Assembly (NCBI RefSeq): GCF_029537235.1
Contig: NZ_CP120638.1
Location: forward strand, 2,978,501 to 3,042,500
DNA length: 64,000 nucleotides
Reading direction: 5' to 3'
From: Rhizobium sp. 32-5/1
GTDB taxonomy: Bacteria > Pseudomonadota > Alphaproteobacteria > Rhizobiales > Rhizobiaceae
Positions within the stretch are counted from its first letter, which is position 1; every line of letters starts with the position of its first letter. Positions 1-64,000 of the stretch are shown here, one piece after another. Position numbers and translations under genes: made by a program. The notes beneath the pieces were generated by a model. The model did no database searches. It saw nothing but the letters and a program-made list of their open reading frames with translations, and had not been told where the DNA came from.

Positions 1-557
1 CAAAGACCGGGCTGATCGAGCGCCGGCGCAAGTCCGGCAGCTATGTGACGCAGCCGCAGGCACAGTCGGCGGTGCTGGAAATCCGCGATATCAAGCTTGA
101 GGTTCAGTCCCTCGGTCTCGCCTATGATTACAGGCTGGTGGCGAAGAGCCGGCGGCGCAGCACGGCAGAGGATCGGCGGCGTCTGGGGCTGGAGGGTCCA
201 ACCGCTGTGCTTGAGATAAATTGCATCCATCTTGCCGGCGGCCGGCCATTCTGCGTCGAGCAGCGTCTGATTAATCTGGCGGCCGTGCCGGATGCCGTAT
301 CGGAAAGCTTCGAGGAATCGGCGCCGGGGCCGTGGCTGCTGAATCGGGTGCCCTGGAGTGCAGCGGAACACACGATCCGCGCTGTTGCAGCCGATGATAC
401 GATTGCAGCGGCCCTGGGAATTGCCGTTGGAACGGCCTGTCTCACGGTCGAGCGGCGCACATGGAGCAACGGCGCCTATATCACCCATGTGCGGCTCATC
501 TACCCCGGCGAGCGGCATGCGCTGGTAGCCAACTTCACGCCGTCTCAGCCGAAGTAA
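1..557 (+). CDS. GntR/HutC-family regulator, C-terminal part (5' end outside window)
   Basis: Open from the left edge (first whole codon at base 3). The first residues (GLIERRRKSGSYV) match the wing of a GntR winged helix; the rest (about residues 20-180) has the pattern of a UTRA effector-binding domain, including a typical end (ERRTW, ITHVRLIYPGERHAL). This domain arrangement is that of HutC, the urocanate-responsive repressor of histidine utilisation, but the hut genes would lie to the left of the window, so the ligand is inferred only from resemblance. GTG at base 45 is internal and not a real start. The DNA-binding helices are missing because of the window edge, not through truncation of the gene. 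Confidence 0.8.
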   Translation, partial: KTGLIERRRKSGSYVTQPQAQSAVLEIRDIKLEVQSLGLAYDYRLVAKSRRRSTAEDRRRLGLEGPTAVLEINCIHLAGGRPFCVEQRLINLAAVPDAVSESFEESAPGPWLLNRVPWSAAEHTIRAVAADDTIAAALGIAVGTACLTVERRTWSNGAYITHVRLIYPGERHALVANFTPSQPK

Positions 558-580
558 CGCGAGCCGGAATGAAGGCGACC

Positions 581-603
581 AAGTGGCGGGGATCCCGCCA
601 CTT
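581..603. terminator. Perfect hairpin between convergent genes
   Basis: Ten-base inverted repeat (AAGTGGCGGG / CCCGCCACTT) with a 3-base loop, 24 bases after the regulator stop and 18 bases after the stop of the convergent 46-residue gene. No T tract follows on either strand, so a bidirectional terminator or 3'-end stabilising hairpin is inferred from position and stem strength alone. Confidence 0.5.
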
Positions 604-621
604 GCCGGTGTCGGACAGCCG

Positions 622-762
622 TTATTTCTTGGGCTTTGCGCCGGAAAGCTTGGGGACTTCCTTGTTCAGCGTCGCGGCGAACGGCGCTGCAGCCTTGACG
701 GCTTCCTTGTCCTTTTTCGGCTTTCTGACTTCCTTGTTGCTCTTTGCTTGCCCCTTGGCCAT
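622..762 (-). CDS. Small lysine-rich conserved protein (46 aa)
   Basis: A 46-codon reading frame runs from ATG at 762 to TAA at 622-624. The product begins MAKGQAKSNKEVRKPKKDKE and ends GAKPKK, with about one quarter lysine and no membrane segment. Very similar short basic proteins (MAKGQ-x-x-SNKE-x-RKPKK) are, from memory, annotated as hypothetical in many Rhizobiales, which is the main reason to accept so short a gene. An SD-like AGGAAGGAC stretch lies just before the ATG. Nucleic-acid or ribosome association is plausible from the charge but is speculation. It is transcribed in the same direction as the next small gene at 809-1051. Confidence 0.7.
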   Translation of the reverse strand: MAKGQAKSNKEVRKPKKDKEAVKAAAPFAATLNKEVPKLSGAKPKK

Positions 763-808
763 GGTCGTGTCCTTCCTCAGTGGATGATCGGGGTGGTGCT
801 TATAATAC

Positions 809-1051
809 CTACCCCTTGGCGTCTTCGAGATTGTCTTCCGTTGTTACCCGCTCATAGGTTTCGCCTTCGCTGCGTACACGATATTGCGGCGAACCATCCC
901 GAACAGGCAATTTTGCGAGAATGCGAAAAATCGTTTCGTCGCGCAATGACAAACCGACCGTACTTTTCATCCGAACCTTCTGGCCGACCGAAAAACGGTG
1001 CAGACGGGTTTGAGACCGATGAACTGCGGGCGGTGTAGAGGTGGAAGCCAT
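809..1051 (-). CDS. Small conserved protein of unknown function (80 aa)
   Basis: An 80-residue product rich in basic and beta-prone residues: a region around FSVGQKVRM followed by ILAKLPVRDGSPQYRVRS and an acidic tail (TTEDNLEDAKG). The pattern suggests a small beta-barrel (SH3/KOW-like) domain, but that is inference. Two in-frame ATGs exist, at 1057 and 1051. AAGGAG lies only 1-2 bases before the first but 7 bases before the second, so 1051 was chosen. Similar short proteins are, from memory, conserved as hypotheticals in rhizobia. No pathway is suggested by the neighbours. Confidence 0.65.
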   Translation of the reverse strand: MASTSTPPAVHRSQTRLHRFSVGQKVRMKSTVGLSLRDETIFRILAKLPVRDGSPQYRVRSEGETYERVTTEDNLEDAKG

Positions 1052-1350
1052 GGGCATTCTCCTTGAAAAAGGCGTGAATGAAAAATCGGAGGCCTGCCCC
1101 GTTTCGTCATATCCGCTTTTTTGAAGGGGCGTTTGCCGGGTCGGGAACTGCCAGTGCGTCCGTCGTCGATTCCTGCCAGGCGGCAGGCCGGATCAGTCAA
1201 GTCGTAGCGATGAGCCGTATCCAGGCACGACGCCGGGCGCGGTACGATCGAAAATTTGGATTGAGCAGCCGAGCCTTGGCCAAAGAGCGATTGAAATTCA
1301 GCCTAGTGTCAATTGCGGTTTAAGTGAGGCCAGATCGACGCTGCCGTCGC
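1052..1350. other. Intergenic region without a recognisable gene
   Basis: About 300 bases between the small protein gene and the end of soxG. Open frames here give compositionally random, arginine-rich translations with no family resemblance and no convincing ribosome binding site. It must hold the promoter of the 809-1051 gene (AAGGAG just upstream of its start) and the 3' end of the sox transcript, but I see no clear hairpin terminator or promoter hexamers. Confidence 0.5.
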
Positions 1351-1923
1351 TTAAAGACCTGCTCGGGCATCGACGCCGAATTCGAGGCCCATTTCGATCA
1401 GTTCGTCCCAGAGGCTTTCGGCAAAACCACGCAGGACGAGGATTTCGAACCGGATGTCACCGGTACGGGTGATCAGTGCGGAAATATGGCTGATCAGGGT
1501 CATGGCGGAGCGGCCCACCGGGAATTGCGACAGGTGCAGATCGACGGCCGTGCCCTTGGCGAGAACGGCTTCTACGGCGTTGCCGCTGATGCCGATCCGC
1601 ACGCGTCCATGGGACTGGTCGGCAATCGAGGCCGGACCGGATAGAAGCGCCTGTTTGTCCGCAATATCCGAATGTGCAAACGCTGCATCGCCGACAACGA
1701 ACCACTGCCCCGGACCGACAGCGCGCACCGCATGCGCCGAACTATCGCTCACAGACGCCACAATGGCCGAAAGGTCGCCCGTTCCTCCGGACGCCAGGAT
1801 CTGCAGCACATGCCCTTCCGGCAGCGCTTCGAGCACAATCCTGCCATCGACCGCTGTTGAGCCGAAAGATCCGGATTTTGCGCCAGCAAGGGCGGGGCGG
1901 TGAACAAGCGAAAATTCAGCCAT
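1351..1923 (-). CDS. soxG: Sarcosine oxidase gamma subunit
   Basis: A 190-residue protein, the usual size for SoxG, the small structural subunit of heterotetrameric (alpha-beta-gamma-delta) sarcosine oxidase. The gamma subunit resembles the GcvT/YgfZ folate-binding fold and helps hold the interface with the alpha subunit; it has no catalytic residues of its own. Recognisable stretches are GQWFVVGD near the middle and QFPVGRSAMTLISH, followed by FEILVLRGFAESLWDEL near the C-terminus. The start ATG (1921-1923) lies inside the last codons of soxA, overlapping its TGA by 8 bases, which indicates translational coupling. It is the last gene of a soxB-D-A-G operon. Confidence 0.9.
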   Translation of the reverse strand: MAEFSLVHRPALAGAKSGSFGSTAVDGRIVLEALPEGHVLQILASGGTGDLSAIVASVSDSSAHAVRAVGPGQWFVVGDAAFAHSDIADKQALLSGPASIADQSHGRVRIGISGNAVEAVLAKGTAVDLHLSQFPVGRSAMTLISHISALITRTGDIRFEILVLRGFAESLWDELIEMGLEFGVDARAGL

Positions 1924-4872
1924 GGAGCTTTCCATTTTCCGGATCGAAGAAGACCGGGCTGCACAGCACGGCCTTGGTATATTCGTTTTTGAGGTCGTTC
2001 CACACGGTGACGTGCTCGCCGTGCCGCCGCAGCCCGCGCTTGACGAGGGCAAGGCCGATCGTCGAGCCGATATCAGGCGAGTAGCAGCTGGAGGAGACGT
2101 AACCCTGGTCGTTTTCCAGCGTCGGCTCTGCGCCGTCTGCAAGAATATGCGAGCCGGTCTTGAACGTGGTGGCGGGATCGATCGGTTTGACGCCGACCAG
2201 GGAGAGCCGGTCCGGGTCAATCATACCTTCGCGCGACAGCATGGCCTTGCCGATGAAGTCCGGCTTGGTGGTGGAAACCATTTTGGCGAAACCGAGATCG
2301 GAAGGAATGACGGTTCCGTTGATTTCGGAATGGGTCACATGACCCTTCTCGATGCGCATCACCCCCAGGGCCTCGACACCGTAAGGGCAGATGCCATGCT
2401 CGCTGCCTGCTTCCATGATGGCATCGGCAATGGCTTCGCCATAGCCGGCGGGCACTGCGAGCTCATAAGCCAATTCGCCGGAAAACGAGATGCGGAACAG
2501 TCGGCCGGAGAGCTTGCCGCCAAACAAGGAGACTTCTTTTGCGCCAAGGAAGGGAAAAGCGGTGTCTGAAATGTCCTCATCGACGAGCTTCTGCAGGATT
2601 GCCCGCGATTTCGGTCCGGCTACGGCAATCTGCGCCCAATGGTCTGTCGAGGAGGCAAACTGGACATCAAGATCGGGCCAGAGTGCCTGGGCGCAGAATT
2701 CCAGATGGTTCATCACGCCGGCGGCATAGGCAGTCGTGGTCGTCATGAAGAAGTGGTTTTCACTGAGCCTGCTGGTCGTGCCGTCGTCGTAGATCATGCC
2801 GTCTTCGCGCAGCATCAAGCCGTAGCGCGCCTTGCCAACCGGCAGTTTCAGGAAGGCGTTGCAATAGACACGGTTGAGGAATTCGGCTGCATCCTTGCCA
2901 AAGATCTCGATCTTGCCGAGCGTCGAGACGTCGCAAATGCTGGCATTCTTGCGGACATTCAGCACTTCGCGGTCGACACTTTCGCGCCATGTCGTCTCGC
3001 CTGCCTTCGGAAACCAGGACGAGCGATACCAGAGGCCGGTTTCGACAAAGACCGCGCCGTGTTTCTTCGCCCAGTCGTGCAGTGGCGATTTGCGCACCGG
3101 CTGGAAATGTTTGCCTCTCGATGTGCCGGCAAGCGCGCCGAAGGAGAGCGGCGTATAGAAGGGCCGGAATGTCGTGGTGCCGACGTAGGCCGGCGAGACC
3201 TTGCGGGCTTCGGCCAGAATCCCGATGGCGTTGATGTTGGACAGCTTGCCCTGGTCGGTCGCCATGCCGTTGGTCGTGTAGCGCTTGGCCAGTTCGACAT
3301 GGCCGTAACCTTCGCCGACGGCGGAAACCAGATCCTTGACGTGCACGTCGTTCTGGTAATCGACGAAGGCCTTGCCCTTCGAGCCGCGCACGAACCAGAG
3401 CGGCTTGGCATGCTCCGGCTTGTCTGTGGTTGGTGCGAAGGCGGCGGTGGCATTGCTGAAGCCGAGGTCCACAGTGATCCGTCGGGCTTTTTCGGCACCA
3501 TCGGCAAGGCAGGCTTCCAGCGTTTCCAGCCCGATTGAAGAGCCGGCCAGCGTCAATCCATCCTGCCGTTCGGGGGCGAGGAAGGCCGATTTGGTTTCCG
3601 ACCAGACAGGCCGCGCGCCGCGATGGCAGGCGAGGTGGATGATCGGGCTCCAGCCGCCGGACATGGCAAGAGCGTCGACCTTGATCGTTTCGGAAGAACC
3701 GGGGCTGGACACAGTGACACCGGACAGCATCTTGCCGCCGCGTGCGTCCTGAACGACCCCGCCTACAATGATGCGAGCCTTGCCGGACCAGTCTTTCGGT
3801 GCATCCGTGCGGCTATCGACGATGGCGGCGACATTCAGGCCTTGCGCCTCAAGGTCGGCTGCGGTCCGATAGCCGGAAGCATTGTTCGTAAAGACAACAG
3901 TCTGCCGTCCAGGCGCGACCGCCTGGCGGTTGAGATAGCTGCGCATGGCGCCTGACATCATCACGCCGGGAATATCGTTGCCGCCGAACACCATTGGCCG
4001 CTCTTCCGCGCCGCTTGTAAGCATTGCCTGTTTGGCGGCAATCCGCCAAAGCCGCTCCATCGGTCGGTTGGGATCGACTTCGCCGACATGCTTCTGTACG
4101 CGCTCGACGCCGCCAAAGACATTGCCGTCATACCAGCCAAACACCGTGGTGCGTGTCATCAGCCGGACATTCGGCAGGCTCCCCAGTTCCGCAAGCGTAC
4201 GGGCAAGCAGTTCCGCCGGCGTCTCCGTTCCGATTGCAGATGTTTCCGACAAGAGCGAACCGCCAAACTCAAAGCCCTCGTCGGCGAAGATGACGCGGGC
4301 ACCGGCGCGGCCGGCTGTCAGGGCTGCGGCAAGACCTGCCGGGCCGGCGCCGATCACCAGCAGATCGCAATGCGCCCAGCACTTTTCATAGGTGTCCGGA
4401 TCGGGCTCATACGTGGCGCGTCCGAGACCTGCCGCCTTGCGGATGATCGGTTCATAGACCTTTTCCCAGAACGCCGCCGGCCACATGAAGGTCTTGTAGT
4501 AGAAACCGGCGCCGAGAAAGGGCGAGAGCAGGCTGTTGACGGCGCCGAGATCGAAATCGACCGAGGGCCAGCGGTTCTGACTTTTGCAACGAGGCCCTGG
4601 TAAAGCTCGGCGACGGTCGCGCGCGTGTTGGGCTCCGTGCGTCCGCCTTCGCCGATCGTCAGCAGGGCATTCGGCTCGGCGGCCCCCGCCGTCAGGATGC
4701 CCCGTGGGCGGTGGTACTTGAACGAGCGGCCGACGAGCTGGCGGCCGTTGGCGAGCAGGGCGGAGGCTACGGTATCGCCGACAAAACCATGCATCGGTTT
4801 TCCGTCGAAGCTGAAATCGAGCGGCTTGTTGCGATCGATACGACCGCCGCTGGACAGGCGGAACGAACTCAT
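1916..4872 (-). CDS. soxA: Sarcosine oxidase alpha subunit (single-base frameshift)
   Basis: About 985 residues once repaired, full length for SoxA. In order: an N-terminal ferredoxin-like region (GFVGDTVASALLANG), an NAD-binding Rossmann region with GAGPAGLAAA, and a C-terminal GcvT-like tetrahydrofolate domain (from about residue 600). The enzyme demethylates sarcosine to glycine, passing the carbon to THF as methylene-THF and producing H2O2. Reading changes frame at the A4 run at 4582-4585 (T4 on the + strand); one extra base restores the expected SQNRWPS and GAVNSLLSP sequence. The gene is otherwise intact, so a sequence error is the likeliest cause. The start ATG overlaps the soxD stop as ATGA. 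Confidence 0.88.
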
Positions 4873-5141
4873 ACGGTCTCTCCGATCGTCGCTGCGTCCA
4901 CGGCAGAATAAATGACATGGGTCATGGTATCACGCTCGACGATCAGCCAGCGGCGGCAGCCGGAGGTGTGGTGCCAGTGCTCCTTGTGCCGTCCCCGCGG
5001 ATTGTCGCGCAGGTAAACATAGGCATGCCATGCCTCTTGCCCGGCATCCGGTGTGGGACGGGTGATCCCGGCGTCGCCGCGAACGGTGAATTCTTCCTTG
5101 GGGCGCGGCCCGCAATGGGGGCAGGCGATCAGGCTGGCCAT
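4869..5141 (-). CDS. soxD: Sarcosine oxidase delta subunit
   Basis: A 90-residue protein with the SoxD hallmarks: an N-terminal CPHCG pair (Cys7, Cys10) and a later HTSGCRRW segment, together supplying the zinc ligands of this small subunit, followed by the conserved ending RDTMTHVI. SoxD is structural and sits on the alpha subunit of heterotetrameric sarcosine oxidase. It lies 9 bases after soxB and overlaps soxA by 4 bases (ATGA), so the subunits are probably made in a coupled fashion. Confidence 0.92.
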   Translation of the reverse strand: MASLIACPHCGPRPKEEFTVRGDAGITRPTPDAGQEAWHAYVYLRDNPRGRHKEHWHHTSGCRRWLIVERDTMTHVIYSAVDAATIGETV

Positions 5142-5150
5142 GTCAGGTCC

Positions 5151-6401
5151 TCAGTGCAGATTGGGTTGGGCGCCAACGCCCTTTTCGTCGATCATCCGGC
5201 CGCGCGCGAAGCGGTCAAGCCGGAAGGCGCGTCCCGTCTCGTGCGGTTCGTTTTTCGCGATCAGGTGGGCGTAACAAAAGCCCGAGGCGGGCGTGGCCTT
5301 GAAGCCGCCATAGCACCAACCGGCGTTCAGATAGAGATTGTCGATGTGGGTCCGGTCGATGATCGGCGAGCCGTCCATGCTCATGTCCATGACACCGCCC
5401 CAGGAGCGCAGCACGCGCACACGCGACAGAGCCGGGATCATCGCGACGCCCGCTTCCGCGACATGTTCGACCGTCGCCAGATTGCCGCGCTGGGCATAGG
5501 AGTTATAGCCGTCGATATCACCGCCGAAGACGAGGCCGCCTTTGTCGGATTGCGAGACATAGAAGTGCCCGGCGCCGAAGGTGACGACATTGTCGATGAA
5601 GGGTTTCAATCCTTCCGAGACAAACGCCTGCAGCACGTGGCTCTCGATCGGCAGCTTCATGTCGACCATATCGGCAACGGTGGTGGAATTCCCGGCCGCC
5701 GCCAGCGCCAGCTTGCCGCAGCCAATAAAGCCCTGGCTGGTTTCGACGCCGGTGACGCGGCCGTTTTCGCGGCGGATGCCGGTCACTTCGCAATTCTGGA
5801 TGATATCCACGCCGCGCATGTCCGCACCGCGGGCATAACCCCAGGCCACCGCATCATGGCGCACGGTGCCGCCGCGTTTTTGCATCAATGCACCCTGGAT
5901 CGGGAAGCGGGCATTGTCGAAATCAAGGAAGGGCAGCATCTGGCGCACTGCATTTCGGTCGAGCAGGTCGGAATCGACACCGTGCAGCCGCATGGCATTG
6001 CCGCGCCGCGTATAGGCGTCGCGCTGGGCGTCGGAATGATAGAGGTTAAGCACGCCGCGTTGCGAGACCATGGCGTTGAAATTGAAATCCTGCTCAAGCC
6101 TTTCCCAGAGCTTCATCGACAGTTCGTAGAACGGATTGTTGCCCTGCAGTAGATAGTTGGAGCGGATGATCGTCGTGTTGCGGCCGACATTGCCGGAGCC
6201 GATATAGCCTTTTTCCAGAACGGCGACGTTGGTCATGCCGAATTCCTTGGCAAGGTAATAAGCCGTGGCAAGGCCATGTCCGCCGCCACCCACGATGATC
6301 ACGTCGTAATGGTTCTTGGGAACCGGGCTGCGCCAGGCCGGCTGCCAGCTCTTGTTGCCGCGAAGCGCATTGAGAAAGACGGAAAAGGCGGAGTAGCGCA
6401 T
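5151..6401 (-). CDS. soxB: Sarcosine oxidase beta subunit
   Basis: A 416-residue flavoprotein of the DAO superfamily carrying the amine-oxidising site of heterotetrameric sarcosine oxidase. The FAD-binding GGGGHGLATAYYL follows DVIIV near residue 33, and the stretch GGTVRHDAVAW contains His182, the position where this family attaches FMN covalently. The C-terminal part ends with AGWCYGGFKATPASG, typical of SoxB. An upstream in-frame ATG (6434) exists, but the family start MRYSAFSVFLNALRG fits 6401. It heads the sox operon and is transcribed away from the AraC-type regulator at 6492, leaving 90 bases for both promoters. Confidence 0.93.
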   Translation of the reverse strand: MRYSAFSVFLNALRGNKSWQPAWRSPVPKNHYDVIIVGGGGHGLATAYYLAKEFGMTNVAVLEKGYIGSGNVGRNTTIIRSNYLLQGNNPFYELSMKLWERLEQDFNFNAMVSQRGVLNLYHSDAQRDAYTRRGNAMRLHGVDSDLLDRNAVRQMLPFLDFDNARFPIQGALMQKRGGTVRHDAVAWGYARGADMRGVDIIQNCEVTGIRRENGRVTGVETSQGFIGCGKLALAAAGNSTTVADMVDMKLPIESHVLQAFVSEGLKPFIDNVVTFGAGHFYVSQSDKGGLVFGGDIDGYNSYAQRGNLATVEHVAEAGVAMIPALSRVRVLRSWGGVMDMSMDGSPIIDRTHIDNLYLNAGWCYGGFKATPASGFCYAHLIAKNEPHETGRAFRLDRFARGRMIDEKGVGAQPNLH

Positions 6402-6491
6402 GATCGATTCACCGTGGAAGCTGGCGGTGATCATGACAGGATATGGGATTGCCTCTTGCAGAAATGAGACTTTTTACTGCATCATCAGGAC

Positions 6492-7459
6492 ATGATCGCT
6501 GAAGACAGGAAAAACACCCAGAAGATCGGTTTCATCCTGCTGCCGGGCTTTGCGCTGATGTCCTATGCATCGGCGACGGAGCCGTTGCGGGCCGCCAATC
6601 TCCTGGCAGGGCGTGACATCTATACATTGTCGAACCATGGTTCTGACGGGGACCTGTCCTTGTCCTCCTCAGGCGTTCCGGTTCCGATCGATCCCTTGCC
6701 TGGTCGCAGCGTCGGTCTGGATATGGTCTTTGTTTGTGCCGGGGCACACCCGTCGATTGGGATGCGCCCGGCGTTCTTGCCTGCCTTCGTCAGCTTGCCC
6801 GTGATGGCGTGCGCGTTGGCGGCATTTCCGGTGGTCCCTATCTGATGGCGGCGGCCGGTCTGCTTGATGATCGCGATTTCACCATCCACTGGCAGCACGC
6901 TCCCGCTTTGATGGAGGCGTTTCCGCACCTTGCCCCGCGGCAGGCGCGCTATGTGTTGGACGGCAACCGCATCACCTGTGGTGGCGGCGTCGCGCCGCTC
7001 GACATGATGCACGCGCTGATCACCGAGCGTATGGGGTCGGATTTCGCACGCAGGGTCAGTGATTGGTATCTGCACACCCATGTGGAGGCGTCCGGCGCAC
7101 CACAGCGCGGGTCGCTGGCGGAGCGCTACGGCGTCAACCATGCTGGCCTCCTGACGGTGCTGGAAAAGATGGAAGCGACGATCGAAGCGCCGCTCGACCG
7201 GCAGGCCATGGCGGCGCTGGCGGGTGTCTCGCCACGGCATCTCGACCGGTTGTTTTCCGGCCTTATGAAATCCTCTTTCCTTCTCGAATATCGCAAGATC
7301 AGGCTCGATCATGCGCGCCGTCTCCTGCAGCAAAGCCCGCTTTCCATCTCTGAAATCGCATTTGCCACGGGCTTTTCCAGCGCCGGGCATTTTTCACGCA
7401 GCTATCGCTCCGCTTTTGGCGAGCCGCCCCGCAGTAGTCGGCAGGCGCGGACTGGCTGA
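6492..7459 (+). CDS. glxA: GATase1-like AraC-family regulator next to sox genes (single-base frameshift)
   Basis: About 322 residues after repair. The N-terminal half is a DJ-1/PfpI-like (class I amidotransferase-like) sensor domain (IGFILLPGFALMSYASATEPLRAAN); the C-terminal 100 residues are an AraC-type double HTH (YRKIRLDHARRLL, ISEIAFATGFSSAGHFSRSYR). This architecture is that of GlxA and of the pseudomonad regulators GbdR/SouR, which activate glycine betaine and sarcosine genes. Divergent placement beside soxB supports control of the sox operon, perhaps with sarcosine as inducer (inference). The frame breaks at the G4 run 6741-6744; one added G gives CAGGTPVDWDAPG and restores the whole protein. 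Confidence 0.85.
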
Positions 7460-7483
7460 TGGGGTGTGGATAATTTCTTGGCG

Positions 7484-7522
7484 GTTGAGAAATTTTCACT
7501 CTCAGGATAGTCTTTTCTCAAC
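7484..7522 (+). promoter_or_regulatory. Inverted repeat upstream of the XRE-cupin regulator
   Basis: GTTGAGAAA at 7484-7492 and its reverse complement within TTTTCTCAAC at 7513-7522 flank a 20-base spacer, 27 bases before the regulator start. A related stretch (TTTCTTCTCAGTTGAAA) lies at 9035-9051, upstream of glxB. Both could be binding sites for the XRE-cupin regulator, making it autoregulatory. This is inference from position and symmetry. Confidence 0.45.
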
Positions 7523-7548
7523 TGGACACGGGAAGGAACGCGGTTGGC

Positions 7549-8243
7549 ATGGCGAAAAGCAAGGTGAAAGAGGTCGACATCGGCCGCACGACCGACGATG
7601 AGCGACCGGCCCTGAAGGCAGCCTTCCTTCAGGACCCGCATGCCCTGCGCGAACCGAAGGAAAACAATCTCGAAATCGCCATCGGCCATGAGGTGCGCGC
7701 CTTCCGCAAGAAACTCGGGATCACCGTCACCGACCTGGCGACCGCCACCGGCATTTCGCTCGGCATGCTGTCGAAGATCGAAAATGGCAATATCTCACCG
7801 TCGCTGACGACGCTGCAGTCCCTGTCGCGCGCACTCGGCGTTCCGGTCACGGCGTTTTTCCGCCGCTACGAGGAGCCGCGCAATGCCGTCTTCGTCAAGG
7901 CCGGCGAGGGGTGGAACTGGAGCGCCGCGGCACACGCGCCGGGCATCAGTACAATCTGCTTGGCCATATCGACAACAACACCGCTGGTGTCGTCGTCGAG
8001 CCTTATCTTATCACGCTCAGCGCCAACTCCGATACGTTTCCGGCGTTTCAACATGAAGGCATGGAGTTTCTCTACATGCTGGAGGGCGAGGTCGTCTATC
8101 GCCACGGCGACCGGCTCTTCACCATGCGGCCCGGAGACAGCCTGTTTTTCGACGCCGATGCCCGCCATGGCCCGGAAGAACTGGTGAAACTGCCGATCCG
8201 CTATCTCTCGATCATTTCCTATCCGCAGAAGCAGGGGATGTAG
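7549..8243 (+). CDS. XRE-family regulator with C-terminal cupin domain (single-base frameshift)
   Basis: About 231 residues after repair. Residues about 45-105 form an XRE/lambda-repressor HTH (VRAFRKKLGITVTDLATATG, then SLGMLSKIENGNISPSLTTLQSLSRALG); the C-terminal part is a cupin_2 sensor domain (EGMEFLYMLEGEVVYRHGDRL, MRPGDSLFFDA). Such proteins commonly control small-molecule catabolism, and this one precedes glxBCD-glnT-purU, so it is the best candidate for their control. The frame breaks at the G4 run 7908-7911; one added G gives AGEGVELERRGTRAGHQYN and joins the two halves. It is separated from its likely targets by the vapBC pair. Confidence 0.85.
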
Positions 8244-8352
8244 GAAATGGAAATCGCGAACTGTAGAAATAGCTAAATTGGAAGTCGGCCATCGTTGAAT
8301 ACTATGATGATATGTAATACCTTGGAAATGACTTTCCTTACCGAGGTGAATC

Positions 8353-8586
8353 ATGAGTGCGACAGTCACAACAAAGGGCCAAGTCACGATACCCAAGCAG
8401 GTCAGGGACTTTCTGGGAATCGTGCCGGGAACCCGTGTGGACTTTAATCGCGCCGCAGATGGAACTGTTGTGATAACCCGCGCAGATAAGAAGCCCAGCG
8501 TTGGCCGTTTCGCAACTTTGCGTGGACATGCGGGAAAAGGATTGAGCACTGAAGCCATTATGGCGCTCACCCGTGGTGAAGAGTGA
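8353..8586 (+). CDS. vapB: AbrB/MazE-type antitoxin (VapB-like)
   Basis: A 77-residue protein starting with the swapped-hairpin AbrB motif (VTTKGQVTIPKQVRDFLGI, then PGTRVDF), the DNA-binding half of VapB/MazE antitoxins. The C-terminal 30 residues (RFATLRGHAGKGLSTEAIMALTRGEE) would be the toxin-wrapping tail. It overlaps the next gene by 4 bases (GTGA), the usual antitoxin-first order. The 109 bases upstream are visibly more AT-rich than the surroundings, in keeping with later insertion between the XRE regulator and glxB. Confidence 0.88.
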   Translation: MSATVTTKGQVTIPKQVRDFLGIVPGTRVDFNRAADGTVVITRADKKPSVGRFATLRGHAGKGLSTEAIMALTRGEE

Positions 8587-9008
8587 CGCTTGTCGATACC
8601 AATGTCCTTCTGGATTTGGTCACCGATGACCCAGAATGGTGTCAATGGTCGATCGAGCAGTTGGAGGCTGCAGCGTTACGGGGGCCGCTGTTCATCAATG
8701 ATATTGTCTATGCCGGACTTTCGGTTCGCTACGACCGTATCGAGCGCCTTGATACATTTGTCGAAGAGGCCGGGTTGAAGCGGGTGCCAATGCCTGAAGC
8801 CGCTCTTTTCCTGACGGGGCAGGTGTTTGCAAAGTATCGAAAAGCGGGTGGTTTGCGAACCGGTGTGCTTCCGGATTTCTTCATTGGCGCACATGCTGCA
8901 GTCGGGGGTATGGAATTGCTGACGCGGGATGTCGCGCGTTATCGCACCTATTTCCCGCGCATCGCTCTTATAGCGCCTGACCGCCGGGAGAGAGCCCCGA
9001 GGAGCTGA
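8583..9008 (+). CDS. vapC: PIN-domain toxin (VapC-like), possible catalytic substitution
   Basis: A 141-residue PIN-domain protein: Asp5 in LVDTNVLLDL, Asp in LPDFFIGAHA and Asp in LLTRDVARYRTYFP are three of the four acidic residues that bind Mg2+ in PIN ribonucleases. Where close relatives have glutamate in a VYAE-type motif (helix after the second strand), this protein reads IVYAGLSVRY, with Gly45 (GGA at 8715-8717; GAA would be Glu). If real, the change should cripple RNase activity. The start is GTG, overlapping vapB. Function as a translation-inhibiting RNase is family knowledge. Confidence 0.85.
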   Translation: MTLVDTNVLLDLVTDDPEWCQWSIEQLEAAALRGPLFINDIVYAGLSVRYDRIERLDTFVEEAGLKRVPMPEAALFLTGQVFAKYRKAGGLRTGVLPDFFIGAHAAVGGMELLTRDVARYRTYFPRIALIAPDRRERAPRS

Positions 9009-9105
9009 AGGAATGTTGCCTTAAAAGAAAAAAGTTTCTTCTCAGTTGAAATGGAAAACGACAGCTGCTATCGATCTTTCATCGATAAATTGAAGGATCG
9101 TCCCC

Positions 9106-10011
9106 ATGTGCGGAATTGTCGGATTGTTTTTGAAGGACAAGAGCCTGGAGCCACAATTGGGTGCCATGCTGTCCGATATGCTGGTCATTATGACGGACCG
9201 TGGGCCGGATAGTGCGGGCATTGCAATTTACGGCGCACCCGCCGACGGCCGTGCGAAACTCACGGTTCAATCGGCCAAGCCAACGACGGATTTTGCAGGG
9301 CTGGAAGCGCTGCTGAAGGCTGCAGATGCGAGCGTTACGGTGGAGCTGAAAAGCACCCATGCTGTAATAGAGACAGATGCCGCGCAGGCATCGGTCGTAC
9401 GTGACCTGCTTGCCCAAGAGCGCCCCGACATCCGCGTCATGGGCTCGGGCGACAGCGTCGAGATCTACAAGGAAGTTGGTCTTCCGAAGGATGTGGTTTC
9501 CCGTTTCGGCATCCGCGCGATGGGCGGGACGCATGGCATCGGTCACACCCGCATGGCGACGGAATCGGCCGTCACGACGCTCGGCGCCCACCCGTTCTCG
9601 ACCGGCGCCGATCAGTGCCTCGTGCACAATGGCTCGCTCTCCAACCACAACAACCTGCGCCGCGAATTGGTGCGAGAGGGCATGACCTTCGAGACGCAGA
9701 ATGACTCGGAAGTCGCCGCCGCTTATCTCACCGCAGAAATGGCCAAGGGCAAGGATCTGGGCGAGGCACTCACCAGTGCGCTCGACGATCTCGACGGCTT
9801 CTTCACTTTCGTCGTCGGCACCAAGTCCGGCTTCGGCGTGGTGCGCGATCCGATCGCCTGCAAGCCAGCCGTAATGGCCGAGACCGATCAGTATATCGCC
9901 TTCGGCTCCGAATACCGCGCGCTTGTCAATCTGCCGGGCATCGAGAATGCGCGGGTCTGGGAGCCGGAGCCAGCAACTGTCTATTTCTGGGATCATGAGA
10001 AGGCCGCCTGA
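9106..10011 (+). CDS. glxB: Class II glutamine amidotransferase domain protein GlxB
   Basis: A 301-residue Ntn-type glutaminase: the protein begins MCGIVGLF, so Cys2 would become the N-terminal nucleophile after Met removal. Conserved active-site stretches follow: TRMATESAVTTLGAHPF and HNGSLSNHNNLR. It corresponds to the glutaminase domain of large glutamate synthases, here a separate subunit. With GlxC and GlxD it forms a split GltB-like enzyme; homologues (MgsA, MgsB, MgsC) make N-methylglutamate from methylamine and glutamate in the methylamine pathway. The role here is probably ammonia or methylamine handling linked to sarcosine breakdown (inference). Confidence 0.88.
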   Translation: MCGIVGLFLKDKSLEPQLGAMLSDMLVIMTDRGPDSAGIAIYGAPADGRAKLTVQSAKPTTDFAGLEALLKAADASVTVELKSTHAVIETDAAQASVVRDLLAQERPDIRVMGSGDSVEIYKEVGLPKDVVSRFGIRAMGGTHGIGHTRMATESAVTTLGAHPFSTGADQCLVHNGSLSNHNNLRRELVREGMTFETQNDSEVAAAYLTAEMAKGKDLGEALTSALDDLDGFFTFVVGTKSGFGVVRDPIACKPAVMAETDQYIAFGSEYRALVNLPGIENARVWEPEPATVYFWDHEKAA

Positions 10012-10049
10012 ACGTGAATGTCAGCCTAAAACGAGAAAGTCTGGAAGCG

Positions 10050-10736
10050 ATGCGCACCTTCGATCTTGCCACCACGCCTTTGCGCGACCTCAACAGCGCG
10101 CTCCACACCATTGCCCCCGGCACCAATGATACGAACTTCGAGGTCGTCAATCCGCGCGGCAGCCATTCCGTCGCCGTCGGCATCGACCAGCCGGTGACCG
10201 TCGAAGTGCGCGGCAGCGTCGGCTATTATTGCGCCGGCATGAACGATGGCGGCACGGTAACGGTTCACGGGTCCGCAGGCCCCGGTGTTGCGGAAAACAT
10301 GATGTCGGGCACGGTCGTCATCGAAGGCGACGCCAGCCAGTATGCGGGTGCCACCGGCCGGGGTGGTCTCTTGGTCATCAAGGGCAATGCGGCGTCGCGC
10401 TGCGGCATTTCGATGAAAGGCATCGACATCGTCGTTCGTGGCAACATCGGCCATATGTCGGCCTTCATGGGCCAGTCCGGCCATCTCGTCGTGCTCGGCA
10501 ATGCCGGCGATGCGCTCGGGGATTCGCTCTATGAGGCCAAGCTGTTCGTGCGCGGCGAGGTCAAGAGCCTCGGCGCCGACTGCATCCAGAAGGAAATGAA
10601 GCCGAAGCATCTGAGGCTGCTGGCCGAACTTCTGGATAAGGCCGGCGTCACCGACGTCAAGCCGGAAGAATTCAAGCGCTACGGCTCGGCCCGCACGCTC
10701 TACAATTTCAATATCGACAACGCTGATGCGTATTAA
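10050..10736 (+). CDS. glxC: GltB C-terminal-domain-like protein GlxC
   Basis: A 228-residue protein made almost entirely of the glutamate synthase alpha-subunit C-terminal beta-helix (GXGXG repeats): for example GGTVTVHG, SGTVVIEGDASQYAG, GGLLVIKGNA and GNIGHMSAFM. In GltB this domain is structural, connecting glutaminase and synthase sites. An upstream GTG at 10014 is in frame, but the family start (M-x-TFDLATTPLRDLN) and a GGAAG stretch just ahead favour ATG at 10050. It lies between glxB and glxD in the same orientation with short gaps, consistent with an operon for a three-subunit enzyme. Confidence 0.85.
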   Translation: MRTFDLATTPLRDLNSALHTIAPGTNDTNFEVVNPRGSHSVAVGIDQPVTVEVRGSVGYYCAGMNDGGTVTVHGSAGPGVAENMMSGTVVIEGDASQYAGATGRGGLLVIKGNAASRCGISMKGIDIVVRGNIGHMSAFMGQSGHLVVLGNAGDALGDSLYEAKLFVRGEVKSLGADCIQKEMKPKHLRLLAELLDKAGVTDVKPEEFKRYGSARTLYNFNIDNADAY

Positions 10737-10751
10737 GGCAGGGAGCCGTTC

Positions 10752-12080
10752 ATGAGCTATCACAACCCCTATACCCCGCCGCGCAAGTCAGCGACTTTTG
10801 ACGATTATACGCTGGCCGAAATCCGCCGGGCTGCTGCAACCGGCATCTATGACATCCGCGGTGCCGGCACCAAGCGCAAGGTTCCGCATTTCGACGACCT
10901 GCTGTTCCTCGGCGCCTCGATCTCGCGCTATCCGCTCGAAGGTTATCGCGAGAAATGCGATACCTCCGTTGTGCTCGGGGCGCGTCATGCCAAGAAGCCG
11001 ATCGTGCTGAAGACGCCGATCACCATTGCCGGCATGAGTTTCGGGGCGCTATCGGGCAATGCCAAGGAAGCGCTGGGCCGCGGTGCGACGATCGCCGGCA
11101 CCTCGACCACCACCGGCGACGGCGGCATGACGGATGAGGAGCGCGGCCACAGCCAGACCCTGGTCTACCAGTACCTGCCGTCCCGTTATGGCATGAACCC
11201 GAAAGACCTGCGCCGTGCCGATGCGATCGAGATCGTCGTCGGCCAGGGCGCCAAGCCCGGCGGCGGCGGCATGCTGCTCGGCCAGAAGATTTCCGACCGT
11301 GTTGCCAACATGCGCAACCTTCCCAAGGGCATCGACCAGCGCTCGGCCTGCCGTCACCCAGACTGGACCGGCCCTGATGATCTTGAAATCAAGATTCTCG
11401 AACTGCGCGAGATCACCGACTGGGAAAAGCCGATCTATGTGAAGGTTGGCGGCGCACGCCCCTATTACGATACAGCGCTTGCCGTGAAGGCTGGTGCCGA
11501 CGTGGTGGTGCTTGACGGCATGCAGGGCGGTACGGCGGCAACGCAGGACGTGTTCATCGAGAATGTCGGCATGCCGACGCTCGCCTGCATCCGCCCCGCT
11601 GTCCAGGCGCTGCAGGATCTCGGCATGCATCGCAAGGTGCAGCTGATCATCTCCGGCGGTATTCGCTCCGGCGCCGATGTGGCCAAGGCTCTGGCGCTTG
11701 GCGCCGATGCGGTCGCGATCGGTACGGCGGCGCTGGTTGCCATCGGCGACAACGATCCGCATTGGGAAGAAGAGTACCAGAAGCTCGGCACCACAGCAGG
11801 CGCCTATGACGACTGGCACGAGGGCAAGGACCCGGCCGGCATCACCACCCAGGACCCCGAGCTTGCAAAGCGGCTCGATCCGGTTGCCGCCGGTCGCCGT
11901 CTTGCCAATTATCTCAAGGTGATGACGCTGGAAGCACAGACCATCGCGCGTGCCTGCGGCAAGAACCACCTGCACAATCTGGAACCGGAAGACCTTGTGG
12001 CGCTCACCATCGAAGCCTCCGCCATGGCACAGGTGCCGCTGGCCGGGACCAGCTGGATCCCGGGCAAGGGAGGCTTCTGA
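10752..12080 (+). CDS. glxD: FMN-binding glutamate synthase domain protein GlxD
   Basis: A 442-residue TIM-barrel flavoprotein corresponding to the synthase domain of GltB. The FMN/2-oxoglutarate region is recognisable in the middle: PIYVKVGGARPYYD, AGADVVVLDGMQGGTAAT, and then the phosphate-binding IISGGIRSGADVAKALALGADAVAIGTAAL. It would combine ammonia (or an amine) delivered by GlxB with a keto acid or glutamate. Homologues are MgsC of N-methylglutamate synthase. It starts 15 bases after glxC and ends 89 bases before glnT. Confidence 0.88.
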   Translation: MSYHNPYTPPRKSATFDDYTLAEIRRAAATGIYDIRGAGTKRKVPHFDDLLFLGASISRYPLEGYREKCDTSVVLGARHAKKPIVLKTPITIAGMSFGALSGNAKEALGRGATIAGTSTTTGDGGMTDEERGHSQTLVYQYLPSRYGMNPKDLRRADAIEIVVGQGAKPGGGGMLLGQKISDRVANMRNLPKGIDQRSACRHPDWTGPDDLEIKILELREITDWEKPIYVKVGGARPYYDTALAVKAGADVVVLDGMQGGTAATQDVFIENVGMPTLACIRPAVQALQDLGMHRKVQLIISGGIRSGADVAKALALGADAVAIGTAALVAIGDNDPHWEEEYQKLGTTAGAYDDWHEGKDPAGITTQDPELAKRLDPVAAGRRLANYLKVMTLEAQTIARACGKNHLHNLEPEDLVALTIEASAMAQVPLAGTSWIPGKGGF

Positions 12081-12169
12081 CCAACCACAATTTGGCCGTT
12101 GCCTGATCTCCCAAGACAGGTAGCGGCCTTTCCACGAAAAAGTGTCTGAATAATCCAAAGGGGAACACA

Positions 12170-13476
12170 GTGACACTCGATCTTGCTACCTTTGCCAGGG
12201 AACGTGGCATCAAATATTTCATGATCAGCTATACCGATCTGTTCGGTGGCCAGCGGGCCAAGCTCGTTCCGACTGAAGCGATCGCTGACATGCAGAAGGA
12301 CGGTGCGGGCTTTGCGGGCTTTGCCACCTGGCTCGACCTTACGCCCGCGCATCCCGACCTTTTGCACTCCCGGATGCCTCCTCCGTGATCCAGCTTCCCT
12401 GGAAGAAGGATGTCGCCTGGGTCGCGGCCGACTGCGTGATGGAAGACAAGCCGGTCGAACAGGCGCCGCGCGTCATGCTGAAGAGGCTGGTCGCGGAAGC
12501 CGCCAAGGAGGGGCTCCGCGTCAAGACCGGCGTCGAGCCGGAATTCTTCCTGATCTCGCCGGATGGCTCGAAAATCTCCGACGAGTTCGATACGGCCGAG
12601 AAACCCTGCTATGACCAGCAGGCCGTCATGCGCCGCTATGACGTCATTGCCGAAATCTGCGACTACATGCTCGAACTCGGCTGGAAGCCCTACCAGAACG
12701 ACCACGAGGATGCGAACGGCCAGTTCGAGATGAACTGGGAATATGACGACGCGCTGCAGACGGCAGACAAGCATTCCTTCTTCAAATTCATGGTGAAGTC
12801 GGTTGCCGAGAAACACGGCCTTCGCGCCACCTTCATGCCCAAGCCCTTCAAGGGGCTGACCGGCAACGGCTGCCATGCTCATATTTCCGTCTGGGACCTT
12901 GACGGCAAGGTCAACGCCTTTGCTGACAAGGACATGCCGTTCGGCCTTTCGGCCAAGGGCAAGACCTTCCTCGGCGGCATTATGAAGCATGCGTCCGCGC
13001 TTGCCGCCGTCACCAACCCGACGGTCAATTCCTACAAGCGCATCAACGCGCCCCGCACGATCTCCGGCGCTACATGGGCACCGAATACGGTGACATGGAC
13101 AGGCAACAACCGCACCCATATGGTTCGCGTGCCAGGCCCCGGCCGGTTCGAACTGCGCCTGCCGGACGGCGCGGTCAATCCCTATCTCCTGCAGGCGATC
13201 ATCATTGCCGCCGGTCTCAACGGTATCCGGCAGAATGCCGATCCGGGCCGTCACTATGACATCGACATGTACAAGGAAGGCCACACAGTAACCGACGCGC
13301 CGCGGCTGCCGCTCAACCTGCTCGATGCGCTGCGCGAATACGAAAAGGATATCGAGCTTCAGGCCGCTCTGGGAACCGAATTCTCCGCAGCCTATCTCAA
13401 GCTCAAACACGGCGAGTGGAATACCTACTGCTCTCATTTTACCGAATGGGAACGGCAGACGACGCTCGATATCTGA
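12170..13476 (+). CDS. glnT: Type III glutamine synthetase-like ligase GlnT (single-base frameshift)
   Basis: About 435 residues after repair, matching the short GlnT/GSIII type found in rhizobia. N-terminal beta-grasp (FMISYTDLFGGQRAKLVP), then the GS catalytic domain with KTGVEPEFFL (metal-binding Glu), GNGCHAHISVWD (the His of the ATP/Mg site) and NNRTHMVRVPGPGRFELRLPD. Relatives include gamma-glutamylmethylamide synthetase, so the amine substrate could be ammonia or methylamine; the sarcosine context makes either plausible. The frame breaks at the T4 run 12360-12363; one added T gives HPDLFALPDASSVIQLPW and restores the protein. Confidence 0.87.
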
Positions 13477-13637
13477 GCCTAGGGCCAAGTTCCAAGAACA
13501 GAACAGACGGCATGGCCTGTTCCTGCTATCCGATGTCGCGAAACGGATGGACGGGCAGGCCGGCATCGCGCTAGCTTCCGTTCCACGATGCTGGGCCGGG
13601 AGGGCCAGCCAAGACCCAAACGAAAGACTTAAAGACC

Positions 13638-14522
13638 ATGAAGAGCTATGTGCTGACCGTTTCATGCAAATCCACCCGCGGCATCGTCGCGGCGATCACC
13701 GGCTATCTGGCGGATGAGGGCTGCTACATCACAGACAGTTCGCAGTTCGACGATCTGGAAACCGGCCTGTTCTTCATGCGCCTGACCTTCATCAGCCAGG
13801 AGGGCGCTTCGCTGGAGAAGCTGGAAAAGGGCTTCGAAGCGGTCAAGACCCGTTTCGGCATGAATGCCGACATCCGCGACAGCGAGCACCGCATGAAGGT
13901 GCTGCTGATGGTGTCGCGCTTCGGTCACTGCCTCAACGACCTGCTCTATCGCTGGAAGATCGGCGCGCTGCCGATCGAGATTGTCGGCGTTGTGTCCAAT
14001 CACTTCGATTACCAGAAGGTCGTGGTCAACCACGATATCCCGTTCCACCATATCCCGGTGACCAAGGCCAACAAGGTTCAGGCCGAAGCCCGCATCATGG
14101 ACGTGGTCGAGCAGACCGGAACTGAACTGATCGTGCTTGCCCGCTACATGCAGATCCTGTCGGATTCGATGTGCCAGAAGATGTCCGGCAAGATCATCAA
14201 CATCCACCACTCGTTCCTGCCGTCGTTCAAGGGTGCCAACCCTTACAAGCAGGCCTATGAGCGCGGCGTGAAGCTGATCGGCGCGACGGCGCACTATGTC
14301 ACGGCCGACCTTGATGAAGGTCCGATCATCGAGCAGGACATTGCCCGCATCACCCATGCACAGTCAGCCGAGGATTACGTCTCGATCGGCCGCGACGTCG
14401 AGAGCCAGGTTCTGGCCCGCGCCGTGCATGCCCATATTCACAATCGCACCTTTATCAACGGCAACCGGACTGTCGTCTTCCCGGCAAGCCCCGGCTCCTA
14501 CGCCTCGGAACGCATGGGCTGA
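13638..14522 (+). CDS. purU: Formyltetrahydrofolate deformylase
   Basis: A 294-residue protein with an N-terminal ACT regulatory domain (residues 1-80) and a C-terminal formyl-transferase domain. The active-site region reads NIHHSFLPSFKGANPYKQA and GATAHYVTADLDEGPIIEQD, holding the catalytic Asn, His and Asp of this family. PurU hydrolyses 10-formyl-THF to formate and THF. Placed after the sarcosine oxidase and glx genes, it would relieve the folate pool when sarcosine demethylation loads it with C1 units. The start ATG follows AAAGACC; a strong terminator follows the gene at 14561. Confidence 0.93.
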   Translation: MKSYVLTVSCKSTRGIVAAITGYLADEGCYITDSSQFDDLETGLFFMRLTFISQEGASLEKLEKGFEAVKTRFGMNADIRDSEHRMKVLLMVSRFGHCLNDLLYRWKIGALPIEIVGVVSNHFDYQKVVVNHDIPFHHIPVTKANKVQAEARIMDVVEQTGTELIVLARYMQILSDSMCQKMSGKIINIHHSFLPSFKGANPYKQAYERGVKLIGATAHYVTADLDEGPIIEQDIARITHAQSAEDYVSIGRDVESQVLARAVHAHIHNRTFINGNRTVVFPASPGSYASERMG

Positions 14523-14560
14523 TCCCTCGGCTTCAGCACCGTCAACGGCCTAACATCGTC

Positions 14561-14597
14561 AAATCCCTGAACGTTCGTCGCGTTCGGGGATTTTTTG
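14561..14597 (+). terminator. Rho-independent terminator after purU
   Basis: Ten-base-pair stem (TCCCTGAACG / CGTTCGGGGA, one G-T wobble) with a 7-base loop, extended by A-T pairs and followed by six T. It lies 39 bases after the purU stop and closes the glx-glnT-purU transcription unit. Confidence 0.88.
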
Positions 14598-14949
14598 TTT
14601 TGCGGATGCTCACGATTATCCGCTGCCTGAACTATTTGTTTAGTTGAGTAATTTTTCATTTTCCGGAAAACTGTCGCGCGAACCTCCCACGTTATGGGTG
14701 CAATGCAGCAACGATTGCCTCTTGTCATGTTGAGTAAAATACATATCACTAAACATATTGCTCAACACGGCGAGATTTAGCCGTCGAGCGAAGGGCGGGG
14801 AGCTCAGGTGAAATTGTAAGGTTTGGTGGCGGCCCCGGTGGATGGCAGTTGCGCAGCTTTGCGCCCTTTTGAACCAGGGGCCATGCCGCGCGAACAGTGG
14901 GAATTCCCGAAGCCGGCGTGGTGCCTGCTTCTGTATCTGGGAGGAATAC
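14598..14949 (+). promoter_or_regulatory. Regulatory region of the dha/ABC operon with repeated GTTGAG(T/C)AA motifs
   Basis: This 350-base gene-free stretch holds two direct copies of GTTGAGTAA (14643-14651 and 14729-14737) and one inverted, near-identical copy, TTGCTCAAC (14758-14766), which pairs with the second copy as an inverted repeat. A perfect 12-base palindrome, TTTTCCGGAAAA, lies at 14659-14670. The region is AT-rich between 14640 and 14770 and precedes the importer gene at 14950, so it is the likely operator/promoter zone of the operon. The cognate regulator is not identified; the HTH protein encoded at 25265 is one candidate. Confidence 0.55.
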
Positions 14950-16266
14950 ATGCGGAAAATGACCAAGGCCCTTTTGGGGGCAACAACGGCGCTGACGCTT
15001 TCGGCAGGTGTGTCGCAGGCAGCCGAACTCACCCTTTGCTGGGCGGCATGGGATCCGGCAAACGCGCTGGTGGAACTGTCGAAGGATTTTACGGCGCAGT
15101 CCGGCACGGACATGAAATTCGAGTTCGTGCCGTGGCCGAACTTCGCCGATCGCATCCTCAACGAACTCAATGCCGGCGGCAAGCTCTGCGATCTTCTGAT
15201 CGGCGACAGCCAGTGGCTCGGCGGTTCCGCCGAGAACGGCTACTACGTCAAGCTCAACGATTTCTTCGACAAGGAAGGGATCAAGATGAGCGATTTCGCG
15301 CAGGCCGCGGTGAATGCCTATTCGACCTGGCCGAAAGGTACGCCGAACTACTGGGCGCTTCCGGCCATGGGCGACGCCAATGCCTGGTTCTATCGCAAGG
15401 ACTGGTTCGCCAAGCCGGAAATCCAGGCGGAATTCAAGGCTGCGACCGGACGCGATCTCGCACCGCCGACCACCTGGCCGGAGCTTCTGGAAACGGCGAA
15501 GTTCTTCAACGGCAAGGATATCGACGGCAAGAAGGTCTATGGCGCGGCGATCTTCACCGAGCGCGCGTCCGAAGGCATCACCATGGGCGCTACGCAGGCG
15601 CTGTACGCCAATGGCTTCAAGTATGAAATGACGCCGGGCAAGTATGACATGGAAGGTGCCGTGAATTCCGCCGATGCCGTCAAGGGGCTGGAGGAATACA
15701 AGGAACTCTACAAGTGCTGCACGCCGCCGGGTTATACCGACGCCTATATGGGTGAGACGCTGGATGCGTTCAAATCCGGGCAGGCGGCGATGGCAATGAA
15801 CTGGTTCGCCTTCTTCCCCGGCCTCGTCAAGGACGAGAATGTCGGCGGCGACAAGATCGGCTTCTTCAACAATCCGAAGGGCACGACCAATGCCTCGACG
15901 CTTGGCGGGCAGGGCATCTCGGTCGTTGCCAACACCGATAATATGGATGGCGCGCTTGCCTACATCAAATGGTTCGCCCAGCCCGACGTGCAGAAGAAAT
16001 GGTGGTCGCTCGGCGGTTATGCCGTGCACAATGCGGTGCTGAACGATCCGTCGTTCAAGGACAGCCAGCCGTTTGCGGCCGACTTCCTGGTTGCCATGAA
16101 CCAGGTGCAGGACTTCTGGCAGGAACCATCCTACGCCATCCTGCTGCAGGCCACGCAGAAACGCCTGCACGACTACGTGGTCGCCGATCAGGGCACGGCG
16201 AAAGAAGCGCTCGACGGACTGGTCAAGGACTGGACGGAAGTCTTCGAAGACGACGGGAAACTCTGA
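14950..16266 (+). CDS. ABC transporter substrate-binding protein (polyol/sugar type)
   Basis: A 438-residue periplasmic binding protein. The signal peptide is evident (MRKMTKALLGATTAL followed by a Sec-type ending at VSQA-AE), and the mature part has the family 1 sugar-binding layout, with aromatic residues in WAAWDPANALVELSKDF and the late stretch YIKWFAQPDVQKKWWSLGGY. The start at 14950 is set by GGGAGGA a few bases upstream. It heads an operon with two permeases, a small membrane protein, two ATPases and dihydroxyacetone-kinase-type genes. The gene set resembles the rhizobial glycerol importer GlpSTPQUV, so a small polyol or ketose is the likely ligand (inference). Confidence 0.85.
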   Translation: MRKMTKALLGATTALTLSAGVSQAAELTLCWAAWDPANALVELSKDFTAQSGTDMKFEFVPWPNFADRILNELNAGGKLCDLLIGDSQWLGGSAENGYYVKLNDFFDKEGIKMSDFAQAAVNAYSTWPKGTPNYWALPAMGDANAWFYRKDWFAKPEIQAEFKAATGRDLAPPTTWPELLETAKFFNGKDIDGKKVYGAAIFTERASEGITMGATQALYANGFKYEMTPGKYDMEGAVNSADAVKGLEEYKELYKCCTPPGYTDAYMGETLDAFKSGQAAMAMNWFAFFPGLVKDENVGGDKIGFFNNPKGTTNASTLGGQGISVVANTDNMDGALAYIKWFAQPDVQKKWWSLGGYAVHNAVLNDPSFKDSQPFAADFLVAMNQVQDFWQEPSYAILLQATQKRLHDYVVADQGTAKEALDGLVKDWTEVFEDDGKL

Positions 16267-16347
16267 CATCCTCCCGGAATGGTCGCTCGGTGTGAAATCC
16301 GGGCGGCCGTTTCTCGACATGTTTCCGCTTTTTCTTCGTTCCAGGTG

Positions 16348-17322
16348 ATGCCCGTGACCGATACCAATACAACTGTTCTGGACAAGGCCGCGGATAAGGC
16401 CGTACGAGCGACGCCCGTGCCGCTTGTGTACCGTGTCCGCGGCCTGTCCGATCGCTCGATCGCCTGGGTTTTCATCCTGCCGACGATCGTGCTGCTTCTC
16501 GCCATCAACATCTTCCCGCTGATCTGGGCGGTCTATCTCTCCTTCACGAATTTCCGGGCGAACCGACCCAATGCCGAAATCGAAGGCGTCGGGCTGTCTA
16601 ACTATCAGCGTGTGCTCAACGATCCCGATATCTGGCAGGCGATGCAGACGACGGCGCATTTCGTCTTCTGGACGATCCTTCTGCAGATGCTGATCGGCTT
16701 TGCGCTGGCTTACCTGATCGACCGAAAATTTCGCGGCCATGCCTTCTGGACGACCGTCATCCTCATTCCGATGATGCTGTCGCCGGCCGTGGTCGGCAAT
16801 TTCTGGCGGTTCCTCTACCAGCCGCAGATCGGCCTGTTCAATTATGTCTATTCCTTCTTCACCGGCGTCGAGCCGTCCTCCTTCGAAATGCTCGGTTCCG
16901 TGACGCTGTCGCCCTGGGCCATCATCATCGTCGATACCTGGATGTGGACGCCCTATGTGATGCTGATCTGCCTCGCCGGCCTGCGGTCGATCCCGGATTA
17001 CATCTACGAGGCGGCGGAAGTGGACCGCGCGTCGGCCTGGCGGCAGTTCTGGTCGATCACCGTGCCGATGGCGCTGCCGTTCATCATGCTGGCCGTGCTG
17101 TTCCGAGCGATCGAGAACTTCAAGATGTTCGACATGGTCGTGCTGCTGACCGGTGGCGGGCCTGGCTCGACCACCGAGGTCGCCTCGATCACGCTGAAGC
17201 GCGAGGCCTTCGAAAGCTGGCGCACGGGTCGGGCCTCTGCCTTCGCCATCATCCTGTTCGTCGCCGTCTTCGGGCTCGCCAACATCTATGTCAAAGCGCT
17301 GAACAGGGTGAAACAACGATGA
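16348..17322 (+). CDS. ABC transporter permease (MalF/UgpA type)
   Basis: A 324-residue inner-membrane protein with six to seven predicted hydrophobic segments, beginning with WVFILPTIVLLLAINIFPLIWAVY after a polar N-terminus. The cytoplasmic EAA loop that contacts the ATPase is clear near residue 230 (YEAAEVDRASAWRQFWSITVPMALP). ATG at 16348 was chosen over an in-frame upstream start at 16279 because the extra residues are atypical; the ribosome site there is weak. The stop overlaps the next permease start as ATGA. Confidence 0.87.
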   Translation: MPVTDTNTTVLDKAADKAVRATPVPLVYRVRGLSDRSIAWVFILPTIVLLLAINIFPLIWAVYLSFTNFRANRPNAEIEGVGLSNYQRVLNDPDIWQAMQTTAHFVFWTILLQMLIGFALAYLIDRKFRGHAFWTTVILIPMMLSPAVVGNFWRFLYQPQIGLFNYVYSFFTGVEPSSFEMLGSVTLSPWAIIIVDTWMWTPYVMLICLAGLRSIPDYIYEAAEVDRASAWRQFWSITVPMALPFIMLAVLFRAIENFKMFDMVVLLTGGGPGSTTEVASITLKREAFESWRTGRASAFAIILFVAVFGLANIYVKALNRVKQR

Positions 17323-18271
17323 GCACCGCGAACACCGCCCATTCCGTCGTCGAGCCGAGCCAGACGACCAAGCGCATCGCCGGGGCGATCGTCATCCTCT
17401 ATGCGATCGTGACCATGGTGCCACTCGCCTGGATCTTCCTGACGAGCTTCAAGTCACCGCCGGATTCGATCAGCTATCCCCCGAAGATTGTCTTTCAGCC
17501 GACGCTGGAGGGATATTGCAACCTCTTCACGACCCGGACCCGGCAGACGCCGGAATACATCCAGTCGCTCGGGGCGCCGGTCTCGACCTGTGATGAGATC
17601 ACCCGCAACCGCAACATGGTCATTGCCGGTCCGTCCAACTACTGGCCCCGCTTCCAGAATTCGCTGATCATCGCCTTCGGCTCGACCTTCCTTGCCGTCT
17701 TCCTCGGCACGTTGTCGGCCTACGGGTTCTCGCGCTTCAAGGTGCCGCTGGCTGACGATCTGCTGTTCTTCATCCTGTCGACGCGCATGATGCCGCCGAT
17801 TGCTGTCGCGATCCCTATCTACCTCATGTATCGCGAGCTTGGCCTTTCGGACACGGCGCTCGGGATGATCCTGCTCTATACCGCCGTAAACGTTTCGCTC
17901 GCCGTCTGGCTGCTCAAGGGTTTCATTGACGAAATCCCGCGGGAGTATGAGGAAGCGGCGATGATCGACGGCTATACGCGGCTGCAGGCCTTCCGCAAAG
18001 TGGTGCTGCCGCAGGCGACGACCGGCATCGCGGCGACCGCCATCTTCTGCCTGATCTTCGCCTGGAACGAATATGCCTTCGCGGTCCTCCTGACCTCCGG
18101 TTCCGCGCAAACCGCGCCCCCTTTATCCCGACGATCATCGGCGAGGGCGGACAGGACTGGCCGGCGGTTGCCGCCGGCACCACGATCTTCCTCGTACCGA
18201 TCCTCGTCTTCACCATCCTTCTGCGCAAACAACTCCTGCGCGGCATCACCTTCGGAGCGGTTCGCAAATGA
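17319..18271 (+). CDS. ABC transporter permease (MalG/UgpE type, single-base frameshift)
   Basis: About 317 residues after repair, six hydrophobic segments, with the EAA loop YEEAAMIDGYTRLQAFRKVVLPQA in the second half. It carries an unusually long periplasmic insertion (about residues 50-105) between the first two membrane spans. The frame breaks at the C5 run 18117-18121; one added C gives TAPPFIPTIIGEGGQDWPAVAAG and a normal C-terminus ending RGITFGAVRK. Start and stop both overlap neighbours by 4 bases (ATGA). Confidence 0.85.
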
Positions 18272-18474
18272 CACACGAAAATCCGGCAACCGCCAAACCG
18301 AAACGTCCGTTCTTCCTGCGGCGCGGGGCTATGGAAAACATCGCCACGGCCCTGATCGCCATCGGCTTCCTGATGCTGTTCCAGCCTTTCGCACTGGTTC
18401 TCTACACCTATTCGCTGGTCACGCTTCTTGCCGGGACCGTGATGTTCATTATTGTCTCGAAATTTCCGGAGTAA
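18268..18474 (+). CDS. Small two-helix membrane protein of the importer operon (68 aa)
   Basis: A 68-residue protein: a polar basic N-terminus (MTHENPATAKPKRPFFLRRG) followed by two hydrophobic segments (about residues 24-42 and 47-63) and the ending SKFPE. It overlaps the upstream permease by 4 bases and precedes the first ATPase by 3, so it is clearly part of the transporter operon. A small membrane protein (GlpU) sits likewise in the rhizobial glycerol ABC operon; the same role, perhaps assembly or regulation of the permease, is inferred by analogy only. Confidence 0.8.
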   Translation: MTHENPATAKPKRPFFLRRGAMENIATALIAIGFLMLFQPFALVLYTYSLVTLLAGTVMFIIVSKFPE

Positions 18475-18477
18475 ACC

Positions 18478-19575
18478 ATGGCGGAGATCAGGGTCAAAAA
18501 CCTGCGCAAGGACTTCGGTGAATTTGTTGCCGTACAGGATTCAAGCTTTACCGTGGCGGACGGCGAGTTTCTGGCGCTGCTCGGACCGTCCGGCTGCGGC
18601 AAGACGACGACGCTCAGGATGATTGCCGGGCTCGAGCTGCCGACAAGCGGCCAGATCTTCCTCGATGGTGAGGATGTCAGCTTCAACCGGGCCAGCGCCC
18701 GCGATATTGCTTTCGTGTTCCAGCTGTTTGCGCTCTATCCGCATATGAATGTGCGCAAGAACATCGGCTTTCCGCTTCTCAGCCAGGGCGTGCCGAAGGC
18801 GGAGATCAAGGCGCGCGTCGAGGAGACGGCGAAACTGCTGCAGATCGGGCATATCCTTGACAAGTCCGTCTCGGGCCTTGCCGGTGGTGACCGACAGCGT
18901 GTGGCATTGGGCCGGGCAATCGTCCGGCGGCCGAAATGTTTCCTGATGGACGAACCGCTTGGCACGCTTGATGCGGAGTTCCGCGAGGTCATGGTGCATG
19001 AGCTGCGCGAGTTGCACAACCGCATCCATGCGACGACCGTTTACGTCACCCACGACCAGCACGAGGCCATGGCAATGGCTGACAAGATCGCCGTCATGAA
19101 CCACGGCATCATCGAGCAGTTCGGCACGCCGCAGGAAATTTATAACCGCCCGGCGTCCATGTATGTCGCCGACTTCATCGGCTCGCCGCCGATGAATTTC
19201 CTGAAGTTTACGGCAGGTGTTCAAAAGGGCGCGGGCTCCGTATCTTTCGATGGTGTGGAGATCGCACTGCCGGAAGTGCATCAGGATCTGGCGCCGGGCG
19301 AACTAGCGCTCGGAGTTCGGCCGGAACATATCCGTTTCAATGACAGCTCGGCTTTGCGCGGCTCGGTCTATGGCGCGGAATATCTCGGCACCAACCAGAT
19401 CGTCGCCGTCGAAACCGGCAAGGGCCTCCTGAAGGCACGCGTGTCGGCGGACCGGACATTCCGGATCGGTGAAACCGTCGGTCTCGAACTCAACAGCGAA
19501 AAACTGTCGCTGTTCGAATGCGCCTCCGGGCGCGCCGTCCAGTCATCGTTGTACACGGAGGCCCGTCATGGCTGA
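18478..19575 (+). CDS. ABC transporter ATP-binding protein 1 (unusual signature LAGGD)
   Basis: A 365-residue ATPase: Walker A GPSGCGKTT near residue 38, Q-loop FVFQLFALYPHM, Walker B CFLMDEPLGTLD, H-loop VYVTHDQHEA, and a C-terminal TOBE/MalK-type regulatory domain (GVRPEHI). The ABC signature reads LAGGDRQRVALGRA rather than LSGGQ-QR; the serine that contacts the ATP gamma-phosphate is alanine. Together with the different second ATPase encoded next, this suggests a heterodimer with one weaker site, as in other two-ATPase importers (inference). The last 8 bases overlap the next gene. Confidence 0.9.
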   Translation: MAEIRVKNLRKDFGEFVAVQDSSFTVADGEFLALLGPSGCGKTTTLRMIAGLELPTSGQIFLDGEDVSFNRASARDIAFVFQLFALYPHMNVRKNIGFPLLSQGVPKAEIKARVEETAKLLQIGHILDKSVSGLAGGDRQRVALGRAIVRRPKCFLMDEPLGTLDAEFREVMVHELRELHNRIHATTVYVTHDQHEAMAMADKIAVMNHGIIEQFGTPQEIYNRPASMYVADFIGSPPMNFLKFTAGVQKGAGSVSFDGVEIALPEVHQDLAPGELALGVRPEHIRFNDSSALRGSVYGAEYLGTNQIVAVETGKGLLKARVSADRTFRIGETVGLELNSEKLSLFECASGRAVQSSLYTEARHG

Positions 19576-20578
19576 GGTTTCCCTGCAATCCATCTCGAAG
19601 TCCTTCGGTGACAATCCGGCCGTCAGCAATTTGACGCTGACAATCAGGGACGGCGAATTCGTGGTCTTGCTTGGTCCTACCGGGGCAGGAAAGACGACCA
19701 CCCTGCGGTTGATCGCCGGGCTGGAGCGGCCGGACAAGGGCCGCGTCACGATCGGCGGACAGGACATGGCGAGCCTTGCGCCGGCCAGCCGCGACGTCGC
19801 CTTTGTCTTCCAGCAATATTCGCTCTATCCGCATCTGACGGTCTACGAGAACCTGGCTTTTCCGCTGCGTTCGCCAGCCCGCCGGATGGCTGCCGACGAG
19901 ATCGACAGGCGTGTCCGCGAAGTCGCGAAGATGGTCCGGATCGACCACAAGCTGGAAAACCGTTCAACCCGGCTTTCCGGTGGTGAAATGCAGCGCGTTG
20001 CCATCGGCCGGGCACTGGTGCGAAAGCCTGCAATCTACCTGATGGACGAACCGCTGTCATCGCTCGATGCCAAGCTGCGCGGCGAGTTGCGGCTGGAACT
20101 GAAACGCATCCAGAGCGAACTCGGCTCGACCCTGCTTTATGTGACCCATGACCAGATCGAAGCCATGACCATGGCCGATCGTATCGGCATCCTCGATAAC
20201 GGCCGGCTAGTGCAGGTCGGCACGCCGCGCGAAATCTACAGCAACCCGGCCAATCTGCATGTGGCCGCGCGCCTCGGCCAGCCGCATATCAATCTGATTC
20301 CAGCCGGGCTCGTACCGGGCGCGCAGCCGCCACCGGGCACTAAAACAGTTGGAGCGCGCACGGAACACTTGGAAATCCAGGCTGCAAACGGCAATGCCAA
20401 TGCGCAGATCGACTGGATCGAGCATCTGGGCGATCAAAGCCACCTGCACATGCGCATCGCCGGCCACAAGTTGGTGACGCTGGCCAATCCCTATGTTCCG
20501 GTCAAGCCGGGCGACAATATTACGTTGACGCTGAAGGATCCGCTCTATTTCGGTGCGGATGGGCAGCGCCTGGTGTGA
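19568..20578 (+). CDS. ABC transporter ATP-binding protein 2
   Basis: A 336-residue ATPase with canonical motifs: Walker A GPTGAGKTT, Q-loop FVFQQYSLYPHL, signature LSGGEMQRVAIGRA, Walker B IYLMDEPLSSLDAK and H-loop VTHDQIEAMT, followed by a C-terminal TOBE domain. It is full length for the MalK/UgpC family. ATG at 19568 overlaps the preceding ATPase stop by 8 bases. It would pair with ATPase 1 in the import complex; having two distinct ATPase genes in one operon is characteristic of the GlpST-type polyol importers. Confidence 0.9.
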   Translation: MAEVSLQSISKSFGDNPAVSNLTLTIRDGEFVVLLGPTGAGKTTTLRLIAGLERPDKGRVTIGGQDMASLAPASRDVAFVFQQYSLYPHLTVYENLAFPLRSPARRMAADEIDRRVREVAKMVRIDHKLENRSTRLSGGEMQRVAIGRALVRKPAIYLMDEPLSSLDAKLRGELRLELKRIQSELGSTLLYVTHDQIEAMTMADRIGILDNGRLVQVGTPREIYSNPANLHVAARLGQPHINLIPAGLVPGAQPPPGTKTVGARTEHLEIQAANGNANAQIDWIEHLGDQSHLHMRIAGHKLVTLANPYVPVKPGDNITLTLKDPLYFGADGQRLV

Positions 20579-20650
20579 TGCACAACACGCGATTGCTTTC
20601 CTTGCCGCCAGCGGAAAGGATGCCGATCAAAACCGCACTGGATGAATGCG

Positions 20651-22294
20651 ATGAAACACTTCTTCAACGTCAAGGAAAACATCGTTACCGAAGCGCTGGA
20701 CGGCCTTCTGCGCACCTCGCCGGCAGGCATGCTCGCGCGCCTCGACAGCTATCCGGATATCAAGGTGATCGTTCGTGCCGACTGGGACAAGTCGCGTGTT
20801 GCGGTGATTTCCGGCGGCGGTGCCGGTCATGAGCCGTCGCATGCCGGCTTCGTCGGCAAGGGCATGCTGACGGCGGCGGTATCAGGGGAAATCTTTGCGT
20901 CGCCCAGCGTCGATGCGGTTCTTACTGCCATCCGGGCGGTCACCGGCAAGCCGGGTTGCCTGCTGATCGTCAAGAATTACACCGGCGACCGCCTGAACTT
21001 CGGTCTGGCAGCGGAAAAGGCCCGTGCAGAGGGTTTCGATGTCGAGATGGTCATCCTTGCGGACGACATCGCGTTGCCTGATATCAACCAGCCGCGCGGG
21101 GTGGCCGGCACGCTTTTCGTCCACAAGATCGCCGGTTATCTGGCTGAAAACGGAAAATCGCTGGCCGACGTCGCTGCGGCGGCACGTGCAGCGTCCGGTG
21201 ATATCGTCTCGCTCGGCGTTTCCTTCTCCTCCTGCTCGATCCCGGGCCAAGCCTACGAGGAGCGCCTCGGGTCTCAGGAGGGGAGCTTGGCCTCGGCATC
21301 CATGGTGAGCCGGGCGTCGAGCGGATCGCTGTCCAGCGGGCGGACGAGATCGTCGCGATCATGACGGAGCGGCTGTCGGCTGCCATGCAGGCTGACGCGC
21401 GCTACTGCCTGCTGATCAACAATCTCGGCGCCGTGCCGCCGGTGGAAATGACGCTGATCGCCCATGCGGTCCTATCCTCGCCTTTTGCAAAGAGCATCGC
21501 CCTGACGATCGGGCCGGCACCGCTGATGACGGCGCTGAATATGAATGGCTTCTCGCTGTCGCTGATCCGACTCGACGCGGCGCGGGAAGAAGCGTTGGGC
21601 TTCCCCGTCGCACCGCATGCCTGGGTTCCACCGGTGATTGTCCATGACGTGGCGATCCTGCCAGTACCGGCAGTCCCGGCCGGTTCGCAGCGGGCACCGG
21701 CGAGCCAGGATGCGGTGGTCGAGAAGGTGTTGACGACGGTCTGTGAAAGACTGATCTCGATCGAGGCCGAGCTCAACCGTCTGGATGCAAAAGCCGGCGA
21801 CGGCGATACCGGCTCGACAGTCGCGACCGGCGCGCGCAGCCTGCTTGCGCAGAAGGACCGGCTGCCGCTTGCCGATCCGGCAGCCCTTCTCGCCGTTGTC
21901 GGTGATACGCTTGGGACGGTGATGGGCGGGTCGAGTGGTGTTCTTCTGTCCATCTTCTTCACCGCCGCTGGAAAGGCACAGGCGGAAAAAGGCGATATGG
22001 CTGCAGCCCTGCTGTCGGGGCTGGAGCGCATGACCTTTACGGCGGCGCAAAGCCGGGCGATCGGACCATGGTCGATGCGCTGGAACCGGCCCTGAAGGCT
22101 CTGGTGAGTGGTGGCATTCAGGCGGCATCTGTCGCTTCGGCGAAGGGGCTGAGGCAACCGAGTCGATGCGCAAGGCCAAAGCTGGCCGTTCGGCCTATAT
22201 CGCAGAACGCGAACTCGACGGTGTGATGGACCCCGGCGCCTATGCTGTGGCGCAGGTTTTTGCAGCACTCGCCGGTTTGCTGGAGCCCGCATGA
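20651..22294 (+). CDS. Dihydroxyacetone kinase, DhaK-DhaL fusion (three single-base frameshifts)
   Basis: About 548 residues after repair: an N-terminal DAK1 domain (residues 1-330) with GGGAGHEPSHAGFVGKGML and the substrate-binding His in LGIHGEPG, joined to a C-terminal DAK2 domain with the Mg-ATP motif AKAGDGDTGSTV. This is the layout of ATP-dependent single-chain kinases for dihydroxyacetone and of related tetrulose kinases. The frame breaks at 21280-21283 (G4), 22036-22038 (T3) and 22145-22148 (G4); adding one base at each restores family sequence throughout. ATG at 20642 is an alternative start; MKHFFN at 20651 fits relatives better. The stop overlaps dhaL as ATGA. Confidence 0.87.
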
Positions 22295-22929
22295 ACGCTA
22301 CCGCTCAAATTGCTCAGTCGCCTGTCTCCGTCTCGATCGGCGCTTTGATCGAGAGGTGCCGATCGGAAATCGCCACCCATGCGGATCGCCTGAACGGACT
22401 TGATTGCGCTATCGGCGACGGCGATCACGGGACAAACATGCTGCGTGGTTTCGACGCGCTGCTTGCCGAGCGCGAACTGCTCAATGCCCTGCCGATTGAC
22501 GAAACACTGGTTGAGGCTGGTCGAATTCTCGTCATGACGATCGGCGGTGCCTCAGGCCCGCTTTATGGCACCCTTCTGATTGAGCTTGGCAGGGCGCTTG
22601 GAAGCGGCGTCGTGAACAATGAATTTTCGAGCGCATTCCAGCAGGCGGTGGACGCCGTTGCAAAACGAGGCAAATCAAAGGGCGGCGACAAGACGCTGCT
22701 TGACGTTCTTTATCCAGTTGCTGATCTCTTGGATGAGCAGCACGATATCGAAGGCCTGCCAGGTATGGCATTCGCGTTTGCAGAGAGCACGGTTCCCCTG
22801 CAAGCCATGCGGGGACGGGCATCGTTTCTTGGCGAGCGGTCCATCGGCCATATGGACCCCGGTGCGGCGAGTTGCGCGCTTCTGATTGCGGCTGTCTGCC
22901 GCGCGTTGAACGAAGGATGCAGGGCATGA
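22291..22929 (+). CDS. dhaL: Dihydroxyacetone kinase subunit DhaL
   Basis: A 212-residue single-domain DhaL, the ADP-binding subunit of PTS-type dihydroxyacetone kinase. The nucleotide/Mg2+ motif LDCAIGDGDHGTNMLRGFD is exact for this family, and TIGGASGPLYGTL and KRGKSKGGDKTLLDVLYP follow as expected. In the PTS type, bound ADP is rephosphorylated in place by DhaM. It overlaps the fused kinase before it and dhaM after it by 4 bases each, so the operon encodes both an ATP-type fused kinase and a PTS-type set. Confidence 0.92.
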   Translation: MNATAQIAQSPVSVSIGALIERCRSEIATHADRLNGLDCAIGDGDHGTNMLRGFDALLAERELLNALPIDETLVEAGRILVMTIGGASGPLYGTLLIELGRALGSGVVNNEFSSAFQQAVDAVAKRGKSKGGDKTLLDVLYPVADLLDEQHDIEGLPGMAFAFAESTVPLQAMRGRASFLGERSIGHMDPGAASCALLIAAVCRALNEGCRA

Positions 22930-23327
22930 GCGCCGCCACCAACAATGTCGGCATCGTCATCGTCTCCCATTCGCCGCTGATCGCCAGGGGTGCCGCGGAC
23001 ATGGTTCGCCAGATGGTCGGCGATAGCGTCCCGCTTGCCTGGTGCGGCGGCAATCCGGCCGGAGGACTGGGGACGGACATGGCCGCCATCCTTCAGGCGA
23101 TCGAGGATGCCTGGTCGGACGCAGGTGTTGCAATCTTCGTTGATCTGGGTGGTGCGGAAACCAACAGCGAGATGGCCGTCGAGGCCATTGGTGCGCCGCG
23201 TTCGGCCCTGATTGCGATCTGCAACGCGCCGATCGTCGAAGGCGCGGTGATGGCCGCGGCCGAAGCGTCGGGCGGCGCATCGCTGGCACGGGTCGTTGCG
23301 ACTGCCGAGGAGCTTTCGCCGTCATGA
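22926..23327 (+). CDS. dhaM: PTS phosphoryl donor subunit DhaM (IIA domain only)
   Basis: A 133-residue EIIA-mannose-like protein. The phospho-accepting His lies in GIVIVSHSPLIARGAADMV at the N-terminus, and FVDLGGAETNSEMA is the conserved middle. It passes phosphate from HPr to the ADP on DhaL. In E. coli DhaM is a fusion of IIA, HPr and an EI-like domain; here the three parts are separate overlapping genes. ATGA overlap at both ends. Confidence 0.88.
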   Translation: MSAATNNVGIVIVSHSPLIARGAADMVRQMVGDSVPLAWCGGNPAGGLGTDMAAILQAIEDAWSDAGVAIFVDLGGAETNSEMAVEAIGAPRSALIAICNAPIVEGAVMAAAEASGGASLARVVATAEELSPS

Positions 23328-23686
23328 CGGAGAAACGAACGTGTTTGCAGGCAGAGCTATCCTCGCCGGGCGCGCAGGCTTCCGTCGAGCTGTTGATCAC
23401 CCATGGTGTCGGCCTGCATGCACGTCCCTCGGTGTTGTTTACCCGGCTTGCCAAGAGCTTTCCGTGCACGATCGAGATCGAAGTCAATCGCTCAGGTCTC
23501 TGGCTGAGTGCAAAGAGCATCGTGAAGGTCATGGGCGCACGGATTCGCAAGGGATCGACCCTGCGTATCCGTGCCAGTGGTCTGCGGGCCGAAGAGGCGA
23601 TCCGCGGTCTGGAAGCGCTTTTTGCAAACGACTTCGGCGAAGTCCAGGATCCAGCCGGGGAAGCATCGCATGTCCGGGGCGCGTGA
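23324..23686 (+). CDS. HPr-family phosphocarrier protein in dha operon
   Basis: A 120-residue protein whose core (residues 20-105) is HPr: the phosphorylatable His32 in GVGLHARPSVLF, then LWLSAKSIVKVMGARI covering the Ser46 region. About 20 extra residues lie on each side of the HPr fold, perhaps remnants of linkers from a DhaM-type fusion. It would relay phosphate from the adjacent enzyme I to DhaM. The start overlaps dhaM by 4 bases and its end overlaps enzyme I by 17. Confidence 0.87.
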   Translation: MTEKRTCLQAELSSPGAQASVELLITHGVGLHARPSVLFTRLAKSFPCTIEIEVNRSGLWLSAKSIVKVMGARIRKGSTLRIRASGLRAEEAIRGLEALFANDFGEVQDPAGEASHVRGA

Positions 23687-25262
23687 CCTTCCTGGGCGGA
23701 GCTGGCGTGGACAAGGCAATGGCATCGGCCTTGCCGTCGGTGCGGTCCACATCGGGCCGAATCCTGTTGTCGCAGTTCCGGTTGCCCATCCTGGCGATCC
23801 GCAAATCCTGGCGGCTGCTATCGAAACGGCCATTGCCGATCTCCAGGCACTGATGGCGGCTGCCGATCCGCACAGCCGCAATATTCTGGAATTCCAGGTG
23901 GAGATGCTCTCCGATCCCGCAATCCGCGATATCGGTTCCGATCGGGCGGACGATGGAACAGGGACCGTTCTGGCCTGGGTTTCCGCAATCGAAGACTATA
24001 TTGCCGGCTTTGAAAGCTCGGACGACGACGATATCTGCGCTCGGGCCGTTGATGTAATCGACATTCGCAACCGCGTCCTGGGCGCGCTGAACGGAACAAG
24101 GGCGGATGACTTCCCCGCAGGATCAATTTTTGTCGGCGCGGACATCGCCCCCAGCCTCTTTCTGACCCACGACTGGACGAGCGGTGGCGGCATAGCCTTG
24201 AGCGCCGGCAGCACCGCGAGCCATGTCGCGATGCTCGCCCGCGCCCGGTCAGTGCCCATGGTCGTTGGCCTTGGACCTGTCCCGCTGGAAAATGGTATGC
24301 GGCTGATGGTCGACGGCATCAGGGGAATTGTTCTGCCTGAGCCAACAGAAACGGATATTGCAGAAGCCTTGTGTTCCATCGAAATTACAAGCGCGTCGGC
24401 GGCCAAGTCAAATCTTCCACCGGACGGCGAAATCAAGAGTGGCATGACTTGCCTGGTCAACATCGGCCATCCGGCGGAACTCGCTGCCGTGAGCGCCGAC
24501 TGCGCGGGTATCGGCCTGCTGCGCAGCGAGTTCCTGATGTCTTCCACTGCCGATCTTGCCAACGAGGAGCGGCAATATCGTCTCTATGGTGAGGCCTTGT
24601 CCTGGGCAGGCGAGCGGCCGGTTACGGTGCGGCTGCTGGATCTGGGCGGTGACAAGGCACTTGGCGGGTTTGGTGCCAACGAACGCAATCCGTTCCTTGG
24701 AATGAGGGGCATCCGGCTGCTTCTTGCGCATCCGGATCTGCTCCGGGTGCAGGCACGCGCCTTGCTCCGTGCGGCGGTCCTTGGCAACCTCAAGGTCATG
24801 CTGCCGATGGTCACGGTTGCGTCCGAAATCACAGTGACGCGGCGCATCTTTGCGGAAGAGGCGGAGGGGCTTGCGAGACGGCATGTGGCGTCGCGCATGC
24901 CGGATATCGGCATGATGGTCGAGGTTCCGGCGGCAGCCTTGATGCTCGATCGTTTCGAGAATGCGGATTTCTTTTCGCTGGGGACCAATGATCTTGCCCA
25001 ATATCTGAGCGCGGCAGCGCGGGACAGCGCCGCGGCTTCCAGCCTCTATGAGCAAACGCGGCCGGCGCTGCTGCGGTTGATCCGCCAAACGGTAGCGATG
25101 GCGGACATGATGGGCAAGCCGATCGGCATTTGTGGCGACCTTGCCGGCATTCCGGATGCGTTGTCGGAACTGCTGGCCTGTGGCCTCAAGCAGTTTTCCG
25201 TTGCTCCCCAGCAGCTTGCGGCCCTAAAGACAGCGCTTCATCACACCAAGACGGGAAGCTGA
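23670..25262 (+). CDS. PTS enzyme I (PEP-protein phosphotransferase) of dha operon
   Basis: A 530-residue enzyme I with all landmarks: the phosphohistidine in GSTASHVAMLARARSVPMV, the PEP-binding TVRLLDLGGDKAL, NPFLGMRGIRLLL, and the C-terminal FFSLGTNDLAQYLSAAARD with PIGICGDLAG. It is slightly shorter than the typical 570, mainly in the N-terminal HPr-binding part. It takes phosphate from PEP and hands it to HPr. GGGGAAG precedes ATG 23670 at proper distance, so the start inside the HPr gene is credible and a frame error at this junction is not needed. Confidence 0.9.
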   Translation: MSGARDLPGRSWRGQGNGIGLAVGAVHIGPNPVVAVPVAHPGDPQILAAAIETAIADLQALMAAADPHSRNILEFQVEMLSDPAIRDIGSDRADDGTGTVLAWVSAIEDYIAGFESSDDDDICARAVDVIDIRNRVLGALNGTRADDFPAGSIFVGADIAPSLFLTHDWTSGGGIALSAGSTASHVAMLARARSVPMVVGLGPVPLENGMRLMVDGIRGIVLPEPTETDIAEALCSIEITSASAAKSNLPPDGEIKSGMTCLVNIGHPAELAAVSADCAGIGLLRSEFLMSSTADLANEERQYRLYGEALSWAGERPVTVRLLDLGGDKALGGFGANERNPFLGMRGIRLLLAHPDLLRVQARALLRAAVLGNLKVMLPMVTVASEITVTRRIFAEEAEGLARRHVASRMPDIGMMVEVPAAALMLDRFENADFFSLGTNDLAQYLSAAARDSAAASSLYEQTRPALLRLIRQTVAMADMMGKPIGICGDLAGIPDALSELLACGLKQFSVAPQQLAALKTALHHTKTGS

Positions 25263-25264
25263 CA

Positions 25265-25675
25265 ATGGCGCGCGACGCAAATGAGGATGCGATCACCGCC
25301 TATAAGGCCATCCTTGCGACGATCATAGATAATCGTCCCTCTGGGACACGGCAGCGACTGGCCGCGGCACTGGGCAAACACCGCAGCTTTGTCACGCAGA
25401 TTACCAGCCCCAGCTATTCCACGCCGCTGCCAGCCAGGCATCTCGCGACGATCTTTCAGGTCTGCCACGTCAGCAAGGGCGAGCAGGACCGTTTCCTCGA
25501 GGCCTATCAATTGGCCCATCCGGGAAAACTGCCCGATCTCGGGCATGCCGCCGGGTTGCGGCAATTGACGCTGATGGTTGCCGATTTCGGAGATGACAAG
25601 AAGAATCAGATGCTCGATGAGGCCATCCAGGATTTCGTCCAGAAGATGGTCTCTCTATCGCGTGAGGCCGATTAG
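25265..25675 (+). CDS. Small HTH-like protein in dha operon (136 aa)
   Basis: A 136-residue protein 2 bases after enzyme I. The middle (GTRQRLAAALGKHRSFVTQIT, then PLPARHLATIFQVCHVS) looks like a lambda-repressor-type helix-turn-helix with an unusual recognition loop, followed by a helical C-terminus (KNQMLDEAIQDFVQKMV). No effector domain is present. Its position inside a polycistron with both kinase types suggests a dedicated regulator of the operon, possibly sensing PTS phosphorylation state, but this is inference; I do not recognise a named family. Confidence 0.7.
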   Translation: MARDANEDAITAYKAILATIIDNRPSGTRQRLAAALGKHRSFVTQITSPSYSTPLPARHLATIFQVCHVSKGEQDRFLEAYQLAHPGKLPDLGHAAGLRQLTLMVADFGDDKKNQMLDEAIQDFVQKMVSLSREAD

Positions 25676-25767
25676 AATGCGGGCTGCCGTGGTTTTGGGA
25701 AAAGACAATACAGGGACGGGGCTGGCAAATTGCGGTTGCTCGGATACGATTGTTTCCGGGGAGATCG

Positions 25768-26763
25768 ATGAAGAAATTCATGAACGATGCGGGATCGCTG
25801 GCCGCCGACAGCCTGGAGGGCTTTGTTGCTGCGCATGAGGATCTCGTCGCGTTCGGGCAGGGACGAAAACACATTCGTCGTCGGGTGTTTACCCCCGGTA
25901 AGGTTGCGGTCATCGCCGGTGGAGGTGCAGGCCACGAGCCGATGCACGTCGGCTTTATCGGCAAGGGCATGCTGGATGCCGCCTGTACCGGACATGTCTT
26001 CACGTCGCCGACGCCGGATCAGATACTCGGTGCCATCCAGGAGGCCGACAATGGCGCGGGCGTGCTTCTGATCGTCAAGAATTATGATGGCGACCTGATG
26101 AATTTCGAGATGGCGGCGGAGATGGCCGTATCTTCGGGTTCACACCGGATCGAAACATTGATCGTCAATGATGATATCGCGATCGAGCGGACCGCGCGCG
26201 GTACAGGACGCCGCGGCGTCGCGGGCACGCTTATCGTCGAGAAGATTGTCGGCGCTGCCGCCGAAGGCGGTGTCGATCTCGCGACGCTGAAGACGGTCGG
26301 TGAAGCAGCCATTGCCGCGACGCGGACCATGGGGGTCGCGTTGCGCGGTGCAACGGTGCCGCAGATAACGCGGGAGACTTTCGCGCTTGGTGACGACGAG
26401 ATGGAGGTCGGTGTCGGCATCCATGGTGAGCCAGGCCGGTCGCGCCAGAAGATTACCGATGCTTCCACTATTGCGACCTTGGTCTGCAACCAGATACTCG
26501 CTGATCTGGCGCCTGCCGAAGGACAGCGCATCCTGCTCCTCGTCAATGGCCTCGGAGGAACGCCACCCTCCGAACTTTACGTCATGTTCGGCCTTGCCCG
26601 GCGCTTTTTCGAAGCGCGCGGCCTGGTGGTCTCGCGCAGGCTCGTGGGAACCTATGCAACGTCGCTCGACATGGCCGGCATGTCGATCACGGTGACGCTG
26701 CTGGACGATGCGCTGACGACTTTGTGGGATGCGCCTGTAAGCACAGCTGCGTTACGTTGGTAA
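25768..26763 (+). CDS. dhaK: Dihydroxyacetone kinase subunit DhaK (stand-alone)
   Basis: A 331-residue DhaK, the ketose-binding subunit of PTS-type dihydroxyacetone kinase. GGGAGHEPMHVGFIGKGMLDAA and LIVKNYDGDLMNFEMA are conserved, and VGVGIHGEPG contains the His that forms a hemiaminal with the substrate. GGGGAGATCG precedes ATG 25768. It completes the DhaK-DhaL-DhaM set, although separated from dhaL by dhaM, HPr, EI and the HTH gene; the 92-base gap before it could hold an internal promoter. It ends 10 bases from the convergent oxidoreductase gene. Confidence 0.92.
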   Translation: MKKFMNDAGSLAADSLEGFVAAHEDLVAFGQGRKHIRRRVFTPGKVAVIAGGGAGHEPMHVGFIGKGMLDAACTGHVFTSPTPDQILGAIQEADNGAGVLLIVKNYDGDLMNFEMAAEMAVSSGSHRIETLIVNDDIAIERTARGTGRRGVAGTLIVEKIVGAAAEGGVDLATLKTVGEAAIAATRTMGVALRGATVPQITRETFALGDDEMEVGVGIHGEPGRSRQKITDASTIATLVCNQILADLAPAEGQRILLLVNGLGGTPPSELYVMFGLARRFFEARGLVVSRRLVGTYATSLDMAGMSITVTLLDDALTTLWDAPVSTAALRW

Positions 26764-26773
26764 GTCATAGATT

Positions 26774-28123
26774 TTATACAGAGGGTGCGATCTGGATCGC
26801 CGTGCCATCGGAAAAGCGCGAGAAGCGGAACGGCAGCGGATCGACGATTGGCGTATTGCCCATCACCAGATCGGCCGTCAGGTGCCCGGCACCCGGACCA
26901 ATACCAAAACCATGACCGGAAAAGCCGGTGGCAATGGTCAGGCCGGGGAGGGCATCGATGTTCGAGATCACCGGCACAGCATCGGGCGTCACGTCGATCA
27001 ATCCGGCCCAGATTTGTAGCGGTTTCGCGTTCTTCAAAACGGGAATTGCGTCTGCTGCGGCTTTCAGGGCGGAAAGTACGGAGCGCTCATCCGGTTTGGG
27101 ATCGAGAATGCGGTGTCGCTCAAATGCACCGGGCCGGTCGAGTGGCGGTGGCATGATCTCCCACAGTTCCTGCCAGCTTCTGGCGCTCAATCCGAGCTGC
27201 ACGCTGTCTCCTTCCGCCTTTCGGGCCGGCTGGAACTCCCGGTAAAAGGCCAGGCTGTCGGGAACGAGCGCATGCTGGTTCTCAGCGCTGTGGGCGATCG
27301 TGTAGCCGCCATCGAGCCGCCTGCGGTAGGCATAGGTCCAGTCCGCTCCGGCGCCATCAGGTCCGCCACTGACCGGGCTCGTGCGCAGCACGGAGTTGCG
27401 CACTTTCAGTTGCGGCAGCCGCAGGCTGAGGCCCTTGCAAAACAGCCGCGACCAGGCGCCGCCGGCTAGAACGACGGCCGACGTCTCTATGCGGCCTTTT
27501 TCGGTGATGACGGCGGAAATCCGGCCGGCGCTCTTTTCGATGCCGCGCACGGCGCAGCCGATGAACAGTCTTGCGCCCGCCCGACGCCCCCCGTCCGCAA
27601 TCGCCGGCACCGCTTTCTGCGGCTCGGCGCGCGCATCGCTCCTCGTATACATCGCACCCTTGTAGCGGGCGGCGGCACCCGGCATCAGGGCCGCGGTTTC
27701 GTGGGTGTCGATCTCCCGGCTATCGAGACCATGGGCCCTTGCATTCACCAGCCAGTTTTCATGACTGGCGACATCCTTGTCCGTTTGCGCAAGATAGAGG
27801 ATGCCTGAGCGGCGGAACCCGGTCTCGCCGCCGATGCGTGCATCGAGCCCGTCCCAAATCTTCAGGGACTCAATGGCGAGCGGAATTTCGCGTGGGTCGC
27901 GGCCCATGACGCGCACCCAGCCCCAGTTGCGGCTGGATTGTTCGCCGCCGAGCACGCCTTTTTCGCAGAGCACGACTTCGACGCCGCGTTCGGCCAGAAA
28001 CAGCGCCGTGCTGACGCCGATGATGCCACCACCGATAATAACGACATCTGCCCTGGTTGGCAGGCTGCGGTCTGTTTCAGCTAAATCGAGAGGTGGACCC
28101 GGCATGTTTTCGTCTCGGTGCAT
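26774..28123 (-). CDS. FAD-dependent oxidoreductase (DAO family)
   Basis: A 449-residue flavoprotein: the N-terminal ADVVIIGGGIIGVSTALFLAERG is the dinucleotide-binding motif, followed by the DAO-family pattern SSRNWGWVRVMGRDPRE; the C-terminal TPDAVPVISNIDALPGLTIATGFSGHGFGIGP closes the FAD site. Such enzymes oxidise D-amino acids, N-methylated amino acids or opines; the substrate cannot be told from sequence. It is convergent with dhaK and 40 bases from the lacI-type gene transcribed in the same direction, so it may share that transcript. ATG at 28105 is an alternative start. Confidence 0.83.
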   Translation of the reverse strand: MHRDENMPGPPLDLAETDRSLPTRADVVIIGGGIIGVSTALFLAERGVEVVLCEKGVLGGEQSSRNWGWVRVMGRDPREIPLAIESLKIWDGLDARIGGETGFRRSGILYLAQTDKDVASHENWLVNARAHGLDSREIDTHETAALMPGAAARYKGAMYTRSDARAEPQKAVPAIADGGRRAGARLFIGCAVRGIEKSAGRISAVITEKGRIETSAVVLAGGAWSRLFCKGLSLRLPQLKVRNSVLRTSPVSGGPDGAGADWTYAYRRRLDGGYTIAHSAENQHALVPDSLAFYREFQPARKAEGDSVQLGLSARSWQELWEIMPPPLDRPGAFERHRILDPKPDERSVLSALKAAADAIPVLKNAKPLQIWAGLIDVTPDAVPVISNIDALPGLTIATGFSGHGFGIGPGAGHLTADLVMGNTPIVDPLPFRFSRFSDGTAIQIAPSV

Positions 28124-28163
28124 GGCAGTAGTACAGCGAGAATTTCACCCGCCGAGCCGGAGA

Positions 28164-29213
28164 TCAAGCCTGATTTTTGACCGGAAGCTCGAAGGCGTCG
28201 CTTTCGCCCTCGACCAGTTCCATAGGCCAGATCCTGTGGGCCGGCGTCTGGGGATAGTGGTGCTTGAAGCTGGGCATGGAGGCGAGCAGCGATTCCGCCA
28301 AAGCAATGCCAAGGTCGCGCAGAGACAGTCGGAAGCAGGTCAGCGGCGGTGACAGGAAACGTGACTGCGGGCTCTCGCGAAAGCCGATCACCGCAAAGTC
28401 GCGGCCCGCATGAATGCCGGCTTCCGCCAACCTTCGGTAAAGCCCGATCGCCATGACCTCGTAGATCAGAAGGATTGCCGTCGGCTGTTTGCCGGAGCGC
28501 AAAAGTTCGTCGGCGGCGAAATAGCCGCCCTGTTCACTCGAACTGGTGCGGGTAACCAGGTCCGGATCGAAGGCCAGCCCGTGTCGCGCCAGGGCCTGTT
28601 TGTATCCGTCGAGGAAGATATAGCCGAGATTGGCCTCGTTGTGCGGCACCGCAATCGCGATGCGCCGGTGTCCGCGACCGACCAGCCTGTCGATCGCCCG
28701 GCTGGCCACGCCTTCGAAATCGAGATCCAGCCAAGGCGGATTGTGCCCGGATTCGCTTCGTCCCAGCGCGATGAACGGAATTTTCGCCTTTTCGAGCATG
28801 TCGATACGTTTGTCGATTTTTCGGGTTGCCGAGATGATCATGGCATCGACGAGGCGGCGCGCAACGATACGCTGCAGATAGGCGTTCGGGTCCTCGTCGG
28901 TCGAACATGGCAGGAGAATGAGATCGAGTTGGTGACGGGCGAAGACACTTTGCGCGCCGTCCACAACACCCATGAAGAAGTTATCGCTGTTTTCAACGGT
29001 TTGGGCGCTCGATTCCATCATCAATCCGATGGTGTTTGTCGTGCCCTGGCGCAGGCTGCGGCCGGATTGGTTGGGGACGTAGCCAAGTTCGACCGCCGCC
29101 TCCAGCACACGTTTGCGGGTGTCTTCATTGACGTCGGGTCGGCCATTCAGCGCGCGCGAGACTGTTCCGATCGAGATATCGAGATGCTGCGCCAGGCGGC
29201 GAATTCCCTTCAT
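28164..29213 (-). CDS. LacI-family transcriptional regulator
   Basis: A 349-residue repressor: N-terminal HTH (IRRLAQHLDISIGTVSRALNGRPDV) and hinge (YVPNQSGRSLRQG), then a periplasmic-binding-protein-like effector domain. ATG 29213 is preceded by GGGAGAGAGA; an upstream in-frame start (29240) adds atypical residues. It is divergent from the sugar operon at 29336, and a perfect 16-base palindrome of LacI type lies between them (29291-29306), so it most likely represses that operon until its sugar (unknown) binds. Confidence 0.9.
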   Translation of the reverse strand: MKGIRRLAQHLDISIGTVSRALNGRPDVNEDTRKRVLEAAVELGYVPNQSGRSLRQGTTNTIGLMMESSAQTVENSDNFFMGVVDGAQSVFARHQLDLILLPCSTDEDPNAYLQRIVARRLVDAMIISATRKIDKRIDMLEKAKIPFIALGRSESGHNPPWLDLDFEGVASRAIDRLVGRGHRRIAIAVPHNEANLGYIFLDGYKQALARHGLAFDPDLVTRTSSSEQGGYFAADELLRSGKQPTAILLIYEVMAIGLYRRLAEAGIHAGRDFAVIGFRESPQSRFLSPPLTCFRLSLRDLGIALAESLLASMPSFKHHYPQTPAHRIWPMELVEGESDAFELPVKNQA

Positions 29214-29261
29214 GCTTCGGTCTCTCTCCCATCTCCACACGCTGCACAGTTCTAATTCCTA

Positions 29262-29306
29262 TTGACACGTTTCGAAAATGCATCATAGTACCGTAAACGT
29301 TTACGG
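29262..29306 (+). promoter_or_regulatory. Sigma-70-like promoter with LacI-type operator
   Basis: TTGACA at 29262-29267, then a 16-base spacer and CATAGT (four of six -10 matches) at 29284-29289. The perfect palindrome CCGTAAACGTTTACGG (29291-29306) follows at the expected start of transcription, with the central CG typical of LacI/GalR operators. Repressor binding here would block initiation of the 29336-35494 operon. Confidence 0.75.
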
Positions 29307-29335
29307 AAATCAGGTAGGAGTGATATCCGTAAGCT

Positions 29336-30394
29336 TTGAAGGAGGAGAACCCCATTTTTAACGCTGTTCTATGCGGGTGCGGAGCTATGGCCAAAGGTTG
29401 GCTGAAAGCGATCGCGGAAACCCCAAGGTTACAATCGACGGTGCGCATTGTCGGGCTCGTGGATGTCAATCCGCAAGCGGCGACCGCACTTGCCGAAGCG
29501 TTCCAGTTGAAGGACGTCGTGATCGGGTCCGATCTCGAGACCGTGCTCGCAAAAACCAGCGCTGATGTCGTCTTCGATGTCGTCATCCCGGCTGCCCGCC
29601 ACAGCGTCGTCTCGACCGGGCTGCGCCTCGGTTGCCATGTACTCAGCGAAAAGCCGATGGCGGTGTCGTTGGAAGAGGGCCTTGATCTTGTTGCTCGCGC
29701 CGAGAAAGCCGGCCGCATACATGCGGTGGTGCAGAACAGGCGCTTCATTTCCGGTGTCCGTCGCATGCGTGCCTTCCTTGACAGCGGGGCCATTGGCGAG
29801 CTCACAGGCATTCACTGCGACTTCTTCATCGGTGCGCATTTCGGTGGTTTCCGCGAGGCGATGGACAATGTGCTTCTGCTCGATATGGCGATCCATACGT
29901 TCGATGCGGCGCGCTTCGTTGCCGACAAGACGCCGCTTGCCGTCTATTGCCATGAGAGCAACCCGAAGGGGTCGTGGTACGGTCGGGATGCCGCCGCCGA
30001 TGCGATCTTCGAGTTTTCCGACGACGTGACCTTTACATATCGCGGCTCGTGGTGCGCCGAAGGCGCCAATACCAGCTGGGAAAGCCAGTGGCGTATTATC
30101 GGCACCAAGGGCACGCTGCTTTGGGATGGTGCCGACGCATTTCAGGCGCATCGCGTCGTCGGCAATGACGGTTTCCTGCGTGATCTGGAGCCCGTCAATG
30201 TGCCCGAACTGGCCGATGATGCACAGACGCACGGCCATGCCAGCGTGATTTCGGATTTCATTGCCGCTATCCGCGATGGATCCGAGCCGGAGACGGCAAG
30301 CAACGACAATATCAAAAGCCTTGCCATGGTTTTTGCGGCGATCGAAAGCGCCCGCAGCCGGCAGCGCGTGACCATTCAGAACAGGACAGTTTGA
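29336..30394 (+). CDS. Gfo/Idh/MocA-family oxidoreductase with non-ATG start
   Basis: About 350 residues: an N-terminal Rossmann fold (FNAVLCGCGAMAKGWLKAI) and the family's LSEKPMAVSLEEG motif, which carries the catalytic Lys, then a C-terminal alpha/beta domain. It should oxidise a sugar, cyclitol or sugar acid with NAD(P). No ATG fits: TTG at 29336 is the nearest conventional start and is used here, but the strong SD AAGGAGGA lies downstream of it at 29339-29346 and sits 7 bases before an ATT codon at 29354, so initiation at ATT (as in infC) is possible. The gene ends overlapping the next. Confidence 0.83.
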   Translation: MKEENPIFNAVLCGCGAMAKGWLKAIAETPRLQSTVRIVGLVDVNPQAATALAEAFQLKDVVIGSDLETVLAKTSADVVFDVVIPAARHSVVSTGLRLGCHVLSEKPMAVSLEEGLDLVARAEKAGRIHAVVQNRRFISGVRRMRAFLDSGAIGELTGIHCDFFIGAHFGGFREAMDNVLLLDMAIHTFDAARFVADKTPLAVYCHESNPKGSWYGRDAAADAIFEFSDDVTFTYRGSWCAEGANTSWESQWRIIGTKGTLLWDGADAFQAHRVVGNDGFLRDLEPVNVPELADDAQTHGHASVISDFIAAIRDGSEPETASNDNIKSLAMVFAAIESARSRQRVTIQNRTV

Positions 30395-31296
30395 TGAGCA
30401 ATCCAGCAAAATCCATCCGTATCGGCACCATGGTCAGCGCATCCGCGGGCAAGGCCGCCACCCGCATCGGGCAGATTGCCGATATGGGATTCGAGAGTTT
30501 CGAACCCTTCTTCTGGCAGACGACCAATGGCCAGGATCTTGCAGAACTCGGCAAACGCTGCATCGAGGCGATCGGCGCCCGGGATATCACCATCTCGACG
30601 CTCGGCATGTTCGGCAATCCGCTGGAAACGACGGATATCGACCGCGACACACTGCAGGGCTGGAAGGATTGCATCGACAATGCACACCATTTCGGCGCAA
30701 CCTGCGTTGCAGGCTTTACCGGTCGAGTTCGTAATAAGCCACTCACGGACAGCTTGCCCCGCTACAAGGAAATCTGGAGCGAGCTTGCCAAGCGCGCGGC
30801 CGATAAGGGTGTTAAGATCGCTTTCGAGAACTGCGCCATGGACGGCAACTGGGCGAGCGGCGACTGGAACATCGCCCACAATCCGGACGCCTGGGAACTG
30901 ATGTTCAACGAGACGCCGGATGACAATATCGGGCTTGAATGGGAACCTTGCCACCAGATGGTCTATCTCATCGATCCGCTGCCGCAGATCCGCAAATGGG
31001 CGCCCAAGATTTTCCATGTGCACGGCAAGGATGCCACGATCCGCTGGGACGTGATCCGCGAGCACGGTATTTTCGGCAAGGAAAAGTTCGTCTTCATGCG
31101 CACGCCGGGTTTCGGCGATACCAACTGGACGGATGTGATTTCCGAACTGCGGCTTGTCGGGTGGTCCGGGTCGATCGACATCGAAGGCTGGCATGATCCG
31201 GTCTATCGCGATGCGCTGGAAATGACCGGCCAGGTTCATGGCCTGAATTATCTGAAGACATGCCGGGGCGGCGATTTCATCGTCGATCCGGTCTGA
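30394..31296 (+). CDS. Sugar phosphate isomerase/epimerase family TIM barrel
   Basis: A 300-residue xylose-isomerase-like TIM barrel. Metal ligand candidates appear at the ends of strands: Glu in KIAFENCAMDG, Glu and His in GLEWEPCHQ, His in IFHVHGKDA, and Glu in SIDIEGWHD. Members isomerise or epimerise sugars, keto-inositols or sugar acids. The ATG overlaps the dehydrogenase stop (TGATG). Paired dehydrogenase and isomerase genes ahead of an ABC importer are common in uncharacterised rhizobial sugar operons; the substrate is not evident. Confidence 0.87.
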   Translation: MSNPAKSIRIGTMVSASAGKAATRIGQIADMGFESFEPFFWQTTNGQDLAELGKRCIEAIGARDITISTLGMFGNPLETTDIDRDTLQGWKDCIDNAHHFGATCVAGFTGRVRNKPLTDSLPRYKEIWSELAKRAADKGVKIAFENCAMDGNWASGDWNIAHNPDAWELMFNETPDDNIGLEWEPCHQMVYLIDPLPQIRKWAPKIFHVHGKDATIRWDVIREHGIFGKEKFVFMRTPGFGDTNWTDVISELRLVGWSGSIDIEGWHDPVYRDALEMTGQVHGLNYLKTCRGGDFIVDPV

Positions 31297-31308
31297 GCGT
31301 GCATGCCC

Positions 31309-31331
31309 TGCCGGCATGGAGGATGCCGGCA
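31309..31331 (+). terminator. Intercistronic hairpin before the binding-protein gene
   Basis: Perfect 9-base inverted repeat TGCCGGCAT / ATGCCGGCA with loop GGAGG, followed by TTTT. It lies between the isomerase stop and the binding-protein start. It may act as a weak attenuator or as an mRNA 5'-end stabiliser for the highly needed binding protein. Confidence 0.55.
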
Positions 31332-31359
31332 TTTTAGGGATAACCAACAGGAGGAAAAG

Positions 31360-32592
31360 ATGGGTATCCGGAATCTCTTAGTTATGGGGGCTTTTGCCCT
31401 TGCAAGCGTGTCCACCTTCGCCGTTTCGGCCAAGGCTGAGGATGTAACGATCAGCGTCTGGTCGCTCGACCGCGATATTCAGCCGGCGCCTACTCTCGTG
31501 GCGGATTTCAACAAGCTGAACACCGGGATCAAGGTCGAGTACCGCCAGATCCAGTTTGACGATGTCGTCAGCGAAGCAATGCGCGCCTACTCGACCGGTC
31601 AGGCGCCTGACATCATCGCCATCGACAATCCCGAACACGCTTTATTTGCGTCGCGTGGTGCGTTTCTCGACCTGACGGACATGATTGCCAAGTCCAGCGA
31701 AATCAAGACCGCAAACTATTTCCCCGGTCCTCTTGCATCGACCATGTGGGACGGCAAAAATTACGGCGTGCCGAAGGCGACCAACACCATCGCGCTCTAC
31801 TACAACAAGGATATGTTCAAGGCGAAGGGGCTTGATCCGAACAAGCCGCCGCAGACTTGGGACGAATTGCTCGATGCAGCGCGCAAGCTGACGGATCCGG
31901 GCGCAAACGTCTATGGTCTTGCCTTCTCCGCAAAGGGCAATGAGGAAGGGACCTTCCAGTTCCTTCCCTGGGCGCAGATGGCTGGCGGCGGCTACGAGAA
32001 CATCAATTCGGAAGGATCGATCAAGGCGCTCGACGTCTGGAAGACGATCATCGACGAGAAGCTCGCATCGCGGGACAGCCTTACCCGAGGCCAGTGGGAT
32101 TCGACCGGCACCTTCAATTCCGGCAATGCCGCCATGGCGATTTCCGGTCCATGGGAACTGGACCGGATGCTGACGGAAGCGAAATTCGACTGGGGCGTCG
32201 CATTGTTGCCGGTGCCGGAAGCCGGCGCAGAGCGTTCATCGGCTATGGGCGATTTCAACTGGGCGATTTTCGCCAACACCCAGCATCCCGCTGAAGCCTT
32301 CAAGGTGCTGGAATATTTCGTCTCGCAGGATATCAGGATGTTCTCGGATTTTGGACAACTGCCGGCCCGCTCGGATATCGCCATTCCCGCGACCGGAAAG
32401 CCGCTCAAGGATGAAGCGCTCAAGGTCTTCACCGAACAGCTGAAATACGCCAAGCCCCGCGGTCCGCATCCGGAATGGCCGAAGATCTCCAAGGCGATCC
32501 AGGATGCCATCCAGGCTGCTCTGACCGGCCAGATGAGCTCGAAGGACGCGCTCGACCAGGCCGCCGAGAAGATCAAGGCCGTGCTCGGTTGA
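31360..32592 (+). CDS. ABC transporter sugar-binding protein
   Basis: A 410-residue family 1 solute-binding protein with a clear signal peptide ([20 protein letters not shown], cleavage near SAKA-ED). [22 protein letters not shown] and [20 protein letters not shown] are characteristic of CUT1 sugar-binding proteins. AGGAGGAAAAG precedes ATG 31360. Hairpins on both sides (31309-31331 and 32650-32682) set this cistron apart, in keeping with higher expression than the membrane subunits. Confidence 0.9.
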
Positions 32593-32649
32593 TGCAAGGT
32601 GCTCCCGAAAGGGGCGCCACTTCACCCGTTTTGAAGTTTCCTCCCGGAA

Positions 32650-32682
32650 GGGGCTGCCCACGCGCTTGCGCTAGGCAGCCCC
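32650..32682 (+). terminator. Intercistronic hairpin after the binding-protein gene
   Basis: GGGGCTGCC (32650-32658) pairs with GGCAGCCCC (32674-32682) across a 15-base loop. No T tract follows. A 3' stabilising or partial termination role is inferred, as known for mal-type operons. Confidence 0.55.
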
Positions 32683-32704
32683 GTTCGGAACGGACGAGGG
32701 CAGC

Positions 32705-33607
32705 ATGAAACGATTTTTCTCCAGCATCACCGATGGCAAGGGCTTCGACATCTTGCTTGTCGCCTTTCCGCTCGGCTACCTCTTTCTCATGTCCGGCCTG
32801 CCGCTCCTCTACAATGTCCTGATGAGCTTTCAGGAGGTGGACATGTTCAGCCTGGGGACGTTCTGGCGGCCCTTTGTCGGCCTGAAGAATTATCGGGACC
32901 TGTTCGCGCAGCCGGAAACGCTGCCGATCCTCTACAATACCGGCATTTTCGTCGTCGCCTCGATCGCCGGGCAATTCCTGCTCGGCTTCGGGCTGGCGTT
33001 GTTCTTTTGGACCAATTTTCCGGGTGCCTCGTGGCTTCGCGGCCTCTTCCTTGTTTCCTGGGTGATGCCCGGCCTCGTCGTCGGCGCGATCTGGAACTGG
33101 ATCCTGTCGGGCGACTTCGGCGTGCTGAATTTCCTGCTGCGCGAGACCGGCATCATCGACGGAAATATCTTCTGGCGTTCGGACCCCGATTTTTCGCTCT
33201 GGGCCGTCATCATTGCGAATATCTGGCTTGGCATGGCCTTCAACATGATCCTGCTGTCTGTCGGTCTCTCGGCGATCCCGAAGGACCTCTATGAGGCTGC
33301 TGAACTCGATGGTGCCAACGCTTTCCAGCGTTTCTGGACGATCACCCTTCCGATGATGCGCTCGAGCATCGGTGCGATCATTTCGCTGGGGCTGATCTTC
33401 ACCCTGCAGCAATTCGATCTGTTCGCGGCCATCACGTCAGGTGGGCCGAACAATTCCTCCAACGTGACGCAATACTGGGCTTGGGACCTGTCCTTCCGCC
33501 AGTATGATTTCGCCAAGGGCGCGACGATTTCCGTCATCATGATCGTCTTCGTGATGTTTGCATCGGTCGTCTATGTGCGATCCACACGCCATGAGGTGCG
33601 GGGATGA
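32705..33607 (+). CDS. ABC transporter permease (CUT1, MalF type)
   Basis: A 300-residue membrane protein with six hydrophobic spans, the first at LVAFPLGYLFLMSGLPLLYNVL. The EAA loop near residue 200 reads YEAAELDGANAFQRFWTITLPMM. It forms the sugar channel with the next permease. It overlaps that gene by 4 bases (ATGA), and the polar opening MKRFFSSITDGKGFD is normal for the family. Confidence 0.9.
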   Translation: MKRFFSSITDGKGFDILLVAFPLGYLFLMSGLPLLYNVLMSFQEVDMFSLGTFWRPFVGLKNYRDLFAQPETLPILYNTGIFVVASIAGQFLLGFGLALFFWTNFPGASWLRGLFLVSWVMPGLVVGAIWNWILSGDFGVLNFLLRETGIIDGNIFWRSDPDFSLWAVIIANIWLGMAFNMILLSVGLSAIPKDLYEAAELDGANAFQRFWTITLPMMRSSIGAIISLGLIFTLQQFDLFAAITSGGPNNSSNVTQYWAWDLSFRQYDFAKGATISVIMIVFVMFASVVYVRSTRHEVRG

Positions 33608-34431
33608 GCGAGATGATGCGCAACCGCCTGATGCTGGCCGCCGCCATATTCCTGGCAGCGATCTACCTGTTTCCGCTTTACTGGATGTATATCACCGCGC
33701 TGAAGACCGGCTCGGCAATGTTCGCGACGCCGCCGCAGTTCTGGCCGAGCGATCCGCAATGGCAGATTTACGGCGAAGTCTGGCAGAGCCGCAATATGGG
33801 TCGATATCTGTTCAATTCGCTGGTCATCGCGTTTGGTGCGGTTTCGCTCATCTGCGTGCTGGGCGTCGGCTGTGCCTATGTGCTGGCGCGTTATCGCAAT
33901 GTCTGGGTCGATATCGGCCTGTTCCTCATCCTGATGCTGCAGGTCCTGCCGGCCTCGTTGATGATCACGCCGATCTTTGTCGGGTTTTCCCAGATAGGCC
34001 TGCTCGCCAGCCCGCGCTTTGCCGTGATCCTTGCAATTGCCGCGAAAAGCATGCCGTTCTTCGTTGTTCTCGTTCGCGCCACCTTCATGAGCGTGCCGCA
34101 GGAACTGGAGGAGGCGGCGCTTGTCGACGGCAATTCGCGCGTCGGCGCCTTCTGGCATATCGTCCTACCACTGGCGCGCAACGGCATCCTGGTCAGCGCC
34201 ATTCTGATCTTCATGCAGGCCTTCGGCGAGTTCGTCTACTCGAAGTCGATCATTCAGGCGGTGGAGCTACAGCCGGCCAGCGTCGGGCTGAATTCCTTCA
34301 TGGGGCCGAACACCAATGAATGGAACAACATCATGGCCTACGCGACGATGTATGTGACGCCGATCCTCGCCATCTTTGTCCTTCTGCAGCGCCGTATCGT
34401 TTCCGGCCTCACCTCGGGAGCCCTCAAATGA
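33604..34431 (+). CDS. ABC transporter permease (CUT1, MalG type)
   Basis: A 275-residue membrane protein, six spans, starting with AAAIFLAAIYLFPLYWMYITALK. The EAA loop LEEAALVDGNSRVGAFWHIVLPLARNG is present near residue 170. Start and stop overlap both neighbours as ATGA. It partners the permease encoded just upstream. Confidence 0.9.
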   Translation: MSEMMRNRLMLAAAIFLAAIYLFPLYWMYITALKTGSAMFATPPQFWPSDPQWQIYGEVWQSRNMGRYLFNSLVIAFGAVSLICVLGVGCAYVLARYRNVWVDIGLFLILMLQVLPASLMITPIFVGFSQIGLLASPRFAVILAIAAKSMPFFVVLVRATFMSVPQELEEAALVDGNSRVGAFWHIVLPLARNGILVSAILIFMQAFGEFVYSKSIIQAVELQPASVGLNSFMGPNTNEWNNIMAYATMYVTPILAIFVLLQRRIVSGLTSGALK

Positions 34432-35494
34432 CCCTTCAGATCGAACTGTCCGGCGTCAACAAATACTACGGTGCCTTCCACGCGCTGAAGAATATCGATC
34501 TGGCGATCGAGAAGGAAGCTTCGTCGCGCTTGTCGGGCCGTCCGGCTGCGGCAAGTCCACGCTCCTGCGGTCGCTGGCCGGGCTTGAGAGCATCTCGACC
34601 GGCGACCTTCGCATTGCCGGCGACCTGATGAACAACGTGCCGCCCCGCAAGCGAGATGTTGCCATGGTCTTCCAGACCTATGCGCTCTACCCGCACATGA
34701 CCGTCGAGCAGAACCTGACCTACAGCCTGCGCATTCGCGGCGTGAGCAAGGCCGAGATGAAAAAGGCAGCGGCAGAGGTCGCGGCGACGACCGGCCTTTC
34801 GGAACTGCTGGGGCGTTATCCGCGTGAATTGTCCGGCGGCCAGCGTCAGCGGGTCGCCATGAGCCGGGCGATCATCCGCAATCCCAAGGCCTTCCTGTTC
34901 GACGAGCCCCTGTCGAACCTCGATGCTGCGCTGCGCGTGCACATGCGCAAGGAAATCCGCATGCTGCACGACCGGCTGGGTGCGACCTCTGTCTATGTCA
35001 CGCACGACCAGGTCGAAGCGATGACCATGGCCGACCATGTCGTCGTCATGCGCGACGGCATCATCGAACAGCAGGGGCGTCCGCTGGACCTCTATGATCG
35101 GCCCGCCAACAAGTTTGTCGCCGGCTTCATCGGTTCGCCGGCCATGAATTTCATTCCGGCCACGGTCGGTCAGGACGGTCTGTCTCTTGTCGTTCATGTC
35201 GGAGAGCCGCAGACGATCGTCATGGACAGGGCGCTCGAACCTGGCCGCAGCGTTTTCGCGGGCCTGCGACCGGAGCACCTGCATGCCGCCGATGCCGGTG
35301 AGGGCACGTTCCGCTTCCCCGTCGGCATCGTCGAGACGACGGGGTCCGCGACCTATATCTCGACGGCAACGACTCCTGAGATCACCATCGTCGATACGAC
35401 ACGTCGCTCCATCCGGTCCGGCGATGTCATCGAGCTTTCGATCCGGCCCTCAGACGTGCATGTCTTCGATGCGCAGACCGGCATGCGCCTTTAA
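34428..35494 (+). CDS. ABC transporter ATP-binding protein (UgpC/MalK type, single-base frameshift)
   Basis: About 355 residues after repair: Walker A GPSGCGKST, Q-loop MVFQTYALYPHM, signature LSGGQRQRVAMSRA, Walker B AFLFDEPLSNLDA, H-loop VYVTHDQVEAMTMAD, and a C-terminal TOBE domain (GLRPEHLH). The frame breaks at 34514-34517 (GGAA); one added base gives the family sequence IEKGSFVALVGPSGCG. This is one of the few breaks in a run of only two identical bases. The gene energises the sugar importer. Confidence 0.88.
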
Positions 35495-35613
35495 ATGTAA
35501 CCGTTTTTTCTGGATAAAAATACGTTTGACGGCTTGACAGGAAAGACCCCGCCGATATTCCTTGTGCCGGATTTTAAGGACGGTTCACGGAACCGCGACA
35601 GGGAGAAACGACC

Positions 35614-36351
35614 ATGGCTGGACTACTCGCGGGCAAGCGCGCCGTCATCACGGCGGCAGCGCAGGGGATCGGGCGCGCTGCAGCGGAAGCCTTCCAGCGG
35701 GAAGGTGCCATCGTCACGGCGACCGATATCAATGCGGAAAAGCTCAGTGAACTCAAGGCGCTCGGCATGAATGTCGCGACGCTTGACGTGACAAGCAAGG
35801 ATGCGATCGAAGCCTTTGCCGCGGCCACAGGGACGATCGACGTGCTGTTCAACTGCGCGGGTTTCGTCCATGCCGGAACCATCCTTGAAGCGGGCGAGCG
35901 TGACTATGATCTCGCCTTCGACCTCAACGTCAAATCCATGTTCCGCCTAATCCGGGTCTTCCTGCCGGGCATGATTGAAAATGGCGGCGGCTCGATCATC
36001 AACATGTCGTCGGTCGCCGGTGTTCCGGCCGGTGTGCCCAACCGTTTCGTCTATTCGGCGAGCAAGGCGGCGGTGATCGGCCTCACCAAGTCGATCGCCA
36101 TCGACTATATCAAGCAGGGTATCCGCTGCAACGCGATCGCGCCGGGCACCGTGCAGTCTCCGTCTCTGGAGCAACGGATGAGGGCCCAGGGCAATTACGA
36201 GGAAGCGCGGGCTGCCTTTATCGGCCGCCAGCCGATGGGCCGCCTCGGCGAGCCGGAGGAGATCGCGGCGCTTGCCGTCTATCTCGGCAGCGATGTCTCC
36301 GCCTATACGACCGGCCATGTGCACGTGATCGACGGCGGGCTCAGCCTGTAG
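35614..36351 (+). CDS. SDR-family dehydrogenase (DHRS6/BDH2-like)
   Basis: A 245-residue short-chain dehydrogenase. The cofactor motif is a variant, ITAAAQGIGRAAAEAF, with Asp in TATDIN indicating NAD rather than NADP; the catalytic Ser (NMSSVAG) and Tyr-x-x-x-Lys (VYSASKAAV) are in place, and NCAGFVHAGTI and GTVQSPSLEQRM match the DHRS6/BDH2 and 2-keto-3-deoxy-L-fuconate dehydrogenase branch. GGGAGAAACG precedes the ATG. It lies 119 bases after the importer ATPase, in the same direction, so oxidation of a sugar-acid intermediate of the same pathway is likely (inference). Confidence 0.88.
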   Translation: MAGLLAGKRAVITAAAQGIGRAAAEAFQREGAIVTATDINAEKLSELKALGMNVATLDVTSKDAIEAFAAATGTIDVLFNCAGFVHAGTILEAGERDYDLAFDLNVKSMFRLIRVFLPGMIENGGGSIINMSSVAGVPAGVPNRFVYSASKAAVIGLTKSIAIDYIKQGIRCNAIAPGTVQSPSLEQRMRAQGNYEEARAAFIGRQPMGRLGEPEEIAALAVYLGSDVSAYTTGHVHVIDGGLSL

Positions 36352-36404
36352 GCCCTATCTCCGTTGCAGATGTACAGCGTCGGAGCCTGCGTTATAGTTG
36401 GCCC

Positions 36405-36793
36405 ATGACCGACATGCCACCCGCCAGCCTTCGCCCCGTCCTGCGCATCGATTTTCCGAATGCTGAAAGGTTGGGGCGTGGCAAGATCATGCTTCTCGAA
36501 CATATCCGTGAGACCGGCTCGATCTCTGCGGCGGGACGCGCCATGGACATGTCCTATCGGCGTGCCTGGCTCTTGGTCAGTGCGCTGAATACGATGTTCT
36601 CGGAACCCTCGGTCGAATCCCAGCGCGGCGGAAAGCAGGGGGCGGAGCAGCCGTCACGCCGTTTGGCGAGGAACTGATCCGCCGGTTCCGGGCGATGGAG
36701 GCGAAAATCGCCGCGACCATGGCCGACGACCTCGCTTGGCTCGAGGACAATCGCCGCAGCGAGACAGTCACGGGTTCAGCGCCACGCTCTTGA
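36405..36793 (+). CDS. Single-domain ModE-type molybdate regulator (single-base frameshift)
   Basis: About 129 residues after repair: a winged-helix of ModE N-terminal type (GRGKIMLLEHIRETGSISAA, then MDMSYRRAWLLVSALN) with the conserved VTPFGEELIRRFRAME end. The C-terminal molybdate-binding (TOBE) domains of full ModE are absent, as in many rhizobial homologues. The frame breaks at the G5 run 36638-36642; one added G gives GGKQGGGAAVTPFGEEL. Its 3' end overlaps the convergent modC by 26 bases. It is the obvious candidate to control modABC. Confidence 0.83.
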
Positions 36794-37841
36794 TGACGAG
36801 ATGGACCGGCATTCCGATCGACAGGCCGAGGCGTTCGCCGGAGAATCCTGTGATGCGCGAGACGATGATGTTGCCGCCGCAATCGACACGGACGTCAATT
36901 GCCCCGTTCTCTTCCTCCGCAATTTCAGCGATCGTGCCTTCGATGATGTTGAGTGCGCTGAGGCCCTCGGGGCGCTTGGTCGCGAGCATCACGTCGCGGG
37001 CCGCGATATGCAGGCGGATGTCGCGACCGTCTGCGAGCGAGATCTTTGGCACGCGGAACAATGTGTCGCGTGCACGGATCACCGTCAGTCGCGGCTCGTG
37101 GTCGTCTGTTTCGACGACACCTTCGATAACGGCACCCGCCTCCCGCTTGCCGATCATCGGCGAGAGTGCCGACAGGCTGAGGACCGACGCCGCGTCGCCG
37201 GCGGCGGTCACGCGGCCGTTTTCCAGCGCAATCACCCTGTTGGCAAGGCGTGCGACCTCTGTGACCGAGTGGCTGACATAGACGACGGGAATGTCGGTCT
37301 CGTCCCGAAGGCGCTCAAGATAAGGCAGGATTTCCGACTTGCGCGCATCGTCAAGTGCTGCAAACGGCTCGTCCATCAACAGCAGGCGCGGATTCGACAA
37401 GAGCGCTCGGCCAATGGCGATGCGTTGTTTTTCGCCGCCCGACAGGTTGGCCGGGGCTCGCTCCAGGAGGGGTTCGACGCCGAGCAGGTCGATGATTTTG
37501 TCGAAGCTCTGTCCTGCATCAGTGCGCCCGGCGAACCAGCGACCATAAGTCAGGTTGCGGCGGACATTCAGATGCGGAAACAGGCGCGATTCCTGGAAGA
37601 CATAGCCGAACCGTCGCCGATGCGGTGGCGTAAAGATGCCCTGATGCGTATCGACGATAACATCGCCATCGAGCACGATACGACCAATGTTCGGCCGCAA
37701 GAGGCCGGCGATGATATTGATCAGCGTGGTCTTGCCGGAGCCGGAACGGCCGAACAGCGCGGTCACGCCACCCTCCGAGGAAAAGGCAGCGTCGAGGGAA
37801 AAGCTGGCCAACCGGTGTCTGGTTTCCACTTCCAGCGTCAT
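36768..37841 (-). CDS. modC: Molybdate ABC transporter ATP-binding protein
   Basis: A 357-residue ATPase: Walker A GRSGSGKTT (residues 33-41), Q-loop YVFQESRLFPHL, signature LSGGEKQRIAIGRA, Walker B LLLMDEPFAALDD and H-loop YVSHSVTEV. The C-terminal 70 residues (EGTIAEI, RITGFSGERLGL) form the Mop/TOBE molybdate-binding domain specific to ModC. ATG 37841 overlaps the modB stop (ATGA). It drives molybdate uptake, needed for the molybdenum cofactor of NasA encoded 13 kb away. Confidence 0.93.
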   Translation of the reverse strand: MTLEVETRHRLASFSLDAAFSSEGGVTALFGRSGSGKTTLINIIAGLLRPNIGRIVLDGDVIVDTHQGIFTPPHRRRFGYVFQESRLFPHLNVRRNLTYGRWFAGRTDAGQSFDKIIDLLGVEPLLERAPANLSGGEKQRIAIGRALLSNPRLLLMDEPFAALDDARKSEILPYLERLRDETDIPVVYVSHSVTEVARLANRVIALENGRVTAAGDAASVLSLSALSPMIGKREAGAVIEGVVETDDHEPRLTVIRARDTLFRVPKISLADGRDIRLHIAARDVMLATKRPEGLSALNIIEGTIAEIAEEENGAIDVRVDCGGNIIVSRITGFSGERLGLSIGMPVHLVIKSVALNP

Positions 37842-38545
37842 GCGCGCTCCACCCGCCGGGCGGCCATGCCGGCCAGAAATTCGGACAGCATAAGGGCGGC
37901 CATCGATATCACGATGGAAACGATTGTCAGGCGCAGGGCGCCGGCATCGCCGCCGGGAACCTGTGTGAAGGTGTAGATCGCCGATGACAGCGTCTGGGTC
38001 TCGCCCGGAATGTTGGAGACGAAGGTGATCGTCGCACCGAACTCGCCCATCGCCTTGGCAAACGACAGGATCATGCCGGCGATCACGCCGGGCACGATCA
38101 GCGGTAGCGTGATGGTGGCGAAAACCCAGACGGGCCCGGCACCGAGCGTCGATGCGGCCTGCTCCAGCTTGCGATCCACTGCTTCGATCGATAGCCGGAT
38201 GCTGCGCACCATCAGCGGAAAACCCATGATGGCACTGGCAAGTGCTGCACCGGTCCAGCGGAAGGAAAACACGAGCCCGATGGTCTCCTCGAGGAATGCA
38301 CCGATCGGCCCGCGTTTGCCGAACAGGATGAGCAACAGATAGCCGGTGACGACGGGCGGCAGGATCAGGGGCAGGTGGACGAGGCCGTTGAGGATTGATT
38401 TGCCCCAGAACCGGCCGCGGGCGAGAAGAAGGGCGATCGCGATACCAAAGGGCAGGCTGGCGAGCATGGCGACTGCGGAAACGCGCAGGCTGAGCCGGAT
38501 TGCCGTCCACTCCGCATCGCTCAAGGCCAGCCAGTCCAACCGCAT
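37838..38545 (-). CDS. modB: Molybdate ABC transporter permease
   Basis: A 235-residue membrane protein with five to six spans (for example LPLILPPVVTGYLLLILFG), and the permease loop EQAASTLGAGPVWVFATITLPL that contacts ModC. The C-terminal stretch AKAMGEFGATITFVSNIPGETQT is a ModB hallmark. ATG 38545 has GGAG a few bases upstream and fits the family start; an in-frame ATG at 38590 adds a basic extension that is probably not translated. Follows modA by 96 bases. Confidence 0.92.
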   Translation of the reverse strand: MRLDWLALSDAEWTAIRLSLRVSAVAMLASLPFGIAIALLLARGRFWGKSILNGLVHLPLILPPVVTGYLLLILFGKRGPIGAFLEETIGLVFSFRWTGAALASAIMGFPLMVRSIRLSIEAVDRKLEQAASTLGAGPVWVFATITLPLIVPGVIAGMILSFAKAMGEFGATITFVSNIPGETQTLSSAIYTFTQVPGGDAGALRLTIVSIVISMAALMLSEFLAGMAARRVERA

Positions 38546-38641
38546 GCTCCGTTTCTGTCGGCGCCGAATGGCGCACCTCTTGCCAGCCAATATTCCGACG
38601 ACGATAGGTGTTCCGGCTGAGTGCTGCCAGAGCCCGCCTGC

Positions 38642-39433
38642 CTATTTGAGAATGGTAAATCCCTGCGCCTTGAAAAGGGCGGCTGCCTCTTCGGATTTCA
38701 CGAAATCGACATAGGCGACCGCTGCCGGGCTCTCGGCGTCTGTCGTGATTGCGATCGGGTAGACGATCGGCGGGTGGGTGTCTTCCGGGAAAGTGCCGAC
38801 GACCTTTACCTCAGGATCGGCAACGGCATCGGTCTGGTAGACAATGCCATAGGGCGCTTCACCCTTGGAGACGAGGAGTAGGGCAGCACGGACGTTTTCA
38901 GCGCCGGCAACCCTGGCCTCGACCGATGGCCAGGCGCCGAGCTGTTCCAGCGCCGCCTTGCCGTATTTGCCGGCAGGAACCGAATCTACCGCACCCATGG
39001 CGAGTTTGCCGTCGCCGACGAGTGCCGCGAGATCGAAGCCATGCTTGATATCGACATCGGCCGTATCCTTGCCGGCGATGAGCACGAGACGATTGCCGAT
39101 AAGGTTGGCGCGTGTCCCTTCTTTGATCAGTTTGTTTTCGGCAAGATAGTCCATCCAGGAAAGATCGGCGGAGATGAAGACATCGGCCGGAGCCCCGGAC
39201 TCGATCTGCTTGGCAAGCGCCGAGCTTGCCGCATAGGAAACCGTTGCCTCTTTGCCGGACTGCTTCTGCCATTGCGTGTTCACAGCATCCAGCGCGTTTT
39301 TTAGGCTGGCAGCGGCAAAGATGGTGACTTTCTCTCCGGCAAGGGCGTCCTTACCCAACGGTAATCCGGCCAACCACAGCGCAGCGAGTGCTGCTCCCAC
39401 GGATATCAGCAAAGCGCGGCGATCAAGGCTCAC
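38642..39433 (-). CDS. modA: Molybdate-binding periplasmic protein
   Basis: A 263-residue binding protein starting at GTG 39433, behind a strong AAGGAGG. Signal peptide about 33 residues ([19 protein letters not shown]). [19 protein letters not shown] is the classic ModA opening, with the Ser that contacts the oxyanion, and [19 protein letters not shown] and GRLGAE-like later parts follow. The upstream ATG in frame at 39481 lacks an SD. It captures molybdate (and tungstate) in the periplasm for ModBC. Confidence 0.92.
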
Positions 39434-39451
39434 ATGTTCCTCCTTGGGTAC

Positions 39452-39475
39452 CGAGATATTTTCTTGGATATAACG
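39452..39475 (-). promoter_or_regulatory. Candidate ModE operator upstream of modA
   Basis: Imperfect inverted repeat CGAGATAT-N8-ATATAACG (+ strand), with six of eight arm positions symmetric, 19 bases before the modA start. It resembles the known ModE consensus (CGNTATAT-N6-8-ATATANCG). Repression of modABC by the ModE encoded at the other end of the cluster is inferred. Confidence 0.6.
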
Positions 39476-39616
39476 ATCCATCGAGAATGGCTAGCGCTAT
39501 ATTTCTGGAAACATAATGACGGTCTCGGTGGATCAGGCTCAGGATTGATGCTTGTCTTGACCTCCGCGTGCACTAAAATCCAGAAAAAGGCATGCAGTTG
39601 CAGGGAGAACAGCCGG

Positions 39617-40317
39617 ATGGAAACCAGTATCAAGCTCGAGGAGAGCTGGAAGGCCGCGCTGGCGCCGGAATTTTCGAGCGACTACATGGCCAAGCTCAAG
39701 CAGTTCCTCCTAGCGGAAAAACAGGCCGGCAAGCAGATCTTTCCCAAGGGGCCTGAATACTTCCGGGCGCTTGATCTCACGCCGCTGGACAAGGTGCGCG
39801 TCGTCATTCTCGGTCAGGATCCCTATCACGGCGAAGGGCAGGCGCACGGGCTTTGCTTCAGCGTCCAACCGGGCGTGCGCACGCCGCCGTCGCTGGTCAA
39901 TATCTACAAGGAAATGCAGAGCGATCTCGGCATTCCGCCTGCGCGCCATGGCTTTCTCGAAAGTTGGGCAAAGCAGGGGTGCTGCTGCTCAACAGCGTGC
40001 TGACCGTCGAGCGTTCGCTGGCAGCGTCGCATCAGGGCAAGGGCTGGGAGAAGTTTACCGATGCGATCATCCGCGCCGTCAATGAACAGGAGCATCCGGT
40101 CGTCTTTATGCTCTGGGGATCCTATGCGCAAAAGAAGGCGGCCTTTGTCGATCAGAAGCGCCATCTGGTCATTCGCTCGGCGCATCCTTCGCCGCTTTCG
40201 GCCCATGCCGGCTTTCTCGGTTCGCGCCCTTTTTCGAAGGCGAACGCCTTCCTGGTTTCCAAGGGGTTCGAGCCGATCGACTGGGCCTTGCCCGAGAAAC
40301 CGGATGTGCAGTCCTAA
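39617..40317 (+). CDS. ung: Uracil-DNA glycosylase (single-base frameshift)
   Basis: About 233 residues after repair, full length for family 1 UDG. The water-activating motif [18 protein letters not shown] and the DNA-intercalating [11 protein letters not shown] are intact. The enzyme removes uracil from DNA to start base excision repair. The frame breaks at the G4 run 39976-39979; one added G gives [15 protein letters not shown], the expected sequence. ATG 39617 follows GGGAGA at 12 bases. A defective ung in a free-living bacterium would be unusual, which argues for a sequence error. The end overlaps the convergent transporter gene by 4 bases. Confidence 0.9.
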
Positions 40318-41219
40318 TTACTCTCGTTGGCATTGTCGGTCACCGCGGCCACCTTGCGGCGCGACACGACGTGCTCGCGCCAGACTGTAAAGATGCCGGC
40401 GCAGACGACGATGATCGATCCGCCAATCATGTTTAGGCTCACTTTCTCGTCGAAGATCGAGACGCCGATCATGCAGGCAAAGACAAGTTGCAGATAGGTC
40501 AGCGGCTGCACTTCGGCGGCATCGAGATGTTCATAGGCCTTGATCAGAAAGAAATGGCTTGAGGTGCCGGTGGCGCAAAGAAGCAGCATCCAGGCCCAAT
40601 CAGTCGGTGCGAGCGTCGTCCAGTAGAAGGGGCCGATCAACGTCATTGCTGCGGCTCCGACAAGCCCGGTGTACAGGAAACTGGTCATCGAACTGTCGTC
40701 GCGGCTGACAAGTCGTGTAGCAATCACATAGACAGCGAACATCAGCGCTGAGCCCAGGGGGATCAGCATGACAGGATCGAAGCCCTCGCCGCTAGGCTTC
40801 AGGATCAGCAGCACGCCAAGCAGGCCGATAACGATTGCCGTCCACCGCCGCCAGCCGACGCGTTCGCCGAGAAACGGCATCGAGAGAAGTGCAACAAACA
40901 GTGGGCCTGATGAAAAAACGGCCTGCGAATGAGCCAGGCCGACCAGTGAGAAGGATGTGATGACGACAACGATCTGAAACGCCAGCAGCAGGCCGCGCAC
41001 GATCTGCAGTTTCGGCTTCCGCGTCCGGATTGCTGCCTTGAAGCCGCCGCTGGTGCGACACGTGACCACGATCGCAAAGCTCGCAAATGCCCAGTAGCGG
41101 ATCATCGTAATGAAGATCGGCGGATAAAGGGTGCCCAGGTGTTTCGAAATCGCATCCTGAATCGAGAAAATGACCAGGGCGAGAAAGACGAAGATATAGC
41201 CGTTTCGCTTCGATTGCAT
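40314..41219 (-). CDS. DMT-superfamily transporter (EamA type)
   Basis: A 301-residue membrane protein with ten hydrophobic segments in two EamA repeats (about residues 8-140 and 150-285), for example [20 protein letters not shown] in the first and [22 protein letters not shown] in the second. DMT exporters move amino acids, nucleobases or other metabolites out of the cell; the substrate is not predictable. It ends with a basic cytoplasmic tail. It is divergent from nasT with 188 bases between. Confidence 0.87.
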
Positions 41220-41407
41220 GGTGCTGTTTTACATCCGGGAAAAGCAGGAACGCCAAGAGTTTTTTGCGGCGCGGCAACAATTCGCGACACAATGATATTG
41301 CCGATGAAACTCGGCCCTGCACCTCGCGCGATATTTCTGTGCTGTAAAGAATACCGTGGTGGAATTTTTGCATTGCACAAGAAGGCGCTTATAGGCAGAG
41401 TCGAGCC

Positions 41408-41998
41408 ATGTCGACCAAGCCTCTGTCCATTCTGGTTATCGATGAAAACCATATCCGCGCCTCGATCATAGAGACAGGCCTGCGCGAGGCGGGCCACGAG
41501 CACGTGACGGTGCTGCATGAAATCGCCGGGCTGGCGCGTCAGATCGAAATCATTGTCCCTGACGTCATCGTCATCGATATCGAGAATCCGAACCGCGATA
41601 TGATGGAGCATCTGTTCCAACTGACACGGGCCGTGAGCCGCCCGATTGCAATGTTCGTTGACCGATCGGATTCGGCGTCCATTGAGGCCGCCGTCGAGGC
41701 GGGCGTGTCGGCTTATATCGTCGACGGGCTGAAAAAGGAGCGGGTCAAGCCGATCCTCGACATGGCGGTCAGCCGTTTCAACGCCTTCAGCCGCCTGCAA
41801 CGCGAACTGGCGGACGCCAAATCGGCGCTGGAGGAACGCAAGATCATCGAGCGGGCCAAGGGCATATTGATGCAGATGCGGCAGATTTCCGAGGAGGAAG
41901 CGTTCACCATGCTGCGGCAGACGGCAATGAACGAGAAAAAGAAACTGACCGACATCGCGCAGAGCGTGGTGACGGCCGCCGGATTGCTGATGCGATGA
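41408..41998 (+). CDS. nasT: ANTAR-domain antiterminator NasT
   Basis: A 196-residue protein: an N-terminal receiver-like domain (LSILVIDENHIRASIIETGL, with Asp in VIVIDIENPNRD) and a C-terminal ANTAR RNA-binding domain (ALEERKIIERAKGILMQMRQISEEEAFTMLRQTAM), a three-helix bundle. NasT binds hairpins in the leader of nitrate assimilation mRNA and prevents termination; NasS holds it inactive without nitrate or nitrite. It is followed by nasS after 59 bases, and a hairpin leader with a T tract lies at 43551-43654. Confidence 0.93.
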   Translation: MSTKPLSILVIDENHIRASIIETGLREAGHEHVTVLHEIAGLARQIEIIVPDVIVIDIENPNRDMMEHLFQLTRAVSRPIAMFVDRSDSASIEAAVEAGVSAYIVDGLKKERVKPILDMAVSRFNAFSRLQRELADAKSALEERKIIERAKGILMQMRQISEEEAFTMLRQTAMNEKKKLTDIAQSVVTAAGLLMR

Positions 41999-42057
41999 GC
42001 GGCGCGATCTGATGACGGACAGGATGACAGCGAGCAGGATATGTCAGGGTGTACAGA

Positions 42058-43350
42058 ATGAATGCGCGTGAGGATCTGACCCGCGGCGGCCATGCTGCCG
42101 GCGGTGCGCTGGCTGCGCCCGAGCGGTTGCGCAGCGAAGGAGCGCGGGTCGTGCGCGCGGGCTTCATTCCGCTCGTCGATGCGTCCGTGCTGATTGCCGC
42201 AGCGGAGTTCGGTTTTGCAACGCGAGAAGGTATCGCGCTCGACCTCGTGCGCGACGTCTCTTGGGCGAATGTCCGGGACCGGCTGGCCTTCCGCCAGTTC
42301 GACGTGGCGCACATGCTGTCGCCTATGCCGGTTGCTGCAGCACTGGGGCTGGGTTCCAACCCCTCGCCGACGATCACGCCGTTTTCACTCGGTCGCGGCG
42401 GTAATGCGATCACACTTTCGACACGCCTCTATGCCCGCATGCAGGCTGAGGCGGATCTGGCGGGTGGCGAGACGGCGCTCGCTAATGCCGAAGCGCTGGC
42501 GAAGGTAATTGCCCGTATGAAGAGGGACGGCGAGGCGCTGCCGACCTTTGGCATGACCTATCCGTTTTCGTCGCACAACTACGAACTGCGCTACTGGCTG
42601 GCGGCTGGCGGCATCGATCCGGATGCGGACGTGCGCCTGATCGTCGTGCCGCCGCCGCTGACCTCGGATGCTCTGGCGGCCGGCGCGATCGACGGCTTCT
42701 GCGTTGGCGCGCCCTGGAACATGGTGGCATCCGAGCGCGGCGTAGGTCGCATCGTCGCCGCCAAGCAGGACCTTTGGCCTTCGGCGCCGGAAAAGGTCAT
42801 CGGCACCCGCCCGGATTGGGCCGACAGCCATCCCGAAACGCTGTCGCGGCTCATCGTGGCGTTGGATAGCGCAGCGCGCTGGTGCGATCGTCCCGAAAAC
42901 CGCGATGCTCTGGCCGATGCTCTGGCCGATGTCCGATACGTCGCTGCACCCGTCGATATCATCCGGCGTGTCCTGCGCGGTGAATTCACGGTCGATCCGC
43001 AGGGCAGCCAGCGGGTCATCGATAATTATTTCATCTTCCACAACGACCTGGCAAACTATCCGCGGCCGAGCAAGGCTCTGTGGATCTACAGCCAGATGAT
43101 AAGGTGGGGGCAGATCGAGCATTCGTCTGAAGGCGAACGGCTCGCAGCATCCGCCTATCGGCCGGATCTCTACCGCGCGGCACTCGGTCCAATGCCCGAT
43201 TCCTCGGACGATCGGCGCATCGAGGGTGCCGTCGCCGGCGACGCCTTCATCGATGGCCATGTGTTCGACCCGTCGGACATTCCAGCCTATGTGGCCGGAT
43301 TTCCGATCCGGGGATCCGCCGCAACGCGCATTTCGCGGGATGATATCTGA
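42058..43350 (+). CDS. nasS: Nitrate/nitrite sensor NasS
   Basis: A 430-residue NrtA-like periplasmic-type binding fold without a signal peptide, as expected for the cytoplasmic nitrate sensor NasS. Recognisable stretches are AHMLSPMPVAAALGLGSNPSPTITPF, TFGMTYPFSSHNYELRYWLAAGG and IDGFCVGAPWNMVASERG, all shared with NrtA encoded at 43703. In the known system NasS binds NasT and releases it on nitrate or nitrite binding. GTG at 42049 is an alternative start. nasS is the last gene before the 352-base control region of the nrt operon. Confidence 0.9.
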   Translation: MNAREDLTRGGHAAGGALAAPERLRSEGARVVRAGFIPLVDASVLIAAAEFGFATREGIALDLVRDVSWANVRDRLAFRQFDVAHMLSPMPVAAALGLGSNPSPTITPFSLGRGGNAITLSTRLYARMQAEADLAGGETALANAEALAKVIARMKRDGEALPTFGMTYPFSSHNYELRYWLAAGGIDPDADVRLIVVPPPLTSDALAAGAIDGFCVGAPWNMVASERGVGRIVAAKQDLWPSAPEKVIGTRPDWADSHPETLSRLIVALDSAARWCDRPENRDALADALADVRYVAAPVDIIRRVLRGEFTVDPQGSQRVIDNYFIFHNDLANYPRPSKALWIYSQMIRWGQIEHSSEGERLAASAYRPDLYRAALGPMPDSSDDRRIEGAVAGDAFIDGHVFDPSDIPAYVAGFPIRGSAATRISRDDI

Positions 43351-43494
43351 GCGCGCTGTTGCATAAGAATGCTGCAATCGCTTCGCTGCGCTGCACAAAT
43401 TGAAGGCCGATAGAGGCGTTGGTGAAAATTTGAGCAGGGAAATATTTTAGAATTTAATATTTTGAATCATCGGCTTATCTCGAAATCTAAAAAC

Positions 43495-43509
43495 TGGCAC
43501 GCTGCTTGC
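43495..43509 (+). promoter_or_regulatory. Sigma-54 (-24/-12) promoter of the nitrate assimilation operon
   Basis: TGGCAC (43495-43500), five bases, then TTGC (43506-43509): GG and GC are exactly 10 bases apart, a textbook RpoN promoter. An AT-rich stretch with a 7-base inverted repeat (AAATATT...AATATTT, 43440-43462) and an IHF-like AATCAT-CGGC-TTA (43465-43477) lie just upstream. Transcription would start near 43520. NtrC activation under nitrogen limitation is inferred; I found no convincing paired NtrC site. Confidence 0.85.
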
Positions 43510-43550
43510 TTGATATAAATCGCCAGGGTCAATGACGATCCCGGCGCCAT

Positions 43551-43654
43551 TGAGCGGCACGCCGTTCAGTCAGTGACATCGACGTCGCAAGGCTTTCTGC
43601 ACCGAGAGGGACTTCTCCCATTCTCTCGATGCGTATGCCGAGCGGCGTTTTTTT
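43551..43654 (+). promoter_or_regulatory. Leader RNA with hairpins and T tract, candidate NasT target
   Basis: Downstream of the sigma-54 promoter, three hairpins can form: TGAGCGG-CACG-CCGTTCA (43551-43568); GCAC-CGAGAG...CTCTCG-ATGC (43599-43632, one internal mismatch); and ATGCC-GAGC-GGCGT (43635-43648), followed by seven T. The 3' arm GAGCGGCG (43640-43647) can also pair with CGCCGTTC (43560-43567), in competition with the first hairpin. This gives the alternative pairing expected of an antiterminator leader. The gene order nasT-nasS-leader-nrtA fits the known NasT system. I could not confirm the ANTAR hexaloop consensus. Confidence 0.65.
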
Positions 43655-43702
43655 GTGCGTTTTTTGACTTCGCGCCTCCGGGCAACAGAGAGGGAATCGA
43701 CA

Positions 43703-44995
43703 ATGAGCAGGATCCTGTCGGGCGGACTGACCCGCCGCAACATGTTGAAAACCACGGCCGCCACGGCGCTGATGGGTGCCGTGAAAATGGCTTTCCCGTC
43801 TGGCGCATTTGCGCAGGGTGCGGGGCCTGAAACGACCAAGGCTGTTCTCGGCTTCATTGCGCTCACGGATTCGGCGCCGCTGATCATCGCCAAGGAAAAG
43901 GGCCTGTTCGCAAAGCATGGCATGCCGGATGTCGAAGTCGTCAAGCAGGCGTCGTGGGGCACGACGCGCGACAATCTGGTGCTCGGCTCGGAAGGCAGCG
44001 GCATCGACGGCGCGCATATTCTCACCCCCATGCCCTACCTGATCTCCGCCGGCAAGGTGACGCAGAACGGCCAGCCGCTGCCGATGGCGATCCTTGCCCG
44101 CCTCAATCTCGATGCCCAGGCGATTTCGGTCGGCAGCGCTTATGCCGATCTCAAGGTCGGTATCGATGCGGGCGCACTCAAGGAGGCCTTTGCGAAAAAG
44201 AAGGCCGATGGTGCGCCTGCCAAGGTTGCCATGACTTTCCCGGGCGGCACGCACGACCTGTGGTTGCGCTACTGGCTTGCCGCCGGCGGTATCGATCCGG
44301 ACAGCGACGTCGAAACCATCGTCGTCCCGCCGCCGCAGATGGTCGCCAATATGAAGGTCGGCACCATGGACTGTTTCTGTGTCGGCGAACCCTGGAATGC
44401 CCAGCTCGTCAATCAGGGCGTCGGCTACACGGCCGTCAACACGGCTGAAATCTGGGCGAAGCATCCGGAAAAGTCCTTTGCCATGCGGGCCGACTGGGTC
44501 GAGAAGAACCCGAACGCCGCCAAGGCGATTACCATGGCGATCATGGAGGCGCAGCAATGGTGCGACGACATGGCCAACAAGGAAGAACTGGCTGGCATCG
44601 TCGGCAAGCGGGCCTGGTTCAACGTTCCGCCGCGCGATCTCGTTGGCCGCTTGAAGGGCGAATATGACTACGGCAACGGCAAGGTCGTGGAGAACAGCCC
44701 GCATTTGATGAAGTTCTGGAAGGACCACACCTCCTATCCGTTCCAGAGCCATGAGGCCTGGTTCCTGACCGAGGACATCCGCTGGGGCAAGTTCGAACCT
44801 GGCACGGACATCAAGGGCATGATCGCCAAGGTCAACCGCGAGGATATTTGGCGCGAAGCCGCAAAGGGCCTCGGTATCACTGATGTCCCGGCTTCCACGT
44901 CGCGCGGGATCGAGACCTTCTTCGACGGCAAGACCTTCGATCCGGCCAATCCGGAAGCCTATCTCGCCAGCCTCGATATCAAGCGTTTCGCCTGA
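43703..44995 (+). CDS. nrtA: Nitrate ABC transporter substrate-binding protein
   Basis: A 430-residue NrtA with a twin-arginine signal (LTRRNMLKTTAATALMGAV, cleavage after GAFA), so it is exported folded. The mature part has GFIALTDSAPLIIAKEKGLF, HILTPMPYLISAG, FPGGTHDLWLRYWLAAGGID and DCFCVGEPWNAQL, all typical nitrate-binding protein motifs. GAGAGGGAATC precedes ATG 43703. It captures nitrate (perhaps nitrite) for NrtB-NrtC and is the first gene of the operon behind the NasT leader. Confidence 0.93.
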   Translation: MSRILSGGLTRRNMLKTTAATALMGAVKMAFPSGAFAQGAGPETTKAVLGFIALTDSAPLIIAKEKGLFAKHGMPDVEVVKQASWGTTRDNLVLGSEGSGIDGAHILTPMPYLISAGKVTQNGQPLPMAILARLNLDAQAISVGSAYADLKVGIDAGALKEAFAKKKADGAPAKVAMTFPGGTHDLWLRYWLAAGGIDPDSDVETIVVPPPQMVANMKVGTMDCFCVGEPWNAQLVNQGVGYTAVNTAEIWAKHPEKSFAMRADWVEKNPNAAKAITMAIMEAQQWCDDMANKEELAGIVGKRAWFNVPPRDLVGRLKGEYDYGNGKVVENSPHLMKFWKDHTSYPFQSHEAWFLTEDIRWGKFEPGTDIKGMIAKVNREDIWREAAKGLGITDVPASTSRGIETFFDGKTFDPANPEAYLASLDIKRFA

Positions 44996-45061
44996 TCCCG
45001 TTATTTCGTGCAGCCGGCGTATCGCCGCCGGCTGCCTCACGACCGTTCACAGGAGACCGGC

Positions 45062-45955
45062 ATGTCCGTGACCAATCTCAACATTAAGTCCGATGCGGCG
45101 GCCAAGCCGTCCGCCAGCATTGTTACGCTGTCGCGCGCAGCCCCTCCGTCCGCCGGCTTTCGTATGCCCGGTTTTGTCAAGACGCTGGCAGACAATGTCC
45201 TGCCGCCGATCATCACGCTGGCCTTTCTGCTTGTCGCCTGGGAATTTCTCTGTTCTTCGCCGACCTCCAGCCTTCCAGCTCCGTCGCGCGTGCTGGAGGA
45301 AAGCTGGGCGCTGATCGTCGATCCCTTTTATGTGGGGCAGGGCACCGACCAGGGCATGTTCTGGCATATCTTCGCCAGCCTTCAGCGCGTTGCCGTCGGT
45401 TATGCGCTGGCAGCCATTGCCGGCATAGCGCTCGGAACGCTGATCGGCCAGAGCGACCTTGCCATGCGCGGGCTTGATCCGATCTTTCAGGTACTGCGCA
45501 CCGTTCCGCCGCTCGCCTGGTTGCCGCTCTCACTTGCCGCCTTCCGCGATGGCAATCCGTCAGCGATTTTCGTCATCTTCATCACGGCGGTCTGGCCGGT
45601 GATCATCAACACCGCCGTCGGCATCCGCAATATCCCGCAGGATTACCAGAACGTCTCCAAGGTCCTGCGGCTCAACGGCTATGAATACTTCACCAAGATC
45701 ATGCTGCCGGCCGCCGCACCCTACATCTTCACCGGCCTGCGCATCGGTATCGGCCTGTCCTGGCTGGCGATCGTCGCCGCTGAAATGCTGATCGGTGGCG
45801 TTGGTATCGGCTTCTTCATCTGGGACGCGTGGAACTCCTCGCTGATCAGCGACATCATCGTCGCTCTCGTCTATGTCGGCATCGTCGGCTTCCTGCTCGA
45901 CCGTGTCATCGCCCTCATCGCCAACGCCGTCACCCGCGGCAACGTCAAAGCTTGA
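45062..45955 (+). CDS. nrtB: Nitrate ABC transporter permease
   Basis: A 297-residue permease: a 35-residue polar N-terminus, then about six spans beginning LPPIITLAFLLVAWEFL. LRTVPPLAWLPLSLAAF and the cytoplasmic loop (NVSKVLRLNGYEYFTKIMLPAAAPYIFTGL) belong to the nitrate/taurine/sulfonate permease family. GGAGACC precedes ATG 45062. It lies 66 bases after nrtA and 14 before nrtC. Confidence 0.92.
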   Translation: MSVTNLNIKSDAAAKPSASIVTLSRAAPPSAGFRMPGFVKTLADNVLPPIITLAFLLVAWEFLCSSPTSSLPAPSRVLEESWALIVDPFYVGQGTDQGMFWHIFASLQRVAVGYALAAIAGIALGTLIGQSDLAMRGLDPIFQVLRTVPPLAWLPLSLAAFRDGNPSAIFVIFITAVWPVIINTAVGIRNIPQDYQNVSKVLRLNGYEYFTKIMLPAAAPYIFTGLRIGIGLSWLAIVAAEMLIGGVGIGFFIWDAWNSSLISDIIVALVYVGIVGFLLDRVIALIANAVTRGNVKA

Positions 45956-45969
45956 AGGAGCGCATCGTC

Positions 45970-46767
45970 ATGTCAAAGAGCTATCTCTCGCTGGAATTCA
46001 TCGACAAGAGCTTCGAGCGCAACGGCGTCCGCAGTGACGTGCTGACGCAGGTGTCGCTGGGCGTCGAAAAGGGTGAATTCATCTCGATCATCGGTCATTC
46101 GGGCTGCGGAAAATCGACGCTGCTCAACATCGTCGCCGGCCTCACCAAGGCAACGACCGGCGTCGTCTTTCTCGACGGTCAGGTCGTCGATGCGCCCGGT
46201 CCGGACCGCGGCGTGGTCTTCCAGAACCATTCGCTGCTGCCCTGGCTTACCGTCTACGAGAATGTTTCGCTTGCCGTCGACAAGGTGTTTTCCCGGACGA
46301 AATCCAAGGCGGAGCGTCATGACTGGGTCATGCGCAACCTCGACCTCGTGCAGATGGGCCATGCCAAGGACAAGCGTCCTTCGGAAGTTTCCGGCGGCAT
46401 GAAGCAGCGCGTCGGTATCGCCCGCGCGCTCGCCATGGAACCGAAGGTCCTTTTGCTCGACGAACCCTTCGGCGCGCTTGATGCCCTGACCCGGGCGCAT
46501 CTGCAGGATCAGGTCATGCAGATCCATGCCGAACTCGGCAATACGGTGATGATGATCACCCATGACGTCGATGAAGCCGTGCTGCTCTCCGACCGGATCG
46601 TCATGATGACGAACGGCCCGGCAGCTCGGATCGGCGAAGTGCTGGATGTGCCGATCGCGCGTCCGCGCCGCCGTATCGAGCTTGCCACCGACCCGACCTA
46701 TATCCGCTGCCGTTCGGCCGTCCTCAAATTCCTCTACGAGCGCCACCGCCTCGTTGAAGCTGCATAA
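45970..46767 (+). CDS. nrtC: Nitrate ABC transporter ATP-binding protein
   Basis: A 265-residue single-domain ATPase: Walker A GHSGCGKST near residue 42, Q-loop VVFQNHSLLPWL, signature VSGGMKQRVGIARA, Walker B VLLLDEPFGALDA and H-loop MITHDVDEAVLLSD. It corresponds to NrtD of cyanobacteria and lacks the NrtA-like C-terminal domain that cyanobacterial NrtC has. AAGGAG precedes ATG 45970. It energises nitrate uptake through NrtB. Confidence 0.92.
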   Translation: MSKSYLSLEFIDKSFERNGVRSDVLTQVSLGVEKGEFISIIGHSGCGKSTLLNIVAGLTKATTGVVFLDGQVVDAPGPDRGVVFQNHSLLPWLTVYENVSLAVDKVFSRTKSKAERHDWVMRNLDLVQMGHAKDKRPSEVSGGMKQRVGIARALAMEPKVLLLDEPFGALDALTRAHLQDQVMQIHAELGNTVMMITHDVDEAVLLSDRIVMMTNGPAARIGEVLDVPIARPRRRIELATDPTYIRCRSAVLKFLYERHRLVEAA

Positions 46768-46778
46768 GGGAGAAGACG

Positions 46779-49226
46779 ATGAGCCGCGAAAAACTGGTCG
46801 TGATCGGCAATGGCATGGCGCCGGGCCGCATGCTGGAGGAATTGTTCGAAAAGGCACCCGGCCTTTACGACGTGACGATCTTCAACGCCGAGCCGCGCGT
46901 CAACTATGACCGTATCATGCTCTCGCCGGTGCTATCCGGCGAAAAGGCCTATGAGGACATCATCATCCATGGCGACGACTGGTATCGCGATCATGGCGTG
47001 ACGCTGCACCGCGGTGCCAGGGTCAGCGGCATCGATCGGGTTGCAAAGACCGTGACGGCCGAAAACGGGATCACAGTTTCCTATGATCGTCTGGTGATCG
47101 CAACGGGTTCGCTGCCGTTCATCATTCCGGTGCCCGGCCATCAACTGCCCGGCGTTCTGGCCTATCGCGATCTCGACGATGTCGAGAAGATGCTCGATAT
47201 CGCCAAGAACAAGGGCAAGGCAATCGTCATCGGCGCCGGCCTGCTGGGCCTGGAAGCCGCCTATGGTCTGAAGCGCCAGGGCATGGACGTGACCGTCGTG
47301 CACCTGATGCCGACGATCATGGAACGCCAGCTCGATCCGGCGGCAGCCTATCTGCTTGAAAAGGCGCTGACCGAACGTGGCATAAACATCATCACCAAGG
47401 CCGATACCAAGGCGATCCTCGGCACGACCCGTGTCGAAGGCGTCGAACTCAAGGATGGCCGCATTCTGGACGGCGACATGGTCGTCATGGCAGTGGGCAT
47501 CCGGCCGGCATCGGCGCTCGCCAAGGAAGCCGGCGTCGCCGTCAACCGCGGCATCGTCGTCGATGACGGGATGATGACGTCGGACCCCAGCATCTACGCG
47601 CTCGGCGAATGCGCCGAACATCGCGGCACTTGCTACGGCCTCGTCGCGCCGCTCTATGAAAGCGCCCGCGTCCTTGCCGACCGGCTCTGCGGCGGCAGTG
47701 GTGAATATGGCGGCTCCGTCGTCAACACCAAGCTCAAGGTCACCGGCATCAACCTGTTCTCCGCCGGTGATTTTGCCGAAGGCGACGACCGCGAGGAAAT
47801 CGTCCTGCGCGACGCGACGGCCGGTGTCTACAAGCGGCTGGTCCTGAAGAACGACCGCATCATCGGCGCCGTGCTCTATGGCGAAACGGCCGATGGCCCC
47901 TGGTATTTCGACCTGATGAAGCGCAGCGTACCGGTCACCGAAATGCGCGACACGCTGATCTTCGGCCAGTCCTATCAGGGCGGCACCACGCTCGACCCGC
48001 GGGCGGCTGTCGCTGCCCTGCCGGCGGAAGCAGAAATCTGCGGCTGCAATGGTGTGTGCAAGGGCAAGATCGTCGACACGATTTCCGCCAAGGGTCTGAC
48101 TACGCTGGACGACGTGCGCGCCCACACCAAGGCGTCCGCCTCCTGCGGCTCCTGCACCGGTCTGGTCGAGCAACTGATGTCGATCACGCTCGGCGACGCG
48201 TTCAATCCGCATGCGGTCAAGCCGATGTGCGGCTGCACCGATCTCGGCCACAGCGATGTGCGCCGGCTGATCATGGCCAAGCAGTTGAAGACCATTCCGG
48301 CCGTCATGCAGGAGCTGGAGTGGAAGACCTCCTGCGGCTGCGCCAAGTGCCGTCCGGCGCTCAACTACTACCTCGTCTGCGACTGGCCGGACGAATATGC
48401 CGACGACTACCAGTCGCGTTTCATCAACGAGCGCGTCCACGCCAACATCCAGAAGGACGGCACCTATTCCGTCGTTCCGCGCATGTGGGGCGGCATGACG
48501 AGCTCGTCGGAACTGCGGGCGATCGCCGACGTTGTCGACAAGTTCGAAATTCCGGCCGTCAAGGTCACCGGCGGCCAGCGCATCGACATGCTGGGAATCA
48601 GGAAGGAAGACCTGCCGGCCGTCTGGGCCGATCTCGGAAAGGCCGGCTTCGTCTCGGGCCAGGCCTATGCCAAGGGACTTCGCACCGTGAAGACCTGCGT
48701 CGGGACCGACTGGTGCCGCTTCGGCACGCAGGATTCGACCGGGCTCGGCATCCGCATCGAAAAGTTCATGTGGGGCTCCTGGACGCCTGCCAAGCTGAAA
48801 ATGGGCGTCTCCGGCTGTCCGCGAAACTGTGCGGAGGCCACCTGCAAGGATATCGGCGTGATCTGCGTCGATTCAGGTTTTGAAATCCACTTTGCCGGTG
48901 CCGCCGGCCTCGACATTAAGGGCACGGAGGTTCTCGGGCTGGTGAAGACCGAGGACGAAGCGCTCGAATATATCGTGGCGTTGACCCAGATGTATCGCGA
49001 GCAGGGTCATTATCTCGAGCGCATATACAAATGGGCAAAGCGCACCGGTCTCGACGAAATCCGCCGCCAGATCATGACCGATACGGAAAAACGCCAGGGT
49101 TACTACGAGCGTTTCGTGCTGTCGCAGAAGGTCGCCCAGGTCGATCCCTGGTCGGAGCGCGTTTCCGGCAAGGACAAACACGAATTCAAGCCGATGTCCG
49201 AACTCAAGCTGGAGGCCGCCGAATGA
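46779..49226 (+). CDS. nirB: NADH-dependent nitrite reductase large subunit
   Basis: An 815-residue NirB. Domains in order: FAD/NAD-binding oxidoreductase (residues 1-400; VVIGNGMAPGRMLEEL, IVIGAGLLGLEAAYGLKRQG), a BFD-type [2Fe-2S] region (CGCNGVCKGKIVD and CGSCTGL), a second cysteine region (CGCTD, TSCGCAKCRPALN), then the ferredoxin-like and siroheme/[4Fe-4S] domains with ligands in KTCVGTDWCRFGTQD and GVSGCPRNCAEATCKDIG. It reduces nitrite to ammonium with NADH in the cytoplasm. AGGGAGAAGACG precedes the ATG. It overlaps nirD by 4 bases. Confidence 0.95.
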   Translation: MSREKLVVIGNGMAPGRMLEELFEKAPGLYDVTIFNAEPRVNYDRIMLSPVLSGEKAYEDIIIHGDDWYRDHGVTLHRGARVSGIDRVAKTVTAENGITVSYDRLVIATGSLPFIIPVPGHQLPGVLAYRDLDDVEKMLDIAKNKGKAIVIGAGLLGLEAAYGLKRQGMDVTVVHLMPTIMERQLDPAAAYLLEKALTERGINIITKADTKAILGTTRVEGVELKDGRILDGDMVVMAVGIRPASALAKEAGVAVNRGIVVDDGMMTSDPSIYALGECAEHRGTCYGLVAPLYESARVLADRLCGGSGEYGGSVVNTKLKVTGINLFSAGDFAEGDDREEIVLRDATAGVYKRLVLKNDRIIGAVLYGETADGPWYFDLMKRSVPVTEMRDTLIFGQSYQGGTTLDPRAAVAALPAEAEICGCNGVCKGKIVDTISAKGLTTLDDVRAHTKASASCGSCTGLVEQLMSITLGDAFNPHAVKPMCGCTDLGHSDVRRLIMAKQLKTIPAVMQELEWKTSCGCAKCRPALNYYLVCDWPDEYADDYQSRFINERVHANIQKDGTYSVVPRMWGGMTSSSELRAIADVVDKFEIPAVKVTGGQRIDMLGIRKEDLPAVWADLGKAGFVSGQAYAKGLRTVKTCVGTDWCRFGTQDSTGLGIRIEKFMWGSWTPAKLKMGVSGCPRNCAEATCKDIGVICVDSGFEIHFAGAAGLDIKGTEVLGLVKTEDEALEYIVALTQMYREQGHYLERIYKWAKRTGLDEIRRQIMTDTEKRQGYYERFVLSQKVAQVDPWSERVSGKDKHEFKPMSELKLEAAE

Positions 49227-49578
49227 ACACGCATATGAAAAGCTGGTTCGACGTCGGATCGATTTCCGACATTCCGCGACGCGGCGCACGCTGCGTCAAG
49301 ACCGGAACCATGACGGTCGCCGTGTTCCGCACCGCCGACGACAAGGTCTTTGCGCTGGAGGACAAATGTCCCCACCGCAACGGCCCTCTCAGCCAGGGCA
49401 TCGTCCATGACGGCTGCGTCACCTGCCCGCTGCACAACTGGGTCATCTCGCTCGAAACCGGCCGTGCACAGGGTGCCGACGAAGGTGCGACGCTGTCCTT
49501 CCCGGTGCGGCTGGAGGGGATCGCATCCTCCTGTCGCTGATGCCGCAGGCAGCGGAAGCGGTCATCGCGGCGGAATAG
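49223..49578 (+). CDS. nirD: Nitrite reductase small subunit, Rieske type (single-base frameshift)
   Basis: About 118 residues after repair. The Rieske [2Fe-2S] ligand motifs are complete, DKCPHRNGPLSQG and VTCPLHNW, unlike E. coli NirD, which lacks them; this is the cluster-bearing type common in actinobacteria and rhizobia. The frame breaks at the G4 run 49516-49519; without repair the protein ends early (SSCR), and one added G gives LEGDRILLSLMPQAAEAV with a stop at 49576. ATGA overlap with nirB. It supports electron transfer in the NirBD complex. Confidence 0.9.
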
Positions 49579-49607
49579 TCCGGCATTTCGAACAGGAGAC
49601 GGGTGGC

Positions 49608-51092
49608 ATGGGCGAGCACAGCGATACAAACGGCATGATCTCGAACACGTTCACGCAGGTGGCCGGATCGACCGGGCGCAAACGTTCCGAGCGGGTGCAG
49701 CCGCTTTCCGTCCTGCCCGTCTTCTTGCCGCTCTCCTGCCGCCGGGTAATCGTTGCCGGGGGTACGGATGCGGCCGCCTGGAAAGCCGAACTTCTTGCGG
49801 CGACTGGCGCCGATGTTATCGTTTTTTCGCCTGACAACGAGGAGTTGTCCGGCGACATGCGCGCCCTGCTGGAGGAGGGCAGGGTGCGCCTTTGTTCCCG
49901 TCCGTGGTCGTTGGCTGATTTCGACGGTGCCGCAATCGCCATTGCCGATGCCGAGAGCGAGGAGGAGGCCATCGCTTTCGCCGATGCGGCGAAGGCAGCA
50001 GGCGTGCCCTGCAATGTCATCGACAAGCCGGCCCATTGTCAGTTCCAGTTCGGCACGATCGTCAACCGCTCGCCGGTCGTGGTCGGCATCTCCACCGATG
50101 GCGCGGCACCGATCCTCGGACAGGCGATCCGTCGGCGCATCGAGACGCTTTTGCCGCCGTCGCTGAAGGATTGGGCGGGGCTTGCCCGCACGCTGCGCGA
50201 CACGGTGGCGGAAAAACTCACCCCCGGCCCGCAGCGCCGTGCCTTCTGGGAGCGCTTTGTCGATCGCTCGTTTGGCGGGCAGGGCCCGGACGCCGGCAGC
50301 GTCATGGAGATAAACGATGATCTTTCGGCCGTGAAGCACACAGGCAATGGTCGCGTGACCCTGGTCGGAGCCGGTCCGGGCGACGCGGAACTGCTGACGT
50401 TGAAGGCGATGCGGGCGCTGCAATCGGCCGATGTCATCCTGTTTGATGACCTGGTGTCCGACGAGGTGCTGGAACTTGCCCGCCGCGAGGCCAAGCGCAC
50501 GCTGGTCGGCAAACGCGGCGGCCGCGAAAGCTGCAAGCAGGACGATATCAACCGCATGATGCTGACCTTCGCCCGGCAGGGCAAACGCGTCGTGCGGCTG
50601 AAGTCCGGCGATCCGGCCGTCTTTGGCCGCGCCGGCGAGGAAATCGCTTTTCTGGAACGGCACGGTATCGCCGTCGATATGGTGCCGGGCATCACGGCGG
50701 CCAGTGCCATGGCTTCGCGCCTCGGCGTCTCGCTGACGCACCGCGACCATGCCCAGTCCGTCCGCTTCGTGACAGGCCATTCGCGGCACGGTGCCTTGCC
50801 GTCCGATCTCGACTGGCGGGCGATTGCCGATCCGCGCACGACGACCATCTTCTACATGGGCGGCCGCACGGCCGCTGAAATATCGGAGCGCCTGCGCGAC
50901 CATGGCCTGGATCCGCAGACGCCGGTGGCGATCTGTTCCTCGGTCTCGCGGGCCAGCGAGAAACGCTGGTTCGGAACGGTCGCGGGGATGGCGGACGGTA
51001 TCGGCGAAATACGCTATGACGAACCGGTGCTGATCGCCGTCGGCGGCGTCTTCGCGCGGCAACAGCAGCAGGCGGTGGCGCTCAGCGCATGA
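49608..51092 (+). CDS. cysG: Siroheme synthase (uroporphyrinogen-III methyltransferase/dehydrogenase/ferrochelatase)
   Basis: A 494-residue two-part enzyme. The N-terminal 200 residues (SVLPVFLPLSCRRVIVAGG, then QFGTIVNRSPVVVGISTDGAAPILGQAIRRRIE) are the precorrin-2 dehydrogenase/ferrochelatase part; the C-terminal 260 (GRVTLVGAGPGDAELLTLKA, KSGDPAVFGRAGEEI, VPGITAASAMASRLG) are the SAM-dependent uroporphyrinogen-III methyltransferase. It makes siroheme for NirB; its precorrin-2 is also the precursor for the cob genes downstream. AGGAGACGGGTGGC precedes ATG 49608. The GTG/ATG overlap with nasA is 4 bases. Confidence 0.93.
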   Translation: MGEHSDTNGMISNTFTQVAGSTGRKRSERVQPLSVLPVFLPLSCRRVIVAGGTDAAAWKAELLAATGADVIVFSPDNEELSGDMRALLEEGRVRLCSRPWSLADFDGAAIAIADAESEEEAIAFADAAKAAGVPCNVIDKPAHCQFQFGTIVNRSPVVVGISTDGAAPILGQAIRRRIETLLPPSLKDWAGLARTLRDTVAEKLTPGPQRRAFWERFVDRSFGGQGPDAGSVMEINDDLSAVKHTGNGRVTLVGAGPGDAELLTLKAMRALQSADVILFDDLVSDEVLELARREAKRTLVGKRGGRESCKQDDINRMMLTFARQGKRVVRLKSGDPAVFGRAGEEIAFLERHGIAVDMVPGITAASAMASRLGVSLTHRDHAQSVRFVTGHSRHGALPSDLDWRAIADPRTTTIFYMGGRTAAEISERLRDHGLDPQTPVAICSSVSRASEKRWFGTVAGMADGIGEIRYDEPVLIAVGGVFARQQQQAVALSA

Positions 51093-53289
51093 ATATCCAC
51101 GCCGCCTCCACCCGCAAGGTCAAGAGTGCCTGCCCCTATTGCGGCGTCGGCTGCGGCATCGTCATGGAGGTGGCCGGCAACCGCGTCGTCAAGGTCACCG
51201 GCGACAAGGATCACCCGGCAAACCGCGGGCGGCTCTGCACCAAGGGCATGACGAGCGCGCAGGCAATCGAGGCCACGGGGAGGCTCGACCGTGCCTTCAT
51301 CCGCGCCGATCGCCATGGCGAGCAGGTGCCGGTGGCGCTGGAACTTGCACTGTCACAGACAGCCGACCGGCTGAGGGCGATCCTCGATCAGGACGGGCCG
51401 GACGCCATCGCGCTATATATTTCCGGCCAGATGTCGATCGAGGCGCAATATCTCGCCAACAAGCTCGCCAAGGGCTTCATCCGCACGCAGCACATCGAAT
51501 CCAATTCGCGCCTCTGCATGGCAAGTGCTGCGAGCGGCTACAAGCTTTCGCTCGGCGCCGACGGCCCGCCCGGCTCCTATGACGATATCGACAGCGCGGA
51601 TCTCTTCCTCATCATCGGCTCCAACATGGCCGATTGCCATCCCGTCCTGTTCCTGCGGCTGATGGACCGCGTCCGGCAGGGTGCGAAACTGATCGTCGTC
51701 GATCCGCGCCGGACCGCGACGGCGGAAAAGGCAGACCTGTTCCTGCAGATCAAGGCCGGAACGGATCTCGCACTTCTCAACGGTCTCCTGCGTCTGCTTG
51801 CCGAAAACGGTCGGATCGATCAGGATTTCATCGCGGCGCATACGGAAGGCTGGGCGATAATGCCGGATTTCCTCAGCACCTACGCGCCGGACGCCGTCGC
51901 CGTGACCACCGGGCTTTCGGCAGAGGATATTCGCGCGGCTGCGGAGATGATCGGCACGGCCGGCAATTGGGTCAGTCTCTGGACCATGGGGCTGAACCAG
52001 AGCACGCACGGCACCTGGAGCACCAATGCGATCTGCAACCTGCATCTCGCCACCGGCACCATCTGCCGGCCGGGCAGCGGGCCGTTTTCGCTGACAGGCC
52101 AGCCGAATGCCATGGGTGGCCGCGAAATGGGCTATATGGGCCCGGGTCTGCCGGGCCAGCGTTCGGCGCTCGTCGATGCCGACCGACGCTTCGTCGAAGA
52201 GCGCTGGGCTCTTCCGAAAGGAACCATCCGCGCGGATGGCGGCGGTGGCACGATCTCCCTGTTCGAGGACATGGGCTCCGGTCGAATAAAAGCCTGCTGG
52301 ATCATCTGCACCAATCCGGTCGCCTCCGTCGCCAATCGCGCGACGGTCATCGAAGGATTGAAGAAGGCCGAGCTGGTGATCACCCAGGACGTCTTTCTCG
52401 ATACAGAAACCAATATCTATGCCGATATCATCCTGCCCGGCGCGCTCTGGGCCGAGGCTGAGGGCGTGATGGTCAATTCCGAGCGCAATTTGACGCTCAT
52501 GGGCAAGGCCGTGGAGCCGCCCGGAGAGGCGCGGCCCGACTGGTGGATCATCGCGGAGATCGCCTGTCGTATGGGCTATTCGAAGGCCTTCACCTATACC
52601 TCGGCGGCGGAGGTGTTCGAGGAGCTTTCCGGCTTTGCCAATGCCAAGACTGGCTACGACATTTCCGGTGCCAGCTACAGGCGGCTGGAGGAGACGCCGC
52701 TGCAATGGCCGCTGCCAAAGGGGGCAGCAGTCGCAATCCGGTGCGCTACCGTGATCCCGCAGCGGGGATAAATTTCCCGACGGCCAGCAGTAAGGCGCAG
52801 TTTTTTGCGCGACCGCATCTCGATCCGTCGGAAATGCCTGACGATGCCTTCCCCTTCGTGTTGAACACCGGTCGCCTGCAGCACCAGTGGCACACGATGA
52901 CCAAGACGGGAAAGATCCAGACGCTGAACAAGCTCAATCCCGGCCCCTTCGTCGAGGTCAATCCGCTGGATGCACAGGCCTTCGGCGTGTCCGATGGGGA
53001 CCGGGTCGAAATCCGCTCGCGGCGCGGTTTTGCCATCCTGCCGGCGGTGGTGACCGACCGCGTGCTGCCGGGCGCCTGTTTTGCACCCTTTCACTGGAAC
53101 GACATCTTCGGCAACGACGTGGCGGTCAATGCCATAACCTGCGATGCCGTCGATCCGATCTCCCTGCAGCCGGAACTGAAGGTCTGCGCTGTTGCGCTGA
53201 CGCCTGTCATGCAGCCCGGCAAGGTGTTGCCGTCGGCAGAACCGATCCTGCAAAAGTCCTGCAGCCGGTATCGGCCGGTGGGTGGATGA
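51089..53289 (+). CDS. nasA: Assimilatory nitrate reductase catalytic subunit (single-base frameshift)
   Basis: About 733 residues after repair. The N-terminal [4Fe-4S] site is SACPYCGVGCGIVMEV with the fourth Cys in RGRLCTKGM; the molybdopterin-guanine-dinucleotide domains follow (IESNSRLCMASAASGYK, LIIGSNMADCHPVLF, TGTICRPGSGPFSLTGQPNAMGG), and a C-terminal MGD-binding domain ends near residue 720. The BFD-type [2Fe-2S] tail of Klebsiella NasA is absent. The frame breaks at the G5 run 52720-52724; one added G gives PLPKGGSSRNPVRYRD and the complete C-terminus. It reduces nitrate to nitrite in the cytoplasm, probably with electrons from the flavoprotein encoded next. Confidence 0.92.
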
Positions 53290-55184
53290 CTGATGGCGCG
53301 GATGCCTTTGCCAGTGCCGTCGGGATCAAAAGACCGGCGCTTGTCGTTCTGCTTGACGAGGAGCAGGCCTATCTTGAAGGCTTTATCCTCGGCCTGCGTG
53401 CGGATGCCCGCTCGTTTCCATCAGGTGTTCCTGTCTTGCCGTCGAACGCTCCGCTCTCTGTGGAGAAGCGCTTGCGGCTGAACGGCCTCCTGGCCGGACT
53501 GTTTTCGCGCGACTGGTCTGATGCGGCGCCCTCGACGGGTATGCAGGCTTCCGTTAAGGAAAAGTGCAACGAAGGCATCCTGATGCTCTGGTCCTCGCAG
53601 ACCGGGACGGCGGAGGAACTGGCGAAACGCTGTGCTGCCGATCTTGCCGAGCATGGCCTGAAAATCCGCCTCACCTGCATGGAGGATTGCACGGCAGAGG
53701 CACTTTCCCGCGAAAACCTGCTGCTGATCGTCACCAGCACGTTTGGCGATGGGGACGCACCGGACAATGGCGCGGCCTTCTGGCAAGGGCTGCAAAACAG
53801 CAAGACAGCCCTACCGGAGCTGGGTTTCGCGGTACTCGCGCTCGGCGATTCGAGTTACGGCGAGTTCTGTGGGTTCGGCAGGCGGATCGACGAGACGCTG
53901 GAAGCTCTGGGTGCCCGCCGTCTCGTGCCGCGCACCGATTGCGACGGCGATGGCGAAGACAAGGTCGATGGCTGGCTCGACGGGCTCATCGGGGCACTGA
54001 CAGCCGAAGACCCTAATCCGCCGAAAATGGCGCCGGTTGCCAGACCAGCCTTCGCGCCCGTTTCCAGTCCGGCTCGCGATCTTTTGCAGCGGGTTCGCCT
54101 GATCCGCAATCTCAGGCTCAATGCAACGGGCTCCGCCAAGGAAACCCGCCAGATCGGTTTTGATCTGCGCGACACCGGGCTCGACTATGAAACCGGCGAT
54201 GCGCTGGGAATTCGTCCCCGCAATTGCCCGGATCTTGTCGCGGAAATTCTGGAGGCTGCCGGGCTATCGGCGCAAAAAGCCGTCGATGTTGCCGATGTCG
54301 GAGAGATGTCGCTCACCGAAGCCCTGACCGATCATTTCGAAATCGCCCGCATCACGCCGGATTTTCTTCGTTTCGTCGCCGAGCGGACAAAGGACGAGAC
54401 GTTGAACGCGCTGCTTCATCGCGACAGCAAGGCGGCGCGCGAAAAATGGCTTTGGGGCCGTCAGGTGGCCGACGTGCTGGCTGAACATCGGCTCGACGTC
54501 GATGCTGGTGATTTCCTCTCCAGCCTGAAACGCCTGCAGCCGAGGCTCTACTCGATTTCGTCAAGTCCCAGAGCGCATGCCGGGGAGGTTCATCTCACCG
54601 TCTCGACCGTGCGTTATGCCCATCAGGGCCGTTCGCGCCACGGCGTCTGTTCCGCATTTCTTGCAGACCGCGCCGAGCAAACCGGGGCATCGATATTCGT
54701 TCGTCCGGCGCCAGCATTCCGTCTGCCTACAGACGGTGACAGGCCGGTGGTAATGATAGGTCCCGGCACCGGGGTCGCACCTTTCCGCGGTTTTCTGGCC
54801 GATCGGGCAGCGACGGGTGCAACGGGTCGCAACTGGCTGTTCTTCGGCGAGCAGCATGAAAGCACCGATTTCTATTACCGCGAGGAGCTTGTGGACTGGC
54901 AGCGCTCAGGCGTGCTGACCCGCCTCGATACCGCCTTTTCCCGGGATAGCGCAGACAAGGTCTATGTGCAGGATCGCATGCTCGAACAAGGCGCGGATCT
55001 CTGGCGCTGGCTGGAAGAAGACGCTTCGATCTATGTCTGCGGCGATGCCTCGCGCATGGCGCGGGATGTCGATGCGGCGCTGAAATCGATCGTTGCCGAG
55101 CACGGCCGGATGACCGGCGAGAATGCAGCCGAGTACGTTTCGAGGCTCTCACGCGAAAAGCGCTATCTCCGCGACGTCTATTGA
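53286..55184 (+). CDS. CysJ-like diflavin reductase, putative electron donor to NasA
   Basis: A 632-residue diflavin protein. Residues 1-95 are a CysJ-type N-terminal region (PLSVEKRLRLNGLLAGLFSRDW); 96-240 are flavodoxin (LMLWSSQTGTAEELAKR, STFGDGDAPDNG, LGDSSYGEFCGFG); then the FAD-binding RLYSISSSP and GVCSAFLAD, and the NADPH-binding MIGPGTGVAPFRGF with C-terminal YLRDVY. In sulfite reductase CysJ passes electrons from NADPH to CysI; here it overlaps nasA by 4 bases with no cysI nearby, so transfer to nitrate reductase (in place of NasB/NasC) is the natural inference. Confidence 0.88.
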   Translation: MTDGADAFASAVGIKRPALVVLLDEEQAYLEGFILGLRADARSFPSGVPVLPSNAPLSVEKRLRLNGLLAGLFSRDWSDAAPSTGMQASVKEKCNEGILMLWSSQTGTAEELAKRCAADLAEHGLKIRLTCMEDCTAEALSRENLLLIVTSTFGDGDAPDNGAAFWQGLQNSKTALPELGFAVLALGDSSYGEFCGFGRRIDETLEALGARRLVPRTDCDGDGEDKVDGWLDGLIGALTAEDPNPPKMAPVARPAFAPVSSPARDLLQRVRLIRNLRLNATGSAKETRQIGFDLRDTGLDYETGDALGIRPRNCPDLVAEILEAAGLSAQKAVDVADVGEMSLTEALTDHFEIARITPDFLRFVAERTKDETLNALLHRDSKAAREKWLWGRQVADVLAEHRLDVDAGDFLSSLKRLQPRLYSISSSPRAHAGEVHLTVSTVRYAHQGRSRHGVCSAFLADRAEQTGASIFVRPAPAFRLPTDGDRPVVMIGPGTGVAPFRGFLADRAATGATGRNWLFFGEQHESTDFYYREELVDWQRSGVLTRLDTAFSRDSADKVYVQDRMLEQGADLWRWLEEDASIYVCGDASRMARDVDAALKSIVAEHGRMTGENAAEYVSRLSREKRYLRDVY

Positions 55185-55255
55185 TCGTGCGCTGGAGCTT
55201 GCATCCCGCTGATCGATCCGTCAAAGACGCTCCTTGAAAGAGCAGGTATGGGCGC

Positions 55256-56026
55256 ATGAGACAGATACTGATCGTCGGCATCGGGGCCGGCAATCCCGAA
55301 CATATGACGATGCAGGCGATCAATGCGCTGAACCGCGCCGATGTCCTGTTCATCCCGACCAAGGGCGAGGCGAAGTCGCAGCTTGCCGACATCAGGCGTG
55401 ATATCTGCGACCGCTACGTCACCCGCGCCGATGGTCGCGTGGCGGAATTCGCCGTACCGGTACGCCAGACTGTTGGGCGCTCCTACGACCAGAGCGTCGA
55501 TGCCTGGCATGCGGCGATCGCGCAATCCTATGAGCACTTGCTGATCGAGGAACTGAAGCCCGACGAGACGGGCGCATTCCTAGTCTGGGGCGACCCCATG
55601 CTGTATGACAGCACAATCCGCATCATCGAACGGGTGCGGGCGCTGGACACGGTCGCGTTCGACTATTCCGTCATTCCCGGCATCACCAGCGTTCAGGCAC
55701 TGACGGCCAGCCACCGCATACCCCTCAATCTTGTCGGAAAGCCGGTGCAGATCACCACGGGCCGGCGTCTGGCCGAGAGTTTTCCGGGGCTTGCCGAAAC
55801 CGCTGTGGTGATGCTGGACGGCGAGCAGGCGTTCATGACAATCGACGATCCTGATGCCTTCATCTATTGGGGGGCCTATCTCGGCACGCCGCAGGAAATC
55901 ATCCTTTCGGGGCGGGTGGTCGAGGTTCGGGACGAGATCCTGAAGATCCGTGCCGAGGCCCGGGACCGGCATGGCTGGATCATGGATGTCTATCTGCTAC
56001 GCAAGGGCGTCGATTTCGGCGCATAG
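55256..56026 (+). CDS. cobF: Precorrin-6A synthase (deacetylating)
   Basis: A 256-residue SAM-dependent methyltransferase of the tetrapyrrole type: ILIVGIGAGNPEHMTMQAINALNRADVLFIP at the N-terminus, WGDPMLYDSTIRI and SVIPGITSVQALTASHRIPL in the middle. CobF methylates C1 of precorrin-5 and releases the extruded C2 unit as acetate, a step specific to the aerobic B12 pathway. It begins 71 bases after the diflavin gene with no visible terminator or cobalamin riboswitch between, so read-through from the nitrate operon is possible. Confidence 0.92.
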   Translation: MRQILIVGIGAGNPEHMTMQAINALNRADVLFIPTKGEAKSQLADIRRDICDRYVTRADGRVAEFAVPVRQTVGRSYDQSVDAWHAAIAQSYEHLLIEELKPDETGAFLVWGDPMLYDSTIRIIERVRALDTVAFDYSVIPGITSVQALTASHRIPLNLVGKPVQITTGRRLAESFPGLAETAVVMLDGEQAFMTIDDPDAFIYWGAYLGTPQEIILSGRVVEVRDEILKIRAEARDRHGWIMDVYLLRKGVDFGA

Positions 56027-56081
56027 TCGCATGTGGCCGACGCATGTTGGCCCGCGTGTCACAATCCTGTAAGGACGGCGG

Positions 56082-57463
56082 ATGGAACGGAAAGCTGTGC
56101 ATCTGGCAATGACGGAACAAGCGACAGGCTACGACGGCGCCGACATGCGGCGTGGCGCCTGTCCGACGCTGGCCGCGCCGATGCAGACCGGCGACGGTCT
56201 TCTGGTGCGTCTTCGTCCGGTTCGTCCGGGTTTTGCCCTTCCGGAGATAGTCGCGCTTGCGAAGGCCGCCCGTCGCTTCGGCAACGGCATCCTTGAGGTG
56301 ACGGCCCGCGGCAATCTGCAGATCCGTGGCCTCACCTTCGAGACGGTGTCCTCTCTTACCGCCGCCATCGCCGATGCGGAGATCAGGATTACCGAAGGGG
56401 TCGCCATCGAGACACCGCCGCTTGCCGGCATCGATCCGACCGAGTTTGCCGATCCGTTGACGCTGGCTGCCGAATTGCGCGCTGCGATCACGGCGCATCG
56501 GCCAGCGCTTGTCCTTGCTCCAAAACTCTCGATCATCATCGACGGCGGCGGTCGCCTCCATATGGGTGAAACGAGCGCCGACATACGGCTGCGCGCGGTT
56601 GGGGTTGGTGCCGCCCTGTCCTGGCTTCTGAGCCTTGCCGGGACGGAACGAACGGCCAAGCGGGTTGCCATGCTTGCGCCTGATGCCGTCATCCCCGCCG
56701 TCTTGAATGTGCTTTCCGAACTCGCACGCCTCGGCGGCAATGTGCGGGGACGGGACCTGGATGCGGAGATGCTGGCCCGTTCGATCGGCTCCGGAACGAT
56801 TTTTGACGAGGTCGCATTCCCGGATGCGGCCCCGCTGGCAACAGGCGTCCATGGTTGCGGCAGCAGGGGTCCGGTGCTCGGCCTTGGGCTTGCTTTCGGT
56901 CAGACGGATGCCGAAAGCCTGATCGCACTTGTCGCAGAGTTGGAACGGCTCGGCGCCGATGAAATCCGGCTGGCGCCGGGGCATGCCTTGCTCGTTCCGG
57001 GCCTGAAGGGCGAGGAAATCGCGCAGGCACAGGCGCATGCTCTGGCCTTTGGTTTCCGGATTTCGCCTGACGATCCCGGCAATCATATTGCTGTGTGCGC
57101 CGGAACGGGGCCTGCCGTTCGGCGCTTCTCGACACGAAGGCTGTTGCAAGGTTGTTCATCGACGAGGCACCGGACCTGCTCGATGGGTCCTTGTCCGTGC
57201 ATCTTTCCGGCTGTGCCAAGGGCTGTGCAAAACCTTCGGCCGAGACACTGACCATGCTGGGTGCGCCATTAGGCTATGGGCTTGTCGTAAATGGCCCTGC
57301 GTCCGCCGTCCCCAACGCCTACATCGAACAAAAGACCATAAAAACCGCAATCGGGCATCTCGGCGCCCTGGTGCGGCAGAACAAACAGGCTGGCGAATCG
57401 GCTCTATCCTGCCTTACACGGCTTGGACCGGATGCGACCATCGCAGCGCTGCAACAGGGATAG
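56082..57463 (+). CDS. cobG: Precorrin-3B synthase (single-base frameshift)
   Basis: About 460 residues after repair, a member of the nitrite/sulfite reductase fold with one [4Fe-4S] centre. The N-terminal half has RRGACPTLAAPMQTGDGLLVRLR and EVTARGNLQIRG; the cluster ligands are in CAGTGACRSALLDT and LSGCAKGCAKPS. CobG hydroxylates precorrin-3A with O2, defining the aerobic route. The frame breaks at the G4 run 57107-57110; one added G creates the first ligand motif. ATG 56082 follows AAGGACGG. It is followed by cobH after 2 bases. Confidence 0.9.
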
Positions 57464-57465
57464 AG

Positions 57466-58098
57466 ATGCCAGACTACGATTACATCCGGGATGGCGACGC
57501 CATCTACGAGCGTTCCTTTGCCATCATCCGCAGCGAAGCCGATCTGTCGCGGTTCTCCGAGGAGGAGGCCGATCTGGCCGTTCGCATGGTGCATGCCTGC
57601 GGTCTGGTCGAGGCGGCCCGGCAATTCGAATTCTCGCCTGACTTTGTTGCCGCCGCCCGCACGGCGTTGCAGAACGGCGCGCCTATTCTCTGCGATGCCT
57701 TCATGGTGGTGCATGGTGTTACCCGAGCGCGCCTCCCAGCCGGCAATGAGGTGATCTGCACTTTGCGCGAACCGGAAACCGTGGCGATCGCCAAGGAGAT
57801 CGGCAACACGCGCTCCGCCGCAGCGCTCAAGCTCTGGGGCGATCGCATGGCCGGTGCTGTCGTTGCCATCGGCAATGCGCCGACTGCCCTCTTCTACCTG
57901 CTCGAATTGCTACGGGACGGGGCACCGAAGCCGGCGGCGATCATCGGCATGCCGGTGGGCTTCGTCGGGGCAGCGGAATCCAAGGATGCGCTGGCCGAAC
58001 ATTCCTATGGCGTGCCCTATGCGATCGTGCGCGGGCGGCTGGGCGGCAGCGCCATGACGGCGGCGGCGATCAATTCGCTGGCGAGGCCTGGCCTGTGA
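57466..58098 (+). CDS. cobH: Precorrin-8X methylmutase
   Basis: A 210-residue protein with the complete CobH/CbiC fold: YIRDGDAIYERSFAIIRSEADL at the start, MVHACGLVEAARQFEFSPDF carrying the catalytic His, and the conserved GVTRARLPAGNEV and NAPTALFYLLELL stretches. It moves the C11 methyl group to C12, giving hydrogenobyrinate. ATG 57466 lies 2 bases after the cobG stop, and the stop overlaps cobI by 4. Confidence 0.94.
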   Translation: MPDYDYIRDGDAIYERSFAIIRSEADLSRFSEEEADLAVRMVHACGLVEAARQFEFSPDFVAAARTALQNGAPILCDAFMVVHGVTRARLPAGNEVICTLREPETVAIAKEIGNTRSAAALKLWGDRMAGAVVAIGNAPTALFYLLELLRDGAPKPAAIIGMPVGFVGAAESKDALAEHSYGVPYAIVRGRLGGSAMTAAAINSLARPGL

Positions 58099-58832
58099 GC
58101 GCGGCGGGTGTTGGAAGGTTGATCGGTGTCGGCACCGGCCCTGGCGATCCCGAGCTGTTGACGGTCAAGGCCGTCAAAGCGCTGGCGGCTGCCGACGTGC
58201 TGGCTTATTTCGCCAAGGAAGGTCGGCGCGGCAATGGCCGCACGATCGTCGACGGCATGCTGAAAGCCGACCTTATCGAACTGCCGCTGTACTATCCGGT
58301 CACGACCGAGATCGACAAGGATCACGACGACTACAAGAGCCAGATCACCGGCTTCTATGATGCCTCGGCCGCAGCCGTCGCAGCGCATCTGGAGGCCGGG
58401 CGAACGGTCGCCATTTTGAGCGAAGGCGATCCCTTGTTCTACGGCTCCTACATGCACCTGCATGTGCGTCTCGCCGGGCGTTTTCCGACGGAGGTCATTC
58501 CCGGCATCACGGCAATGTCCGGCTGCTGGTCGATGGCCGGGCTGCCGATTGTCCAGGGCGATGATGTTCTGTCGGTGCTGCCGGGTACCATGGCCGAGGC
58601 TGAACTTTGCCGCCGGCTGGGCGATACCGAAGCGGCCGTGATCATGAAAGTCGGCCGCAATCTCCCAAAGATCCGCCGCGCGCTTGAGGCGTCCGGCAAG
58701 CTTTCGCAGGCGCTCTATGTCGAGCGTGGCACGATGACGACCTCAGCCATGATCCCGCTTGCGGAAAAGACCGACGATGTCGCGCCGTATTTTTCGCTGG
58801 TGCTGGTCGCCGGATGGAAGGGCAAGCCATGA
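58095..58832 (+). CDS. cobI: Precorrin-2 C20-methyltransferase
   Basis: A 245-residue tetrapyrrole methylase starting at GTG 58095 (GTGAGC overlapping the cobH stop). SAM-binding features: LIGVGTGPGDPELLTVKAVKAL, LSEGDPLFYGSYMHLHVRL, VIPGITAMSGCWSMAGLPI. It adds the C20 methyl to precorrin-2, the first committed step from the CysG branch point into cobalamin. Overlaps cobJ by 4 bases. Confidence 0.93.
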   Translation: MSAAGVGRLIGVGTGPGDPELLTVKAVKALAAADVLAYFAKEGRRGNGRTIVDGMLKADLIELPLYYPVTTEIDKDHDDYKSQITGFYDASAAAVAAHLEAGRTVAILSEGDPLFYGSYMHLHVRLAGRFPTEVIPGITAMSGCWSMAGLPIVQGDDVLSVLPGTMAEAELCRRLGDTEAAVIMKVGRNLPKIRRALEASGKLSQALYVERGTMTTSAMIPLAEKTDDVAPYFSLVLVAGWKGKP

Positions 58833-59593
58833 GGGGAACGCTCTATGTCGTCGGCACCGGCCCCGGTGGTCCGCAGCAGATGACGCCTGAAGCGCTGGAT
58901 GCCGTTTCGAAAGCCACCGAGTTCTTCGGCTACGGTCCCTATCTCGATCGCCTGTCTCTGCGGCCGGACCAGACCCGCATCGCGTCTGACAACCGCGAGG
59001 AACTCGATCGTGCGCAGGCTGCACTGGCGCGTTCTGCATCCGGCGTTGACGTCTGCGTCGTCTCGGGCGGTGATCCTGGTGTCTTCGCCATGGCCGCGGC
59101 CGTCTGCGAGGCGATTGATGCCGGCCCGCCGGAATGGCGGGATCTCGATCTGGTCGTTACACCCGGCGTCACCGCCATGCTCGCCGTTGCCGCTCGGATC
59201 GGCGCGCCGCTCGGCCATGATTTTTGTGCGATTTCGCTGTCGGATAATCTGAAACCATGGGAGGTGATAACCCGCCGTCTGCGGCTGGTTGCCGAGGCCG
59301 GATTGGTGATCGCGCTTTATAATCCCATCAGCAAGGCCCGGCCGTGGCAGCTCGGTCAGGCCTTCGATATCCTGCGCACGGTACTGCCGGCATCGACGCC
59401 GGTCATTTTCGGTCGCGCGGCCGGACGGCCGGACGAGCGCATGACCGTCATGCCGCTTGCCGAGGCTGATCCGGCGGTGGCCGACATGGCAACCTGCGTC
59501 GTCATCGGCTCGGCCCTGACGCGCATCATCGCGCGGCCCGGCAGGCCGGATCTCGTCTATACGCCGCGCTTCATCTCCGGGGAGAGCCAGTGA
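58829..59593 (+). CDS. cobJ: Precorrin-3B C17-methyltransferase
   Basis: A 254-residue methylase: LYVVGTGPGGPQQMTPEALDAV, CVVSGGDPGVFAMAAAVCEAI, VVTPGVTAMLAVAARIGAPLG and HDFCAISLSDNLKPWEVI are diagnostic of CobJ/CbiH, which methylates C17 and contracts the ring. ATG 58829 overlaps cobI by 4 bases. Its 3' end overlaps the convergent cobK by 37 bases. Confidence 0.93.
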   Translation: MRGTLYVVGTGPGGPQQMTPEALDAVSKATEFFGYGPYLDRLSLRPDQTRIASDNREELDRAQAALARSASGVDVCVVSGGDPGVFAMAAAVCEAIDAGPPEWRDLDLVVTPGVTAMLAVAARIGAPLGHDFCAISLSDNLKPWEVITRRLRLVAEAGLVIALYNPISKARPWQLGQAFDILRTVLPASTPVIFGRAAGRPDERMTVMPLAEADPAVADMATCVVIGSALTRIIARPGRPDLVYTPRFISGESQ

Positions 59594-60325
59594 TCGATCC
59601 GGTCGAGAGCCTCAGCCAGCGTTCCGACCGACGGCATGTCGGCCGGGTGCTGCCGCTCGACCATCACGACCTCGATGCCGCGGTCTCGGGCAGCGACGAT
59701 CTTGCTATAGGTGGCCGCCCCACCGCTGTTCTTGGCAACGATGACGTCGATGCGATTATCTTTCAGAAGCCGATATTCGTCGGCAGTCTCGAAGGGACCG
59801 CAGGCGAGGATATAACGAACATGCGGCAACTCGAGCGGCGGAGTGACGGGATCGACGCTGCGCACGATATAGTGATGCTGCGGCGCGTTCTCGAACTGGA
59901 ACGCTTCCTGCCGGCCGATCGCGAGAAACACGTTTCTGGGCTCAGGCCCGAGCGCAGCCACGGCATCCGTCATGGTGAAAACGGACGTCCAGCGATCACC
60001 CGCCTGCCGCTCCCATGCGGGGCGTCGCAGGGCAAACGCCCCAATGCCGGCCAGCTTGGCTGCTACGGCGGCATTGGCGGAGATGCGCGCGGCAAGGGGT
60101 GCGTGGCGTCGATCAGCAGGTCGAAATGATTGTCCCGAAGAAAGTCGGCCAGCCCCTCGGCTCCGCCAAAGCCGCCACTGCGCGTCGGAACGGGTTGCGC
60201 CATGGGTTCGGCGGTGCGGCCGGCCAGCGAAAGCAGCACGGCACAATCGGCGCGGTCTTTCAGCCTGTCCGCCAATTGCCGGGCCTCGGTTGTTCCCCGA
60301 GTATCAGAATGCGGTGTCTGCCCAT
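59557..60325 (-). CDS. cobK: Precorrin-6A reductase (two single-base frameshifts)
   Basis: About 256 residues after repair: a two-lobed NADPH-dependent reductase starting [20 protein letters not shown] and containing DLLIDATHPFAARISANA, VRSVDPVTPPLELPHV and NSGGAATYSKI, all standard CobK features. The frame breaks at the C4 run 60295-60298 and at A2 60094-60095 (+ strand); adding one base at each restores the family sequence. It reduces precorrin-6A to 6B. It is the only cob gene on the minus strand: the start codon shares the four bases CATG with the cobL start, and the 3' end runs into cobJ. Confidence 0.88.
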
Positions 60326-61565
60326 GCGTGATGGTTCCGTGGTTTCCCTTGATCTTCAAGCGCCCTGGCTGACGGTTATCGGCCTGGGAGAAGATGGTCT
60401 AGCTGGTCTCGGCGATGCGGCCAAGCGCTGCATCGCATCGGCGACTGTGATCTTCGGCGGCGCCAGGCATCTGGAGCTTGCGGGTCCGTTGATCACAGGC
60501 GAGGCCCATGTCTGGGCAAGCCCGTTTGAGCGTTCGATCGATGCGATCCTTTCCCTGCGGGGTTCACCCGTCGTGGTGCTGGCCTCCGGCGATCCGCTGC
60601 ACTTCGGTGTGGGTGCTACCTTGGCGCGCCGCATCGATCCCGCAGAAATGCGGGTCCTGCCGTTCCCGTCCTCTTTCAGCCTCGCTGCCTCGAAGCTCGG
60701 CTGGGCGCTGCAGGAGACGCAGACCGTTTCACTGCACGGGCGCCCCGTCGATCTCATCCGCCCGCTTCTGCACCCGGGTGTGCGGGTGCTTGCACTGACT
60801 TCGGATGCACAGGCCCCTGCCGCTCTGGCAAAACTCCTCACGGAGAGCGGGTTCGGTCAGTCAAGGTTTACGGTTCTCGAGGCGCTGGGTGGTTCGAACG
60901 AGCGCTTGACGCACCATATCGCCGCGCAATTCTCGCAGGCCGACGTCAATGCCCTGAATGTCTGTGCGGTCGAGGTCGTGGCCGACAAGGGTGCGCGCAT
61001 TCTGACGCTTGCGGCCGGCCTTGACGACGCGCTGTTCGAGCATGACGGGCAAATCACCAAGCGGGAAATCCGCGCGCTGACGCTGTCCGCGCTTGCGCCG
61101 CGGCGTGGCGAATTGCTTTGGGATATCGGTGCCGGATCCGGCTCGATCGCCATCGAATGGATGCTGACTGATCCGTCCATGCGGGCGTTGGCAATCGAGG
61201 TTTCAGCCGAGCGCGTCGCGCGGATCGGTCGCAATGCCGCCCGCTTTGGCGTCCCCGGCCTTACGGTCGTTCACGGTGCTGCCCCTGATGCGCTGTCCGG
61301 CCTGACGCCGCCCGATGCAATTTTCATCGGCGGCGGCGGCAGTCGCGATGGCATGATGGACGCGGCACGTTCTGTCTTGCGCGAAGGCGGTCGTCTGGTT
61401 GCCAATGCGGTGACGACCGAAATGGAAGCGGTGCTTCTGGCGAGCCATGTCCGCTTTGGCGGCACGTTGATCCGCATCGACATTGCAAGGGCATCGCCCG
61501 TCGGCTCGATGACCGGCTGGCGTCCGGCGATGCCCGTGACGCAATGGTCGTGGACAAAAGAATAG
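60324..61565 (+). CDS. cobL: Precorrin-6B C5,15-methyltransferase (decarboxylating)
   Basis: A 413-residue fusion of two methylase domains: an N-terminal CbiE-like part ([35 protein letters not shown]) and a C-terminal CbiT-like part with the SAM motif [19 protein letters not shown] and [15 protein letters not shown]. It methylates C5 and C15 and decarboxylates the C12 acetate. ATG 60324 is inside CATG shared with the divergent cobK start; a slightly later start is possible because the first nine residues are not conserved. Confidence 0.92.
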
Positions 61566-61587
61566 AAGACGTCTGAGAGGAAATGAA

Positions 61588-62351
61588 ATGACAGTGCATT
61601 TTATCGGCGCCGGCCCTGGCGCTGCGGACCTGATCACGGTGCGCGGCCGCGACCTGATCGCCCGTTGCCCGGTCTGCCTCTATGCAGGTTCGATCGTTTC
61701 GCCCGACCTTTGCAATATTGCCCACCCGGCACCCGCATCGTCGATACGGCGCCGATGTCGCTTGATGAGATCGAGGCGGAATATGTGAAGGCTGCGGCCG
61801 ATGGCCATGACGTGGCGCGGCTGCATTCCGGCGATCTCTCCGTCTGGAGCGCAGTTGCCGAGCAGGTCCGCCGACTGGAAAAGCATGGCCTTGATTATAC
61901 GATGACACCTGGTGTGCCGGCTTTTGCTGCTGCCGCCGCCACGCTCGGCCGCGAGCTGACGATCCCGGCTGTCGCGCAAAGCCTTGTGTTGACCCGCGTT
62001 TCCGGCCGCGCGTCGCCAATGCCCAATGCCGAGACCCTTGCAGGCTTCGGCGCCACCGGCTCGACACTTGCCATCCATCTGGCGATCCACGCGCTGGGGC
62101 AGGTCGTCACGGAACTGACGCCGCTCTATGGCGCGGATTGCCCCGTCGCCATCGTCGTCAAGGCATCCTGGCCGGACGAGCGCGTCGTGCGCGGTACGTT
62201 GGCCGATATCGAGGCCAAGGTTGCGGCCGATCCGATCGAACGCACGGCGCTGATCTTCGTCGGCAAGACCCTTGGAGCTACCGATTTTCGAGAGAGTGCG
62301 CTCTACGATGCTGCCTATCAGCGTCGCTTCCGCGGCCGTGACGGCCTTTAG
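61588..62351 (+). CDS. cobM: Precorrin-4 C11-methyltransferase (single-base frameshift)
   Basis: About 254 residues after repair: [62 protein letters not shown] and [18 protein letters not shown] are the CobM/CbiF pattern. It adds the C11 methyl to precorrin-4. The frame breaks at the T3 run 61709-61711; one added T restores PDLLQYCPPG. AGAGGAAATGAA precedes ATG 61588. It ends convergently on phaG with a 4-base overlap, so no terminator space exists there. Confidence 0.9.
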
Positions 62352-62728
62352 TCAGGGTCAGTTCCGGTCGGAGTCGGTACGGGTTTTTCCTTGAGTGGCA
62401 CGTCGTGTGTGCCCTCGATCCGGTCGCGATAGAGAGCTGATTGCCCCAGAAGCATCAGCGTCACTGGCGTTGTCAGGATGATGAAGACGACGATCAGGAC
62501 TTCGTGAAAGATCCAGCGATTTTGCAGGACGGCAAAGCAGAGCATCGATGCAAGGGAAATGAGAACGACGCCGGCGCTGGCGCCAAGGGTCGGCGCATGA
62601 AGCCTGCTGTAGAAGTTGTTCAGCCTGAGCAGGCCGATCGATCCGATCAGCGTGATGATCGATCCGACAAGCAAAAGGATGCAGACGGGGATTGCGGCCC
62701 AGAGCGGCAGGTCTGTGAGGTGGCTCAT
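62348..62728 (-). CDS. phaG: Multisubunit cation/proton antiporter subunit G
   Basis: A 126-residue protein with three hydrophobic segments; SIITLIGSIGLLRLNNFYSRLHAPTLGAS is the MnhG/PhaG/MrpG signature. It is a small subunit of the Mrp-type Na+(K+)/H+ antiporter, needed for pH and salt tolerance. The C-terminal tail (about 20 residues, proline- and acid-rich) is soluble. Overlaps phaF by 4 bases and cobM by 4. Confidence 0.9.
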   Translation of the reverse strand: MSHLTDLPLWAAIPVCILLLVGSIITLIGSIGLLRLNNFYSRLHAPTLGASAGVVLISLASMLCFAVLQNRWIFHEVLIVVFIILTTPVTLMLLGQSALYRDRIEGTHDVPLKEKPVPTPTGTDPD

Positions 62729-63006
62729 TCGATCACCTCACCGCGCATCAGGAATTTGGCGAAAGCGATCGAAGACACGAATCCGAGCAGCGCAATGATC
62801 AGCGCGGCCTCGAAATAGATCGTGTTGGCCGTGCGCATGCCGAAAGTGAGCAGCAGCAACATGGCGTTGATATAGAGCGCATCAAGGCCGAGTATGCGGT
62901 CCTGCGCGCGCGGGCCCCGCACCATGCGGAACAGAGCGCAGGCCATCGCGAGGCCAAGGATGACCTGAGAGAGCAGGATCGACCAGATGATGAAGAGTTC
63001 GGTCAT
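62725..63006 (-). CDS. phaF: Multisubunit cation/proton antiporter subunit F
   Basis: A 93-residue protein of three membrane helices with the PhaF/MnhF core FRMVRGPRAQDRILGLDALYINAML followed by IYFEAALIIALLGFVSSIAFAKFL. It is part of the membrane arm of the Mrp antiporter. Start and stop overlap neighbours as ATGA. Confidence 0.92.
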   Translation of the reverse strand: MTELFIIWSILLSQVILGLAMACALFRMVRGPRAQDRILGLDALYINAMLLLLTFGMRTANTIYFEAALIIALLGFVSSIAFAKFLMRGEVIE

Positions 63007-63491
63007 TCGAATAGCTCCTTCAACGGCGCCTCGTAGCGCGTTCTGATCAACTCTGCCCAGGCAGTCCCGTTTTCGATATCGAGCACATGGAGCAACAACA
63101 CCTGCGTCTGGCTGTCGAATTCAAGCCAGGCTGAACCGGGGGTCGCGGTCAGAATGCAGGCCAAAATGGCCAGAGCGTTCTCGTCGCGCAGCGTAAGGTG
63201 GATCGGCACGAAGCCGGAATTCACAGGACGGTTCCTGCGGCGCAGGATGACGCCCATCACCATGATATTGGATTTGGCCACATCGATGACGACGGTTGCC
63301 ATCAACCGACCGACCAGCCAGGCTTTTTTCATATGGGTCTTGGTCGGCCTAAGATTGACCATCAGCCACGCATGCGAAATGCCGAGCGCGGCTCCGAGAA
63401 GAATCTGTGCCGGCGAAAGCGACTGGTTGATCAACAGCCAGAAGAGCATGAGAGCAAAGGATAACAGCGGGTAGGGGAACCAGTAGCGCAT
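63003..63491 (-). CDS. phaE: Multisubunit cation/proton antiporter subunit E
   Basis: A 162-residue membrane protein: two N-terminal spans (YPLLSFALMLFWLLINQSLSP, QILLGAALGISHAWLMV) and a soluble part with FVPIHLTLRDENALAILACILTATPGSAWLEFD, diagnostic of PhaE/MrpE. ATG 63491 fits the family start; the open frame upstream is out of keeping with it. It begins 4 bases after the phaD stop. Confidence 0.9.
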   Translation of the reverse strand: MRYWFPYPLLSFALMLFWLLINQSLSPAQILLGAALGISHAWLMVNLRPTKTHMKKAWLVGRLMATVVIDVAKSNIMVMGVILRRRNRPVNSGFVPIHLTLRDENALAILACILTATPGSAWLEFDSQTQVLLLHVLDIENGTAWAELIRTRYEAPLKELFE

Positions 63492-63495
63492 CGCG

Positions 63496-64000
63496 TCAAA
63501 CGCCTCCCGCCGGGGCGACGCGTGGCGCGGTAAGCACCCGGTCGGTATAGTTTTTCGGATTGGCCAGCGACTTTGCCGCCGCATCCATATAGCGCATGGC
63601 TGGGCCTGCCTGCAGGCTGAGGAAAACGGTCGCGAGAAGCAGCAGGAGCACGGGCGTGATCTCGATCAGGAATACCCGCGGGATCGTGCCTTCGATCGAT
63701 GTCCAGAAGGTTCGGATGCCGATGCGGTTCATCGCGATCATCGCTGCCAGGCCCGACAGAATGAGCAGGGCGACGTAGATCCATTGCCCGGCGCCGATCG
63801 GCATGTTGCCGCCGAAACCGTCTTCGTTGAAAAGTTCGTGCAGGATGGCGAATTTGGCCAGAAAGCCTGATAGCGGCGGTAGGCCCGACATCAGGATGGC
63901 GCAGGTGCAAAAACAAAGGCCGAGCACGGCAAGCGTGCCCGGCACGGCAACGCCAACTTCCTTTTCATCCTCGTCCTCATCAAGATCGCCATAGGCCTCC
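63496..64000 (-). CDS. phaD: Multisubunit cation/proton antiporter subunit D, C-terminal part (5' end outside window)
   Basis: Open through the right edge. About 168 C-terminal residues are visible: an acidic cytoplasmic loop (EAYGDLDEDEDEKEVGV) followed by a membrane span (LGLCFCTCAILMSGLPPLSGFLAKFAILHELF), which carries the conserved Pro-Pro/Lys pattern of NuoN/MrpD antiporter subunits, then two further spans. It belongs to the ion-translocating core of the Mrp antiporter. The start and most transmembrane helices lie to the right of the window. Confidence 0.88.
   Translation of the reverse strand, partial: EAYGDLDEDEDEKEVGVAVPGTLAVLGLCFCTCAILMSGLPPLSGFLAKFAILHELFNEDGFGGNMPIGAGQWIYVALLILSGLAAMIAMNRIGIRTFWTSIEGTIPRVFLIEITPVLLLLLATVFLSLQAGPAMRYMDAAAKSLANPKNYTDRVLTAPRVAPAGGV

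Follow-up and report, generated by a model that had tools for sequence, protein, structure and literature searches.

The window, a 64,000-nucleotide stretch of Rhizobium sp. 32-5/1 (C1:2978501-3042500), contains a series of genes whose reading frames are interrupted by the apparent loss of a single base, and the question is whether these genes are decaying in the organism or have been misread in the assembly. The surrounding Pararhizobium-like genome comprises 5.62 Mb in three contigs, with a completeness of 87.47%, compared to 99 to 100% for 23 of the 24 other genus members listed. The closest named NirB relative found was Pararhizobium antarcticum NAQVI 59 (NirB 96% identical), which belongs to an environmental group. 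Around the window, 320 kb of the main contig, C1, was colinear with one P. antarcticum contig, with 255,459 bases aligned in pieces of approximately 77 to 91% identity. As an observation on the reference itself, its contig G023:C74 (240,094 bases) carried a GTP_EFTU-family gene and a CcrM-type methylase twice each, mirrored and in opposite orientation, an arrangement that may reflect an inverted duplication introduced during assembly.

Breaks were searched for by frameshift-aware protein-to-DNA alignment, with the P. antarcticum genes as the reference. The comparison covered the 320 kb including the window, a block of 60 kb that holds rpoBC together with the S10 cluster, and ten pairs of 20-kb stretches. 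On C1, 393 genes were aligned, with 8 at <65% identity dropped; after 60 codons at the start and 12 at the end of each gene had been set aside, 109,471 codons remained for the interior count. The counting of gaps in DNA alignments was dropped as a sole measure, since it yielded a large number of apparent gains as well as breaks at the ends of genes. The gene-end calls checked in the window sat 5' of start codons, and protein alignment with omission of the gene ends was therefore adopted. Because the reference genes are taken as open frames, the search sees breaks on the side of the window genome only, but losses and gains are affected alike. When the direction was reversed and P. antarcticum was searched with the genes of the window genome, 35 gains, 11 losses, and 1 double gain appeared on the P. 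antarcticum side; these were mostly the same sites mirrored and therefore do not form an independent control.

All 17 frame breaks listed in the initial annotation were recovered as one-base losses relative to P. antarcticum: 14 within the gene set of the wider count, the one at 61709, and the two in cobK through an explicit minus-strand alignment. The losses at 34514 and 60094 were first picked up from the reading frames. An additional loss near 53257, in a gene already hit at 52720, raised the total to 18, while the number of broken genes remained at fourteen (Table 1). The cobK gene (precorrin-6A reductase) was found to lie on the minus strand, a correction to the initial annotation. Past each break in the window, protein similarity carried on in the new frame. 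The lesions were absent from P. antarcticum, whose frames were open at the same sites.

Table 1. Genes of the window interrupted by single-base losses (names marked † are those of the initial annotation)
Gene or product	Coordinates	Strand	Losses
soxA-like† (2Fe-2S domain found)	1916..4872	-	one, near 4582-4587
glxA†	6492..7462	+	one, near 6741
HTH (XRE-type) regulator	7549..8242	+	one, near 7908-7912
Glutamine synthetase family gene	12169..13476	+	one, near 12360
Binding-protein-dependent transport permease	17319..18271	+	one, near 18117-18123
Dihydroxyacetone kinase, DhaK and DhaL parts	20627..22294	+	three, near 21280, 22036, and 22145
UgpC-type ABC transporter ATPase	34428..35494	+	one, near 34514
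modE†	36379..36793	+	one, near 36638
ung†	39545..40317	+	one, near 39976
nirD, Rieske-type small subunit	49223..49578	+	one, near 49516
Nitrate reductase with CysJ-like part	51089..55184	+	two, near 52712-52724 and 53257
cobG†	56082..57463	+	one, near 57107
cobK	59557..60326	-	two, near 60095 and 60295-60298
cobM-type tetrapyrrole methylase	61588..62354	+	one, near 61709

The initial description of these losses as all lying in short homopolymers was slightly too strong: a run of 4 or 5 was present at or beside 15 of the 18 sites, while 22036 and 61709 had runs of 3 only and 34514 had no run longer than 2. The accompanying statement that no repair needs the removal of a base held for the coding DNA of the window, which contained 18 single-base losses and no gains (15 and none, respectively, in its 45.3 kb of interior coding DNA), but it did not hold genome-wide, where 11 single gains were counted. 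The +1 calls in the window at 13583, 29332, 46763, and 55234 all precede the first start codons of their own frames (13638, 29336, 46779, and 55256), as does a further -1 call at 35579 (start codon at 35614).

In P. antarcticum, the nitrate reductase and the CysJ-like flavoprotein part were observed as a single reading frame of 1366 aa. The P. antarcticum counterpart of the window gene is predicted from its sequence to join a nitrate reductase to a reductase-type domain of its own.

The cause of the breaks was not local to the window. Over the 109,471 interior codons of C1, the events detected comprised 79 losses and 11 gains of a single base plus 2 double losses, in 76 genes, and the single losses were distributed as 15 in 45.3 kb for the window, 36 in 141.3 kb for its flanks, and 28 in 141.8 kb for the other C1 regions compared. 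Interior single-base events occurred in all twelve C1 regions except two, the leuS region and one 3-kb region. Of the 11 gains, the one at residue 65 of gene 3 in the "infB" region probably lies 5' of a start. In-frame stops numbered only 7 among the same interior codons. The broken genes were longer than the intact ones (mean, 483 versus 340 aa), as expected if breaks strike at random. On C2, the 5.1 kb aligned gave a single call each of -1, -2, and +1, too small a sample for a rate, and for C3 a close counterpart was not found; the event counts cover C1.

In control genes, the same search returned no breaks, and in two control genomes at most one event. The P. antarcticum NirB and NirD proteins were aligned to 88 other loci, of which 85 nirB and 73 nirD alignments passed, and 0 breaks were found in the 76,585 codons of these genes, compared to one in the window nirD; the control set was fetched by NirB similarity and leans toward intact nirB. 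Set beside these loci, the 15 interior losses of the window exceed what chance would give. In the rpoBC-S10 region, interior events numbered 0 in genome G016, 1 in G003, 7 in the window genome, and 41 in G014. The sole G003 event was a -2 call common to G014 at the same residue and is probably an alignment quirk. With gene ends included, the controls G016 and G003 gave 4 and 6 calls. Of 100 kb compared with G013, a single 2.7-kb piece that exceeded the 800-base limit was colinear.

Genome G014, of the same genus, was itself unusual, with a completeness of 78%, 6 contigs, and an rpoB match in four pieces. Its 41 interior events fell within 29.3 kb (loci L142-L144), and 28 of them were gains. 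We suspect that G014 is another faulty assembly, which looks worse than that of the window genome and differs from it in error type.

The single losses were concentrated at homopolymers. A run of at least 4 identical bases lay within 6 bases of 53 of the 79 losses, compared to approximately 11.5% of random positions in the fetched DNA, while the remaining 26 had no run of 4 within that distance. By base, 35 of the 53 run-associated losses were in G or C and 18 were in A or T, as raw counts unadjusted for run frequency. Long runs were correspondingly scarce in the aligned DNA, with 7 G/C runs of at least 6 here versus 38 in P. antarcticum and 0 versus 6 A/T runs of at least 8. The A/T runs of 5 and 6 were not reduced in this comparison (409 versus 395 and 82 versus 71, respectively). 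When the 53 runs were written as purines, the preceding base was T in 1, C in 23, A in 17, and G in 12 (raw counts, with no background); the scarcity of T before the run may reflect base-caller context or composition.

The gains followed a different pattern. GANTC is the methylation motif of CcrM, and GANTC-type sites accounted for 10 of the 11 gains, compared to 1 of the 79 losses and 0.85% of random positions. The gains took the form CGAGATC or CAGAATC on either strand, which can be read as GAATC with one extra base, and only 1 of the 11 fell outside these forms. The forms were defined after the sites had been seen, and the binomial value of 2e-20 is therefore descriptive only. The window genome encodes an uninterrupted CcrM orthologue (PDB 6pbd, E = 1.1e-159), and GANTC is probably methylated in Rhizobium sp. 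32-5/1. No excess of substitutions was observed at GANTC in the window genome, and none of the 28 gains in G014 was at such forms.

Depletion of a second motif, GTCGAC, was also considered as a base-calling substitution. In the aligned DNA, it occurred 155 times here versus 262 in P. antarcticum. This candidate was dropped because changes of the outer bases were mostly in third codon positions (97, versus 11 in first positions), which looks like real evolution. GTCGAC was below expectation in G013 too (29 versus 71 expected), and its scarcity may come from genuine avoidance of a SalI-type site or from altered codon use.

The genes valS, infB, rplD, secE, and tmk are essential, and each was found to be hit. 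The tRNA synthetase gene valS was split into parts of 757 and 307 aa versus 1037, and the PF00133 matches included no additional copy, while infB had lost a base at residue 722 of its 896. For these two genes the names are putative, as judged from family, length, and start sequence. The rplD and secE genes, with one family match apiece in the window genome, also carried losses, and in rplD the switch of frame could be read off directly; both losses, in the rpoBC-S10 region, fall outside the interior count. A gain cut tmk into two adjacent pieces.

The frame breaks therefore most likely do not belong to the organism itself, and the broken genes almost certainly represent reading errors of the sequencing machine rather than real damage. 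The artefact proposed in the initial annotation is supported by the spread of the breaks over C1, the interruption of essential genes, the shortening of long G/C runs, the clean controls, and the low number of stops (7). Homopolymer compression, as proposed there, would account for the losses at runs, but it is probably not the sole cause, as there are gains at GANTC as well. The combination of losses at runs and gains at a methylation motif points to an unpolished nanopore assembly. Taken as a whole, platform included, it is very probable that the deposited consensus is an unpolished nanopore assembly of methylated DNA in which systematic errors of long-read base calling persist; the platform was presumably Oxford Nanopore, with no short-read polishing done. 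Under this model, homopolymers from about four bases upward would often be called one base short, producing the -1 breaks, and GANTC sites would occasionally be called one base long, producing the rarer +1 breaks. Both types of error would survive consensus building, being systematic and uncorrected by accurate reads, and the genes would be intact in the cell. The 26 losses away from runs of 4, the undiminished A/T runs of 5 and 6, and the lack of a substitution excess at GANTC count against this model.

An artefact of another origin, either an older single-molecule or flow-based chemistry or a polishing step that deletes too readily, appears improbable. Several platforms lose bases at runs, and the available part of PMC8011154 reports that polishing tools raised the number of deletions. 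The location of 10 of the 11 gains on the CcrM motif, however, agrees with base calls made from the current in a pore, and the assembly of 5.6 Mb into three contigs speaks for long reads.

Real gene decay, in which the deletions are truly carried and the genes are pseudogenes, is less probable still, and we regard it as very unlikely. In its favor, the broken genes were slightly less conserved than the intact ones (0.886 versus 0.899, p = 0.09), and dhaK carries three losses. The rpoBC-S10 region had 2 interior losses versus 6.7 expected from its runs (P = 0.036); this shortfall is in the direction expected under real selection, yet it is one such value among twelve regions and therefore a weak indication. 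Against decay, the single-copy essential genes were broken and not spared. Mixed lesions including nonsense codons would be expected, but 79 losses were accompanied by just 7 interior stops and 1 gain outside the GANTC forms. The persistence of protein similarity in the new frame after every window break also speaks against it, as does nirD, which was unbroken in 73 of 73 other aligned loci. That the breaks are real but tolerated through programmed frameshifting or transcriptional slippage is the least credible reading, for although many sites are at short runs, the P. antarcticum frames are open at the same sites, the breaks hit unrelated genes, and runs of four G are short for transcriptional slippage.

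With misread bases as the preferred explanation, the earlier warning about pseudogene calls is borne out: with the breaks most likely artefactual, both the pseudogene counts and the low completeness of the window genome are unreliable. The Rhizobium sp. 32-5/1 assembly, unfit for counting dead genes until checked with accurate reads, must not be used to conclude that nitrate assimilation, cobalamin synthesis, or any other function has been lost. It is possible, though somewhat doubtful, that finished genomes built from nanopore reads alone bear a readable footprint of the methylome, such that GANTC gains mark CcrM and breaks relative to a close relative reveal both the methylated motifs and the platform. 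If general, gains at GANTC would offer a cheap test to spot such assemblies.

Both components of the pattern have precedents. The sections available from PMC8011154 describe nanopore systematic errors as mainly homopolymer indels that shift frames, and those from PMC12007338 place deletion errors mostly after runs of 4 to 5. The window genome resembles these cases in its one-base losses at short runs, its many frameshifted genes, and its depressed completeness. It differs in base, since A and T were commonest in the Kastor example, as far as the excerpted literature goes, whereas 35 of the 53 run sites here, in raw counts, were G/C. For modified DNA, the excerpts of PMC10687267 tie mismatch errors to modification, and those of PMC12392509 give two potential methylation-related errors with GANTC while most methylated motifs were error-free. 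In Agrobacterium, SNP errors of nanopore assembly were found near motifs such as GANTC, according to the portion available of PMC12710330; here, in contrast, single-base gains without a substitution excess were found at that motif. One-base gains at GANTC are not described in the available portions of PMC12710330, PMC12392509, PMC8011154, PMC12007338, and PMC10687267. What the window genome shares with the cases in the excerpts of PMC12710330 and PMC12392509 is an association of errors with GANTC in a bacterium of the same family that carries CcrM. Indels at runs and errors at methylation motifs are thus both already known, and the broken genes of the window are most likely an ordinary artefact.
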